A stretch of 64,000 nucleotides of DNA from Enchytraeus crypticus (taxonomy: Eukaryota; Annelida; Clitellata; Enchytraeida; Enchytraeidae): contig CAJHZI010000548.1 in the NCBI GenBank assembly GCA_905160935.1, positions 1-64,000 of the forward strand, in the 5' to 3' direction. Made by a program: the position numbers and the translations under genes. Below are positions 1 to 64,000 of this stretch, piece after piece. The notes beneath the pieces were generated by a model. It was not told the origin of the DNA and ran no database searches. It saw only the letters and a list, made by a program, of their open reading frames with translations. Each line of letters starts with the position of its first letter. Within the stretch, counting starts at the first letter, position 1.

Positions 1-66
<66 letters not shown>
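1..66. repeat. (CT)n microsatellite
   Basis: A nearly pure CT dinucleotide run opens the window and degrades into CTCACT variants by about position 100. It is simple sequence with no coding content. Confidence 0.95.
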
Positions 67-69
<3 letters not shown>

Positions 70-100
70 CACTCTCTCTCACTATCTTCTTGCTCTCTCA

Positions 101-1003
101 TACTCTAGAGTATGAGAAAGTATGAGAGAGTAATTGTCTCAGTATGCTATCCTATTACCTTCTCCAAGGTCGGGAAAATATAACCAAGAATTCCTAATTC
201 TTTTAAAATTCCTTAAATTAATTAGAAAGTTCTAATATTAGCAGCTAAATATATACAGGTATATTATTATTAAAACAAAAGATTTACAATTGAAAAGATA
301 ATAGGATTATAATCTAAATGATGTGAACAATACATTTGTGAGAGTTATCTATTTAATTGATTGATATGTTTTTGTGATACAGAATTGGCTCTGATGGGAT
401 AAGTGTCTAGGGTATTATGTGTTTTAATGGAGTATTCGAAGCTTAAGTAGAATACTAGAAACGAGAGAAACGTTATATAAAAGGTTTAAGGCCTTTTATT
501 AAAACATGGAATCTTTTGATAGCACAAAAGCCATAACGACAGACATTTTAAACGACAAAAATGAATAAAGTAAAATACTTAGCTTTTAATCAGTTCGAAA
601 CAAAAATGTTCTTCACAATTTCATCAGTAATACATCACTGCGGATTCTGAAATGGTAGAAAGAGAATTCCAGTGAAGAAACATAAATAAATATCTCCACA
701 GCGAATATGTCCTTCTTGCAATAAATGTAGACAAGATCTCCAGAATGTTCTGAGATGAAGATATCTGATTATTCTTTGAGATAAAGATTCGAACTATGTC
801 GACATGAGAATTGCCCTTTAAAGGATGCAATGATATATTAGCTAAGTTTTAACATGTAACGTCCTTCCAGCTTGGAAGTCGTGAGGCAAGTCCCGAGGTA
901 AGTGCCCTGGAACGAACACGTGTATTAATTATCCATCAAACGGTCAAGGATCGCTTTATGAATTACACTAAGTGAGTTTGTGCTTCAACAATAGTTTTAA
1001 AAT
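101..1003. other. No gene recognised upstream of the first SRRM1 exon
   Basis: This AT-rich stretch shows no homology I recognise. A strong-looking donor context (GAG followed by GTAAGTG) occurs near 894-903 after a possible acceptor near 874. The short peptide between them does not match the SRRM1 PWI domain, so I did not call it an exon. The SRRM1 N-terminal exons must lie before the window or be too short for me to see here. Confidence 0.5.
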
Positions 1004-4000
1004 CAGGGAAGCGCTTACGCTAAACTGCCACAATTGATTGATGTACAGTTTCCTGATGGTAAGGACATGCAGATCAACATGACAGGATTTCTCAACGCTA
1101 AGAATGCTCGACTCTTCATGCAGGAGCTCTGGTCACTGCTCGTAAGTGCTCAAGAGAGCATCAGTGGCATACCCGCTGTGTTTGTTGAGCAGAAGAAAGA
1201 GGAAATCAAGAAGCGACAGGTTTGTTCAGTACTTTATATCTATGTATACTGATAAATGTATAACTGACATTGAGCATAATATAATATACTGATTAAAGTA
1301 TAATTGATATTGAGCATAATATAATATACTGATAAATGTGTAACTGATACTGAACATAATATAATATACTGATAAATGTATAACTGATATTGAGCATAAT
1401 ATAATATACTGATAAATGTATAACTGATATTGAGCATAAGTTGTATGCTCAATAAAATTTACTCTTTTTATAGTAGTGCTACTCAAATATTCAAGTTTCA
1501 CGTGATATTTGGTATTATGTAATATTTATCTTATGTTCATATTTTGTGTCCTAGCATCCAATGAAAATGATTGTATTGCGGTTCTATTTTTATTGTATTA
1601 TGGTTTTTTAATATCACTGTTTTTAGGCTGAAATTGACAAGGTGAAAGAGAAGCAGATGGAATTACTGAAGAAAGAAGAAAAGAAAAAGGAAGCAAGTCC
1701 AAAAAGGTACATAATTGTTTAACATTTGAATATGAATAACGATATAGCTTGTAAAACAAAACTATGATTATATTTAAATGATAGTGTTAAAAGTCTTAAG
1801 ATAGATGAGTAATTAATGAATTGATCAGTATAACCTTAATGAGCTGTTTTCATAGATCTTCCTCTCCTGATTTCAATTGACAATATTTTCAATCAGCTGG
1901 AAAATCTATTTCATTGCTATTAAGTTGTTTCATTGCTGATCTGTTTGATGTTTAACTTAAGAATTTTATGAGTAGAAAATAGTTATTGATTTTATAACAA
2001 TTAAGTTAAATCCAAATCTATCACTGATACCTTTTGTTATTACCAAAGCTATAAAAAATATATATAAAAAGTAAAACTTAAAAAAAAATTTAAAAATGTA
2101 TCATTTTATTGGCAGAGACGAAGCATCTCCGAGGAAGAAAAAGAGTAGATTTAGAGATCGTACACCGTCCAAATCTCCTAAACCCTATCTGTCTCGCAGC
2201 ACTTCTAAATCTCCTAAGCCCTATCTCTCTCGTAGCTCGTCTAGATCTCCTGCTCGACAGGCTCAGCAGCCTGCTCGCGATGGGTCTGTGGCGCAAAAAG
2301 AGCGCATAAGGATGGGTCGGTGGGATGAAGCCGCTGCTGCTGGATCTACGACGAAGGAAGAGGACACGAGGAAGAAGAGTCGTTGGAGTGAGGGGACGGC
2401 CACTTGGGCTCAGATAGGGGACACGAAGAAGGGACGTTGGGACGAGGGAAGGGCATCGAAGGAGAAACAAGATGTGGAGGAAAAGACTTCGTTGGCTCGT
2501 GGAGAGGCTGCCGTTCCAGGTGATGAAGATACTGGAATAGATAGCCGCAAGAGGGAAGATGAGAAAAAGACGGATGATAAGAGAAAATTAAGGTAAGACG
2601 ATTATATTTATCTTATTGTCTCATATCTCTTAGTTTTTTTTAATGTCTGGTTCTCAGTCAAGACTTCTGACAGATGGCTGTTCAAGATTAGGTTGAGTCT
2701 TCTTTATCGGTGTAGTGTACAAATCTTTATTTTATGTAAGTTTAACATTTTGATTTTTGTTAATATGGTGAATAATAATTGTACATATATATCTGTCCCT
2801 TTAAAGATTATGATAATAGTGCTTTTTTATAGTAAACTCTTGATCTTTTTACTGCTAGTAAATTTTCTTGAATTAATTATCTGATTGTATCTACAAGCGA
2901 CATGTTTCTTGTAGTTAAAATCTATGTTTAAATTGGTGTTTATCACAATAGTTTATGGCTATATCTTCTACAAAATGTCACGAAGTGTTGTTGTTTATAT
3001 AGGGATAGACACTCAAAATCTTCCTCTCGGAGCCGCTCTAGACAACGCAGGTCCAGCAAACATCGACGTGATTCGTCGCGAAGAAGGTCTGGCTCTAGAA
3101 TCAGAAGGAGATCAACTTCTGCTAAGAGGCGCTCGTCAAGGGGGAGGAGAGAGGAGTCACAAAGCAGGAAGGATAGGAGGGATGACAGGTAGAATCTGCT
3201 ATATTTGTTTTTTCTATTTATTTTTCTCATATCACAAATTATAAAAAATGATATATGAATCAAGTAATATTAAGCGGTATTAAACTAAGTATGTGTTAAT
3301 TGTTATACTGTAAGAATAAATATGGATAAAATTATATTCTGTAATGCAGAACTATTTGACTTTCGTCATGTTGGGTGTTAAAAGTTGCCGTTACTCTGGT
3401 GGATGAGCTACATGGTCGCATTTTTATTTTGCTTGTAATTATATATTTACTAATGGACTGGCCTATATAAAATAGACCCTTGAATGCGTGAATACTCCTG
3501 CAATTACAAATTCTACGGCCTGTTCGGTGTAATGTTTTTATTTCATATTTAATTTTCATTCTACCGTCTTTCTTACACTGTGAAATTACAAGTGACATTA
3601 GATATGTTTTATATTATATTAGACATTCGAGAAGATCTAGAGATACGTCTAGAGATAGAAGAAGAAAGGGCAGCAGAGACACTTCTAGAGACAGAGGAAG
3701 AAGGGATAGCAGGAGATCTGGAAGCACCAGGAGAAAGTCTGAGGATAGAGCGAGCAAGATGAGAGATAAGAAACGAGACAGGTTATTATTATGATATTTT
3801 GTTACTGGAGAAAAGATTGAATTATATTTGTTGCAGAGCATATATGTTGCTGGATAGCGTACAGTTCCGCTCAGTTCGGCCGTGACACTGCTATATAAGT
3901 TTTCGTTGTTAATAATAATATGGACCTTTTATAAAACTTGTTTATTTTGGGGGAAAAAACCACTTTGTATATTTCTTCATTCGTTCATTCATTCACTGTG

Positions 4001-4338
4001 CATCCATCAGCTGATTTTGTGGCTTGCAACTACAATGTAAGATATCCTCTAAATGTAAGATATCCTCTAAATGTAAGATATCCTCTAAATGTAAGATATC
4101 CTCTAAATGTAAGATATCCTCTAAATGTAAGATATCCTGCCTTGATATTTCATTTAGACATATACTAAAAGTAAATTAAAATATTTCTTTATAATATGAT
4201 TAATTAATTAAAATTAATTTCAATTGTTTGTATTTACAGATCCAAGTCAACAGATTCAAATTCAAGTTCTGGAAAGTCACAGGTACTTTTTGAAGTTTAC
4301 TAGACTGATATAATAAGTTCATAGATTCACTCTTTGGT

Positions 4339-4416
<78 letters not shown>

Positions 4417-7400
4417 TTCTACATGATTCTGTTGTGTTCTGATTTTCTGGTTACTTAGAATCTTAGATAATTTCTGCAGACTGTAGCTAACCAACTGCCA
4501 GAGATAGCAATGCAAGTTTACTGAAGTGCTTAAAATCAGTAACTAATCAATGAAAATGTAGCATTAGCAACATATTGTTTTGTATAACTTGTATTTGACA
4601 TTGTTTAGTATTGTGTATATTGCTGCTCTCTTGTGACGTATTGTTTTGTATAACTTGTATTTAACATTGTATAGTGTTGTATGATATTGCTGCTCTCTTA
4701 TGACGTATTGTTTTGTATAACTTGTATTTAACATTGTTTAGTATTGTGTTTATTGCTGCTCTCTTATGACGTATTGTTTTGTATAACTTGTATTCAACAT
4801 TGTTTAGTATTGTGTATATTGCTGCTCTCTTATGACATTGTTTTGTACAACTTGTATTTAACATTGTATAGCAATATGAATAGTGCTACATGCCTGCGAC
4901 ATATTGTTTTGTATAGCTTGTATTTAACATGTATAGCATTATGTACAGCGCTGCTGATGTTTTGTATAACTCGTGTGTTGTTGCGACACAGGATGGCGAT
5001 AAGAAGAAGTCAGCGATACAGCAGAGACGTAACTACAGAGCAGCAGCAAGTAAGGACCGCTCCTCCTCCTCCTCAAGCTCCTCCTCTCCACCGCGAGCTG
5101 CTGCGAGAGACTCCGCTGAGAAACGTGAGTGCTCACTCTTCTATTTCTATACTATATTTTCATGCATCGTCCCTATTTAATTCCTTATTTCATGACAAAT
5201 ATTTTCACTTTTTAGCGTCGCACTATTGAAAATTCTTTAAATCTGCGTCTTAGTGTATTATATTTTTCATTTTTGTTTTCACGATAGTTCTTCTATAAAT
5301 TATAGCTAAATGTAAATGATAATTTAGATGCAAATGATAGATACTTTCTTTTTTATTTATGGTGAAATGTTGTTGCTTAAAATATATTATTTGTAAGTTA
5401 TTTAAATTTATCTTTACAATATTTTAACAGTGATATTCAGATATTTATAAATTTAATCTATCACATTAAATAATTGCTTTTTCGATTAATTGATTGATTA
5501 CAGGTGAAGCCAAGAAGTCGAGCTCACCTGATGATGGTAATGTAGTGAGACGACGCAGACAGAAGTCTATTGAGAGAAGGAGATCATCCTACGACAGAGA
5601 TGTACAGAGGGGTAACGCTCGAGGTGCGGGCAGGAGATTCAGCCCTCGGGGTGGGGCATCTCATCGTAGGAGATCTCCATCTCCTCGCAGGAGATCTCCG
5701 TCTCCTCGCAAGAGATCTCCAGTGCGTAGAAGATCTCCTAGTCCTAGGAGGCGGATGGAGATTGAGAGACGTGAGAGAAGAGATCGTACATCTCCTCGCA
5801 TGCGGCGTAGATCCTCGTCTCAGTCTGCCTCTCCTCCCAGGAGACCCGAGCGGAGAGCAGATAGAGAAGTGGAAGAACGGAGAAAAGTGACGACGACGAG
5901 AAAGAGATCAGAAGAAGACGGAGTAGAGTCGTCTGAGGATGAGATCGCTTTACGTCGTGCTGTGGAGTCGAGTAGGAGGAAGAACGTAGAGAGAGAACCA
6001 AAGAGAGATGAGAAGAGATTTGGTAAGACGTCCGAAAGTGTATCTCCGCCAAGAAAAGTAGAGATGAGAAAGAATGTCGCCAAGAAAGCTTTAGATAAGA
6101 AATCGAGCGGAAAAGTTTCAAAAAAGATCTCTGATAAAGAAGCTTCGTCGTCATCGTCGTCGTCATCGAGTGATTCATCTTCCTCGTCCTCTTCTGAAGA
6201 TGAAGAAGAGCCTAAGAAGAACATTCCGGAAAAGAAAGCCAAAGAAATACAGAAAGTTGATCAAGGCGGTAGCATGAGAAAGCGAGCTCACTCGGACACA
6301 GATAGTGATGATTCAGAGGCTCTCAAGTCATCAAGGACTTCTAAAAGAGCAGCCAATGTTTCAGAGGGCTCCAAGCGAAGAAGAAGTCCATCTCCAAGGC
6401 AGGATAAGGAAAGAAGATCGTCGCCGCCTGCTGTAAAAAAAGCGGATAGACGCAGATCATCATCGCGAGACAAAATAAGAATGCAACCTGAGCGTAGCAT
6501 TGAGAGAGAGCAGAGAAGAGAGTCCGGCAGACGTGATGCTGAGTCATCAAAGACTTCACGAGCAGGCGGGAGAGAGTCGGGTAGAGTTGAGAGAGATTCT
6601 GGTAGAGAGGAGCGTAGGAGATCAGTAGGGAGAGAGCGTGTGGTTAAGGAGACGAAAATGCCCGAGCTGAAGAAACGCAATCGTTCCGCATCGTCATCTT
6701 CAGGTAGTTTCCTGTAACTTCCTCCCTCGTTGATAGTTGCTGAAAAATAAATTTTAAGAAATTGTTAATGTTTGGAATACGTTTTTTGTTGAACAGTTTC
6801 TGTTTTATGGTCATTTTTATTCTGTTATAATTACCCCATCACATCGATAAATAATTACCTCGTTAATTTAATTTTTGGATGCTTCATATAAATCCGTAAA
6901 TTTTTAATATGGTTGATTAGATTTAGTTTAATAATTTTTGCTATATGTTAAATTATATCTCTATCACAAAGACTTTTAACAAAGTTTTGTTGTAAAATCT
7001 TAGTTAAGTACCTAGAGCCTTACTAGGTAGATATATATTTGCTAAAGTGTGATAATAGCCCGAACATAGCACATAAGGGCCCATACATTACATACACAAA
7101 CATTACAACATTAAATATTGCAGACCATCTTGTTTATTGACGCACTTTTGTGTATTTTTGCCGACAGATTCGTCAGACGAGGATCAAGAAGGCAGACAGA
7201 AGAAAGTTCCCTCTGATGATATCGTACGACCTGTGCTGCCACCTGGCCACATGGTCAGGCGTCAGTCGTCTTCTGCGGAGTCGGATAAACGTCGACCGGC
7301 TGCTTTGAGCCGAGCGGCTCGTGCTGAGGAACGTGAACAACCTCTTCGTCGTCGTGATGCTAGTGGCTCAGACGATCGATCCCGTGGTGAGAAACACAGA

Positions 7401-10400
7401 GAAAAACCTACTCGCAATTCATCGGAAAATGATGAAGAGAGAGTGACTACAAATAGAAAGCAAGGGGAGTCGATGAGGAAGAAATCGGAGTCATCAAAAG
7501 CAAAAGCTTCATTGGACGGTGATGCAGGAAAAGTTAGAAAGGGCGAGAAAGTGTCTTCGACGAAGAAAAGGAAATCTTCCTCTTCTTCCTCGTCTTCATC
7601 CTCAGCCGAATCGTCTTCTGGTTCTGATTCAGAGGATGAAAATATTGAGTCAAAGAAGAGAGCTACTGGTAAAGTTAAAGGATCTAAAGATGAGGAGCGA
7701 CAGATGGAAGTTAAAGGAAAGAAACGTGCTGCATCATCTCAGTCGAGTGCTGAAAGTGAAGCGGAGATCTCGTCTAGAGCTTCCAAGAGAAGCGAGAAGT
7801 CGGATAAGAAAGACAAGAGCTCACTGGATAAGAGTGGTTCATCTAAACCAGTTATGGCGGTTCTCCCATTAGTCAGGTCGGGTAGAAAGTCTTCAGACAA
7901 TGATTATTCCAGCGACTCGGAGCATTCGTCCGTTGAAGACGGAGGTGCAGTAAGGCGTGCCTCCACACCTGAAGTGAGAGGAGATAGAGAGAGGAGCAGC
8001 GAGTCAGAGAATGGAGGGAGAAGAGAGAGTCATAGTGCCAGTAGAGGCAGAGATACTAGCCAGGAGAGAGAGGTGAGAAGAGATTCTAGCGCAGACAGTC
8101 GCAGCGCGTCTCGCAGTAGAAACGAGGCAAGACAGGTGAGGGGCGATGAGCGAGATGATAGGGAAAAAATGAGAAGAGAAAGAAGTGATGAGAGAAGAGA
8201 TCAGAGGAGAAATAGAGAAAAGGGAAGTATTGGAAGACATGATGATAGAAGTGGAGGGAGGAATGAAGAAAGAGGAGGAGGAAGAAGAGAGGCAGATAGA
8301 AATACGGATAGAGGTAGAGACGGAGATAGAAGAGAGGAAAGACGAAGTGGAGAAAGAAAGAGGGACAGGAGGGAGCCTGATAGAAGCTTAGACAGGGGAA
8401 GGGACGTACGTAGGAGAGAGGCAGATGGAAGCCCGGATAGGGGAAGAGGGAGAGCGAGGGAAGATAGTAGAGAGAGAAGAAGAGGTAGTCGACGACGGTC
8501 TGAAAGTAGAGATAATGAGAGAGGTAGGAGAGGTACGGAGAGAAGTGAAGATAGAAGAAGAGAGAGGGGTAATTGGAAGAATCGGGATGCCAGTCCTGTG
8601 AGAAGAACTAGAGATAGATCTTCTCCCGTCACTGGCAGACAACAAACAAACAGGTATTTAGCTGTCTCCACTATTTTTACTATTACTATTGTACTATTTT
8701 TTATTATTACTATATTTTTATTTTGTCACTACTATTCATTGCTGATTGCTTTTACTATTCGTTAAAGTTTAGTAAAGGTAGTTGCTACGGCATCTATTAG
8801 GATTGCACCTTCTGATTGCTTGCTACTGTCTGTAGAGCCGTTGTTGGGATATATATGTAACCCGTGGACAGAAGCTGTTCACTCTATCTCCAACTCACTG
8901 TACTTACTAGTAAGTGGAACATTATACCATCCAGCAACACTACAATACAGTTTTGATGCTAATAACGGACGTTAAACCTTTATTATTATTATTATAATGT
9001 TTTGTAGACGTGGCAGGATTTCTCATTATTATTTTTTATTATTATTATTATTATAATATTTTGTAGACGTGGCAGGAGTTTTCATTATTATTTATTATTA
9101 TTATTATTATAATGTTTTGTGACGTGGCAGGAGTTCTCATTATTATTAATAATAATAATATTATTATTATGTTTTGTAGACGTGGCAGGAGTTCTGACTC
9201 CAGTCCTTCTCGCTCCACGCAGCGAAGCAAGGAACCCTTGAAGCAGAGGAAGGCGTCATCGTCTGGGTCAAGGTCAGGGTCTCGTTCAGTGTCGCCCAAA
9301 CGTCGTGTGGAGCCTCCGAGGAAGGCTCAGCGTTCTTCATCCCGATCATCATCATCGTCACCTGAAAGAATTGAACAGAAATCTGGAAAGAATATGCCAC
9401 CACAAAAATCTGATAGGAAGAGAAGGAACGAATCTTCTGAGGTTGTTAAGTATTTTATTTGGAATTTAAAATGATTTGTTTAGCTGTAGAGAGAGTTTAG
9501 TATAATTGTTTAATAAATTAAGTTGATGCATTGCAATATTGAATCAGAATGATACGTTAGGGAGCTATTGTTTATAAATTAGCAGGAGTGCAATCAGAGG
9601 ATACGTTTTAAATTAATGTTAAATATTTTTAGTAATTAGAATTATGAAAAAATGACTATAATTACGTATTTTTTGAATATCATAAAGTTGTGAATTGTAA
9701 ATGTGCTTATCTGAGTTTACCCGGAGTTGTGCATAGTCTAGTAGACTATCCTTGTCTTTCTCTAAAAATAAAAAAGTGTTTCACAATTTTAACAGATTCA
9801 AGGACCTAGCCGACTGGTGACCAGCATATCGATCCCTTCAGAAAGGATTAAGCCTCCTTCAAAACTAAATGTAACCTAGGCATGTGAAAGTAAATTTGCT
9901 TTGTGGGGCAGTTTCCTGTTGCATTCTTCCTCTCCTATTTATTAACTAACTGTATGTGGTCATTTTAAAGTGACCACAACACCAACACAGAAAGCAATGA
10001 CTATAAGGTGGTCTAAATGCATTTATTGATTTACTGAATGACCGACTTAATAATGATTGACGGACTGATTGATTGATTACAGAGTAGCGACAGCAGCAGA
10101 AGTGGCAGTGAGAGGCGAGTTAAAGGCAATGCTGAAAGAAAGAAGATGAGAGCAGACAGCAGTGATGAAGAGGTATTGAGCTAAGCTATCTGTTAATATA
10201 TTGTGCATATTTATGCACAAATTACTACAAAAGCGAGAAGTTATTTCAGTGCTGGATGCACTTATTAAAACAATTTGTATTAGTGTTTAGTGTAGCAGTT
10301 ATTTAATATAAAAATCTAATCAGTGCTTTGCATAATTAATTTAATTGATAACTCTAAGTATCTAAACAGCAGTTTATGAAGTCACTTTTATTGTAGGTTA

Positions 10401-10753
10401 CATTTAGGCGGCAAAAGCCGAAGTATCAACGTAAGAAGTTGTGTGTACCTCATTACGTATTACTGAAGCACTTCATTGGCAGTTGTGTCTTGTAAAAAAT
10501 ATTTAATATTACATTCCACATAATATTATGTGTGACAATTGTGCGCTAAATTAATGTATTAAATAACTGATCTCTATGGTGTATTTTGTTACAGCAGCTG
10601 TCTAATGCAGCACGTGCAGCAGCTGCAGCTGTTGTGGCCAGCAAGAGAGACGGCAGCGGTGATTGGACGAGCCTGGATGAGCTGGAGCAGCAGCTGCGTG
10701 AGAAAGCTCTCAAATCTCTCAAGGAGGCCAAGCAGTCGTCCAAGTCTAAGTGA
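1004..10753 (+). CDS. SRRM1: Serine/arginine repetitive matrix protein 1 (SRm160-like splicing coactivator), 5' partial
   Basis: SRRM1 is a nuclear splicing coactivator that bridges SR proteins and snRNPs and associates with exon-junction and 3'-end processing factors. Exons: ~1004/1049-1219, 1627-1706, 2116-2592, 3003-3188, 3623-3781, 4240-4282, 4992-5124, 5504-6703, 7168-8653, 9180-9441, 10083-10172, 10595-10753 (TGA). All junctions are GT-AG and keep phase, giving about 1481 visible residues. The first exon is the C-terminal half of the PWI domain (MQINMTGFLNAKNARLFM), the nucleic-acid-binding fold that identifies this family. Most of the rest is RS/RSP repeats, poly-Ser runs and Arg/Glu/Asp-rich sequence, as expected for a disordered RS protein. 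The exon at 4992 carries the QQRRNYR segment followed by poly-Ser, as in SRRM1. The end, ELEQQLREKALKSL, matches the conserved SRRM1 C-terminus. The N-terminal PWI half is not in view, and the exact acceptor of the first exon is uncertain (about 1006 or 1048). Confidence 0.93.
1236..1440. repeat. Intronic minisatellite, ~43-bp unit
   Basis: About five near-identical copies of a unit built around TGATAAATGTATAACTGATA and TTGAGCATAATATAA lie in the SRRM1 intron between 1219 and 1627. They start about 15 bp after the donor. The unit does not clearly contain the donor itself. Confidence 0.85.
4034..4139. repeat. 17-bp tandem repeat
   Basis: Six almost perfect copies of ATGTAAGATATCCTCTA lie in the SRRM1 intron 3782-4239. 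Confidence 0.95.
4341..4414. repeat. (AT)n microsatellite
   Basis: A pure AT dinucleotide run in the SRRM1 intron between the exons ending 4282 and starting 4992. Confidence 0.95.
4565..4975. repeat. Intronic minisatellite, ~65-bp unit
   Basis: About six diverged copies of a unit containing GTATTGTTTTGTATAACTTG and TTGCTGCTCTCTTATGAC fill the second half of the SRRM1 intron, ending just before the acceptor at 4991. The last copies are more diverged. I cannot clearly see the acceptor inside the unit. Confidence 0.85.
8985..9179. repeat. Acceptor-containing tandem repeat with (ATT)n, ~57-60-bp unit
   Basis: Three copies of TTTTGTAGACGTGGCAGGA or a close variant (TTTTGTGACGTGGCAGG at the third) precede the fourth, which is the actual start of the exon at 9180. 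ATT runs separate the copies. Each unit therefore carries a copy of the acceptor and the first ~18 coding bases of the next SRRM1 exon. The first copy follows AACGGACGTTAAACC plus (ATT)n at 8965-8997, which looks like a SINE tail. Confidence 0.85.
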
Positions 10754-10755
10754 TT

Positions 10756-11030
10756 CTACTTTGGAGCCTTTCCATCCAGTGCTCGATCATTTAAACTTTG
10801 GAGCCTTTTCATCCGGCGCTCGATCGTTTAAACTTTGGAGCATTTCTTTCCATCCAGTGCTCGATCGTTTAAACTTTGGAGCCTTTCTTTCCATCCAGTG
10901 CTCGATCGTTTAAACTTTGGAGCCTTTCTTTCCATCCAGCACTCGATCGTTTAAACTTTGGAACGTTTCCATCCAGCGCTCGATCGTTTAAACTTTGGAG
11001 CCTTTCCAACCTGTGCTCAATCGTTTAGCA
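10756..11030. repeat. 3'-UTR minisatellite, ~40-48-bp unit
   Basis: About six copies of CGATCGTTTAAACTTTGGAG joined to a CTTTCCATCCAGTGCT spacer begin immediately after the SRRM1 stop codon. Unless the transcript ends very early, they are in its 3' UTR. The unit includes the 8-bp site GTTTAAAC. Confidence 0.9.
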
Positions 11031-11139
11031 GGTCCAATTCTTCCATTACACTGGTCAGTGACGTGACAGCTTCGATAAACACGAACAGTTTTCGTTGCTG
11101 CAAATTTTCTGCCCTTGTCGTGTCACAATTCCAACGCAT

Positions 11140-11235
11140 ATGTAGAAATGAAGAAGAAAGCGGAAGACAGAGAAGAGTGGAGGCGTGATATACCATGGAC
11201 CTGCCAGTAGGCAGTGCACTAAGAGAGACATAGTC
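11140..11235 (+). mobile_element. 3' fragment of LINE family 2
   Basis: Translation on + gives MKKKAEDREEWRRDIPW followed by a stop. This is the C-terminal end of a LINE-type reverse transcriptase ORF. The same end occurs at 39585-39790, 48105-48220, 50325-50440, 54395-54545 (all -) and in the longer remnant near 60605 (+). Confidence 0.7.
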
Positions 11236-11923
11236 GTGTCACAAGCGATTACAAGGAATAATTGTGTGGCTGAGTATAGAAATGATAAAATTGGCTGGTT
11301 ATAGATAATGAACTTATCTACTGTTTGCATAAGTAGTTGTGTAATAATGGATTGACTATATGAATTTATAAGTTCTACTGCAGAACTGTGTGAGCTGATG
11401 AACTTTATTGACTTAACTGATAACTAATTTAAAATTAAGTATATCATTATAGTTGTTAAGATGGTGTTATGATAATATGATTGTATGGATGATTGTTGTA
11501 AGCATATAAATAATAAGGTTAATACTGTATTTGATGTATATGGATAATGCAGATTTATGGCCCTTTGCCTGTTAAGTTGGTGTCTGGGATATAGTAACAG
11601 GACTAAACTAAGTTCAAAATAATGTTTTAAAAGGTTTTAGATGGCTTGTTATGAATCAGCTACGTTGCTGTTCAAAAGCCTTAAAGCTCCTTGAGAAAAC
11701 CTAACATAGGGGTGTCTTTAGTATCTGGAGTACTAGACTGAGGAGAGTGATTCAAAACTGAGGATAGCAAAGGGAATCTGCCTCAGAGGCCACATTATTC
11801 AAGGCTGGAAATTACGTTACGATGTGGATAAGGCACAGCTTTTGTTAACAGATTAGATTAGCTCGTTAACAGCTAGAGTGGTCTTTGTGTAGTTTGAAAG
11901 CAGATTATGAGTGTGGATATGCT

Positions 11924-11962
<39 letters not shown>

Positions 11963-14261
11963 AAGAAAGAAAGAGAGAACGCATGATACATTTAAGCAAC
12001 TAGACTTGATTATTAAATTTGCGATTGTGTGAATTTCTGAATAAATTTGCTTGAACGTTATTATAAATGTATTCATCAGATCTTGATTTTACAATAGGCT
12101 AAGAATATGGTCGAGTTCAACTTACGTTTTCGTACCATCAGAGACTGAAGTCGACCTAAAACTTGAGTGTAGAGCTAGTCTGACTCCTGCCCAATCATTC
12201 AACTGACTGCGCAACATAACATGCAATTGTAGCACTGGTGTATATAATGTTTAAATTTAAAGTTTATTAAAATACTAGATGTACCTGTGTGCAAAAATGC
12301 ACAAATCTAGAAAAAAAGGAAACTTAACTGAACCTGGATTTGTATTCAATCTCTCAAACGTAAGGCGGACGTTCCACCAAGATACCATACGATACCTATC
12401 AAGAAATCATTATTTACATATTTCTCATTTATGAAAAATGTGTTTTATTTAGGAATTGTAAATATGAGGCAACGATGAAATATTTATTACTCGCCGTAAA
12501 TTTATAGTGGATAAACGACAAAGCTGCAATTAGCGTTACTAATTGGAAATTATGAATATGAACGCAATGAGTCTTCTGGTGCTGTGAAATCCTTCTTCTA
12601 TCTCCCAGTTTTATTTTATCATCGTAACCGTATCTTTGATAGTAACCTTCAGACGGTACTAATGAAAATATGTTAGCCAAATACCCAGCAGTACATAAGT
12701 TCGCAGTAGTGAATTTGTGTTCTATGGCTAGACCTACAAATAGTTATTCTTATCAAGAGCTTCGAAAGGTAAATGAGCTTGGTCACAAAAAACTTAGAGC
12801 TTAGTTACAAAAATTAAATTTAGGCAGAGCTTCGTAACAAAACTGACACAGCTCGTAAACAGGCAAGTGTAAATACTATATAGATTGTGGTGCCTGCTAT
12901 AACTCTTGATATCTATGCTATGGTAAAATGTAAACATGTCGACGATGTTGTTAAATAGTCGTCAATTTGGTTCTCAATTAGGCAAGTTTTTTCTAATTTG
13001 CTTCTAATGTGTCATATATACTACATTTAAATGCATTTGATTAAGTTAGTGCTAAGGTTTACTAGTTACGACATTGGGTTACGACATTTTATAAGTATTA
13101 ATTCAGGCAATCTTTTATGACCTTGGATTTTGTGATTAGTTCAAATATATAATAAAATATAATCAACCATAAAATAAATAATTTGTTACTGGAGTAGACG
13201 AATTAACGATTTAAATGACGATTTAGTATTTTTAAACAATATTAACTAATTTGAATAATTTTGGTTTACAAAATCAGAAATCGCCTTTATACTAGAAACT
13301 GAATAAAGATCTGGGAACCAGAGCAAAATTTAGCCCTGGAAAATGCATAATAATTAATAGTATATAATACTAGCTCAGTATTATCTTGATGCTCGTAGTA
13401 TACACTAGAATAACTTATACTTGCACAGTGTATTTAGAGGTAAGCAATACATTTGTGTTTTTATTAAATTTCTGGTATTGATTTTATTATAGATTTTATT
13501 ATGATAAATAACTTCTTAGGGTACAACCAAATATATATACCTATCCCTGGAACAATCCTCCATATAAAAAGAGAAACAAAGAAAAAATATAGAAAGCGAT
13601 ATATAGAAAGAAATTTCATATATTATTTGAATATATGCTTAATTTTCTGAAAATGCTGAGTTTTTAGTTATATATTATATTTATTCCTGTATGGCAACTG
13701 GTAGGCTAAGGCATGTATAAAATGACTATAGAATTATTTTACATTCTGAGCATGAGTTAATTTTTAATTCAGAATAGGATTTAATATTTATTTTCTTAAA
13801 TACAATAATAAATAATTAATCAGTACATTAATAAATGTGGAGCTTGAAAAAGTTCTGGTTTTTTTAAGATTTAGTTTTGGTGCCAAGTATGTGAACAGTG
13901 ATACAGCAAAGCAGGCTAGATCTCGGAGCATGATTGGTACAAAGCTAGGATTCAAAAGATTGGTGAACTGTGCGATGTATAAACCGTTTGGATCAATCGT
14001 CACCTGTTCTAGAAGCACATTAATAAAATAGTAGGAAACGATGAGTGGCTCTGTTTAATAAATGTTATTTCGGAAAACTTAGCCATTAGAGATCTAAATC
14101 TAAAGAAATTAGTGAGACTGGAAATTCAGACATAACCCCGGTGTATTCTCTGTACCCAATGTGTAGCCAATCGATGATGATGATGGAGCTGCTACTGATT
14201 TAAAAAACTAGATACAATTATAAAAATATATTTATAAAATATATGTAAAAAAACGAATGGA
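11236..14261. other. Intergenic; no gene recognised
   Basis: AT-rich sequence between SRRM1 and the first visible NDUFV1 exon. It holds a (GA)n microsatellite at about 11926-11970 and no other feature I can name. The missing NDUFV1 start-codon exon and promoter should be here. I could not identify a mitochondrial presequence joined to a phase-1 donor. Confidence 0.5.
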
Positions 14262-14326
14262 TGAAAGTCTATTCTTATCCTGACCCTGGTTAAACTCGGA
14301 TTTAGGGGAGGATGATGATGATGATG
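14262..14326 (+). repeat. 3' end of the ~270-bp (GAT)n-tailed repeat
   Basis: This piece matches the terminal third of the family seen complete at 59188-59455 (CCCTGGTTAAACT-like core, then GATGATGATG tail). Confidence 0.8.
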
Positions 14327-14385
14327 ATATTTATAAAATATATATAAAAATATAACGTCAGTCACTCTGATTTTGCTGTTGACAG

Positions 14386-17300
14386 GTGTCCAGCAGTCGA
14401 AGGCGCTGGCGCAATGCTTTCTCTACAATCAATATGCCACAGAGGCTCCTAAACCAGCCGCACCGGCACCACCACCCCCACCCCCTCCACCTGCCAAGGT
14501 ATGGTTGGAATAATGTATGGTTGTAACGATGTGTGGTTGTTATGATGTACATATGGTTGTAATGATGTATGGTTGTAATGATGTATGGTTGTAATGAGGT
14601 ATGGTTGTAATGATGTATGGTTGTAACGATGTATGGTTGTAATGATGTATAGTTGTAACGATGTATTATTGTTATGATGTACATATGGTTGTAATGATGT
14701 ATGGTTGTAACAAGATATGGCTGTAACGAGGTATGGTTGTAGTGATGTATGGTTGTAATGATGTACGGTTGTAATGATGTATGGTTGTAACGATGTATGG
14801 TTGTAACAATGTATGGTTGTAATGATGTATGGTTGTAACGATGTATTGTTGTTATGATGTACATATGGTTGTAATGATGTATGGTTGTAACAAGATATGG
14901 CTGTAACGAGGTATGGTTGTAGTGATGTATGGTTGTAACAAGATATGGCTGTAACGAGGTATGGTTGTAGTGATGTATGGTTGTAATGATGTATGGTTGT
15001 AATGATGTATGGTTGTAATGATGTATGGTTGTTATGATGTATGGTTGTAGTGATGTGCACTTCCTCTTTGATCATTAGAACAATATAGTCGTGTTTGTAA
15101 ATATGAAATATTTGCTGATAATAAATATTAATCATATATTTTTTGTTGCTCTCACGATGCTTTAAAATCCAATTTGATGGGGTAAATTTCAGTTTTATGC
15201 ATTTTAATTATATTGTTTAATATAGTTTAGAATGTTAAAGATACAGGCAGTATTTGGCATTTGTTGTCAAAGTTCTATATATTACTTTCACAGTTGAAAC
15301 ATATTAATGCTGCCTCTATTGGACCTCTATTGTAAACATTTTGTGTTTTTGTGCATGTTGAAGTGTTATAGAAATGCTTTAAATATTGTAGTTTAAAAAA
15401 TGCAATAGTTTTCTAGTAAGTGGCTTGTTTAAACTTATTGATGAACTGCTGATTTAGGTTATAATTTATACTATATTCAGTAATGCTGTACATGGTTTGT
15501 ATAGACAAAGTTTGGAGACTTGAAAGATGAAGACAGAATTTTCACTAATCTCTATGGCAGACATGACTTCAGGCTTAAAGCTTCTATGAAGAGGGTAAAT
15601 GCACAGTTTGTTCTCTGTTTCTGAATATGATTTTTTTCTAGAAAGCAAACAACATATTTGCACATACTGTTTCTATGCAGAGTATTGAGAAGTAATACCT
15701 GAAATTGGCCGAGTGGCTAATTCTCCAAATTAACTATTTTAATGCTAGTCTTGAATCACTTGTAGAAGCGTCATAGTGTACCAGCTGAGAGCGTAACATA
15801 TTTGTTTATTAACATTTTGTTTAATTATAATATATAAAAAATAAATAATCATTTAACGTCCGTTTCCTCATGCAAGGATGATGTCAGGGACGCAAAGTGT
15901 TATCTATTCTTAAAGTGTAATCAAAAAGTGAAATTTTACTAATAATAACATAATATCTTGAAGACCAGTCTCTGTGTCTGTCTCTCTCTCTATATCTCTC
16001 TGTTTGTCTTTCTCTCTGTCTCCATCTCTATAAAATGTCTTTAGAAATGAAAATGTTGCACAATTGTCGTTTAAAGAGCTGATTTGCATTTTCTAATACA
16101 AATGATGTTGTGAATACTAATCTTTTACTTTGTAATATTGATTAGTGTTTGAAAATTTCTTTTAACTTTGTAGTATATTATGTTATATATACTGATTGCT
16201 ATAAATACTGATTTTTCACTTTATGATACTAATTGTGCTGTAATTTTTGTATGTACCTTATTGTACTAAATTACCTACGGTGTGTCCAGGTTGCTGAGGA
16301 TCAACCGTGGACTGCACATGTCGAAAAAGGCTACAAAGCACTAGGATCCAAAAAAACGTCATAACGGACAATCGTTTTTGGGAGCACCTTGGCTCCAGAA
16401 ATTGATACACAATTTTTGAAATGAATGGAAAGGAGATTATTCAAATCCCAACCCCAGTTAAACTGAGATTCAAGGGAAGACGATGATGATGATGACGACT
16501 TTATAGTACTTATACTTTTCTATAAATAAATACTTTATATAATTATATAATAATATAATTTATATAATTATATAATACTTTATATATTTATAAATTATAA
16601 ATTAATAATTTAAATTATTTAAATTATAAGTTATTTAAACTTAAATTTTATAAATACTGACTTTTTACTGATTATGTAGGGTGACTGGTACAAGACGAAG
16701 GAGATTCTGGCGAAGAGCAATGAGTGGATTCAGGGAGAGATGAAGAAGTCTGGGTTGAGGGGGCGGGGTGGGGCAGGCTTTCCCACAGGCATGAAGTGGA
16801 GCTTTATGAATAAACCAGACGACGGAAGGTCTGATTGAAGTTGATTGTCATCGCTGTTTAAATTGATCAAGTTTAGTATTTGTTGTTGATATATCAACAA
16901 CAAATACTAAAATAATAAATTTATCCGGGGGGATTGACTGATGATATGGTGTGGGACAGGGAGGACTGGAGAAAGTCTATTTGTATCCCGACCCTGGTTA
17001 AACTGGGATTTAAGGGAAGATGATGATGATGATGAGTATTTGTTGTTGATGTTCACTGAAGATCAGATTTTGTCTGAATAAAGGCTATGTTACTCTATGG
17101 TTCTCAAAAAGAGCGTAAATCGTAACGGATGGCCACATAATCCTATCAAATTCTGAGGTGAAATTGTAATTGTGTATCCTATTCTGCTCTCAGTTCTTTT
17201 GTCAAATGATGTTTCATTACTTTTTCATACATTTTTTGTAATATCTCACCTACTCTGAAGTAAACTGAAACAAAACAGGCGAGTTTACATCACGGCAGAA

Positions 17301-20260
17301 GATGTTTAACTCAGTTTTACCACCTGAATTCACACTCAGAGATGCTTGTGTTAAAAATTGAGAGTTGTGTATATCTGGAAATGGGACGAAGGTGATCATC
17401 CAGTGTGTTGTCGTTGCAGACCTCGCTACCTGGTTGTCAATGCTGATGAGGGTGAACCAGGGACATGTAAGGACAGAGACATTCTGCGTCATGATCCTCA
17501 GAAGCTTCTAGAGGGTTGTCTTATTGCTGGCAAGTCCATGGGAGCGAGGGCTGGTTTGTATGAATTATGATCTTCAAATGTATCAATAGTATAAAAAGTC
17601 TATGACAGTGGCGGCTAGTTTGTATGAATCATTCTTTTAACATATCAATATTATAACATTGCTGTGTAAAAATGTTTTTGGTGGCTCAGTTTGTGCCACA
17701 TATCTAAGTGCATAGATTTTATTGAGTTACCTGGTTAATGCTGTCAGGGTTTACTATCAGGGTTTGCTATATCAACTCTGCCAATTTTGCAGAAGAAACG
17801 AGCATACTGTTGTAGCATATCTTCACTACTGAGACATTGCTGATGTGTATTGTTGTGGCTTATCTTCACTGCTGAGACATTGCTGATGTGTACTGTTGCA
17901 GCTTATCTTCACTACTGAGACATTGCTGATGTGTACTGTTGTAGCTTATCTTCACTACTGAGACATTGCTGATGTGTACTGTTGTAGCTTATCTTCACTA
18001 CTGAGACATTGCTGATGTGTACTGTTGTAGCTTATCTTCACTACTGAGACATTGCTGATGTGTACTGTTGTAGCTTACATATACATTCGAGGAGAGTTCT
18101 ACAATGAGGCGTCTAATACTCAGCTTGCTATAAAAGAGGTAATGCTTTTTTGTTGCTACTTCATTTGCTAACTGTTTCCTCCTTAAGTCAAGATTTTAGT
18201 AAGGACTATTTGTGTGTGTGGCTTTGAAACCGGGTCTCTCAAGAAAGAAGGCCAGAGGAATTGATATCTGATGAATGTTGATCAAAAACAAGAAGAGTCT
18301 GAAAGAATATGCAAGAAGTTGTTGCTGTTTGTTAATGTTTGTTTATTTAGGAAGTATTAAAGTCCTGAAGCAATGGTTGTGTTCAGTGAATCGCTTTTTC
18401 CTATCAGTAGATATTAGGATTGTTAGATGACATAAAGTATGACTAGCTTGCCGTTATGAAAAGAAAAAAAAAAAAAATGGAGAAACCAGAAAATTTATAC
18501 TCCATCGACGTGCCATTAATGGAAAGAGAGTAATTTGAATAAAATACAAATTGGCCTCTATATTTCATTTTGACATGTGAAAGAAGATGTTTGGATATTT
18601 GTTATTTTATTTTATTTTGCTATTTTAATTAATTGGTCAGCATTTTGTTTTTGTTTATTTAGGCATATGAGGCAGGTCTTCTGGGTAAGAATGCATGCGG
18701 CTCAGGCTATGACTTTGACATTTACCTTCATCGCGGGGCAGGAGCTTATATCTGCGGAGAGGAAACGGTGAGTAGAAGCTGCTCAGAGATGAGCATGATG
18801 GAAGATTGTAAATATTTTCTAGCATATTCTTATGTATTTTTTGCAGAAATAATTTAGCGACATTTTCGTATTTATCAATTTTTGTTAACATTTTTTTATT
18901 TACAAGAATTTACATTTCAAGAGCATGGTCAAGAAGAGGTAATTTGATTACTTTATGTTCTGGTGCAGACAGTGTTTCTGAAAGCTTGCCTCTCTTTAGG
19001 CATAGATTTTGTATCGTTGTAGTCATTAAACTGTAGATATCTATTGTCATTTTACATTATTATTATAATTATCATTAGATGTCATTAATCATTATACTGT
19101 AGATATCTATTGGCTGATAATTCTTACTGATTGGTTGTATTCAGTCGCTGATTGAGTCACTGGAAGGTAAGCCAGGCAAACCTAGACTGAAGCCGCCGTT
19201 CCCCGCAGACGTTGGAGTGTTCGGTTGTCCTTCAACTGTCAACAACGTGGAGACCATTGCCGTGGCCCCGGTGAGTGATTGCTGATATGGTGCCAGGAAC
19301 GATATGTTTATTTATATAGAGAAGAATTCATCTTGATTCTATCATTGATCGACTAGGTTTTAACAAAGGCTTCAGATCTGAAGGTGATGCCAGGAAGTAG
19401 AATATTTATACAGATCGGCAGTTAGTTTCGAAGCAAGGTTGATTATTTATTTGATCAGTGTTAATGATTTAACAACGTCTAATTATAATAATGCGCAGTT
19501 GTAATGTTGTTATATCTAAGGTTACTTGTTTTATCATTACTGTTAGTAGTGGTGCCAGCAATTACTTGATAATAGACTGACTATGTATCATACATATATC
19601 CTATGTATTCGTTTGTGATATGTTTTATGTGATATGTTTTAAGAGCCAGTTAGTGCAGTTTGATTTAACACTTGAAAGTAATTTTCGTAAATGTATAAAA
19701 CATTTTGCAGACAATTATACGCAGAGGGGGCGATTGGTTTGCTGCTTTTGGACGACCCCGGAACACTGGCACAAAGGTTTGATTGAGCCTTTCGTAAAAA
19801 TGATAAATTGATAATAGTCGTAGCAATTTATCACAATAACATTCATATCACTTGGGGTAATACTCTCGCATCCACAGAATGATACTCTCGCATCCACAGA
19901 ATGATACTCTCGCATCCACAGAATGATACTCTCGCATCCACAGAATTGAGTCTGACGTTTGATGGTGACTTTTGTCTTTAATCCTGTAGGAGTTATGCTA
20001 GCTTTTAACTTTAGTCATTAAATTGTTTTGTAATTTATAGTTTTACTAATTTTGATCTTTATATTGGCATTTAGAATAATGGCGCTGCGCCGACTATGCA
20101 ATATCTTGCTTTAAGCACTATTGTCTTATTGGATCACAGATCAGATGAGCCAGGGTCTAAACGCATGGTCTAATGCAAACTACCAACTCAGTCATGCAAG
20201 CTGTACAAAATATAGAAACATATAGAATGCACTTTTTATGTAGTGTATTCGAGTTTTATA

Positions 20261-20358
<98 letters not shown>

Positions 20359-23300
20359 GTATATTATAGTAGAAATATATACTCATGTATATTGTAATGC
20401 AAGTGTATTATATTGTATTTTAGGTGTATATATTATTGCTATGCGTTGCAGCTGTTCAACATCAGCGGTCACGTGAATCACCCGTGCACTGTGGAGGAGG
20501 AGATGTCGGTGCCGCTGAGAGAGCTGATAGAGAGGCACGCTGGCGGGGTCATCGGGGGGTGGGACAACCTGCTCGCTGTCATACCTGGGGGCTCCTCAAC
20601 CCCCCTCATACCCAAGAGGTCTCCCTGCTGTTTTACTTTTCTGTTGCGCGATTAAATTAAAATGTTTTAGTACCTTTTTGGAAATTTACGAAAATACATT
20701 GTTCTGCTTGATAACACTCAAATATTTTATTATCTTTTGAATATATATGAAATTCATAGCATCTTCGTAATAAAGTTAAAATATTGTATTATCTTTTGAG
20801 CACTTATGAAATACATTGCATCTCATGCATTGTTTTATATGTTGTTTGTGGAGGTCTCTTGAAATTTTTACGAAACGTATTAGACTAGTTTTAATAAGAA
20901 CATTGTGTATTTTATGTAGTTTTATGTGTAGTGTATGTTTTTATAAAGTGTAATATGCTGTTATGTAAAATATGTGTTTTTATGTACAATGCTTATTTAT
21001 TGCGCACCATATGACTTCATACATATTTTGATTGAGCTGATTGTGTTTATGTGCAGTGTATGTGACACTGATTGTTTTATGTGCAGTGTATGTGACAGGT
21101 GCTGATTGTTTTATGTGCAGTGTATGTGACACAGTGCTGATTGTTTTATGTGCAGTGTATGTGACACTGATTGTTTATGTACAGTGTATGTGACACTGAT
21201 TGTTTTATGTGCAGTGTATGTGACACTGATTGCTTTTTTGTGCAGTGTATGTGATACTGATTGCTTTTTTGTGCAGTGTATGTGACACGGTGCTGATGGA
21301 CTTTGATGACCTGGTAGCCAAGCAGACAGCTCTGGGCACAGCCGCTGTGATAGTCATGAACAAGAGCGCAGACGTTGTTCACTGCATCGCTCGACTCATC
21401 GAGTTCTACAAGCACGAGAGCTGCGGCCAGGTATCTACAATCAATCAGTTGATTCTGAGTAATCAGCTTTCTACCAGTCTAATGTTGAATATCTTTTGCT
21501 ATATCAGATATATGTATACTATCTTTTAAATATCAGATGTTGAATAAAGTATCTTATGTTACAAGTAAGCTTAATTTCATTATGTAGTTTTTAACTGATG
21601 GAGCTCATTCTGGTATCGTTCATTGTCAACTGATTTAACGGCCATTGCGTTAACGTGATGTGACCCCTCTCGTTGTTGTTGCCATTCCGACAGTCTTAGG
21701 GTGTAACATTTGTAGTGTTCAATGCTGTCGATCAGCTTATAAATGTAGCCTTTGTTTTCTAATTTCTGAAAAATTGTCCTTATTTTGTATGGACTTCTCT
21801 AGTTTTAAAATAGGTTTGTTTATTTTGAAACTACAGTGTACTATTGCAGGAGTAAAAAAGTCAAACACGCATTATAGTGAAATGATCAACTATGTTGATA
21901 TCTATCACTTTTAATACCACATGTTTAAACCGTTAGGCATTTGAGACCATTTTCCGTATAACCAGTCCAATACTATTAATATTGAATGTGTGATGCAGAT
22001 TATACCTCAGTGTTGTGCGTGTTTATTTTGAACAGTGCACGCCGTGTCGTGAAGGTGTCGGCTGGATGAATCAAGTCATGGAGCGTTTCGGTGAGTCTAG
22101 TAGTAATTTCTGAGCGGTGTATCGATCACATAGACCTGTTTGTAGTGTGTCTGTTTCTCGGATTGTTGGGCTGATTTTCGTTTACCACAGAGTTTTATGC
22201 GCTCTAATGGTGGATCATAAACTGGTGGTGAGCCCTATCTTATGAACTCTCTTACGCACAATGCTCGACTCAACTTTTCTATTCTTGGTACTATGTGATG
22301 TAAAATAATTGCTGTTGTAGTTGTGTACTTTAATATTATCAGTATTATCAACAGCTTGTTAGTAATATTTTCTAAGTGCCAGTTTATTAAAATGTGGTGT
22401 ACGTAAAAAGCTAATGGTAAAGCAAATTTTAACGTCAGTTTCTTCACTCGAAAGCGATGCCAGTGACGGATTTGCCCAGGATTTGAACTCCACACATACT
22501 TATCCGCGATCGAATATCTTGCCGACATCGCTCCAGCCAGTATGTTGAAATATATGATGTATGCGTTAAGGGGCTTGTGCTGATACCTTGTAATATGTAA
22601 TTTGGTTTATCAGATATTTTTATATATTTTTTCTTAATACGTCAGTTGTGCAGGGATATTTTATTCTAAGTAGTTAGTTTAGTTGTGGTAGTCAATGTTT
22701 TATTATTCATCTTCTTATTCATTCAAGAATATAGGTTTAGTTATGGAAAACACTGACTGACTGTTTTCATTCAAGAATATTGTGCTGTGAGAAACAATTT
22801 GAAAACACTGATAAAAACAATGTGCTGACTGTGTGTAGTGAAGGGGAAGGCTAAAGCACAGGAGATTGACATGTTGTTTGAGATGAGCAAGCAGATTGAG
22901 GGTCACACTATCTGTGCTCTGGGTGATGGAGCGGCTTGGCCTGTCCAGGTATAACATAAAACACACGTTATAACTGATCTTACAGGTGTAACATTGTAAC
23001 TGATCATACAGGTGTAACATCAAACACTCACTATAACTGATCATACAGGTGTAACATCAAACACTCACTATAACTGATCATACAGGTGTAACATCAAACA
23101 CACACTATAACTGATCATACAGGTGTAACATCAAACACACACTATAACTGATTATACAGGTATAACAAACACACCATATAACTGATCATACAGGTGTAAC
23201 ATCAAACACACACTATAACTGATTATACAGGTATAACAAACACACCATATAACTGATAATACAGGTGTAACAGTAAACACGCGTTATAACTGATATTATA

Positions 23301-23915
23301 GGTAATTTATGTGCTGCGATTTGAATCTTGCACTACTGCTTCAGCGAGGAATAGCGTACTGCATACTTACATGAATCTCTTAACACTCATACATGTACAT
23401 ACAACGAGGATTTCTAACTATATACTGTCAGTTAGATATTGCATACCATCTGGGCCAATCATACATTGCATTTGTTATTTCTGTGTGGAGCACATTTTAA
23501 TTTACATTCTAATTACAGATTTCAGGATTTTAAAGCGTTAATAATATTTTTTCACCTTTTTCGTTTAACGGAAAGTAGTAAGGCTTGTCATATATCAGTA
23601 CTGCTGCATTCCTCAGTTAATGAAGTTTATATTCAACACTAGTGTATTTCCATTTTAAATCGGTCTGTAGACAGGTGCTAATAGAACTAATGAGATAGAA
23701 ATCGTCTGTAGACTGGTGCTAATAGAACTAATGAGATAGAAATCGTCTGTAGACTGGTGCTAATAGAACTAATGAGATAGAAATCGTCTGTAGACTGGTG
23801 CTAATAGAACTTATTCATTGTGCTTGTGCAGGGTCTCATTCGTCACTTTCGACCGCTGCTGGAGCAGAGGATGCAGGAATACGCAGAGAAGAAATCAAAG
23901 ATTCGCCGTGCATAG
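14386..23915 (+). CDS. NDUFV1: NADH dehydrogenase [ubiquinone] flavoprotein 1, mitochondrial (complex I 51 kDa subunit)
   Basis: NDUFV1 is the NADH-oxidising subunit of respiratory complex I; it holds FMN and iron-sulfur cluster N3 in the matrix arm. Exons: 14386-14498, 15505-15594, 16680-16828, 17420-17553, 18074-18138, 18663-18767, 19145-19270, 19711-19776, 20452-20618, 21277-21430, 22036-22090, 22839-22948, 23832-23915 (TAG). Phases agree at every junction, giving 471 visible residues against 464 in the human protein. Landmarks in order: a Pro-rich post-presequence linker, [31 protein letters not shown] (flavin/NADH site), [40 protein letters not shown], and the N3 ligands CGQCTPC with a fourth Cys in [13 protein letters not shown]. 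The first visible exon starts in phase 1 without a start codon, so one short upstream exon is missing. Several introns are filled by minisatellites that contain splice-site copies. Confidence 0.97.
14499..15060. repeat. 16-bp minisatellite starting at a donor site
   Basis: About 35 copies of GTATGGTTGTAATGAT and variants start with the donor GTATGGTTG of the first visible NDUFV1 intron and run for 560 bp. Because 16 is not a multiple of three, the reverse strand reads as long open frames rich in His, Tyr, Asn and Thr. I regard these as artefacts. Confidence 0.95.
16280..16497 (+). repeat. ~270-bp (GAT)n-tailed repeat
   Basis: A slightly shortened copy of the unnamed interspersed family: TGTGTCCAGGTTG start, GGCTCCAGAAATTG middle, CCCAGTTAAACTGAGATTCA near the end, and a GATGATGATGATG tail. 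It lies in an NDUFV1 intron. Confidence 0.85.
16928..17035 (+). repeat. ~270-bp repeat, 3' half
   Basis: It begins at GGATTGACTGATGATATGG, equivalent to the middle of the full copy, and ends in GATGATGATGATG. It lies in the intron after the NDUFV1 exon ending 16828. Confidence 0.8.
17813..18073. repeat. 43-bp minisatellite duplicating the next acceptor
   Basis: Six tandem copies of a 43-bp unit. Each begins CTTATCTTCACTACTGAG and ends TGTGTACTGTTGTAG. The last TTGTAG is the functional acceptor and the following exon starts CTTACATA, so every copy reproduces the acceptor and the first exon bases (CTTA). Confidence 0.95.
19858..19945. repeat. ~21-bp tandem repeat
   Basis: Four copies of ACTCTCGCATCCACAGAATGAT-like sequence lie in the intron after the NDUFV1 exon ending 19776. 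Confidence 0.9.
20258..20358. repeat. (AT)n(AC)n microsatellite
   Basis: A compound AT run followed by a short AC run, in the NDUFV1 intron before the exon at 20452. Confidence 0.95.
21052..21276. repeat. ~31-bp minisatellite duplicating the next acceptor
   Basis: About seven copies of TTTTATGTGCAGTGTATGTG followed by ACACTGATTG. The exon at 21277 begins TGTATGTGACACGG after TTTTTGTGCAG. Each upstream unit is therefore a near copy of the polypyrimidine tract, acceptor and first ~14 exon bases. The copy at 21240 is the closest decoy. Confidence 0.93.
21845..21985 (-). mobile_element. tRNA-derived SINE family A, 3' part
   Basis: It matches the 3' body of family A on the minus strand (CACGCATTATAGTGAAATGA, then TATCACTTTTAATACCACAT). 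The tRNA-like head is missing. Confidence 0.8.
22412..22555 (-). mobile_element. tRNA-derived SINE family B
   Basis: On the minus strand it carries a GGAGTTCAAATCC B-box-like site and the GAAACTGACGTTAAA tail. The other copies are at 30149-30280, 36798-36945, 48807-48965 and 59462-59590. Confidence 0.8.
22949..23300. repeat. ~37-bp minisatellite starting at a donor site
   Basis: About nine copies of ACAGGTGTAACATCAAACAC plus ACTATAACTGATCAT begin at the donor of the NDUFV1 exon that ends GTCCAG at 22948 (GTATAACATAAAACACACG). Each unit re-creates an AG/GTGTAAC or AG/GTATAAC junction like the true one. Confidence 0.92.
23663..23815. repeat. 41-bp tandem repeat
   Basis: Nearly four copies of TCTGTAGACTGGTGCTAATA plus GAACTAATGAGATAGAAATCG lie just before the last NDUFV1 exon. 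The real acceptor (TTGTGCAG, 23831) is outside the array. Confidence 0.93.
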
Positions 23916-25759
23916 AGCAGAGATATAGTGTGTACAGTGGAGAGACTGAAGCTCGTGTACTCGTGAACTCGTGGCTCGTGTTCTGATGGATTGAGTACTT
24001 TATAGCTAGTACTAGGTGTTTGGATTCAAGTTATCGATATCAAGTTTATTAGTCAGTGACAGTCTAGCAGATTGACATAGGAACGAGTTTAATGATAATA
24101 TTCTGAAGACAGTATAGGGTTGTGTATTATAAAATTTATAAAACAAGTGTAACATTTAAGCTTAATTGAATTAAAATTTAAAATAAGAAAGGGACAAATA
24201 TATTTATAACATTATGATATAATTATGAATAAAATATGTAATACTGACAATACCTTTCTTGTTATGATCCTGTAAGATGAATGGCATCGAAATCATGTCT
24301 TAATATTATATATAATCTTCAGACTTTGTTAAAACTTGTTCCTGTGATGCAGGAGTTTTGGATGAGGACGTGTAATGAGTGTATTATCTTCAATTAATTA
24401 TCATTCTGTTCTGAATAATTGCAGTGGACACACAAATCTTATTTTATATACTCGACTATAGTACAGTAGTTTTCCAGAAATATTCTTACAAATATACACT
24501 TTAACCGCTGCTATTGGTCGGATGGTTTAGTTTGCATAGGCATCACAAATCAGTGCAATAAAAAAGCAAGAAGACAATTATTTTCTTATCCACAAATGGT
24601 ATATTTGTTTAATCACATTTGATGCAAAACAACCGGCATTTAGCAACTAATTTGACATCATTGTGAACACTGCACTCCAAATACTATCAGCTAAGTTGGC
24701 TAAATTCCGATGTAAATTGCAGGTCTTAACTGGTTCAGAATTTGCATTAAGCCATCAAGCATTTAATGTAGCTTGGACATATTCTATTGTACTGCTACAA
24801 CGAAAAGAAAGACAATAAATCTAGACAGTTATGTCTAGATATAATTTAAGCAGAAACTAAATTATGGTGGGTTTCATGCATAGCTGATGATGGTTTAAGA
24901 GACAAAACTGACGTTAAAGGAAGCGTAATAGAAAATCTAACAAATATGTATGTATATGGCAACAAGTGACATATAGCAATTTAAAATATAAACATGGTTA
25001 CGCAGACACTCACGCGTCGTAAAATGAATGAAGCCTTGTATCCGGTTTTTGGAAATCTTTGTATTTTAAAATAGTACAAAGTTAAGATACATTTCATAGG
25101 CAAAACTAATGGTAAAGTAAACATGCTCAATTGTTAACAAAGTACACTAACGAAAACACATCGAATATTGTGTTAAAATGAAACTTTATATTAAACCTAC
25201 AAAATAATATTTAATATATAAATTTGGACTAGCTGACTGGCAAGGATGCAATCATGAAGTTAATACGTAGTGACGTTTTTTCGAGGTTGTATCCGACGGA
25301 TAAACTTATAAAATGTTCACAACGTATTGAACAAGTAACAATAATTGATTACACTACAGCAATTACAGTACGTAGGGCTTAACAAAAATCTATCAGAAGT
25401 TTTATAGAATTAATATCTGATTTTTACAATCGAACTGAATGGATTTTTACAAAGGTTAGTAGGCTTAAATGATATGATATAGTCATAATGTATCGATTAC
25501 TTTAACATTGGCATACAGTCTCTGACAGCTCGCATCTCCTTTTATTGCCGAAATCAGCAAAACAAAAACAGCACTTCATACATACATACAAAATGAAAAG
25601 CAATAAACAGCGAAGAATCGACAGATCTAACAAATTAATAAACAACACATACGGTATGTCAAAATACCATAAACACTAACAATTAACATCTTGAATTATT
25701 CCTTACGTAAAGCATAAGCCTTGGTTAAATAATTAAACAACTATAATTAATATATTACT
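23916..25759. other. NDUFV1 3' flank; no further gene recognised
   Basis: AT-rich 3' UTR and intergenic sequence between the convergent genes NDUFV1 and GPD2. An AATAAA hexamer at 24228-24233, about 315 bp after the stop, is a plausible NDUFV1 polyadenylation signal. AAAACTGACGTTAAA near 24904 resembles the SINE tail motif. Confidence 0.45.
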
Positions 25760-25925
25760 CGGGTTGCTGAAGAATAGACTAATACCCGCGAACTGCATGT
25801 GTTGTAAAAGGCAACAAAGAACTAAGATACAAACCAACGTCAGAAAGAACATTCGGTTTATGAGTGCCTAGGCTCCAGAAATTGTTACAAAATTTTCTAA
25901 AGTTATCTCGACCCCAGATATTCTC
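25760..25925 (+). repeat. ~270-bp repeat, 5' half
   Basis: A diverged copy of the first half of the (GAT)n-tailed family (GTGCCTAGGCTCCAGAAATT is diagnostic). Confidence 0.75.
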
Positions 25926-26129
25926 TATAGAAAGAGTTGCATAAATAATTCATTGAGACAGTGCCAAATCGGTTTACAGTCTCGATCGATTTTCATAGGT
26001 ATGCTGTTCGATTCATAGAGCTCGCCATTACAAATACACTCTTGCTTTTAAAATATCGCCATAAAGTTTGCTTTTGGCTATTTCTTGGCTACCTCTGGCT
26101 ATAGCTACTTCTCATACTGATCGGATGGC

Positions 26130-26292
26130 CGAATATTAATAATAATTAAAATAAAGGTTGAACGTCCGTTTCCTTATCCAAGAATGGATAGCAGGCTTAC
26201 CTCAAAAGTAGGAGGACATCGGTTCGAATCCCAGCTGGAATGACTCTGACAGAATTTGTGATACGCAAGCAGCTGTTAAACTTGGCATTCCA
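26130..26292 (+). mobile_element. Diverged tRNA-like SINE remnant
   Basis: It contains a perfect RNA polymerase III B-box match (GGTTCGAATCCC at about 26220). At its left edge is AACGTCCGTTTCCT, the reverse complement of the common SINE tail. The two parts point in opposite directions, so this may be two overlapping fragments. Confidence 0.5.
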
Positions 26293-26296
26293 TCTA

Positions 26297-27090
26297 CAGG
26301 GTGGTCCAGAATAAATGAAACTACTTTGAAGGCTAATAACTTTGACAATTTTTATCCAAACGCCTTACGTGATATATTAAATTAAAGACAATTCTTTTCT
26401 ATTAACTTGCTAAATATCTAAGAGATACTATTACACATGTTTGAGAAATGATCATCAGTCGCCGATATGTAATTTTCATGTCATATGATCGCCTGTATGA
26501 AAGTAAACCGGCCAGAGTTTATTGAATCGTAGAACTGGCCACCTAACAGCTCCCCCCTAATTTGAAACCGATTTACTATTCGATCGTTTACTATTGTCTT
26601 CAGAAATTAAGTCTATCGTGAACCAATTCACGATGTTGAACATTTGAAACGAGTTATTGTCCTCCGTTGGGCTGAGATCAGTCAGACACTCGTGAACTCG
26701 GCCATTGATCGGTGGTCCCAGCGGGTTATTGCAGTTATTCGGGCACATGGTGGACACATTAAACTTTTTAATTTTGAGAATTCAATTAATTTTCAATTCA
26801 TTTAGGACATTGATAGAAACTGCAATGCTCTTAAAAATAGTTAAGGCCTAATGCATAATCTTGAATTCTTGATTTTTAGACTTCGAGTTTTCACGCAATT
26901 TCATTGAAAATTACATATCGGCTACTAATGATAATTTTTCAGAAATGTGTAACAGTATCTCTCTTAGATATTTAGCGAGTTAATAGAAAAGAGAATTGTC
27001 TTTAATTTAATGTATAAAGTAAGACGTTTTGATAAAAATTGCCAAATTTATTAGCCTTCAAAGTAGTTTCATTTATTCTGGACCACACTG
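26297..27090. mobile_element. Tc1/mariner-like element with ~180-bp terminal inverted repeats
   Basis: The left end CAGGGTGGTCCAGAATAAAT is matched in inverted orientation by the right end (ATTTATTCTGGACCACACTG). The inverted match continues with scattered mismatches for about 180 bp, to the ATATGTAATTTTCA segments near 26480 and 26905. The left flank is TA, the mariner target; the right flank is CA, perhaps a decayed TA. The ~430-bp centre keeps a transposase fragment. Confidence 0.85.
26635..26760 (+). pseudogene. Transposase C-terminal remnant (mariner family)
   Basis: One + frame reads like the end of a mariner transposase (AIDRWSQRVIAVIRAHGGHI), where families usually have a W..R..ACI..GGHF-like ending. 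The upstream catalytic DDD/DDE region is missing, so the element is internally deleted and cannot move by itself. Confidence 0.65.
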
Positions 27091-28203
27091 CACAATGTTT
27101 ACTTCATAGACAAATTTCATGTAGGCTACTTGTTAACATACATTGTTAGGTAACCTAGGTAACACAGAGTAAGTACATTTAACAAAGCAACGTGTTCACA
27201 TAATAAATTCTGCATATTATATACATCGAGCCTCTGTGTATTGAACACAGGAGAAATCTTATCAGAATCCAATTAATATTTAAAGATTATATCACTAACA
27301 GGAGGAATGATTTTGCTTTTATAATTTGAAGCTTGCAGAAATTGGTCCTTGTTCGTAAAGAAATTCGTTCTAATACAATACAATAGGCACATCATCAATC
27401 TAGACAGTAGTTAAGACGCACATATAAAATTAGAGTAGCATAAGTATTGGCAAAAACAACAAGCAATAATCAATAAATTGGAATGTATAATAAATACTAA
27501 CATTATATCTTTATTATATTATAGGAGTAGCTTCAACCGAAATGTTTTGTGTGATATAATATTTTGTAATGTGAAGCCAAATAGCTAGAAAATCTACGCC
27601 CAATAGTATAGCACATCAAGTAGAGAACTGAAATACCATCTTTATGTACAAAGCATTAGCGATATAGCAAAATCTAAAACACCAACGTGTTATAAACACC
27701 TCGTGTTATAAACAAGCGCCTAAAAAACTAATCACACTGCAGAGTCCTCTAAAACTACTTTAAAGTAGCACCGCCTTTATGTCATATGCCGTATGAATAA
27801 CAAGCATACAAGCGAGCAAGAATGAATTCATTGATTAGCTTAAATAGGAATCATGCCAAACATCAGTTTAAAAAGTAAAAAACAGATTCAGATGTCGAGG
27901 CTAAGGATTTAACGAAGCAAGGTAATATATTGTCAAATGCTTTTTAGCTTATATATTCAAATATGAGCTCAGCGAAAATGTTTAGATAAATCTGTTTGGA
28001 TATCACTTATAAACAACACCAAACTTAACATCTAGAAAAGACAATGGTAGTACATTAAAATGGCAGGCAAAAGTTAATCATACAAGAGAAGGTTCAGTAC
28101 AACAGATGGATTAGAGAGCAGCATTACGCTACGAGACGCTGATAACAATTCCATTGAACGGCCGATAGGTTACGCTAAGTAACTCTAAATCAACAGACTT
28201 CAT
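27091..28203. other. GPD2 3' flank; no further gene recognised
   Basis: AT-rich sequence downstream of GPD2 (gene on -). I see no repeat family or gene here, and no polyadenylation signal clear enough to call. Confidence 0.5.
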
Positions 28204-31200
28204 TTACAATCCACCACCGCTCCTGCTGATTGGTATCTGTCTCAGTTCTTCACTCAGCTCCGCAGCTTTAGCGAATCTAGACGACGACACCGAACCTTTC
28301 TTCAGTGCGCTCATCAACTGTCGCAACAAAACCACAATCATCAATAATTTTTCAATGATTGTATATTGGACTCTCTCATAGTCTATTGCCGGAAAACGAT
28401 ACTGGAGTGAAAACTGGGTGTTCAACCGGAAAGGATGCCATGCGTCCTCTTTGATGGCCTAGTTTTTATTCAATTTATTATATACATTTTTTTGTTTTTG
28501 TTTTATTTTTGCACTTACAGGACGTATTGCACTTATTACCTAGATTCTGATAATGCCTATTTAATTTTTTCACGCGTTCATTGATGTGATTACTCTGTGA
28601 AATTTTGTGAAAATAAAACAAATTTCTCTCTCTCTCTCTCTCATCATCGATTAAATAATTTATCGACCCATCGTAAATGATTGACTGATTCGCAAATATT
28701 GAAAATCTACAGTCAGTTGGGTACACTGGGTGACAAGGCGTAAGCAATGCAATAAAATTAAAGATCATCTGCTTCTGATGCATTCGACGACTGTCAGTGT
28801 ACGTCGAAACAAGTCGAGCATGGCGATGAAATGATAGACGGCTATAGGCCACTTTGAGCACATAAAATAACTACCGTGCAGATAACAGTAAGATAGGGAA
28901 TATTATGCACATTTTAATATATCAGTAGATATAAGAAAATAGACCTATTAAAGAAACAGACTTGCGTCTATAATAGTATCTGTAACTACTACTACAGTCG
29001 ATTTTACGCGCAGTTGCATGTCCTACGTTTAAAGGTAGCTACGAACCAATAAACTTTATCAGACAGCTAGAGCAACCAATTAGACTATCACTAGAAAAGT
29101 GCAGGTCGGTTGGTTAGTTGGATAGCAGTAAGATATCACAATCACTTGAGAAGCACTCAACTAGCACTACTAACTGAGAAGTTCTCATTTGAAGCACAAG
29201 TCAACCTCAGCTGATCAGCCAGATTTTACAGTAAACTCATCTTACCTGAAGGAACTCTCCGAGATCCACCTGAGCGTTCTTGTTCAGATCAACCTCCCTG
29301 ATGATGGCGTGTAACTGATCCTCTGACACCATCTCTCCAGATTTCTACACATCACAACATGCATTTCATCTTATTCCGCCAAGGATACACTTTTCATCTT
29401 ATTCCGCCCCGGATACACTTCATCTTATTCCGCTCCGGATACACTTTTGTGTAGGGTAAAACGTAGGATTCATAATTCCAATAATTAGTAGCACCAGCAT
29501 AAACAAACGACTAGTTTATCGAATAACATCACAAGTTCAGAGTATGAATATAATAAACTAAAAAATGAAAAGCAACCTAGAGAATTTAATTTGTAATCTA
29601 ACATTAATTCAGATAAAATTAAAGAAATAACTAAAATCTATCACCTGGTGATAAGATTTTTTTAAAATGAATAAATAACTATGAGAGCGACCTTGAAGTA
29701 AGCCCTCAGATCATTGATGGTGATGTAGCCCTTGTTGTCAGTATCGAGAGCTCTAAATCTCTTCATGTAGGCGTTGATCTCGTCCTTAGTGAAGTTGATG
29801 GGCACATTCGTGCTCTCGTCCTTCAAGTTCAGGCCCATCTCTAGCCGCAGGAATCTCATCGCATGCTCGTACTCCTCCTGTAGAAATCACTAATAATAAT
29901 TATTATTATCTTAAATTAAGATAATAATTATTATCTTACATTAAGATAATAATTATTATCTTAAATTAAGATAATAATTATTATCTTAAATTAAGACAAT
30001 AATTATTATCTTAAATTAAGATAATAATTATTATCTTAAATTAAGATAATAATTATTATCTTAAATTAAGATAATAATTATTATCTTAACAGCGACGATA
30101 GTGTCGCCAACGCCAACACATTAACTTATAAGTAAAACTCAAAGCTAAGGTAAAGCTAAGGTTAATGTCAGTTTCCTCACTCGAAAACGATGTCAGTGAC
30201 GGGCGAGCCCAGAAGGCTTGAAGCAGACTGCCATTGCATTTTCTATTTGCCACGATCTCAGCGCCATTGTCGAGGAGATGGTTATTTATTAAACACGCAA
30301 AGATTTACAGAGGTTTCGGAGAAGAAAGACACAATATACTAAACATGTTACAGACTAGAGGACGTTAACTAGAACCCACTCTCTCTTTCTGCTTGGACCA
30401 GCCGAGCTCTTTCGACATGATCTCAATGATGCGCGGCAGAGCCTCCTCCGCAGCGTGAACGTTGAGAAAAGCCAGACGTGTGCGACGAGCCAGCACATCC
30501 ACAGCACGTGCAGCATACTCCCTCACAGCGTATATCACCTGAATACAATACACCTCACAGCGTATACCACCTGAATACAATACATCTCATAGCGTATATC
30601 ACCTGAATACAATACATCACACAGCGTATATCACCTGAATACAATATATCTCGCAGCGTATATCACCTGACTACAATACATCTCACAGTGTATATCACCT
30701 GAATACAATACCTCTCACAACGTATATCACCTGAATACAATACATCTCACAGCGTATATCACCTGAATACAATACATCTCACAGAATATATCACCTTATT
30801 ACAATACATCATACATCATATATCATCACAATACAATACATAACTTATAGTATATATCATCTAAATACAATATAATACATCTCACAGCGTGTATCATCTG
30901 CATACAAAGCATATCGTGTGTCCCCTGCCATTTACATTCTGCTATTTATGAATACCTCCGAGGTATCCCATAGCTCTATCATAGTGTACATCTAACAAGT
31001 ACAGAAGGTATACTACACTACCAGGACTTATAATATACAGAATAACTGCATACTACACATTCTTATGACAGAAGCAATAACTAAGCACATCTCAACTGTT
31101 TCTCTCTCATTTCATCTCACGAAGACACTAGATCTAAACATTCGACCTGTTTTAAAAATAAAACCACACTCAAAGCATACATGTACAATTGTACATGTAA

Positions 31201-34200
31201 ACTTAAATAGCATAGATACAGACAATATAAAGTTAAATAAAAAGTAAAAATATTTTATTCTATAACACACTAGAGTAAAGCTAGATAGTTAGTCATACAT
31301 CACATTATTACATCAATATACCCCACTGCACTCGCGTGGACATGGATAGTTCTCACGTAGAATCATCTAGCTACTGCCCAGAATTAACATAAACTTTAAT
31401 TAAGGATCAATCAACTAACCTCAGCCTCTATATAAGGATAATCCTCATGCAGCCTTCGACCAACGACCGGCCAACGCTTGCCCGTTAACTGCGCCAATCG
31501 AGCAACCTTCATCGCTCTGTCACCATATGTAGCTGATAGGTGCTGTGCTACCTGTCAATCAAGCAATCAATAAATCACAAATCATCAGTTAATGTATTAC
31601 TTAAATCAATTAATCAATCAAACAGTTACAAGATACAAGTCTTTAAAGAGTGAGCAAAAGTTCATCGCTTCATATCAGGCAGATAGTTACAGTGACAAAA
31701 AAATACAAAAGTTACGTACGATACACAAGTCACTTAATAACACACTGAAAATATGACATTTTTAGGAAATTTTTAATGTAGACTGATACAGGCAAGAACA
31801 CAGCAAAAGTCAACAAGTACTTAACATTAGAGAGCACAAATGATCAACGATCATATAATAATGCCTTGCGCTTAAAACGTTAAAGTTTAATCTGATTTTA
31901 TTTTTTATAGAATAGATAGCAGAGTAAGGTATAGATAGCAAATAAAATATAATTGATGAGCAGTGTAGCCAGAGTAGATTATCTTGAAAGATCTGAGTGA
32001 AGCAACATCACAGCACACACAATCAATAGCGACGAGAGCATACAGCATATGTCTCTATACATATAGGTATACGGAGCATACAGCATAGATCTCTACACAT
32101 ATAACAGCATAGATCTCTACACATATAGGTGTATACGGTGCATACAGCATAGATCTCTACACATATAGGTATATACGAAGCATGCAGCATAGATCTCTAC
32201 ACATATATGTGCATATGGAGCATACAGCGTTGTCGAGGCCAAAGTCTTGAATGAGTCTGATGAAGAGAGTGGGCGACCAGTTGTGAGCGCCGTCCAGCAG
32301 CAGACCCTTCGTCACACAGCCAGTGCTTGACTGCAGCTTAAACTCCTCCACACATCTGTCTACCGTCTCCTCAGCCATGTGCCGATACGTCGTCCACTTA
32401 CCTCCTACCAATCAACCAATCAATCAATAAATCAATTAAACGATCAACCAGTCAACTAATCAATCCATTACAAGATCAATCAGTCACCCAACCAATCAAT
32501 CAAATCAATTAAACAATCAATTACAAATAAATCAATTAAAACGTCAATAAATCAATTAAACGATCAATCAGTCAACCACACAAGCAATCAATTCAATTCG
32601 AAGTCAATATATAATCAAGAACTAAGAAAAAATAATAATAATAAATAAATAAAAGAAGTAAATAATAAATAAATATAAATAATAATAATAATAATAAATA
32701 AATAAAATATTTAAATAATATCAAATAACAAAAAAACAGCAAAGTTAATATCAAATCAAGTCAATAAATCAATTAAACAATTGTTGAAATTTATTCTGCC
32801 TACAATATCGCTCTAGAAAATTGTATTTTTGACACGCTTTAAAAGATGCAATACATAATAAATTATATAAAAGATAAATTTAAATAAATTTATATGTTAT
32901 ATATTGACATTGCCTATGGCAATGTTAATAAATGACATTGCCACAAAATATTAATATTAGTTTTTTTTCATTGCTAGTTTTCACCAACATTCATAAGAAC
33001 ATATAGGAACCAATGCATGCATCCAGGTTTATAAAAACATCTGTTAGAATCATTTGCTATCAAGTATATATGAGCAATAGCAGCAAAACTATTAAAGGTA
33101 GACAGCAATCAATACCGTCAACTTTGGTAGATGAATATTTTAGAAGATCTCAAATATTAATATTGAAATCTAAAATTCGATTTCAAACACCTATTTCCTT
33201 AAGTTACATTAGCCACTTACCAGCAATAGTGATGAGTTCGTTCTTAACTAAAGATAATTAGACACTTACCAGCAATAGTGACCAGCTTGTTCTTAGCTGT
33301 AGATAATTAGCCACTTACCAGCAATAGTGACAAGTTTGTTCTTAGCTGTAGATAACAAGAGACTTACTAGCAATAGTGACCAGCATGTTCTTAGCTGTAA
33401 ATAACAAGAGACTTACCAGCAATAGTGACCAGCTTGTTCTTGGCTGTAGATAACAAGAGACTTACCAGCAATAGTGACCAGCTTGTTCTTGGCTGTAGAT
33501 AACAAGAGACTTACCAGCAATAGTGACCAGCTTGTTCTTGCTGTAGATAACAAGAGACTTATTAGCAATTGTGACGAGCTTGTTCTTAGCTGTAGATAAT
33601 TAGCCACTTACCAGCAATAGTGACAAGTTTGTTCTTAGCTGTAGGTAACTAGAGACTTACCAGCAATAGTGACCAGCTTGTTCTTGCTGTAGATAACAAG
33701 AGACTTACCAGCAATTGTGACCAGCTTGTTCTTGCTGTAGATAACAAGAGACTTACCAGCAATAGTGACCAGCTTGTTCTTGCTGACGTCGATGATGTGG
33801 TTCCTGGCAATGGACTGAGTGTCCGCAGCATTCGGGTTGACAACCAGTGGACGTATACCACTCCAAGCAGACAACACATCTCCTCTTCTAACTGTCACAT
33901 AGCACATTACAACACATCTTCTCTCCTGTCACATTGCATAACACATTACAACATATCTCTGTCACATAGCACAACACATTATACTACATCTCCTCTCCTA
34001 ACTGTCACTCACATAACACAACACATTACAACAATCTCTGTCACATAGCATAACACATTACAACAAATCTCCTCTCCTAACTGTCACATAGCACAACACA
34101 TTATACTACATCTCCTCTCCTAACTGTCACTCACATAACACAACATATTACAACATATCTCTGTCACATAGCATAACACATTACAACAAATCTCCTCTCC

Positions 34201-37200
34201 TAACTGTCACATAACACAACACCTTATAACACATCTCCTAACTGTCACATAGCATAGCACATTACAACACATAGCTCTTCTTCTAACAATTAACAGAACA
34301 TCTGAGATTCAAATGGATGACCTCCAGCTTATCAAGCAAGTAGGTTATTAATCCTCCAACAGCACAGCACGAACAGTAAATATAATATTGCATTATCTAG
34401 TAAAAAACACGTAAATATAATACAGCATTATCAGGTAAATAACACTTTAACAGGATAAATCTCTCCTGTTAAAAATTATACTATAACTAGGCTATCCAGG
34501 ATATAATGCTATGGCCAGGATATAAAATAATACACACCATCACTAATGAATCTAATCAACTCAACTAAGCAAATAACTTGAAATAAGAAATCAGAATAAT
34601 ACATATTTAAATAGTCCAATTAAATAAATTAATCAAATCCAATAATCAAATAAACTAGTAAAATCCAATATTCAAATCTACTAATTAAATTAACTAATCA
34701 AATCATACAATTTGTTACTATTACGTCCACTCTGGATTTTAAAGCAATATCAACACCTGCATTGAATTCCGTAAGCATCAGACAGCGAATGAACAGCTTG
34801 ATTTAGACATTAGAATCTATCAGCGCGTACAAACCATTAACGTCGGGACTGAGGTAGTTTCTGATCTCCTGCAGAATAAACTGAATCTCGGCCTCTGTCG
34901 GCGTCGGGTTATCAGTCACTGTAGAGTGCTGGTCTGTGGTTCCTAGAGATTGAAACAGTCAAAACATCATACGATCAATACAAATCCATGAAAAACCATC
35001 AGTCAAAAAAAACACACATTATAGTGAAATGATCAACTGTGTTGATAACTATCACTTTTAGTACCACATGTTTAAACCTTTAGGCAATTTTAGTCCATTT
35101 TCCATATAACCAGTCCAGTGAATGTCCGAGATTTTACTCTCAGATTAGCGCGGCTGGGATTCGAACCCACGAGGGTTCCAATCACCTCAGGATCTGTCAT
35201 TTAAAACTTCACGATGTTACACCTACGCTATTAAGTCATTCACGTCACCGCAGAGTGCTGGTCTGTCGTTCCTACAGGTTAAAACAGTTAAAACATCATA
35301 CAATCAATATTAATCCATGAAAAACAATCAGTCAGCCAGGTTCTTTAGTGATATAGTATTATCTGTCAACCCAAACTATCAATCCAGATTACCTAACTTA
35401 TTTCATATATTTTAAGCTAATACTAATATAGATCCAAACCATTCAGTTAAGACGTCAGTTTTAAAACCAACAATGCAAAAACCTAATACCAAGAAGCTAA
35501 CAATGCACAGTATAGAAACACCTACAATACAGACCGGCCATCGTTGAATGCTCCCAGGGTAGAAAGAATATGACACGCCCATCAGACGTAGAGGGATCCA
35601 GGAGACCCATGTTAGCCGGGCTACAACAGCCACATACATCGTCTATAACTAGAATGTCCCAATAGCGTGGGGGTAACGTCATGAAATTTTAAATGACAGA
35701 TCCTGAGGTGAATTGAACTCTCGCGGGTTCGATTCCTGGCCGTGCTGATCTGAGAGAAAATCTCGGACATTCACTGGACTAGTTATACGGAAAATGGTCT
35801 AAATTGCCTTACGGTTTAAACATGTGGTGTTAAAAGTGATAGATATCAACATAATTGATCATTTCACTATAATGCGTGTTTACTTTTAACTGCAACCGTT
35901 CATTCCAGTTCCTGCTCTAATGAAACAACTAAAAAGAGTGTATCATTTGGCAGATGTGGAGGGTGACAAAAGTTAAGAGTCATTCATAGTCTATTAAACA
36001 CATCGGTGTCTTACTAATCACTAAATTACAGACAAAGAAGTATTAAAGAGCATGACAAGGGGTAGCTGTCGCTCGAGCTAGCTTAGTCGACTGATATTCA
36101 TTTCTGGTAAATCAAGTTCCACTCTGTAGAGCGATGAATAACGGACAATCAACAACCTGTAATAGTCAGGTAGAACAATGTGAACACCAGAACTCGGCTG
36201 ACATATTGGCTTCTGAGCACTGTCGTCCATCTTACGTATAAAATCCGTGTAGGGTCCGGTAGCATTGACGACACACTTAGCACGAATGTCATAAGTTTGA
36301 CCTGCAAGTAGAACACATAAAGTAATAAAGATAAAAAGCATGGAAAGAGAAAGCTTATTAATTCATATGGGAGCCATGGAATCAATTTGGAAAAGTAGAT
36401 TATATAGATTACAATATTTCTTATGAATGGGTTAGATAAACGTAGACCAAACTACTTCCAACAGATCTATATAATTTCCATCAGTGGCGAGCAGTAGTTT
36501 AATAGAGAATACACTAAATGTAGATTATTATGAGCAGAAGATGCTTTATGAAAGAAATGACTATTTCAATCACTTGTCAGTCAAGTCATCCCAAACAGAA
36601 AATTGAAATAAAGTCTGACTCTGCTATAAACATGTAGTTCAAATTAATTAAAAAGAAAGCATAGTTGGTAAAAAGATTTTAATTGACTTAAATTGCTAAT
36701 TTTACCAAATGACCATGACTTACAGTACTTGAACTGCATTGTACTCAATTCAACTTATATACCTTCACACTACTACATACGACCAACTTCGCCACTGTCT
36801 GGAGCCAGTGGCGATGTCGGTTAGATACTCGACTGCGGATCAGCATGTGCGAGGTTCAAATCCTAGGCTCGTCCGTCACTGACATCGCTTTTGAGCGAGG
36901 AAACGGACGTTAACCTTAGCTTTTTAGCTTTTTCAATGTTTGCCAATATTTAGGCATTGATTACCATGATCATAGTATGTGCACAAACGATAAGGATTAA
37001 ATTATGCAGCTGGCAACTGGAGAAGTGAAATCCTGATACATCTGTATAAACTAAACGAAGCCTATAACAAAAACCAACCTGATATCTGGGTAGAAATATC
37101 ACTCAATATTCAGCACAACTGTCCACTGTATACATGCTAACCAGTTTCAGAAGGAGTCGAGATTAGTTACTGAGAGGAAATTGGTAGTTATAGTTACAAG

Positions 37201-40200
37201 AAAGGATGACGTCCTTGAAATCATCCTTGCATCACAAAACGGACCTTAAACCTTTATTATTATTATTATTATTAAATATCAATCAACCCTAACCTGACAG
37301 ACGGTCTCTAACGCGTGCACCGCCCACGACCATGTTTCCATTCTCATCAGCTGTTCTCAACAGCTCTATGACCTCTGTGTGATTGGCTATGTTAGCTCCC
37401 ATGCGCGCAGCCGTCATTACGACAGATATGCACATCCTAGCGTCGTCGTGCTGACCTACAGGTCAATCAGTGCATACACAGGTCAATCAGTGCATACACA
37501 GGTCAACCAGTACACCATAGACATACACATCCGAGCGTCGTCGTGTTGACCTACAGGTCAATCAGTGTTGTTTCGTTGTTTCTGTGTTGTTTCCCAGATA
37601 TTGAGGAATAGATCAACCATTAACTGATCTAAATATTAGAGATAATCTTGCTGTGGCCCTTAGGAAAGTAAAGAGAATTAAAAGCACATTTACATTGAAA
37701 AGTATAGTAGACAGCACATCGAACAATCTTAAACACTGACAAATATAGCCGAGGAGCTAGCATAACGACAACCAGCCGTTTAGGCCTATCGAGGAATCTA
37801 TCTAACAAACTATCCTTTAAAGCAAAAACAAGCATTAAAAGAACCAGTTTAGTCTACGGAATTTGGTTGAGTAATTACGTGATTACAACAGTAGCGGTAA
37901 TACCGTCATAGTAGACGATGGCCCCGACAAGCTTGTTCTGTTTCAGCATGGGAAAGAGCTCGAGAGCCTTCGACTTGGAGAGAATGTAGCTTGACTTGAG
38001 TCTCTGTCGTCCCGCCACCATGTCGTACATCTTTATACCAGCGTAATAGTAGGGCAGCTGCCACAGCCTACAGACAACAGCAATCATCTAATAGTAGGGC
38101 AGCTGCCACAGCCTACAGACAACAGCAATCATCTAATAGTAGGGCAGCTGCCACAGCCTACAGACAACAGCAATCATCTAATAGTAGGGCAGCTGCCTCA
38201 GCCTACAGACAACAGCAATCATCTAATAGTAGGGCAGCTGCCACAGCCTACAGACAACAGCAATCATCGTAATAGTAGGGCAGCTATCACAGCCTACAGA
38301 CAACAGCAATCATCTAATAGTAAGGCAGCTGCCACAGCCTACAGACAACAGCAATCATCGTAATAGTAGGGCAGCTGCCATAGTCTACAGACAACAGTTA
38401 TCATCTAATAGTAGGGCAGCTATCACAGTCTAAAGACAACAGCAATCATCGTAACAGTAGGGCAGCTGTCACAGCCTACAGGCACTATTGGATACTTGTA
38501 GACAGGCAGCAGGTACTACATACTTGTAGACAGGCAGCAGATACTACATACTTGTAGACAGTCAGCAAGTACTACATACTTATAGACAGGCAGAAGATAC
38601 TACATACTTGTAAACAAGCAGCAGATACTACATACTTGTAGACAAGCAGCAAATATTACATACTTGTAGATAGGCAGCAGATACTACATACTTGTAGACA
38701 GGCAGCATGATAGGCAGCGGATGAGCAAGATGGGGAGCTATCTGCAGAAGGTTTCCTCGCTCAGCAAGAGCTTCCTTCACCATCCTGTACTGCTCACGAT
38801 CCAGACCAAAGACGGCTTTTTGCAGGTATCTCACACCTCCGTGCAGCAGCTTTGTGCTGCGACTGCTTGTGCCCGATGAAAAATCAAACTTCTCTACCAG
38901 TGCCGTGCACAGACCTGCACAAATAGCATAGAAACAAGAGAAATTTCGATTTATAATGGCACATATGACAATTATCTTAAATGATTGGATCTCTTGAATT
39001 TCTTGGTCAATGGACCATTGTGTTTGAAGGCAGATAGCGAGTACGAAAGTGTACCTTAAACCTGTCTATCCACAGTACACGAGAAAAAAATGTAAACACG
39101 CATTATAGTGAACGATCAACTAGGTTGATATCTATCACTTTTTAATACCACATGTTTAAACTGTCAGGCAATTTAGTCCATTTTCCATATAACCAGTTCA
39201 GTGAATGTCCGAGATTTTACTCTCAGATCAGCACGGCCAGGAATCGAACCCACGAGGTTTCAATTCACCCCAGGATATGTCATTTAAAACCTCATGACGT
39301 TACCCATACGCTAGTAAGACATTCGAGAGAGAGAATAGTAATTATGAAATGATAAATATTTTTCTCTCACCCCTGCTGACAGCATCAAGCGCCACGCCGC
39401 ATCCAGTGGCGCCACCACCGATGATCAAGACGTCGTAGTACTTGGTCTGCAGAGAGTTGATCTGCTCCGCTCTGCTTGGCAGCTGAGTGTTTGCAAACTT
39501 CTGCTGCTGCTCCAGGCTCAGCTCACACCCACTCGCTGATAAACGCTGTGATTAAACAAATCAATCAGTAAGAGACATGTTATCTCTCTCTCTCTCTCTT
39601 AGTGCACTGCCTACTGGCAGATCCATGGTATATAATGCCTTCACTCTTCTCTCTTCCGCCTTCCTCTTCATTTCCACATATGAGTGGGTCGTTAAATCAT
39701 CTAACATACCTAATTTTGGTCTGCCTCTGCCTCTTTTTCCTTCCAGTCTACCTTATATGACCTCTCTTAAAATGACCTCTCTTCCTCTCGTAGAATGTGT
39801 CTAAACCCACTCTTCTTCCTATTTCTTAATACATTATATATTTGCTAAGATATAACTTCTAAAATACAGTCGGTATTCTCAGCTAAATCTTTGAGTGCTT
39901 GAATGCATATCATTCTGCATACCATTTTCTTGTATAATAAAGGTTTAACGTCCGTTTCCTCATACAAAGATGATGTCAGGGACGTCCTCCCATCACATGT
40001 CACTACAAATCGATTCACCTCAGGCGCTCTGAAAAAACATGTGCTGAACTGCACTCATATAAACTGCACACCCTTCCATTTTACATCATTGGTCGACTGA
40101 TAAAGGATTTCAGTGGAATATGTGGCACAGTCAGATATTCTCAGATATATAAGCACACTTTCTCTCAACTGATATTATGCTGATTGAGGTAAACTACTTG

Positions 40201-40544
40201 ATCCCAGCCAGGTTCTTGTGGTAGACTTTAGTGTCACAGACATTAAATATACACATCAAAGAGTTCTCTTATAGTGTTCTACGTTTAGCTCAGATGGAAG
40301 GCCATACGGTTGTAAATTCACATGACAAAACTTGTCACAGATTCAAGCGTCTGCATCTATAATACTTTATAATTAACTGAAACAGTAGTAAAGTTTAGAA
40401 GTTCTAATATGTTTTTCTTCCAACATTTAGACGTAAACAAACCGGAGCATCATAGAGGTTGGATATCGTCCATAAACACACGCCCGCTCCACCAGTAATG
40501 GCCGCAACTCCAACAAATCGCTTAAAAAATCTAAAACCTCTCAT
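28204..40544 (-). CDS. GPD2: Glycerol-3-phosphate dehydrogenase, mitochondrial (FAD-dependent), complete
   Basis: GPD2 oxidises glycerol 3-phosphate to dihydroxyacetone phosphate at the outer face of the inner mitochondrial membrane and passes electrons through FAD to ubiquinone. Exons in gene order: 40544-40443, 39545-39371, 38914-38692, 38067-37904, 37455-37294, 36301-36157, 35620-35535, 34942-34835, 33891-33757, 32404-32226, 31551-31420, 30538-30380, 29877-29692, 29344-29246, 28317-28204. All phases join and total 722 residues (human 727). The start MRGFRFFKRFVGVAA gives a basic-hydrophobic N-terminus suited to mitochondrial targeting or anchoring. The FAD motif IIGGGATGCG is at residues 75-84, followed by FSSGTSSRSTKLLHGG and SDGRVIFFLPW. 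Two EF-hands follow: DTDNKGYITINDL (from ~635, canonical) and DLNKNAQVDLGEF (from ~671), so calcium activation is expected. Most introns hold minisatellites that duplicate adjoining splice sites. The exon 13 donor (GTCGCT) is weak. Confidence 0.98.
28626..28645. repeat. Short (TC)n run
   Basis: Ten TC dinucleotides in GPD2 intron 14. The surrounding intron (28318-29245) shows nothing else I recognise. Confidence 0.8.
29365..29450. repeat. ~28-bp tandem repeat
   Basis: Three copies of TTCATCTTATTCCGCC plus GGATACAC in GPD2 intron 13, just beyond exon 14's acceptor. Confidence 0.85.
29888..30092. repeat. Palindromic ~26-bp tandem array
   Basis: About seven or eight copies of AATAATTATTATCTTAAATT and AAGAT. 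The unit is self-complementary (AATAATTATT core plus ATCTTAAATTAAGAT), so the array can fold into long hairpins on either strand. It lies in GPD2 intron 12, about 10 bp from exon 13. Confidence 0.92.
30149..30280 (-). mobile_element. tRNA-derived SINE family B, partial
   Basis: The minus-strand tail CGAGTGAGGAAACTGACATT and the GTCACTGACATCGTTTTCG body match family B. The B-box region is degraded. Confidence 0.7.
30539..30900. repeat. ~32-bp minisatellite duplicating the GPD2 exon 12 acceptor
   Basis: About eleven copies of CAGCGTATATCACCTGAATA plus CAATACATCTCA. In gene sense each unit ends TATTCAG followed by GTGATATACGCTG, the acceptor and first 13 bases of exon 12. Copies decay with distance from the exon. 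Confidence 0.93.
32040..32225. repeat. ~40-bp minisatellite containing the GPD2 exon 10 donor
   Basis: About five copies of CATAGATCTCTACACATATA plus a GGAGCATACAGC-type segment. In gene sense that segment reads GCT followed by GTATGCTCC, the last codon and donor of exon 10 at 32226. Confidence 0.85.
32405..33204. other. GPD2 intron 9, AT-rich low-complexity part
   Basis: CAATCAAT-like and (AAT)n-like low-complexity sequence at 32410-32760, then unremarkable AT-rich sequence. No gene, tRNA or named repeat was recognised. Confidence 0.5.
33205..33756. repeat. ~48-bp minisatellite duplicating the GPD2 exon 9 donor
   Basis: About twelve copies of ACTTACCAGCAATAGTGACC plus AGCTTGTTCTTGGCTGTAGA. 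In gene sense each contains AACAAGCTGGTCACTATTGC then TG/GTAAGT, the last ~22 coding bases and donor of exon 9. Each copy is also preceded by CTACAG or CTACAGC, which could act as an acceptor. Confidence 0.95.
33892..34280. repeat. ~45-bp minisatellite duplicating the GPD2 exon 9 acceptor
   Basis: Several diverged copies of TCTCCTCTCCTAACTGTCAC plus ATAGCACAACACATTACAAC. In gene sense each carries GTGACAG/TTAGGAGAGG, close to the true acceptor and exon start (GTGACAG/TTAGAAGAGG). Confidence 0.88.
35003..35256 (-). mobile_element. tRNA-derived SINE family A
   Basis: A full-length-like copy in GPD2 intron 7. Minus-strand order: AATGACTTAATAGCG-type head with A box, B box GGGTTCGAATCCC, GAGTAAAATCTCGGACATTC body, and a tail ending near the A-run at 35007. 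Confidence 0.9.
35656..35890 (+). mobile_element. tRNA-derived SINE family A
   Basis: A copy in the opposite orientation to its neighbour at 35003: head AATGTCCCAATAGCGTGG, B box GGGTTCGATTCC, tail ATAATGCGTGTTTACTTTT. It lies in GPD2 intron 6, with exon 7 between the two copies. The transcript could therefore form a duplex around exon 7. Confidence 0.9.
36420..36797. other. GPD2 intron 5, no feature recognised
   Basis: Unremarkable AT-rich intron sequence between exon 6 and the family B SINE. Confidence 0.5.
36798..36945 (+). mobile_element. tRNA-derived SINE family B
   Basis: The clearest copy: head CTGGAGCCAGTGGCGATGTC with an A-box-like TGGCGATGTCGG, B box AGGTTCAAATCC, body GTCCGTCACTGACATCGC, and tail GAGGAAACGGACGTTAACC. 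Confidence 0.88.
37190..37275 (+). mobile_element. SINE 3' tail fragment
   Basis: GATGACGTCC, then CATCCTTGCATC and AAACGGACCTTAAACC, with an (ATT)n end. This is a diverged copy of the tail shared by several SINE families here; compare 8965-8997, and 15853-15893 and 39938-39985 on the minus strand. Confidence 0.65.
37456..37575. repeat. Duplicated exon 5 edge and acceptor of GPD2
   Basis: The segment ACATCC(G)AGCGTCGTCGTG(T)TGACCTACAGG repeats at about 37524-37560, copying ~25 bases of exon 5 plus its acceptor. Short AGGTCAATCAGTGCATACAC repeats lie between it and the exon. Confidence 0.88.
38068..38480. repeat. 45-bp minisatellite duplicating the GPD2 exon 4 acceptor
   Basis: About nine copies of AGGGCAGCTGCCACAGCCTA plus CAGACAACAGCAATCATCTA. 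In gene sense each has TTGTCTGTAG/GCTGTGGCAG and continues into CTGCCCTACTATTA, i.e. acceptor plus ~24 bases of exon 4. Confidence 0.97.
38481..38691. repeat. ~28-bp minisatellite duplicating the GPD2 exon 3 donor
   Basis: About seven copies of GATACTACATACTTGTAGAC plus AGGCAGCA. In gene sense each has CTGTCTACAA/GTATGTAGTA, the last bases of exon 3 and its donor. The array abuts the exon 4 acceptor array. Confidence 0.96.
39090..39325 (-). mobile_element. tRNA-derived SINE family A
   Basis: A minus-strand copy with B box GGGTTCGATTCC and the AAAATGGACTAAATTGCCTG body, in GPD2 intron 2. Confidence 0.9.
39578..39790 (-). mobile_element. 3' fragment of LINE family 2
   Basis: The minus strand encodes the RPKLGMLDDLTTHMWK-like end found in the other fragments, with the GGCAGTGCACTAAGAGAGAG end at 39584-39610. 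It lies in GPD2 intron 1. Confidence 0.7.
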
Positions 40545-42229
40545 TCTTTGTAAACTGTCTGTTTTAACTAGCCAGTATTCTTTCTTTATTTGTCACATTA
40601 AAAGTTTATACTGTTACTCCATTATAAATTTAATTCTAAAGCAAACAACAACAATGTCAAGAATATAAATGATTAAATTATAAAAGCATGAATGCTAGAA
40701 ATGTTCTGATTACGTCTTGTTACTATCACTAGCAGCACTTGGTGTATTTGATAGTCAATCTGAGATGTATAACTTTGGCAATCATGTGTAAGCTTTTGGA
40801 CATTCCTAACAAAATTTCATTAAAAATAATCCAGCAGAAAAATGAGACAAAAGTTTATTAGTTTCCACAAAAGGTACATATTTCTACACAAATTTTCTGT
40901 ACCAATGAGTCTACAAAAATAATGTTGGTAAATATTTTCTATAAGCTGTAGCATAAATATTACTTGAAAACACATCAAAACTCTGTTGTAAAAGAGAAAA
41001 ATTATATTATCTACAAAAATGACAGCCTTAAATTTAGATTCCTTTGAAAAGAAGAGACAATCATTGGAACCAAAGCGTGTACAAGGCTCAAAACTATTAA
41101 ATTGTTTGTAACTAACTACGACCTGTTGTTTGCATTAGTAACAGTTTTCTGACAATATCTAAAGAGAGTATAAAACAATCAGATAGGTGAAGAAGCAACG
41201 AAAGGTCAATATATGTGATGAAGTAACATTTTTAAGGACCCAATAAGCGAATACTTCAGTACATGTATGTATGGTAGATCAATCACACTGAAAATTTCTG
41301 AGTACCTAAAGGTAAAAAAACTATAAAACTAAAAGTATGAGAAGCAGTTAGTATATCAAATAGTATTTGTATTGCGTCTAGAAACTAGAAAACAGAATGG
41401 TCTTGTCATGGTTATTTAAATGGACAGTATAAAATCTGAAACTAATAGCAAGGATGTCAGATAACTCAAGCTCATAAATTTCAATTGCATAATAAATATT
41501 TAATAAAACAATTATAAGATTAAGCGTACTTAATAAAATTATTAATATCAATCAGTGTTAGGCTTCCAAGCTTACTATAATTCATAAGAAATTAATAAAA
41601 ACGTTAAAATAAGTAATTTACTGTTTATTTATCAGTTAGTACACTTAGCTACAGCTGAAGCTCCTGAAGTCTTTTAGAAAGACAGCAAAGCGAAGCATCA
41701 GTGAATTCGATTTATCATAGGTGACATTAGGTGTCAGCAGCAGGCTAGTACTTGTTATTGAACTTGTTTGCCAAATTATGGATAATATTATATAACGATG
41801 AAGAATTTTTTATTTTTTGCTCGTCGTCTTTATTTTGGTTGCAGATTTCGATGTTGTCATTGACGACGGTAGTACTCTTATTATGCTGTTATTATTGTTG
41901 GCCTGGTTGCTATCAGAAGGGAAGGAAAATAAACTCCTCCGAAAAAATTTCGGTGATTTTCCGCAGGAGGAAAATTGCTGAATGATGTTAATTGCTGCAA
42001 TGCTATATGATTGCAACAAAGATCTTTAAAATAAGTATTTCTTTATTCTATGGATTGCAATCACAGACGCTGCAATTCTTCATATAAGTTTAATTATTAA
42101 AAATGCAATAGGATGTAATATGTAAGTTAATAACCGCTAAGGATACTAACCCTTTAATGTACCTGTATATTGTTTCCATACAATAAAGAAAAAACATTTA
42201 AAAAAATTAAAAACCGCATTCTTATTTTA
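40545..42229. other. GPD2 upstream region; no gene recognised
   Basis: This holds the expected GPD2 promoter (gene on -), but no element I can name confidently. GATGTTGTCATTGACGACGG near 41850 is shared with 53973-54000 and, inverted, with the GACAACATC repeats near 53521-53600. Confidence 0.4.
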
Positions 42230-42490
42230 AAGATCTTTGATTGTTTCAATATATTTGGGGTGGGGAGAGCAGGATTTAGCGCACTCAGTTAAGCTGCACG
42301 TCAATTGAACGAAATTAAGCTCCAACGCGCCGGTTAGTACTTTGTGAGTGACCATCTTGAAAGACCGAGTGTTGACAGCTTTGAAAGAAAAAACCCGAGG
42401 GTGTTGGAAAGTTATTCTTAAATCAGCGCCGGCTGCAACTGATGCGCCAACAAAAGGCAACTATTACTAACAACCATGGAGAGGAATGGA
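42230..42490 (+). mobile_element. 5S rRNA-derived SINE
   Basis: GAAATTAAGCTCCAACGCGC, then CGGTTAGTACTTTGTGAGTG and ACCATCTTGAA align with the internal promoter of animal 5S rRNA (GCTAAGC..GGTTAGTACTTGGATGGGAGACC). A ~120-bp body shared with 61267-61510 and 52425-52580 follows, with CGCCGGCTGCAACTGATG and ACCATGGAGAGGAATGGA. This is the SINE3 type of design. Confidence 0.85.
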
Positions 42491-44863
42491 GGAAATAACG
42501 AAAGCTACAAAAACAGCAACTAAGAAAGGAAACTATATAGCACATGCGGTATGTGATTTGTTTAACCATACTAACAAAAAAGGTCTACATCAACAAATTA
42601 TATTCATACGGTCTACATATTTGATTTCACTTTTGGAACGGAAATGACTTATCAAGATGATTCAACTGTTCAGATAATACATGCAGAATAATATATTATT
42701 ATTATTATATATTATTATAATAATGTATATAATATATAATGCAACTGTCAACGACATCGCTAATAACTTGCCTCTATTGGACTTGTCCAGTGAATGTAGC
42801 AGTGAAATATTGTTACTACTCAATAAAATTGGTCGATTTAAGGCTTTATGACACGGAATTTTTCTTGATCGTGATTAAATCGGTAGTTAAACTCTGATTA
42901 GGACTTAAACTTCCTTCATGAAACGGAGCATTAGATTTCTATAACTGTCCATGGACAGACTTCGTTTTATAACTACCATACGTTCTTGGATTCAGTGGGT
43001 AACTATATAAGTTTCATCCTATTTGCATATTATATTCCTTGATTATATTATTAATTTTGTAAACGGCATTAAACAAATTTATCCTATTTACATTTTTTGA
43101 ACATTCCATCTAGTTTTCAATCACACACCGTTAATCTCCAGCAACATACCGGTCAGTGTTACCATTGCACAATTTTCTCTAAAAGGGAAAAGTAATGTAA
43201 TCAAACAGAACAAGCATTAATATACGACTCTCTTTATTAAAATAACTACGACTCAATAGCAAAAGACAAGTTTTACAGAACATATTATAATAATACACCG
43301 CTGTCCATACAAGTTCGTCCTTCTAATTAATTAGCATAGTGACTTGCACTACACACTAGCTTGGGTAGTTATTGCATTACGCAAACCTCCATCAGAAATG
43401 GGCACTCTGGCTTTCATGTCATCGATGACAGTTGAGAAACTAACGTTAAACCAAACTCCTGGAAATACAGTACAATATCCTATATACTCTACTCTTGAGT
43501 CCACACGGCAGCGTATACGAGGCATTTCAACATTAGTTCATAATAGAAAATCTATGAAGTTCTCTAATGCGATCATAAAAGCTTTTCACAGACTCGCAAT
43601 TATAATTTACTAAACGATGATTATAAAAACTCAGCATACAAGAATATAACTCAGCATATATAGTATTAATACATAAACATTTGAACATGAACTACAGACC
43701 AACAGAACTGCTATAATTTAAACACTACTGAAAATGTCTTTAACTTGTACACTTACAGTTAAATTGATTTTAACCTCATAAGTATCAGATTCCTCGATTG
43801 CTTGCCACATAGAGACATCCAGCAAGGAATCAAAGATGGATCCTGCCTAGCAATACAGCGTGCTATCTATCACATTTTGACTAGTCAAATGATACAATTG
43901 TAAAGAATTCTAGATTTACCTATCTAATCAAATTAGTATTATACTCTATGACACATTTGTTTAATATTATGCAGATATTTCACACAACTGAATTCAATCC
44001 TTTCTTATTATAGAAAGTATTTAGAAGAACTAATGTTATATATATATATATAAAATAACCTGGAATTAAACTTTTAAGAAAATACTTGCTTATTTAATAT
44101 CTTCTCTAAAATTTTTCAGAGCATTCTAATCAAGAAGCTCGAAGTATTCTCAGACAATGTTTGTATTTAGTGTAAATTATAAATATTCTATAAAACATTG
44201 TGTTTTATTGACACACAAAGTAATCTAAGTATTATATTCTAATAACCTAACAGCAGTAATTTACCAAAGTATATACTTGTGAGTTATCAGTATAATGTGA
44301 ACTACAAACGCTTAAAACTTATGCAAATACAAGACACAATAAGAAAGTGATCATCAGTCCAAGGGCAAAATATACGTGTACAATAATAAAAATATCATCA
44401 AAGCACATAAAAAGTCTTACACTACATGTTCATCACAACAATTAAATACCTTTAATCGCATCGATATAAACAGAGGTTTATAGAAGAAACATACTATTAG
44501 TCATTCTAGTTAAAACTGATATGCAAATTGAACACATGGTATGATGAGAAAGTCGTATTTGGCATTCCACAAGGCTGCATTTCCTACATGTGGACGACAT
44601 TATAATGTGCACCAACCCAAAAAGAACCAAAGTTTATTTAATCGCCTAGATTTAACTATCGAAGAAAGATATTTTATTTTCTTTATAGATTTAAATTTAA
44701 GTTGAAAATCTTTATTAATGTAATTAATAGCTTACCTAGCAAGTCTCCATTCTATAAGGTTATAAATTACGTTTTACTATTAAGGAATTTCATATTCGAT
44801 CGAGGCAAAGTTACATTAATGTTTTTCTGGGTTGGTTCACTTGGCTATAACGTCAGTGGCAGC
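42491..44863. other. Cyclin B 3' flank; no gene recognised
   Basis: AT-rich intergenic sequence. AACTAACGTTAAACC near 43440 resembles the shared SINE tail. The 89-residue open frame at 43344-43613 shows no homology or composition that supports coding. Confidence 0.45.
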
Positions 44864-47800
44864 CTAGGCTGTGGTGGCCGCCGAGAGCAGCGGCAGATGG
44901 CCGCAGAGATCACGCAGTATGGGACTCTCGAGCACCGGTGATCTGCTGATGCGCATGAACTTTGAACTCTGATACTTGGCCTTGATGGCGGTCAGTCTTC
45001 CCGTGCCGGCGCTCAGTACGAGTTCCGCCATCTTCCTTATGATCGGCATCAGCTGGTCCTGCGTGTAGCGGCTGTAGTAGATCAGCGTCGATGTCTAGAA
45101 ACAGCAGAGTGTCATCAATGACAATAGTAGATTAGATTTGTTTTAAAAGACAAGATAGTAAAACATCCATGTTACATTTAAATAGCATTCCTAGTTTCGA
45201 TACTGTTCTATTTAACTCTAACCTTTGTTTTTAAACAGTGTGTTAGTATGCGCCGAAGTGCTCCAGTTAAGTGCTTTAACTCGAGACTATCCTTTGCAAG
45301 ACTTGATCAACTTTTTGTATTTTTCTTATGTGTTTCTGGGTGCGTTTTGTGTTGTGGACGTTGTGTGTGCTTTTCAGGATTATGTGTGGGCCTTGTTGTG
45401 TGGGCCTTGCTGTCTGATTTTTGAATCATAAATAGAAATTAGAAATTATAATAATGAAGATCTTATTATTTCACATGTGGGCGACATTATAATGACGACA
45501 TTATAATTTAATCTTATCACTTCCCCATTGTGAAAGGTCGCAACGGGGAAGATTTGCAAGATCAACAAAGCATCAAAGAACGATGGCGCGAATACACAGA
45601 AGAGCTTTACGCCGCCAAAAATCAAGATGAACAGCTCGGAGAGCTCATCCTGCAAGATGAACAGTTAGGAGAGTTCATCCCGCAAGATTACCTTGAACCG
45701 AGTATCCTCCAATCAGAAGTTGAATGGGCCTTGAAGCAGCTTCCATCAAGAAAGGCCCCGGGGGTGGATGGGATACCAGCGGAACTACTTCGAGTGTTAC
45801 CAATTCAAGCATTGACAGCCTTGTGTAAAGAGATCTGGGAAACAGGATCTTGGCCAAGCAACTGGAAACGGTCAGTCTTCATACCAATACCGAAATAGGG
45901 CGATTCTAAAGACTGCGCAAACTACCGTACGATCGCTTTAATCCCACACACAAGCAAGATCCTTCTAAAAATTATTCAGCAACGCACGACTACAATCATA
46001 GATCGTGAAATGCCAGATTTGCAGGGGGGTTTCCGTCGTGGTAGAGGCACTCATGATCACATTGCAAATTTGCGGTGGATCTTGGAAAAATCGCGGGAAT
46101 ATCAAAAGAAAATTTACCTTTGTTTCATTGATTACACCAAGGCTTTTGATTGCATTGAACACAACAAACTGTGGGTATGCTATCATAAATGGGTATACCA
46201 TCACACATAATTCGCTTAATAAAAGCACTGTATGAAATCAAGAGGCTACAGTAAGCACTTCTTGCGGAGACACCGATTGGTTTGGAATCAATAGGTGTGT
46301 GTCAAGGCTGTATTTTGTCGCCGTCTTTATTTAATATGTACGCAGAAGCAGTATTGCGGAAGGTAGATATGATTGAATCAACAGTAGGTGTGAAAATTGG
46401 TGGGAGAAACATCAACAACCTGAGGTATGCGGATGAAACCACTCTCCTCGCGGCGAGCATGTAAGGTCTGGAACAATTGATATTAAAGGTTAAAGAAGAA
46501 AGTGAAAAAGCTGGTTTGTTCCTCAATATTAAGAAAACCAAGATCATGACAACTGATGTTGCTGAAACCAAAATCAGAATTGACAATGAAGATATTGAGA
46601 CAGTCAACGATTTCATCTTTCTTGGTTCTAAAATCGTCCATGACGGAGAATCAGGACCAGAGATAAAACGGCGGATAGCAATGGGGCGCACTGCGATGAC
46701 TGGCACGATGAAAATTTGGAAGAGTAAAGACACAAGCCTCGTTACCAAATGCAGGATAGTCAATGCGATAGTCTTCCCAATTGCCACATATGGATGCGAA
46801 AGTTGGACGCTAAAAAAGGCGGATAGAAGGAGAATCGACGCTTTTGAGCTATGGTTTTGGAGACGCGTGTTACGAGTACCGTGGACGGCTAAAGTTAACA
46901 ATAGAGGGGTGCTAGATCGCATAAAACAAAGTATTTCTCTTGAAGGGAAGATCACAAAGCAAAAGTTGTCATACTTCAGACATGTCATGCGAGCGAGTTC
47001 AATTCAGAAATCAATTATGCTAGGACATGTCAGTGGAAAAAGGAGGAAAGGTTGTCAAAGAACGCGTTGGCTTGATACTGTAGAATTTGACCTCAACACC
47101 AGCATAGCGGATTTGAGGGAGGTGGTAAGAAATCGTGATACATGGAGACAGATAGTTCATAAAGTGTCCAAAAGTCGGCTTCGACTGAATAGATAACTCA
47201 TCATCATCATACTATTTCTTATTATGAAGATCTTACCCATGATGCTCTGGCAAGGAGTTTGATGGAGAGACAAAGGGCAGCTGCAGCAATCTCGGAAGGC
47301 TTCAGATGAACCATATCATAGTCAATCACGGTCAACTCCATCAGATACTTGGCTAGGGTATGCATGGCTGCGTCAACCTGTATCAATCAATCAAGCACTA
47401 ATACAGAACTTTCGGGCAGTCATATCACTGACTTCCATTACCGTATTATGTATATAAAGTTTATCCCGATCCTAGCTAAACTGAGATTCAAGGGAAGATG
47501 ACGATGATAGTGTATAGAAAGCATAGAAAGTATTCATAGATATTTGATAAGAGTGCGAGTGGCAGCAATAGCGAGGTTAATCAATCGATCAAAAAGGTTT
47601 AGAAGAATCGAGATAAGCCACATCATAGTCTACTAATATCAACTTCATCGTACATACAGGCATATATGTTTTGCTAGCATGTACATGGCAGCATCAATCT
47701 GTATCAAACAATCCTCAACTCTGAGGGATCTCGTGAAGTGAACCAGTCAACTCCTCAAACGACTAAGACTCGATTAATGTAAGCGTAGCAGAATAATCAG

Positions 47801-50772
47801 AATTAATCAAGATCCAACTATTCAATGCCAATTAAATCAACAGCATGCTCTATATTTCTGTACTTAACACACTACGTACACACATGCAAAAAGCTTGTCT
47901 CTTTCATCAGGGGTTTAAGCTCTAAACTTACATATTAACCTCTGTATTGTACCGACTGATAACAATAAGTCAAAAGACAAGCAACCTATACCACAAGCCT
48001 ACTTTACAGATACTTTCTCTACAAGATAAAATTGAAAACTAAACTTAGATTATTGTTACAATACCTGTCCCATTTTTCTAAGCTCGAAGTGCATAGCTAT
48101 ATCACGAGTCTCTCTCTCTTAGCGCACTGCCCACTATATAAACCCTCTACTCATCTCTATCTTCCGTCTTTTTCTTCATGTCCACATATGAGTGAATCTT
48201 TAAATTATTTACAACACTCTTTTTGATTTACCTCATTCATGGGGGATTCCGCTTATGATGAGGTGGGCTCCTTATGCCTTCGTCAGCTTCGACTAACATG
48301 CATTTACAGGGCAGGGGCGTCATTCCCTGAGAAAACAATCCTGTTTGCCCATAATAACCCCAGACTCATATCATGAGTCTGATCGACTAAATCTTAATTG
48401 ACTGCTGGACCACCAACCTCTCCAGCCTTGCTGTTACGCCTCAGGAAGTGTATGGGCAGAGGACGCCCGAGCTGAAAGTCTAGAGCAGCGAGCACGTTAC
48501 ACTCCATCTGTCTCATCTCTGCACTCGTGTATGCGTTGTCGGTGATGTAGATGAAGTCAGCAACCTCTGGTGCATACATTTCCTCGTACTTAGCAGCTAT
48601 CCACATACACGTCACGCCAACCAGCTGCAGCTTGTTCCTCGGTACATTCTCTTTCTAAACACAACCAAACAAGATCAGATGAATCATTAGTTTGCTTGTT
48701 GTAAACACATTAACTGACTTGGTTAAATTATTCAGACAACACTACTATCGCAGTTCAATGCCAATCAATCAATAGGTATATTTTAAAAGCACCATTCTAC
48801 GCTAAAAGCTGGTAAAGCTAAGGTTAACGTCAGTTTCCTCACTCGAACGTGATGTCCGTGACGGGCGAGCCCAGGATTTGAACCCCGCACATACTGATCC
48901 GCGGTCACAGCGGATCAGTATGCGGCACAAGCCACAGTGGTGCTGAATAGACCAAGAAAGTCAAGTAGCCTGGTGGTAGGTATACTGGCACAACTGGTGT
49001 GGTGACCAGAACTTTGTAAGTCTGGAGTATGAGCCAACAATTGAGCTAACTACAGACTTTATCATCAAGTGGCTACAAATCTTTTTAAGGTCATATCTGT
49101 GTCAGTCGCCTCTTACAAACACGTGCAGTTGTCGGTAGATTCAATTCTCAATTTTTCCGGCCCTATTTGGATAATAGAGAGTATCGATAAGGCCATAAAA
49201 CGTATGACACGACTATATTGGTTAAACCTTAATAGGTTATTAAATTACAAGTAAAAGGCTTTGCAATAATAAACACAACAATTCTCTCATCAAATAGCCA
49301 CAGTAGCAGTGAATGGCTTATACCTGTCAAGCACATATATCGCACGTAAATTAACGTACGCAAGAGACAACGAGCGCACACCTGTAGATAGCGGTCCAGA
49401 ATGCAGACAGTGAGGAAGAGAGTCTCCTGCAGGAGCTGAAAGCGGAGATGAACCTGAATGAGCCAGTCGATCAATATGCCGCGCATGCGCCCGTTGATCT
49501 CAGTCTGATTGGACAGACAGTGTGGCCTGATGCTAAATCTTGTTTCCAGTTCTCTCATGTACTCGTAGATGTCGTTGACGTACTCGCTGACAAGCTGCGG
49601 GTTGTTGGCATCGTCTGCGTCGATGTCCAGTACATTGAGCTTCCACATCTGCTTGCTGAATGCCTCTTCCTCTCCGTCCAGCGACACGAGGCTCACGTCC
49701 ATCGGCACGGTGTCGCAGGCTGGCTCCGGCTCTGTCGAGGCTTTCGTCGACGGCACATCTTGCTGAGTGGAAAGGATCTCTGGTACAGTCTACAGCAAGA
49801 CATACTACTGCGTATATCACCATGCAGGGGCACGAAAGTGAAGAGAGAAAGTAAGCAGAGAAAAAGAGGGGAAGAGAGAGATTCTATCTTTACTGAATCT
49901 TTTTTTACTTAATTTTTCATTAAGTAAATGAAGACATAAAGCACTATCGTCTCAAAACGTATTGATCATAAGAATAGCAATCGAATAAACTATAGCAGTC
50001 ACTTCCACATAGTCACATTCAAATTTGGGGCATATACCACTGACTGATAGATACTTAATGATAGTTCCAGTCAGAGCAGAGAGGCAATTGGAATTAATTA
50101 TACTTTTAAAAATGGACTTGAAACCTAAACTTTTGACTCTAGTCAAATATATTATCACAGAGCAAAGGCTGATCAGAGAAATGTCACTACAGAATCCGAC
50201 TTTCCATTATTGATGAACACCAAAATTTTGCCACAGTATCAATGTACATCCTGCATTATTGTGGCATTTTTGTATTTCAAAATTCTCTAATTGTTTCAAA
50301 ATACTATGAAATTTATTATTATCTCTCTCTCTTACTGCACTGCCTAGTGGCAGGTCCATGATATATAACGCCTCCACTCATCTCTATCTTCCGCTCTCCT
50401 CTTCATTTCCACATAAGAGTGGATCTTTAAATATCTATAACATTCCTATTGATACACCATTATTCAAAGGGAAAATCTGAAATACGACGAGGTGGGCCCC
50501 CTATGCCCTTCCCCAGCTTTGACTAACATTTACTGAGCAGGGTCGTCATTCCCTGAGAAAACTATCCTGTCTACTCAAATCCCATCTGGTTATTACTCTA
50601 ACAGTTAATACTTAACGAGGAGAGAAGAGCAGACTAAACACAAACCTCAACAGCTGTTGGCTCCGGTGGACCAGTCTTAATGACCTCTGGTACGACCTCC
50701 TTCACTGACTCTATCGTCTGCTGTGTCTGCCTGGCCAGCCTACCCTTCACAGGCTCTGCCTTCTGTACAGTC

Positions 50773-50830
<58 letters not shown>

Positions 50831-52726
50831 CATACTATAGAGAAATGATCAACTACTTTGATATCTATCACTTTTAATACCACATGTTAAATCCGTTAGG
50901 CAATTTTGTCCATTTTCCGTATAACCAGTCCAGTGAATGTCCGAGATTTTACTCTCAGCTCAGCACGGCTGGGATTCGAATCCACAAGGGTCTAATTCAC
51001 CTCAGGGTCTGTCATTTGAAACTTCACGACGTTATCTACATCTCTAACCATTGCGCTATTGAGACAGTCACATCAACCAATCTACATGCTTCTACAGTCT
51101 ACGAAGAGTTAACCAAGAAGAGCTGGATAAATAAAACAATTACAATTTTATTGCTATAGTTTAAAAGTCTATAAAAGTTTTAACATCCTAACCTAGGCAA
51201 TTTACATTTAAACCTTTTTAAATCATACGTAGCCTAAATTAATTCACATCTTAAAGCCAAGATGTGAATTAAAAAGGCCTAAGTTCATATCTCTGCAGAA
51301 ATAAATAAATGAAACCGTTTGAATGGAAATGTTACAAAAACTTCAAATGAAGGGTTAAATCCTTCAGCAAATGCTGGCCCTTGAGAAAAGTCATCACCAA
51401 CGAACCAACAAAACCAAAATTCAAGCGTACCTTAGGATCCCCAGGTTTCTGGCTGTTTTGAATAGCGGGACGGTTTGAGAGGTTTCCCAGGGCAGCACGA
51501 GTCTGTCGTGCCGGTGGAGCGGCAGTCTTACCAGCCACCTTCTTATCCATGCCTCCAAACCTCTGGTTGTCTGCATTGCGCGAGTTCATGAAGCTGGAAG
51601 TCTATAAGCACACAAAATCCTATTAAATATTTATCAGTTTATATTTCTCATTACTATGTATTTTGTTCAAGGAATTACAGCGCCACTTAGCCATTTTAAA
51701 AGGCTTGAGAGAAGTATTAAAATAGCACTTTAGTATTCAAATAGTAATATTTGTAACACTTTTCACTGAAATTTTAATAGTTAAATGAATACGAAACTAG
51801 AATGGAGTTATTATTTAAAACAATTAGGGGTTGGCTGGCTAAGACAGCAGCTTTCTTGCAGGATAAACAAGAGATTGAGGGTTCAGAGTTCAATAAGTCT
51901 CATCCACTATCACTGTAGTTCAGAAACAGGTGTTAAACTTAAGCTTTACCATGGACACTGGACAATACAATTTCAGACTTATTATATACCTAATAATATT
52001 GTATTAATTAGTAAAGTTCCTATATTTTAAAAAGGCTTTTTTTAAAGTTGAGTTTCAAACCAGTAAATTAAATAAATTAATAAAATTATATTTAAAACTG
52101 GTTCACAGGTTCTCCTTTAGAATCATTCCATATATACTTTGCTAGAGACACTTCCTTATTTTAGAGTTCTTCTAAGTTTGAATCTAGCTCCAATCTTTTG
52201 AACTTATTTTTGGCTTAGTTTAGAAAATATTTCTGCTGTTACTTCGTTGGAATAACTTCTTAGGGGTAAACCTGTAACAGCACCGTCAATGGCACCGTCA
52301 ACAGCACCGTCAAAAGCGTATGTTCAGTTATGTAAGGCACTCCTAGTATGTACCTACATTGTCAGTATAACCAACGTCTTGTCTAGGTTTTTAGTAACAG
52401 CTCTCTAAACTTTAGAGAAACGGCACCGGCTGCAATTGATGCTCTATCAAAAGGCAAAGATTACCCATAACCACGGAGAGGAAGGAGGAAATGGGCTAAA
52501 CAAGCATCTGTGCTTCCTGACCCAGCGTGCCGTTATGTTATTCTCAACGAGAAAACTGACGTCAAACAATAAATATTACCGTTTGGTTTGTACAAAATAA
52601 AGTACTGCAGTATAACAGGATAATAACAGAAGAGCCATACAAGTTCAGGCACGAATTACAGCATAACAATGTTTATAATTTCATTAATTTTCTACTTACG
52701 CCATTCGAGGAGCGTTGAAAGGCCAT
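44864..52726 (-). CDS. CCNB: G2/mitotic-specific cyclin B, complete
   Basis: Cyclin B activates CDK1 for mitotic entry and is destroyed at anaphase through APC/C. Exons in gene order: 52726-52700, 51601-51431, 50762-50646, 49789-49382, 48654-48418, 47377-47237, 45094-44864. Every exon is a multiple of three and they total 443 residues. Start MAFQRSSNG; destruction box RAALGNLSN at residues 44-52, the canonical RxxLxxLxN. Residues ~65-160 are a Lys/Gln/Pro/Glu linker. The N-terminal cyclin box includes [28 protein letters not shown] (~207) and [13 protein letters not shown]. The [20 protein letters not shown] stretch is diagnostic for B-type rather than A-type cyclins. The C-terminal cyclin box ends with [13 protein letters not shown]. 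The gene is intact although intron 6 holds an antisense LINE fragment and introns 2-5 hold SINE/LINE pieces. I cannot separate B1, B2 or a single ancestral B. Confidence 0.97.
45500..47212 (+). mobile_element. RTE/BovB-like LINE, 5'-truncated and degenerate (copy 1)
   Basis: This lies in cyclin B intron 6, antisense to the gene. The visible protein starts just before the reverse transcriptase domain ([12 protein letters not shown]), so the endonuclease is lost. RT landmarks: [27 protein letters not shown], and [11 protein letters not shown] where YADD is expected. The C-terminal part ([19 protein letters not shown], ending in a [12 protein letters not shown] motif) is an open frame at 46477-47196. 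Stops or frameshifts occur near 45898, 46210 and 46464. The 3' end is (ATC)n. Assignment to the RTE/BovB clade rests on the remembered C-terminal motif and is not certain. Confidence 0.85.
47455..47512 (+). repeat. ~270-bp repeat, 3' end
   Basis: ACTGAGATTCAAGGGAAGAT with a GACGATGAT tail, in cyclin B intron 5. Confidence 0.7.
48105..48380 (-). mobile_element. LINE family 2 fragment plus adjoining repeat
   Basis: The end at CTCTCTCTCTTAGCGCACTG matches 39590 and 50330. It is followed by GATGAGGTGGGCTCCTTATG and CGTCATTCCCTGAGAAAAC, shared only with 50490-50560. Together they define a ~270-bp unit in cyclin B intron 5. Confidence 0.7.
48807..48965 (-). mobile_element. tRNA-derived SINE family B
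   Basis: Tail CGAGTGAGGAAACTGACGTT on minus, B box GGGTTCAAATCC, and an anticodon-region CGCGGATCAGTATG. A short inverted duplication of GATCCGC follows at 48895-48915. It lies in cyclin B intron 4. Confidence 0.82.
50325..50590 (-). mobile_element. LINE family 2 fragment plus adjoining repeat
   Basis: Same two-part structure as 48105-48380: CTCTCTCTTACTGCACTGCC, then CTTCATTTCCACATAAGAGT and GACGAGGTGGGCCCCCTATG. It lies in cyclin B intron 3. Confidence 0.7.
50775..50827. repeat. (AAT)n microsatellite, SINE tail
   Basis: About 17 AAT units join directly to the 3' end of the family A SINE at 50828. They probably grew from its tail. They lie 13 bp from the cyclin B exon 3 acceptor. Confidence 0.9.
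50828..51067 (-). mobile_element. tRNA-derived SINE family A
   Basis: A full copy on minus: head TGTCTCAATAGCGCAATGG with the A box, B box GGATTCGAATCCC, and the (ATT)n tail noted separately. It lies in cyclin B intron 2. Confidence 0.92.
51068..51430. other. Rest of cyclin B intron 2
   Basis: AT-rich. It contains a perfect inverted repeat, AATTCACATCTTAAAGCC against its complement, near 51240-51272. No other feature was seen. Confidence 0.5.
52425..52580 (+). mobile_element. 5S-derived SINE, 3' part
   Basis: CGGCACCGGCTGCAATTGAT and CCACGGAGAGGAAGGAGGAA match the body of the 42230 and 61267 copies. This copy continues to GAGAAAACTGACGTCAAAC, so it shows the full 3' end. It lies in cyclin B intron 1. 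Confidence 0.8.
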
Positions 52727-53268
52727 GTTGTAGACAAGAGGTGCTAGAGAATTAGGCGAGCCGAACAAATAATGACCAGTGGTCAGTAACTGCTAGAAAT
52801 AAATAACCGCAAACTGACCATTACACTATTTTAAATCCCTAATCAACCTTGCCCTTCAATCAATTAGGCCTACACTGCGCTGTTATTGGTCATTATTCCT
52901 AGGCCGTTTAGCATAGATAAAGTTGCAAAACCGCAACAAAGCAACAACAACATCAGAAATTGCTTTTAAATGTTGTACATGTTTGTATACTTTTCAAAGA
53001 TTCTAAATTTAGAGATAGTCAGTCAGCCCCCATTTTGTTTATAGATAGTCAGTCCGCCGGCATTTATTTCAGTACTAAAAAACTAAAAAGGAAAAAAGTA
53101 TGTAAAAGTAGAAGTTTCACGAAACTACGGTGGCTCGCAACTGCCATCTAATTTCTTAACTTTCTTTTATTAAAAAAAAACAAATTTCTTGTTACTATAA
53201 ATAGCCACTTTGTTACTATAAATAGCACACTAGCAGTATCTATATCTCACATAGTCGATAATAATAAT
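52727..53268. other. Cyclin B upstream region
   Basis: The cyclin B promoter (gene on -) should be here. A CHR-like TTTGAA or CCAAT box may be present, but I see no arrangement strong enough to call. No gene was recognised. Confidence 0.4.
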
Positions 53269-53269
53269 A

Positions 53270-53514
53270 ACACACATCATAGTGAAATGATCAACTATGT
53301 TGATATCTATCACTTTTAATACCACATGTTATAACCGTTAGGCAATTTAGACCATTTTCCTTGTAGCCAGTCCAGTGAATGTCCGAGATTTTACTCTCAG
53401 ATAAGCGCGGCTGGGATTCGAATCCAGGAGAGTTCAATTCACCTCAGGGTCTGTCATTTAAACTTCATGACGTTATCTACACCCTTAGCCATTGCGCTAT
53501 TGAGACATTCTAAA
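53270..53514 (-). mobile_element. tRNA-derived SINE family A, best full-length copy
   Basis: Reading on minus from 53514: GAATGTCTCAATAGCGCAAT head, A box TAGCGCAATGG at 53499-53489, B box GGATTCGAATCC near 53425-53413, then a ~150-bp tRNA-unrelated body, and an (ATT)n tail at 53268-53260. The spacing of the two boxes, ~70 bp, fits a RNA polymerase III promoter. Confidence 0.93.
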
Positions 53515-53520
53515 AAAACG

Positions 53521-53838
53521 ATGACAACATCCAGCACTGGATCTTGAATCAAAGGCTAGCTCTGTGCAAAAAATAAAGTTTATTGTCCATGACAACATCG
53601 AGCACTCGATGTTAAACCAAAGCCAAACCGATGAGCACAAAATTAGATCAAAAACGGTGCAAATCCAAAATTCCGTTAATTAGTTATACTCAGTCAATTC
53701 GTTTATGAAAACATCGAGCACTCGATCTCGAGCCAAAGCCAAACCGATGAGCACAAAATTAGATCAAAAACGGTGCAAATTCAAAATTCCGTTAATTAGT
53801 TATACTCAGTCAATTCGTTTATAAAAACATCGAGCACT
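53521..53838. repeat. ~120-bp tandem repeat containing GACAACATCGAGCAC
   Basis: Two close copies (from about 53583 and 53706) and one diverged partial copy (53521). Shared text includes AACATCGAGCACTCGAT and CAAAGCCAAACCGATGAGCA. Inverted relatives lie at 53970-54000 and 41845-41870, and another relative is split by the hAT element at 58062-58640. Confidence 0.85.
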
Positions 53839-53842
53839 CAAT

Positions 53843-53937
53843 CTCACAATTTGAACCCACAAGGGTTCAAATCACCTCAGGATCTGTCGTTTAAAAGTTC
53901 ATGACGTTACCCCTACGCTATTGAGACATTCAATTAA
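53843..53937 (-). mobile_element. tRNA-derived SINE family A, head only
   Basis: It contains the tRNA-like head with a TTGAACCC B-box variant but not the body. It sits at the end of the 120-bp tandem repeat. Confidence 0.7.
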
Positions 53938-54299
53938 CAATATAATCTGTTCAATCTGTTCAATAGTGCTCGATGTTGTCATTGATGACTGTAGCATTCT
54001 AATTGTTGCTATGTTATGTTATATATTTAGTATATATTTATCAGTCCATGCACTGGCTAATGTGGGTTCCCAGAGTGTAGAGGAATAATAAGATATAGAA
54101 TAATTTATGAATAAGACACGTGGAAGGAGGAATGAGATAGAGCTGAAGGTCAAGGTGAAGGACTCGGACATAATAATAATATACTATTAATATTAATAAT
54201 AAAGAAGTAATAAATAATAGTAATTATAGCTATAGTTTCATCTCATTCAAAGCTGATATCAGGGATTCCATGGTATATACATGTATAGGCCTATATAAT

Positions 54300-54315
54300 T
54301 ATACACATATATATG

Positions 54316-54347
<32 letters not shown>

Positions 54348-54393
54348 ATTATATATATATATATATTTATATATAATTATACATATATATATA
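54300..54393. repeat. (AT)n-rich microsatellite
   Basis: ATATAT runs with TTATATATAATT interruptions. Confidence 0.9.
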
Positions 54394-54394
54394 T

Positions 54395-54548
54395 CTTTTC
54401 TCTCTCTTACTGCACTGCCTATTGGCAGGTCCATGGTAAATAACGCCTCCACTCTTCTCTGTCTTAATTCCGCCTTCCTCTTCATTTCCACGTTTGAGTG
54501 GGTCTTTAAACCATCTAACATACCTAATCTCGGTCTTCCCCTGCCACT
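54395..54548 (-). mobile_element. 3' fragment of LINE family 2 between AT microsatellites
   Basis: The minus strand reads [20 protein letters not shown] followed by [14 protein letters not shown], the best-preserved end of this family. AT microsatellites lie on both sides. Confidence 0.8.
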
Positions 54549-54552
54549 ATAT

Positions 54553-54576
54553 AAATTTATATATATATATATATAC

Positions 54577-54662
<86 letters not shown>
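54553..54662. repeat. (AT)n(AC)n microsatellite
   Basis: AT, then a short CACACA block, then a long AT run directly abutting LINE copy 2. Confidence 0.95.
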
Positions 54663-54663
<1 letters not shown>

Positions 54664-54664
<1 letters not shown>

Positions 54665-56237
54665 GCCGTCAAAAGTCAAGATGAACAGTTAGGAGAGCTC
54701 ATCCTGCAAGATGAACAGTTAGGAGAGCTCATCCTGCAAGATTACCTTGTGAACCGAGTATCCTCCTATCAGAAGTTGAATGGGCCTTGAAGCAGCTTCC
54801 ATCAAGAAAGGCCCCGGGGGTGGATGGGATACCAGCGGAATTACTTCGAGCGATACCAATTCAAGCACTGACAGCCTTGTTTGAAAGATATGGGAAACAG
54901 GATCTTGGCCAAGCAACTGGAAACGGTCAGTCTTCATACCAATACCGAAATAGGGCGATTCTAAAGACTGCGCAAACTACCGTACGATCGCTTTAATCCC
55001 ACACGCAAGCAAGATCCTTCTAAAAAATTTCAGCAACGCATGAGTACAATCATAGATCGTGAAATGCCGGATGTGCAGGGGGGTTTCCGTCGTGGTAGTG
55101 GCACTCGTGATCACATTGCAAATTTGCGGTGGATCTCGGGAAAATCGCGGGAATATCAAAAGATTTAATATGTACGCAGAAGCAGTATTGCGGAAGGTAG
55201 ATATGATTGAATCAACTGTAGGTATGAAAATTGGTGGGAGAAACATCAACAACCTGAGGTATACGGATGATACCACTCTCCTCGCGGAGAGCAGGGAAGG
55301 TCTGGAACAGTTCATATTAAAGGTTAAAGAAGAAAGCGAAAAGCTGGCTTGTTCCTCAACATTAGGAAAACCAAGATCATGACAACTGATGTTGCTGAAA
55401 CCAAAATCAGAATTAACAATGAAGATATTGAGACAGTCAACGATTTCGTCTTTCTTGGTTCTAAAATCGTCCGTGACGGAGAATCAGGACCAGAGATAAA
55501 ACGGCGGATTGCAATGGGGCGCACTGCAATGATTGGCATGATGAAAATTTGGAAGGGTAAGGACATAAGCCTCGTTACCAAATGCAGGATAGTCAATGCG
55601 ATAGTCTTCCAAATTGTCACATATGGATGCGAAAGTTGGACGCTAATAAAGGCGGATAGAAGGAGAATCGACGCCTTCGAGCTTTGGTGTTGGAGACGCG
55701 TGTTACGAGTCCCGTGGACGGCTAAAGTTAACAATAGAGATAAAAAGTAAACACGCATTATAGTGAATAATCAACTATGTTGATATCTATCACTTTTAAA
55801 ACCACATGTTTAATCCGTTAGGCAATTTAGACCATTTTCCGTATACAGTCCAGTGAATGTCTGAGATTTTACTCTCAGATCAACGCGGCTAGGATTCGAA
55901 CCCACGAGGGTTCAAATCGCCTCAGGATCTGTCATTTAAAACTTCATGACAGATGTGCTAGATCGCATAAAACCAAGTATTTCTCTTGAAGGGAAGATCA
56001 CAAAGCAAAGGTTGGCATACTTTGGACATGTCATGCAAGCGAGTTCAATTGAGAAATCAATTATGCTAGGACAGGTCATTGGAAAAAGGAGGAAAGGTCG
56101 TCAAAGAACGCGTAGGCTTGATACTGTAGAATTTGACCTTAACACCAGCATAGCGGATATGAGGGAGGCAGTAAGAAATCGTGATACATGGAGATACATA
56201 AAGTGTCCAAGAGTCGGCTTCGACTGAATGGATTACT
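54664..56237 (+). mobile_element. RTE/BovB-like LINE, degenerate (copy 2) with nested SINE
   Basis: Closely similar to copy 1 from the [18 protein letters not shown] stretch to the C-terminus. It differs by a deletion near 55165 that joins the SREYQK region directly to [11 protein letters not shown], removing the RT segment with FIDYTKAFD. Several frameshifts and a family A SINE at 55747-55950 also break it. The motif reads LRYTDDTTLLA (YTDD). It lies between cyclin B and the 63-kb gene and cannot encode a working enzyme. Confidence 0.87.
55747..55952 (-). mobile_element. tRNA-derived SINE family A inserted in LINE copy 2
   Basis: It interrupts the LINE between AAAGTTAACAATAGAG and GTGCTAGATCGCATAAAA, which are contiguous in copy 1 at 46890-46925. 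AGAT appears at both edges as a possible short target duplication. The B box GGGTTCGAATCC is intact. Confidence 0.93.

Positions 56238-56239
<2 letters not shown>

Positions 56240-56303
<64 letters not shown>
56240..56303. repeat. (AT)n microsatellite at the LINE 3' end
   Basis: A pure AT run starts directly after the ACTCATCAT end of LINE copy 2. Confidence 0.95.
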
Positions 56304-56306
<3 letters not shown>

Positions 56307-57236
56307 TTTTTGAATTATATAGTAAATGGCTTCTTAGGTGGTTTCCCGTTATCTTTCTCAGTTCATGCTCAGCCTCCTCTTACGACACGTGCAGTTAGCG
56401 ATTGTTATTCTCTTCTTTATTGTCCCGGTCATAACACGGGAATGTGCAGCAGATCGATATATTTTTTGCCGCCGGTTATCAGGTAATAAAACACAAACGT
56501 CTAACATTTGGTTGCGCAAGACGACGCAGACAGAATGCACTTAATTTGTGCGTGGTTATACGGCGAGGCAGTGCGCACGCTTTGCAATCATCCAGCTCTT
56601 GAAAGGGATTAGACTTAAGCTGTCTGTAAGCAGGTCGTAGCACTTATATAAGATTTAGCAAATTATAATTCATATTTTGTTGTCAGGTAGACAAGATACA
56701 TGCAGTTAGCATAATCCTACGTTTATTCTATGCATTGTCCTCTGAACTTAACGAAAATTGCTGCTATTTTAGAACAACATGTGACCTCATTTCAACCAAT
56801 GATAGACGAGGGTTGTTTACTTCGGCTCATCACTTAGATTTACTTCTTCCACGATAGAAAATCTCCCATTTGACCTGATTTTATTACAACGGTCAGGCTT
56901 ATGTGCTTATTTGCAAACTGTTATCTATAACGATAATTTGAAACAGGATCGGCGCAGTTATTATTATTAGACTGCTAAACTCCTCTGGCTTCATTAAACA
57001 ATAAACATGTATAGTCGAAGCCGATGAACGAAAATGAATGGTGAATATTTAAAAAATATTAAAAATCCAAAATCCAAGAAACCGGTATAAACTTTCCAGT
57101 CTCTATTTAAAATTACATAAAATTTGGTTCTAGCTTGACAGACTCATTAACCTGTAAAAGTGTATTACCGTTTCAGCAAAAATTATAATTAAAGCTACTA
57201 GAATAATTATATTTACTTATTATTTATATTTACGAA
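56304..57236. other. Intergenic; no gene recognised
   Basis: CTCTTACGACACGTGCAGTTAG near 56375 is a reverse-orientation fragment of the ~270-bp repeat head (compare 49092-49125). I see nothing else. Confidence 0.5.
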
Positions 57237-57390
57237 GGGAGTAAACTCTCGGGCATTCACAGGACCCCGGTAATATGGACAATCGATTATGGTCTGTCTA
57301 CCAATTGAAACCTGTAGTATAAAACGTACATATTATCATGAATGAATTATCATTAACTATAATGTGTTAACTTTTTTTTTTTTTTTTTTA
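57237..57390 (+). mobile_element. Old, diverged SINE family A body with poly-T end
   Basis: GAGTAAACTCTCGGGCATTC, then CAATCGATTATGGTCTGTC and ATTAACTATAATGTGTTAAC parallel the family A body in the + orientation. It ends in a T18-like run. Confidence 0.65.
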
Positions 57391-58061
57391 GGAATATTTC
57401 TATAGGTGAGAAATATGTTTAGACTTTAAGAAAGCAGTAAAAAATTATATTTTGAGTTGTAATTAGAATTATTAAAGATAAATAATTGAACAGTTATAAT
57501 AATTATTAATAGTTATCGGTAAAAAGGATTATTTCTCTAACACGCCTCGATATTATTTTATCGCAAATTTATCAAAAGATATGTGCGGAAATATTAAATC
57601 TGTAAAATAAATAGCATAATGGCGACGTCTGACGTCCATGGAGGCTAGAATAAGGCTATAATTATTATTATGTAATCATGTTCGGATACTCTCTGTAAAA
57701 GTTAGAAATCAATTAAATTTTAGTACATTATATGCGCCATCTTAAAAGATCAGGATATATACTGTCGATTATCTGGGGATCTAACTGCCATCTTCAGGTT
57801 CGTCATAATGCAGGTAGGCCTTGCATGTGCTAACCTAGAACTCTTATATTGACTTAATGTATAGAACGATTAAAAAGAGAATTGTGCTACGGTCATTCTT
57901 GAATAAAAAGCATTTCAGGACACAGCAAATTCCATTTTGATAAGCAATAAATTAATTATCTTTAAATATAGCAAGCAAATAAATGTTCCTGTAAAAATAT
58001 TTCTGTAAGAAAGAACTTTAACATAACATACATAACAATAATTAGGGTTGGTGTAATCTAT
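57391..58061. other. Intergenic; nothing recognised
   Basis: AT-rich sequence without named features. Its last ~15 bases belong to the GACAACAT repeat that the hAT element entered. Confidence 0.5.
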
Positions 58062-58069
58062 GACAACAT

Positions 58070-58559
58070 CAGGGGCGGATCCAGGAATTTTTTAAGGGGG
58101 GGCCCGAAAAAATTTTTTTGGACAGTGTACACATTTTTGCTTACGCCCGCCATCTTCGGGACGTGACGCAACCAGAAAAAAGAAAAAATGCTGTGGGGGG
58201 GCTCAGAATTTTTCAGCATACTACACATTTATTTTTCATTTTTATTTACACCCTTTTTCCTTTTATACAGTGGCTAAAGTGAAAATTGAGAGCTAATGGA
58301 ACTGTCAACATTTTTCGGGCCCTCCCTTCTGTCCTTCCGTTATATGGGCCCCTAGTGGGGCCCATATTTGAAAAAAATCCAGGTAGTCGGACTGTTCGAG
58401 TACCCTCTTGTACCCCCCTCCTAACCCCCCTAACGCCCTTAAAACATATTTACACCTAGAAATTGCATAGAAACAATGAAAATCTAGTTTAAATTTTTTT
58501 ATCGTCGGGTCTAAGGGGGGGGCCCGGGCCCCCTGGGCCCCCCCCTGGATCCGCCGCTG
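58070..58559. mobile_element. Non-autonomous hAT-like DNA transposon, 490 bp
   Basis: Terminal inverted repeats CAGGGGCGGATCCAGG (left) and, inverted, CAGCGGCGGATCCAGG (right), with one mismatch in 16. Both sides carry the 8-bp duplication GACAACAT (58062-58069 and 58560-58567), the hAT-type length. The subterminal sequence is G/C-run rich (GGGGGGGCCCG, GGCCCGGGCCCCC). There is no transposase frame. Confidence 0.92.
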
Positions 58560-58639
58560 GACAACATCGAGCACTATTGAGATGAATCCAAGCCAGTGAG
58601 CAAAAGAATGTCCTAAATGGTGTAAAGACTATACTTAGA

Positions 58640-59187
58640 AAACCAGTCCAAAGATAACTTAGGGAATTAAAGAACTTTAGGAGATTACGAGCAGGTTGCA
58701 ACTGGGTGGAAAAGAAATGGAAAACGTAGATCTTCAGCCGTCTTTGGAACTCCTCACAGGAAAGCAAATGCCGGTGTGATTCAGACGAAGACTTTTGAAG
58801 ATTTAATTTTTAATTTAAAATTTTTTTTACGGAAGTTATTAGTAAATTTTTGTTATTAATAATTATTACTTTTTGTATAGGCTTGCTGTTAAGTTTAAAT
58901 TAAAATGTAGAGTTAATAGAAGCAACTGAATTATTACTTGACAATTTTAGAATCTAGACCCAAAAACTTAATTTTATTCAACATTTCCAGGATTCATGAA
59001 TTTCAAAAATACTTTGTTTCATAATTGTTGTGTTGTCTGTACAGTGGAATGTTCGGACTACAGGATGAGGTGAAATGTTTGGACTTTTAAACTACAGAAC
59101 AATAAGCTTATAATCTCTTGTCAAAAGTCTTAATAAAGATAAAACTTTATTAATCACTATTGATTGATTATGGCTGGATTATCCCTG
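58640..59187. other. Intergenic; nothing recognised
   Basis: AT-rich sequence between the hAT element and the next ~270-bp repeat. Confidence 0.5.
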
Positions 59188-59455
59188 TGTTGTGTCCAGG
59201 TTGTTTGAAGAATTGACCAACCGGTGACTGAACGTGTCGTAGAAGGCGACTAAAGCACTAAGATCCACACCAACATCTGAAAGGGCATTCGGTTGGTGAG
59301 CGCCTAGGCTCCAGAAATTGCTACAAAAAATTAAACGAATGGAAGTCTCAACTAGAGGATTGGCTGGTGGTGTGGTGTAGGACAGAGATGATTTGAGACA
59401 GTCTATTTGTATCCCGACCCTGGTTAAACTGGGATTCAAGAGGGGATGATGATTG
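59188..59455 (+). repeat. ~270-bp (GAT)n-tailed repeat, full copy
   Basis: Runs from TTGTGTCCAGGTTGTTTGAA through GTGTCGTAGAAGGCGACTAA, GCGCCTAGGCTCCAGAAATT and CCCGACCCTGGTTAAACTGG to a GATGATGATT end. No pol III boxes were found. It may be a SINE with an unrecognised head or a LINE 3' end. Confidence 0.88.
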
Positions 59456-59457
59456 AT

Positions 59458-59590
59458 TATGGCTGGAGCCAGTGGCAATGTCAGTGAGTTATCCAACTGC
59501 GGATCAGTTTGTATGGGTTCAAATCCTGGGCTCGTTAGTCACTGGTATTGCGTTCTAGAGATCAAACTGACGATAATATTGGCTTTGAAT
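59458..59590 (+). mobile_element. tRNA-derived SINE family B
   Basis: GGCTGGAGCCAGTGGCAATG head, TGGGTTCAAATCC B box, and a decayed GATCAAACTGACGATAA tail. Confidence 0.8.
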
Positions 59591-59799
59591 CTTTTTAAAA
59601 AATGAATGCATTCAATCAAAATCAGAGATGATGTAAGTAAATCATAATTTGAACTTGAAAAAGGATGCAATACAAGAGAAAGTATATGGTAGTGCAAGTC
59701 ATATGCTAATGTGGTTTAAACTTTAGAGCCTGGAAATAAGGTTTTTATTTGCTCTATAGATGTTAGGATTGCCTGAAAAGATAGTCCGGAGATTAAGAA

Positions 59800-60853
59800 T
59801 CTTTACATGAATCAAGAGTCAGTTATTAAAGTTCAGCAGGAATTATCAAAGATGGAGGAATAGGATGCGAAGTAAGACAAAGCATATCACCACTTTTATT
59901 TAACATTTATGTGGATGCAAGGATGTTGGAGGCTATGGAAAACACTGAAGAAGGAATAAAATTTGAAAGTAAAGCAATGAAAGGATTGTCAATGACCAAA
60001 GTATGATTGTAACGTATTATCTAGTAACGAAGCAGATTTACAACAAAAAAGAACTCTAGACTGCTTGAACATTTATTGTGTTTGAGTATGAACAGAAATT
60101 AATATCAGGACGAGGAAGGTGATTAGCATGTAAAAAGGAAGGATTACTCAGTAAAGAAATAGATGGTATGAAGCTAGAACAGGTAAAGGGCTATTACGAA
60201 GTATTTAAGACGTATGATAACAGAAGATTGGAGATGTTAAATAGAAGTAAAATGTGTGCACAAGAAAAGGGCCTTCAGTTAAAGGAAAGAACTAGTACCA
60301 AAAGTTTGAAGAAATCCTCGAGGATAATGATCAATTGTAAAAACTTTATTGTCTACCACGCTCCTGGTTGGCTGTGAAACATTTACATTAAGAAGGAGGA
60401 TATTCGAAAACTGGATATGTTCGAAATGTGGCTGTGGAGAAGAATGAAAACGCTCAATCAGCCTAACAAAATTATGAATGAAATAGTGCTAAATGGAGTG
60501 GAAAAAATTGACAGTAGATAAATATGGTAAGAATTATAAAGAAAAACTTGATATGTCATGTTCTGAGAGAGGATGGTTTACTAAACAAGGTAATATAAGG
60601 AAGAATGGCTGGAAAGAAGGTTATGAGAAGACTGAGACTTGGAATGTTGGATGATTTGAAAACTGATTGGTATGTTGATATGAAGAGAAAAGCAGAGGTT
60701 AGAAATAAGTGGAGGACTGAAAGAGTTATATATCATATCTTGTCACCTGATCATCCTAGGACTAGTTTCAAGCAAGGATTTCTCTTCGATGTTGCTCAGC
60801 AATGTTCTATTCTTTTCCATTTCCTCGATGTTCATTGTTTTGTTCTCCCATAA
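59800..60853 (+). mobile_element. LINE family 2 remnant (RT and C-terminus)
   Basis: Fragments in shifting + frames: VRQSISPLLFNIYVDA (RT motif before the catalytic YxDD), then MFEMWLWRRM near 60418, then LRLGMLDDLKTDWYVDMKRK at about 60620-60690. The order matches a LINE ORF2. Many stops and frameshifts make it an old pseudogene. It is the longest copy of the family whose 3' fragments are dispersed elsewhere. Confidence 0.75.
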
Positions 60854-60974
60854 TCCTAATTCCGGCCGCTTTCAGGTCTTCCTCTTCGAGGCAGCTTTTC
60901 AGTCTTATTTTAGACCTTATCACTGTTCTTATTGTAGTTAAATAGCTTTCAAGTTTCTGTTTTCAACCATGTGC

Positions 60975-61023
60975 TGCACTCTCTCACTGTCTCTCTCACT
61001 CTCTCTTTCTCTATCTCTCTCCA

Positions 61024-61074
<51 letters not shown>

Positions 61075-61076
61075 GT
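60975..61076. repeat. (CT)n microsatellite
   Basis: CTCTCTCACTCTCTCTTTCT-type sequence grading into pure CT. It lies about 350 bp 3' of the family 2 C-terminal coding remnant; the short fragments of this family elsewhere abut CT runs directly. Confidence 0.93.
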
Positions 61077-61266
61077 CAAATGGCAGAAGTGAGGTACATA
61101 AATTCCAACATGCTTTGATCAAGCATCATTATGGAGCTCCTGTAACCAATAAGTTGATTCAAAGGCCATTGGGTTGAACGTGATTTCATTGAGAAGGCAA
61201 AATTTAAAGCCTTAATAAGAATTAAGCAAGGGTACCGGGGGTATAGTATAGTACATAGTATAGTAT

Positions 61267-61512
61267 AGACGGCGGGATTAGCACATTTGGTTTAGTTGCG
61301 CGTCAATTATCGAAGTTAAGCTGCATCGATCTCGGTTAGTACTTTGTGGGTGACCACCTTGGAAGACAGTGAGTTGGTAAAAGCTTAGGAAGGAAAAAAT
61401 CCCAGGGTGATGGAAGGTTGTTCTTAAATCCGCGCCGTCTGCAATTGATGTGCCATCAAAAGGCAACGATTACTAATAACCATGGAGAGGAAGGAGGAAA
61501 TGGGTCTTAAAC
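61267..61512 (+). mobile_element. 5S rRNA-derived SINE
   Basis: The best 5S match in the window: CGAAGTTAAGCTGCATCGAT, then CGGTTAGTACTTTGTGGGTG and ACCACCTTGGAAGAC at 61310-61366. These correspond to the 5S internal control region and its GGTTAGTACTTGG core. The shared body follows (GATGTGCCATCAAAAGGCAA, CCATGGAGAGGAAGGAGGAA). Confidence 0.88.
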
Positions 61513-62512
61513 AAGCATCTGCCCATTTTTGCAGTGTATGCACTATATCTTCATTATATTTTGTTCTAAACCATAACAGAATAGAGCAATCTAAATTACT
61601 CGTGACGTGAAGCCTAGGAAGAAACTGAGGAAAGCAAAAGGAGACCTATTTATACTTCTCATATAATACTATGATATTATAAAATTTTAAAATAGTTTAT
61701 AGCTTTTGTAAAAAAACTAAAAGAAGCTTACTAACCAGTCGGTATAGGCTAAAACTGTCTAAAATTGTTCCAGTCTCTCAGAAGGAGAGACTTCATCAGA
61801 ATCGACAGAGTTTAATATTTATCAAAGATGTGAAAGCGAACTTCTAAACTTCTTAAATTTGAACTTCTTTTAAACTTGAATTTCTTTTAAGCTTGAACTT
61901 CAAAGAAGTTATCTCGGACTCTATTCTCTCCCAAAACTCAGAATCGTTGTTATTATAGACTCTTTTCAGTGAGATGCTGCCGAATGTTGAAACAATTTAG
62001 GTCAGAATCTTCAGTATATATAGGCCTGATTGTTAAAGTTAGTGATATCAGATATCATAGATAAAAGGTCAAGTCGCTGAGAAATGGAAAGAGGAGACTG
62101 ATTAGATGGAAAGTTACGGTTGGAGGCAGTACTGATGCAGTATAAAGATAAAGTGATTCTCTGATAGGCACTTCTCTGAATCGATATGAAAATGTCTTAG
62201 AATGAGAAGACTGTGAAAGAACATCATTGTAATCCGTTTCTTAAGCTGAAGACGTGTTGAAGACTTTCAATTATTTGGGGTGTATCTTGAACTCTTGCTG
62301 CTCTTGGGATGTTTGATTTGAATGTTTAAGTTCTGTATGCTCTCAGGCAGCTGCTTTTCCTGCAGAAATAAATTTTGTAAATTATCAGACCTCAGAGGTG
62401 TGTCGAAGAACGTTCGTGCTGGTTGAATGGCCTCATTGTAATGGATTAAACTTGAATATATGGGTAATGTTGAGTATAGACTTTTTTGCAGATGCTCCGT
62501 TGCTGTGTTCTC
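61513..62512. other. Intergenic; nothing recognised
   Basis: AT-rich, with a short TTTAAACTTGAATTTCTTTT/AAGCTTGAACTTC duplication near 61850-61900. No gene or named repeat was seen. Confidence 0.5.
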
Positions 62513-62792
62513 CTCGTGTTGTGTCCGGGTTGTTTGAAGAATTGACCAACCAATGACTGCACGTGTCGTAGAAGGAGACTAAAGTATGAAGATGTGCCAA
62601 TATCAGAAAGGGCATTCGGTTGGTGAGCGCCTAGGCTCCAGAATTTGCTACAAAATTTAAACGAAATGGAAAAGTCTCATATAATGGATTGGCTGATAGT
62701 GTGGTGTAGGACAGAGAGAATTTGAGGGAGTCTGTTCGTATACCGACACTAGTTAAGCTGGGATTCAAGGGAAGATGATGATGATGATGCTC
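62513..62792 (+). repeat. ~270-bp (GAT)n-tailed repeat, full copy
   Basis: Closely similar to 59188-59455, ending GGGAAGATGATGATGATG. Confidence 0.88.
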
Positions 62793-63040
62793 TGTTGTAG
62801 TGTTCGTCAAGTTGTCCATATATACTGGTTCTATTTTCAGACCAGCCACCAACATTTTAATGTATCATGAATTCAAATTGAGATTCTAATTAATGAAGAA
62901 TGATTTTGTATGATTCAATTAATTAATTAATTTAAATTTAATTTATGATTAATTAATTAATTAATATGTTTGTTTTTGCAGAAATGTGAATATACGTCCA
63001 CGAGCCGCTGACATTTGATGTACTATTAGGAATAACAAAA

Positions 63041-63113
63041 ATGTCACTAGTGAAATTGGCAACACTCATTGTTATTGTCTGTCTTCACTTGACCTCTTCG
63101 TCTGACGAGCATG
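63041..63113 (+). CDS. First coding exon of a secretory-pathway protein (possibly TM9SF3)
   Basis: A 5'-UTR exon starts at 62982 after the acceptor TTTTTGCAG. ATG at 63041 has a good context (AAAAATGTC) and reads MSLVKLATLIVIVCLHLTSS then SDEH, ending in phase 1 at a GTATGT donor (63114). The sequence is a textbook signal peptide with a likely cleavage after the Ser/Thr stretch. The DEH directly after the signal peptide and the phase fit the start of mature TM9SF3 (nonaspanin, Golgi/endosome nine-pass protein), whose mature chain begins with a DEHE-like motif. Twenty-four residues cannot prove this; any secreted or membrane protein is possible. The rest of the gene lies beyond the window. Confidence 0.6.
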
Positions 63114-63309
63114 GTATGTTTAATTGTATCTTTATTGTGCTAATGATGCTTATCCACAGTATTGTTGATTCAATAAACTGTTGTTGCTACATTTAACTCA
63201 ATTTAATTCTTAGTAGTTTATTTAAAATAGAAAAGTCTGTTAATGGGACTGCATGGATCTTCTTTGATTAGAGTAAAGGAAGATATGAAGGATTGAATTA
63301 TTGATTTCT

Positions 63310-64000
63310 TGCCTTAGTATCTTCTAGTTGCCTCTTTGAAGCTAGTAGGATTATCTGTGTTAGTTGCCTCTTTGAAGCTAGTAGGATTATCTGTGTTAGT
63401 TGCCTCTTTGAAGCTAGTAGGATTATCTGTGTTAGTTGCCTCTTTGAAGCTAGTAGGATTATCTGTGTTAGTTGCCTCTTTGAAGCTAGTAGGATTATCT
63501 GTGTTAGTTGCCTCTTTGAAGCTAGTAGGATTATCTGTGTTAGTTGCCTCACTGAAGATAGTACAATTATCTGTGTTAGTTGCCTCTCAGAAGATAGTAC
63601 AATTATCTGCGTTAGTTGCCTCTCAGAAGATAGTACAATTATCTGTGTTAGTTGGCTCTCAGAAGATAGTACAATTATCTGTGTTAGTTGCCTCTCAGAA
63701 GATAGTACAATTATCTGTGTTAGTTGCCTTTCAGAAGATAGTGTAATTATCTGTGTTAGTTGCCTTTCAGAAGATAGTGTAATTATCTGTGTTAGTTGCC
63801 TCTTTGAAGCTAGTACAATTATCTGTAAATTGCCTCTTTGAAGCTAGTGCAATTATCAGTAAATCGTCTCTCTGAAGCTAGTACAATTATCTGTTAGTTG
63901 CCACTCTGAAGCTAGTATCTGTGTTACTTGCCTCTCTAATTCTAGTACAATTATCTAATGAGTTTCCTTTCTGAAGCTAGTACAATTATCTGTGTTAGTT
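63310..64000. repeat. 36-bp minisatellite in the first intron
   Basis: About 19 copies of GTTAGTTGCCTCTTTGAAGC plus TAGTAGGATTATCTGT, in two sub-types (TTGAAGCTAGTAGGA and CAGAAGATAGTACAA), run off the window end. The unit is a multiple of three without stops in some frames, so repetitive open frames appear on both strands; I treat these as non-coding. Confidence 0.93.

Follow-up and report, generated by a model that had tools for sequence, protein, structure and literature searches.

Why do intronic minisatellites in this annelid-like genome stop at the edges of exons, and do they do so more often than chance placement predicts? The question was raised by a preliminary description of the 64,000-nucleotide stretch analyzed here (hereafter the window), which claimed that arrays start at exon edges and repeat units containing the gene's own splice site. 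It listed 12 such junctions, namely, the acceptors 9180, 18074, 21277, 38067, 37455, 33891, and 30538 and the donors 14498, 22948, 38692, 33757, and 32226. We modeled the exons of SRRM1 and NDUFV1 on the plus strand and of GPD2 and cyclin B on the minus strand, which gave 46 introns (31,355 bp; 45 GT-AG and one GC-AG). Tandem copies adjoin all 12 listed junctions, and at 11 of them the donor or acceptor is part of the repeated unit, in agreement with the claim. TRF placed an array edge no more than 6 bp from the junction, or an array across it, in 11 of the 12 cases; its own twelfth junction match, at acceptor 32404, is a run of CAAT/TTGA type that was absent from the list. Unit length is 16 to 59 bp in ten aligned window arrays, and unit alignments show that arrays differ from copy to copy by several percent. 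Over the genes examined, about half of the stronger intronic tandem repeats stop at an exon edge, many of them repeating the splice site of the gene itself.

On the plus strand, the SRRM1 acceptor array (8980..9195) has a unit of 58 to 59 bp with junction 9180 and 16 exon bases in it. The NDUFV1 donor array at 14499..15056 comprises approximately 34 copies of the 16 bp unit GTATGGTTGTAATGAT; it begins exactly at the donor after 14498, and its unit opens at the GT and contains zero exon bases. Acceptor arrays of the same gene lie at 17805..18077 (unit 43 bp including 4 exon bases, junction 18074) and 21037..21288 (unit 30–31 bp including 12 exon bases, junction 21277). A further NDUFV1 donor array (22949..23294) has a 37 bp unit that itself runs GT...ACAG; because its first copy is degenerate, the TRF start lies at least 22 bp inside the intron, and the link to donor 22948 is visible only on alignment. 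On the minus strand, the GPD2 intron 38068–38691 is filled almost wholly by the exon 3 donor array (38492..38712; unit 28 bp, junction 38692, 21 exon bases by the TRF edge) and the exon 4 acceptor array (38044..38481; unit 45 bp, junction 38067, 24 exon bases). GPD2 exon 9 is flanked by a donor array (33215..33785; unit 49 bp, junction 33757, 29 exon bases by the TRF edge) and an acceptor array (33892..34272; units of 32–43 bp in a 123 bp higher order, junction 33891), where five more copies of 20 bp round the junction were found and, by eye, about 16 exon bases recur. The exon 10 donor array (32042..32228; unit 40 bp, junction 32226) and the exon 12 acceptor array (30522..30907; unit 32 bp, junction 30538) include 3 and 17 exon bases, respectively. 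At the exon 5 acceptor (37456..37577, minus strand), the 20 bp TRF unit beside junction 37455 ends 2 bp before the exon, without the AG, and one separate copy, 48/54 identical, spans the junction with 37 exon bases. The units had been described as unrelated in sequence and not as one mobile repeat. They do look unrelated: when the 12 arrays were compared by blastn with the window plus 240,504 bp from other loci, outside matches were found only for the arrays at 9180 (many, apparently to its ATT-rich part) and 30538 (three, weak). Rfam at gathering scores and ARAGORN gave no hits in the window.

For the placement statistics, an array was called strong at a TRF score of at least 100 and was counted as at a junction when its end lay within 6 bp or when it crossed the junction. 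The cut-offs of 6 and 7 bp were chosen after the data had been seen; the cut-off of 10 bp, fixed beforehand, gives the same 21 of 44 in the other genes described below. The window has 22 strong intronic arrays; 12 were at a junction, against a null mean of 3.16 or 3.44, with a maximum of 11 in 2000 shuffles. An excess was also seen at TRF scores of at least 50 (12/34; 4.3–4.5 expected) and at least 200 (9/16; 2.5–2.7 expected), and a null permitting a whole unit of exon overlap predicted 3.8–3.95 arrays for the 12 observed. By TRF, 8 of the 22 window arrays cross a junction, whereas this null predicted 3.1–3.3 crossing arrays (P 0.006–0.008). Without TTGA-rich arrays, 11/22 remained versus 3.95.

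The comparison sample consisted of 12 gene copies in the same assembly, namely, EEF2, EFTUD2, PSMC1 (two copies), PSMC2, PSMC3, PSMC4 (two), PSMC5 (two), PSMC6, and NSF, which are matches of EEF2 and VCP searches with a known reference protein. EEF2 was the only gene used from a pre-registered list of VCP, EEF2, ATP5F1B, CLTC, HSP90AB1, and ATP5F1A; among the matches listed for the VCP search, none was close enough to be VCP (the long ones were 31–56% identical, the best 70% over 30 residues). Ten regions (L005+L026, L006+L007, L012, L013, L017–L019, L024, L025, and L027) were excluded for want of a good reference; modeled with NSF, L012 has two junction-touching arrays and L027 none. Five of 88 introns with weak or gapped junctions were dropped, together with two junction-crossing arrays (in PSMC6 and the PSMC5 copy L023), and 3 of the 12 gene models stopped early at a junction, three such junctions being filled from an earlier model round. 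Of 44 strong intronic arrays in this sample, 21 were at a junction and 14 crossed it by TRF, whereas the null permitting a full unit of exon overlap predicted 6.5 at a junction; with a cut-off of 25 bp, the count was 24 against 8.7–9.3. In EEF2, with 8 introns, the sole array is mid-intron. Without TTGA-rich arrays, 17/37 were at a junction versus 5.5 expected, and the window and other genes together gave 28/59 versus 9.4, with a maximum of 21 in 3000 shuffles. These 28 arrays lie at 11 donors and 17 acceptors; the description of both borders as affected in many separate arrays extends from the window to other genes of the assembly. The proposed nonrandom placement of array edges likewise holds, as an approximately threefold excess, for the window and the 12 gene copies, which are its scope.

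The excess is one of where arrays end, not of how much they cover. Array ends lay 0 to 7 bp inside a junction in 4 cases in the window (0.6–0.7 expected) and 7 in the other genes (1.0 expected), a pile-up that would be expected if the exonic part diverges under coding constraint. A per-position test in the window led us to reject the naive claim that junction positions are more often duplicated: further copies were present for 12 of 92 junctions compared with 1086/5737 intron-interior positions (18.9%), and the lack of enrichment arises because 17% of the intron DNA lies in amplified arrays. This test found further copies at 9 of the 12 listed junctions and none at 14498, 22948, and 32226, where the unit has 0 to 3 exon bases.

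The preliminary description regarded the pattern as the best candidate for something undescribed, but junction minisatellites are already known as the mirages of amphioxus, minisatellite-like tandem duplications of exon–intron boundaries (Canestro 2002, cited in PMC3087553; PMC3902484). In the portions of these accounts drawn on here, mirages are reported gene by gene in amphioxus Adh, globin, TnC, and PGBD5, possibly being more general in cephalochordates (PMC3087553, PMC3902484), with units of 10–72 bp in Adh3 and 150–160 bp in globins (PMC3087553). The present arrays resemble them in their tandem head-to-tail units of minisatellite size (the unit sizes overlap), in a unit holding the host gene's own boundary with many copies carrying AG/GT, and in affecting both 5' and 3' borders. 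Copy number, which is variable in mirages, may be so here too, given the very different array lengths of PSMC5 paralogues. On normal mRNA splicing, another mirage trait, the observations here are at the protein level: the exon-side junctions give conserved proteins, models in the window and the other genes have no internal stops and match homologues, and the NDUFV1 model shares 95% identity with a 485-aa protein of another source, in which inspection by eye shows these junctions free of inserts. Unlike the mirage reports we found, which concern a few amphioxus genes, the host is annelid-like, both borders of several housekeeping genes are affected, one intron is almost entirely donor array plus acceptor array, and the excess is measured against a null placement that makes room for duplicated splice sites. 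In intron gain from tandemly duplicated AG|GT proto-splice sites (Rogers 1989, as presented in PMC3087553), a stretch with splice sites is likewise duplicated, and the 37 bp NDUFV1 unit runs GT...AG. The copies here, however, sit inside introns. A potato RdRp study reportedly describes tandem duplication as a source of new introns. Introners represent a single element copied into many genes; they share the link of repeats to introns and splice sites, but the present units look unrelated and local. Large intronic minisatellites also occur in a clitellate gene, in intron 1 of earthworm metallothionein, although the part of that report cited here does not state splice-junction anchoring (PMC12783039).

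We consider it probable that the arrays are mirage-type minisatellites whose junction duplications are silent and which may persist from a selected exon-side seed. A tandem duplication would copy a short segment spanning a splice junction; because the spliceosome would keep to the exon-side copy and remove the rest, extra copies, exon bases included, would turn into intron and the duplication would be silent. The array could afterwards lengthen and shorten as any minisatellite does, the exon-side copy kept by selection would be a standing seed for new arrays, and array ends would withdraw to the junction, since coding sequence is not free to drift along with the repeats. Silence is insufficient for the excess: either the selected exon-side copy would have to re-seed arrays, or mutation would have to be biased toward exon edges. 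Tolerance alone, in which duplications land anywhere and junction ones are visible because splicing hides them, fits the per-position test, but it underpredicts the excess about threefold even when full-unit exon overlap is permitted, and we disfavor it as quite unlikely. It was one of two causes that the preliminary description had offered. The other was end-joining or slippage in the repair of breaks at exon borders. A mutation bias making tandem duplications commoner there (through breaks, R-loops, base-composition steps, or nucleosome edges), so that arrays mark birthplaces, is a real possibility, if the less probable reading, and is not singled out by the data. It is consistent with a threefold excess at donors and acceptors alike, with junction units longer than interior ones (median 47 versus 30.5 bp, P 0.004), and with junction arrays that do not look older than interior arrays (median internal identity 89.0 versus 90.5%, P 0.29; 33 and 34 arrays). 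Persistence through re-seeding is the tentatively favored source of the excess, with duplication bias at exon edges as the main alternative; the similar internal identity of junction and interior arrays counts against it, as do the lone mid-intron array of EEF2 and the per-position result.

It seems unlikely that selection maintains redundant splice signals, with extra donors, acceptors, or branch-point motifs aiding exon recognition in AT-rich introns. Splice dinucleotides fit the unit consensus slightly more often than other columns (216/223 versus 3040/3246 cells, P 0.06); being as well kept as these, they give no sign of copies being silenced. Sense-strand TTGA runs are concentrated in the last 90 bp of introns (26/129, compared with 0/129 for the first 90 bp and 27/785 interior windows), and TTGAT words fit the branch-point consensus YTNAY. 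The junction excess survives removal of TTGA-rich arrays, however, and the TTGA runs are therefore largely a feature apart; moreover, the per-position test detected no additional copy for 80 of the 92 junctions. An assembly artefact is very improbable: if this is the Enchytraeus crypticus assembly, it combines long and short reads through MaSuRCA, and copy numbers may be wrong, but copies diverge by several percent, the pattern is present on several contigs, and units are common to paralogues. A dispersed mobile element or introner aimed at splice sites is suggested by the anchoring, which resembles that of introners, but as the units look unrelated and outside matches in the window and 240,504 bp of other loci are scarce, we give it hardly any credence.

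Array copy number appears labile between paralogues: an acceptor array common to both PSMC5 copies is 1017 bp long in one but 90 bp in the other. Among 36 intron flanks of three old PSMC pairs, 11 have a junction array in one or both copies. The five best-aligning flanks (score at least 25) all carry one (P 0.0012), but the test is cut-dependent (5/8, P 0.04, and 5/11, P 0.25, at lower scores). Shared units adjoin exons with raised fourfold-site identity, which weakens the case for long persistence from paralogue sharing and points to possible gene conversion. More tentatively, a genome-wide process in this lineage may make or keep tandem exon-border copies, with exon edges as the main intronic minisatellite seeds and arrays as places where paralogues recombine. 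Should intronic minisatellites prove commonest at exon edges in an animal group so distant from amphioxus, mirages would raise the general question of why repeats stop at splice junctions. One worm genome would then offer many cases for models of intron lengthening and of intron gain from duplicated borders, and for how splicing settles on a single site when up to about 34 are nearly identical.

Exon-proximal copies are nearer the consensus in about 5 of the 10 aligned arrays, farther from it in 2, and tied in 3, a weak gradient by reading of the alignments. None of the 22 crossing arrays reaches 50 exon bases (P 0.009 under a uniform distribution; KS test, P 0.047); we do not claim an exon-definition limit because the cut-off was picked after seeing the data and a decayed copy in cyclin B has about 60 exon bases. 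This copy, not on the original list, repeats the start of cyclin B exon 6 (47237..47377, minus strand) within the intron at approximately 47624–47713, with 58 matches, 17 mismatches, and 14 gaps (score 31 versus a maximum of 20 in 200 shuffles).

The window, which has a GC content of 36.4%, comes from an assembly of 802 contigs (524,188,772 bp in all) and includes, in part or in whole, SRRM1 and NDUFV1 on the forward strand and GPD2 and cyclin B on the reverse strand. NDUFV1 and GPD2 were named by their homologues, whereas we take the other two, defined by exon models, to be SRRM1 and cyclin B. In a GPD2 tree of 31 rows, the window GPD2 adjoins three proteins from the sources lgn and jgi, and this group, with one more row, lies beside the annelid Ridgeia (support 86/93). 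Exon models were built by hand and checked by translation, giving 46 introns in the window. Intron 1 of NDUFV1 (12981-14386) appears to be a GC-AG intron.

Exon models and alignment showed tandem copies adjoining all 12 splice junctions that the preliminary description had named in SRRM1, NDUFV1, and GPD2. Its statement that the repeat unit contains the splice site held only in part at junction 37455, where a separate copy spans the junction but the 20 bp unit has no AG. The GPD2 intron at 38068-38691 is repetitive over nearly its whole length; its donor array (38492-38712, reverse strand, 28 bp unit) is followed by an acceptor array (38044-38481, reverse strand, 45 bp unit), and both units include exon bases. 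Among ten aligned arrays, columns of the splice dinucleotides matched the consensus in 216/223 cells, compared with 3040/3246 in the other columns (Fisher P = 0.06). A 25 bp array with a near-palindromic unit (29896-30089) lies 18 bp from a GPD2 acceptor without spanning the junction. Within 47237-47720, the start of cyclin B exon 6 is followed into the intron by a decayed second copy, possibly an old boundary duplication of the mirage type with a long exon part.

Arrays were then placed randomly within the introns of the window (2000 shuffles, each array being free to extend as much as 30 bases into an exon). The observed number ending within 6 bp of a junction or crossing it was 12 of 22, against a null of 3.2 or 3.4 and a null maximum of 11; with full-unit exon overlap permitted, 3.8-3.95 were expected. 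Junctions were not enriched per position (12/92 versus 1086/5737 positions) because amplification inflates interior coverage, and the claim is therefore phrased about array ends. Since the window had been chosen for the pattern, we also analyzed 12 other gene copies from the same assembly (83/88 introns kept), a set that differs from the gene list fixed beforehand. Here, 21/44 arrays crossed a junction or ended within 7 bp of one (6.5 expected): 14 crossed (5.5 expected), and 7 ended 0 to 7 bp inside (1.0 expected). Two cases were clear by eye: 81 bp units that include 36 exon bases recur at a PSMC4 donor, and at a PSMC5 acceptor a 36 bp unit is repeated across 1017 bp. EEF2, taken by itself, had no array at a junction. 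Array ends at junctions exceed the number expected from random placement, both in the window and in the other gene copies.

Some acceptor arrays are TTGA runs. After removal of the 8/67 arrays in which TTGA-type sequence made up 30% or more, 28/59 arrays remained at junctions (11 donors and 17 acceptors; 9.4 expected). When introns of the window and of the other gene copies were pooled, TTGA runs on the sense strand occurred in the last 90 bp of 26/129 introns, the first 90 bp of 0/129, and 27/785 interior 90 bp windows (P = 3e-10); antisense runs were absent from the first and last 90 bp of all 129. The branch-point consensus is YTNAY, which TTGAT fits, and the runs may be arrays of branch points.

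Duplication of a stretch that spans a junction would keep the exon-side copy in place, and if splicing uses that copy, all remaining copies would be intron. This explains why arrays are tolerated, but not why their ends pile up at junctions. For the excess we lean, loosely, toward persistence: the exon-side copy would be held by selection, and visible repeats would retract to the junction because the coding portion is not free to drift along with the remaining repeats. Biased mutation at exon edges fits the pile-up as well. Internal identity did not differ between junction and interior arrays (P = 0.29), so a greater age of junction arrays is not favored; units were longer in junction arrays (P = 0.004).

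The assembly has two copies each of PSMC1 (L020 and L021+L022), PSMC4 (L008 and L009), and PSMC5 (L014 and L023), all loci outside the window, with synonymous divergences of 0.6, 0.78, and 0.9, respectively. At 11 of the 36 flanks of 18 paired introns, one or both copies have a junction array. All 5 best-aligning flanks (score ≥25) have one (P = 0.0012), as do 5/8 at ≥17 (P = 0.04) and 5/11 at ≥13 (P = 0.25). Fourfold-site identity is raised, patchily, in exons adjoining several of the best-aligning flanks, for example 47/51 in two PSMC4 exons versus 47/99 in the remainder of the gene. The plain reading of these sequence patches suggests gene conversion between paralogues, which junction arrays may promote, although three genes are few.

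The splice-anchored arrays are real and recur across the genes examined in the assembly. They are not the undescribed phenomenon first proposed, since they belong to a known, little-studied kind, the amphioxus tandem duplications of exon-intron boundaries called mirages, which also occur in PGBD5 and troponin C (PMC3902484). Among the matches listed from open-licence literature, none described such arrays outside amphioxus or genome-wide, which is weak evidence of absence; the nearest annelid case among them is an intron-1 minisatellite of earthworm metallothionein genes (PMC12783039). What is new is that the excess has been quantified and that the host is annelid-like.

Rfam and ARAGORN scans of the window gave no match. 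By eye, the stretches at approximately 45500-47200 and 54680-56220 resemble degraded copies of a single reverse transcriptase element of the non-LTR type, and one of them lies within a cyclin B intron. A word resembling a tRNA B-box (GGTTCGAATCC type), which may come from a tRNA-derived SINE, recurs near 26221, 35156, 35726, 39240, 50971, 53413, and 55892.
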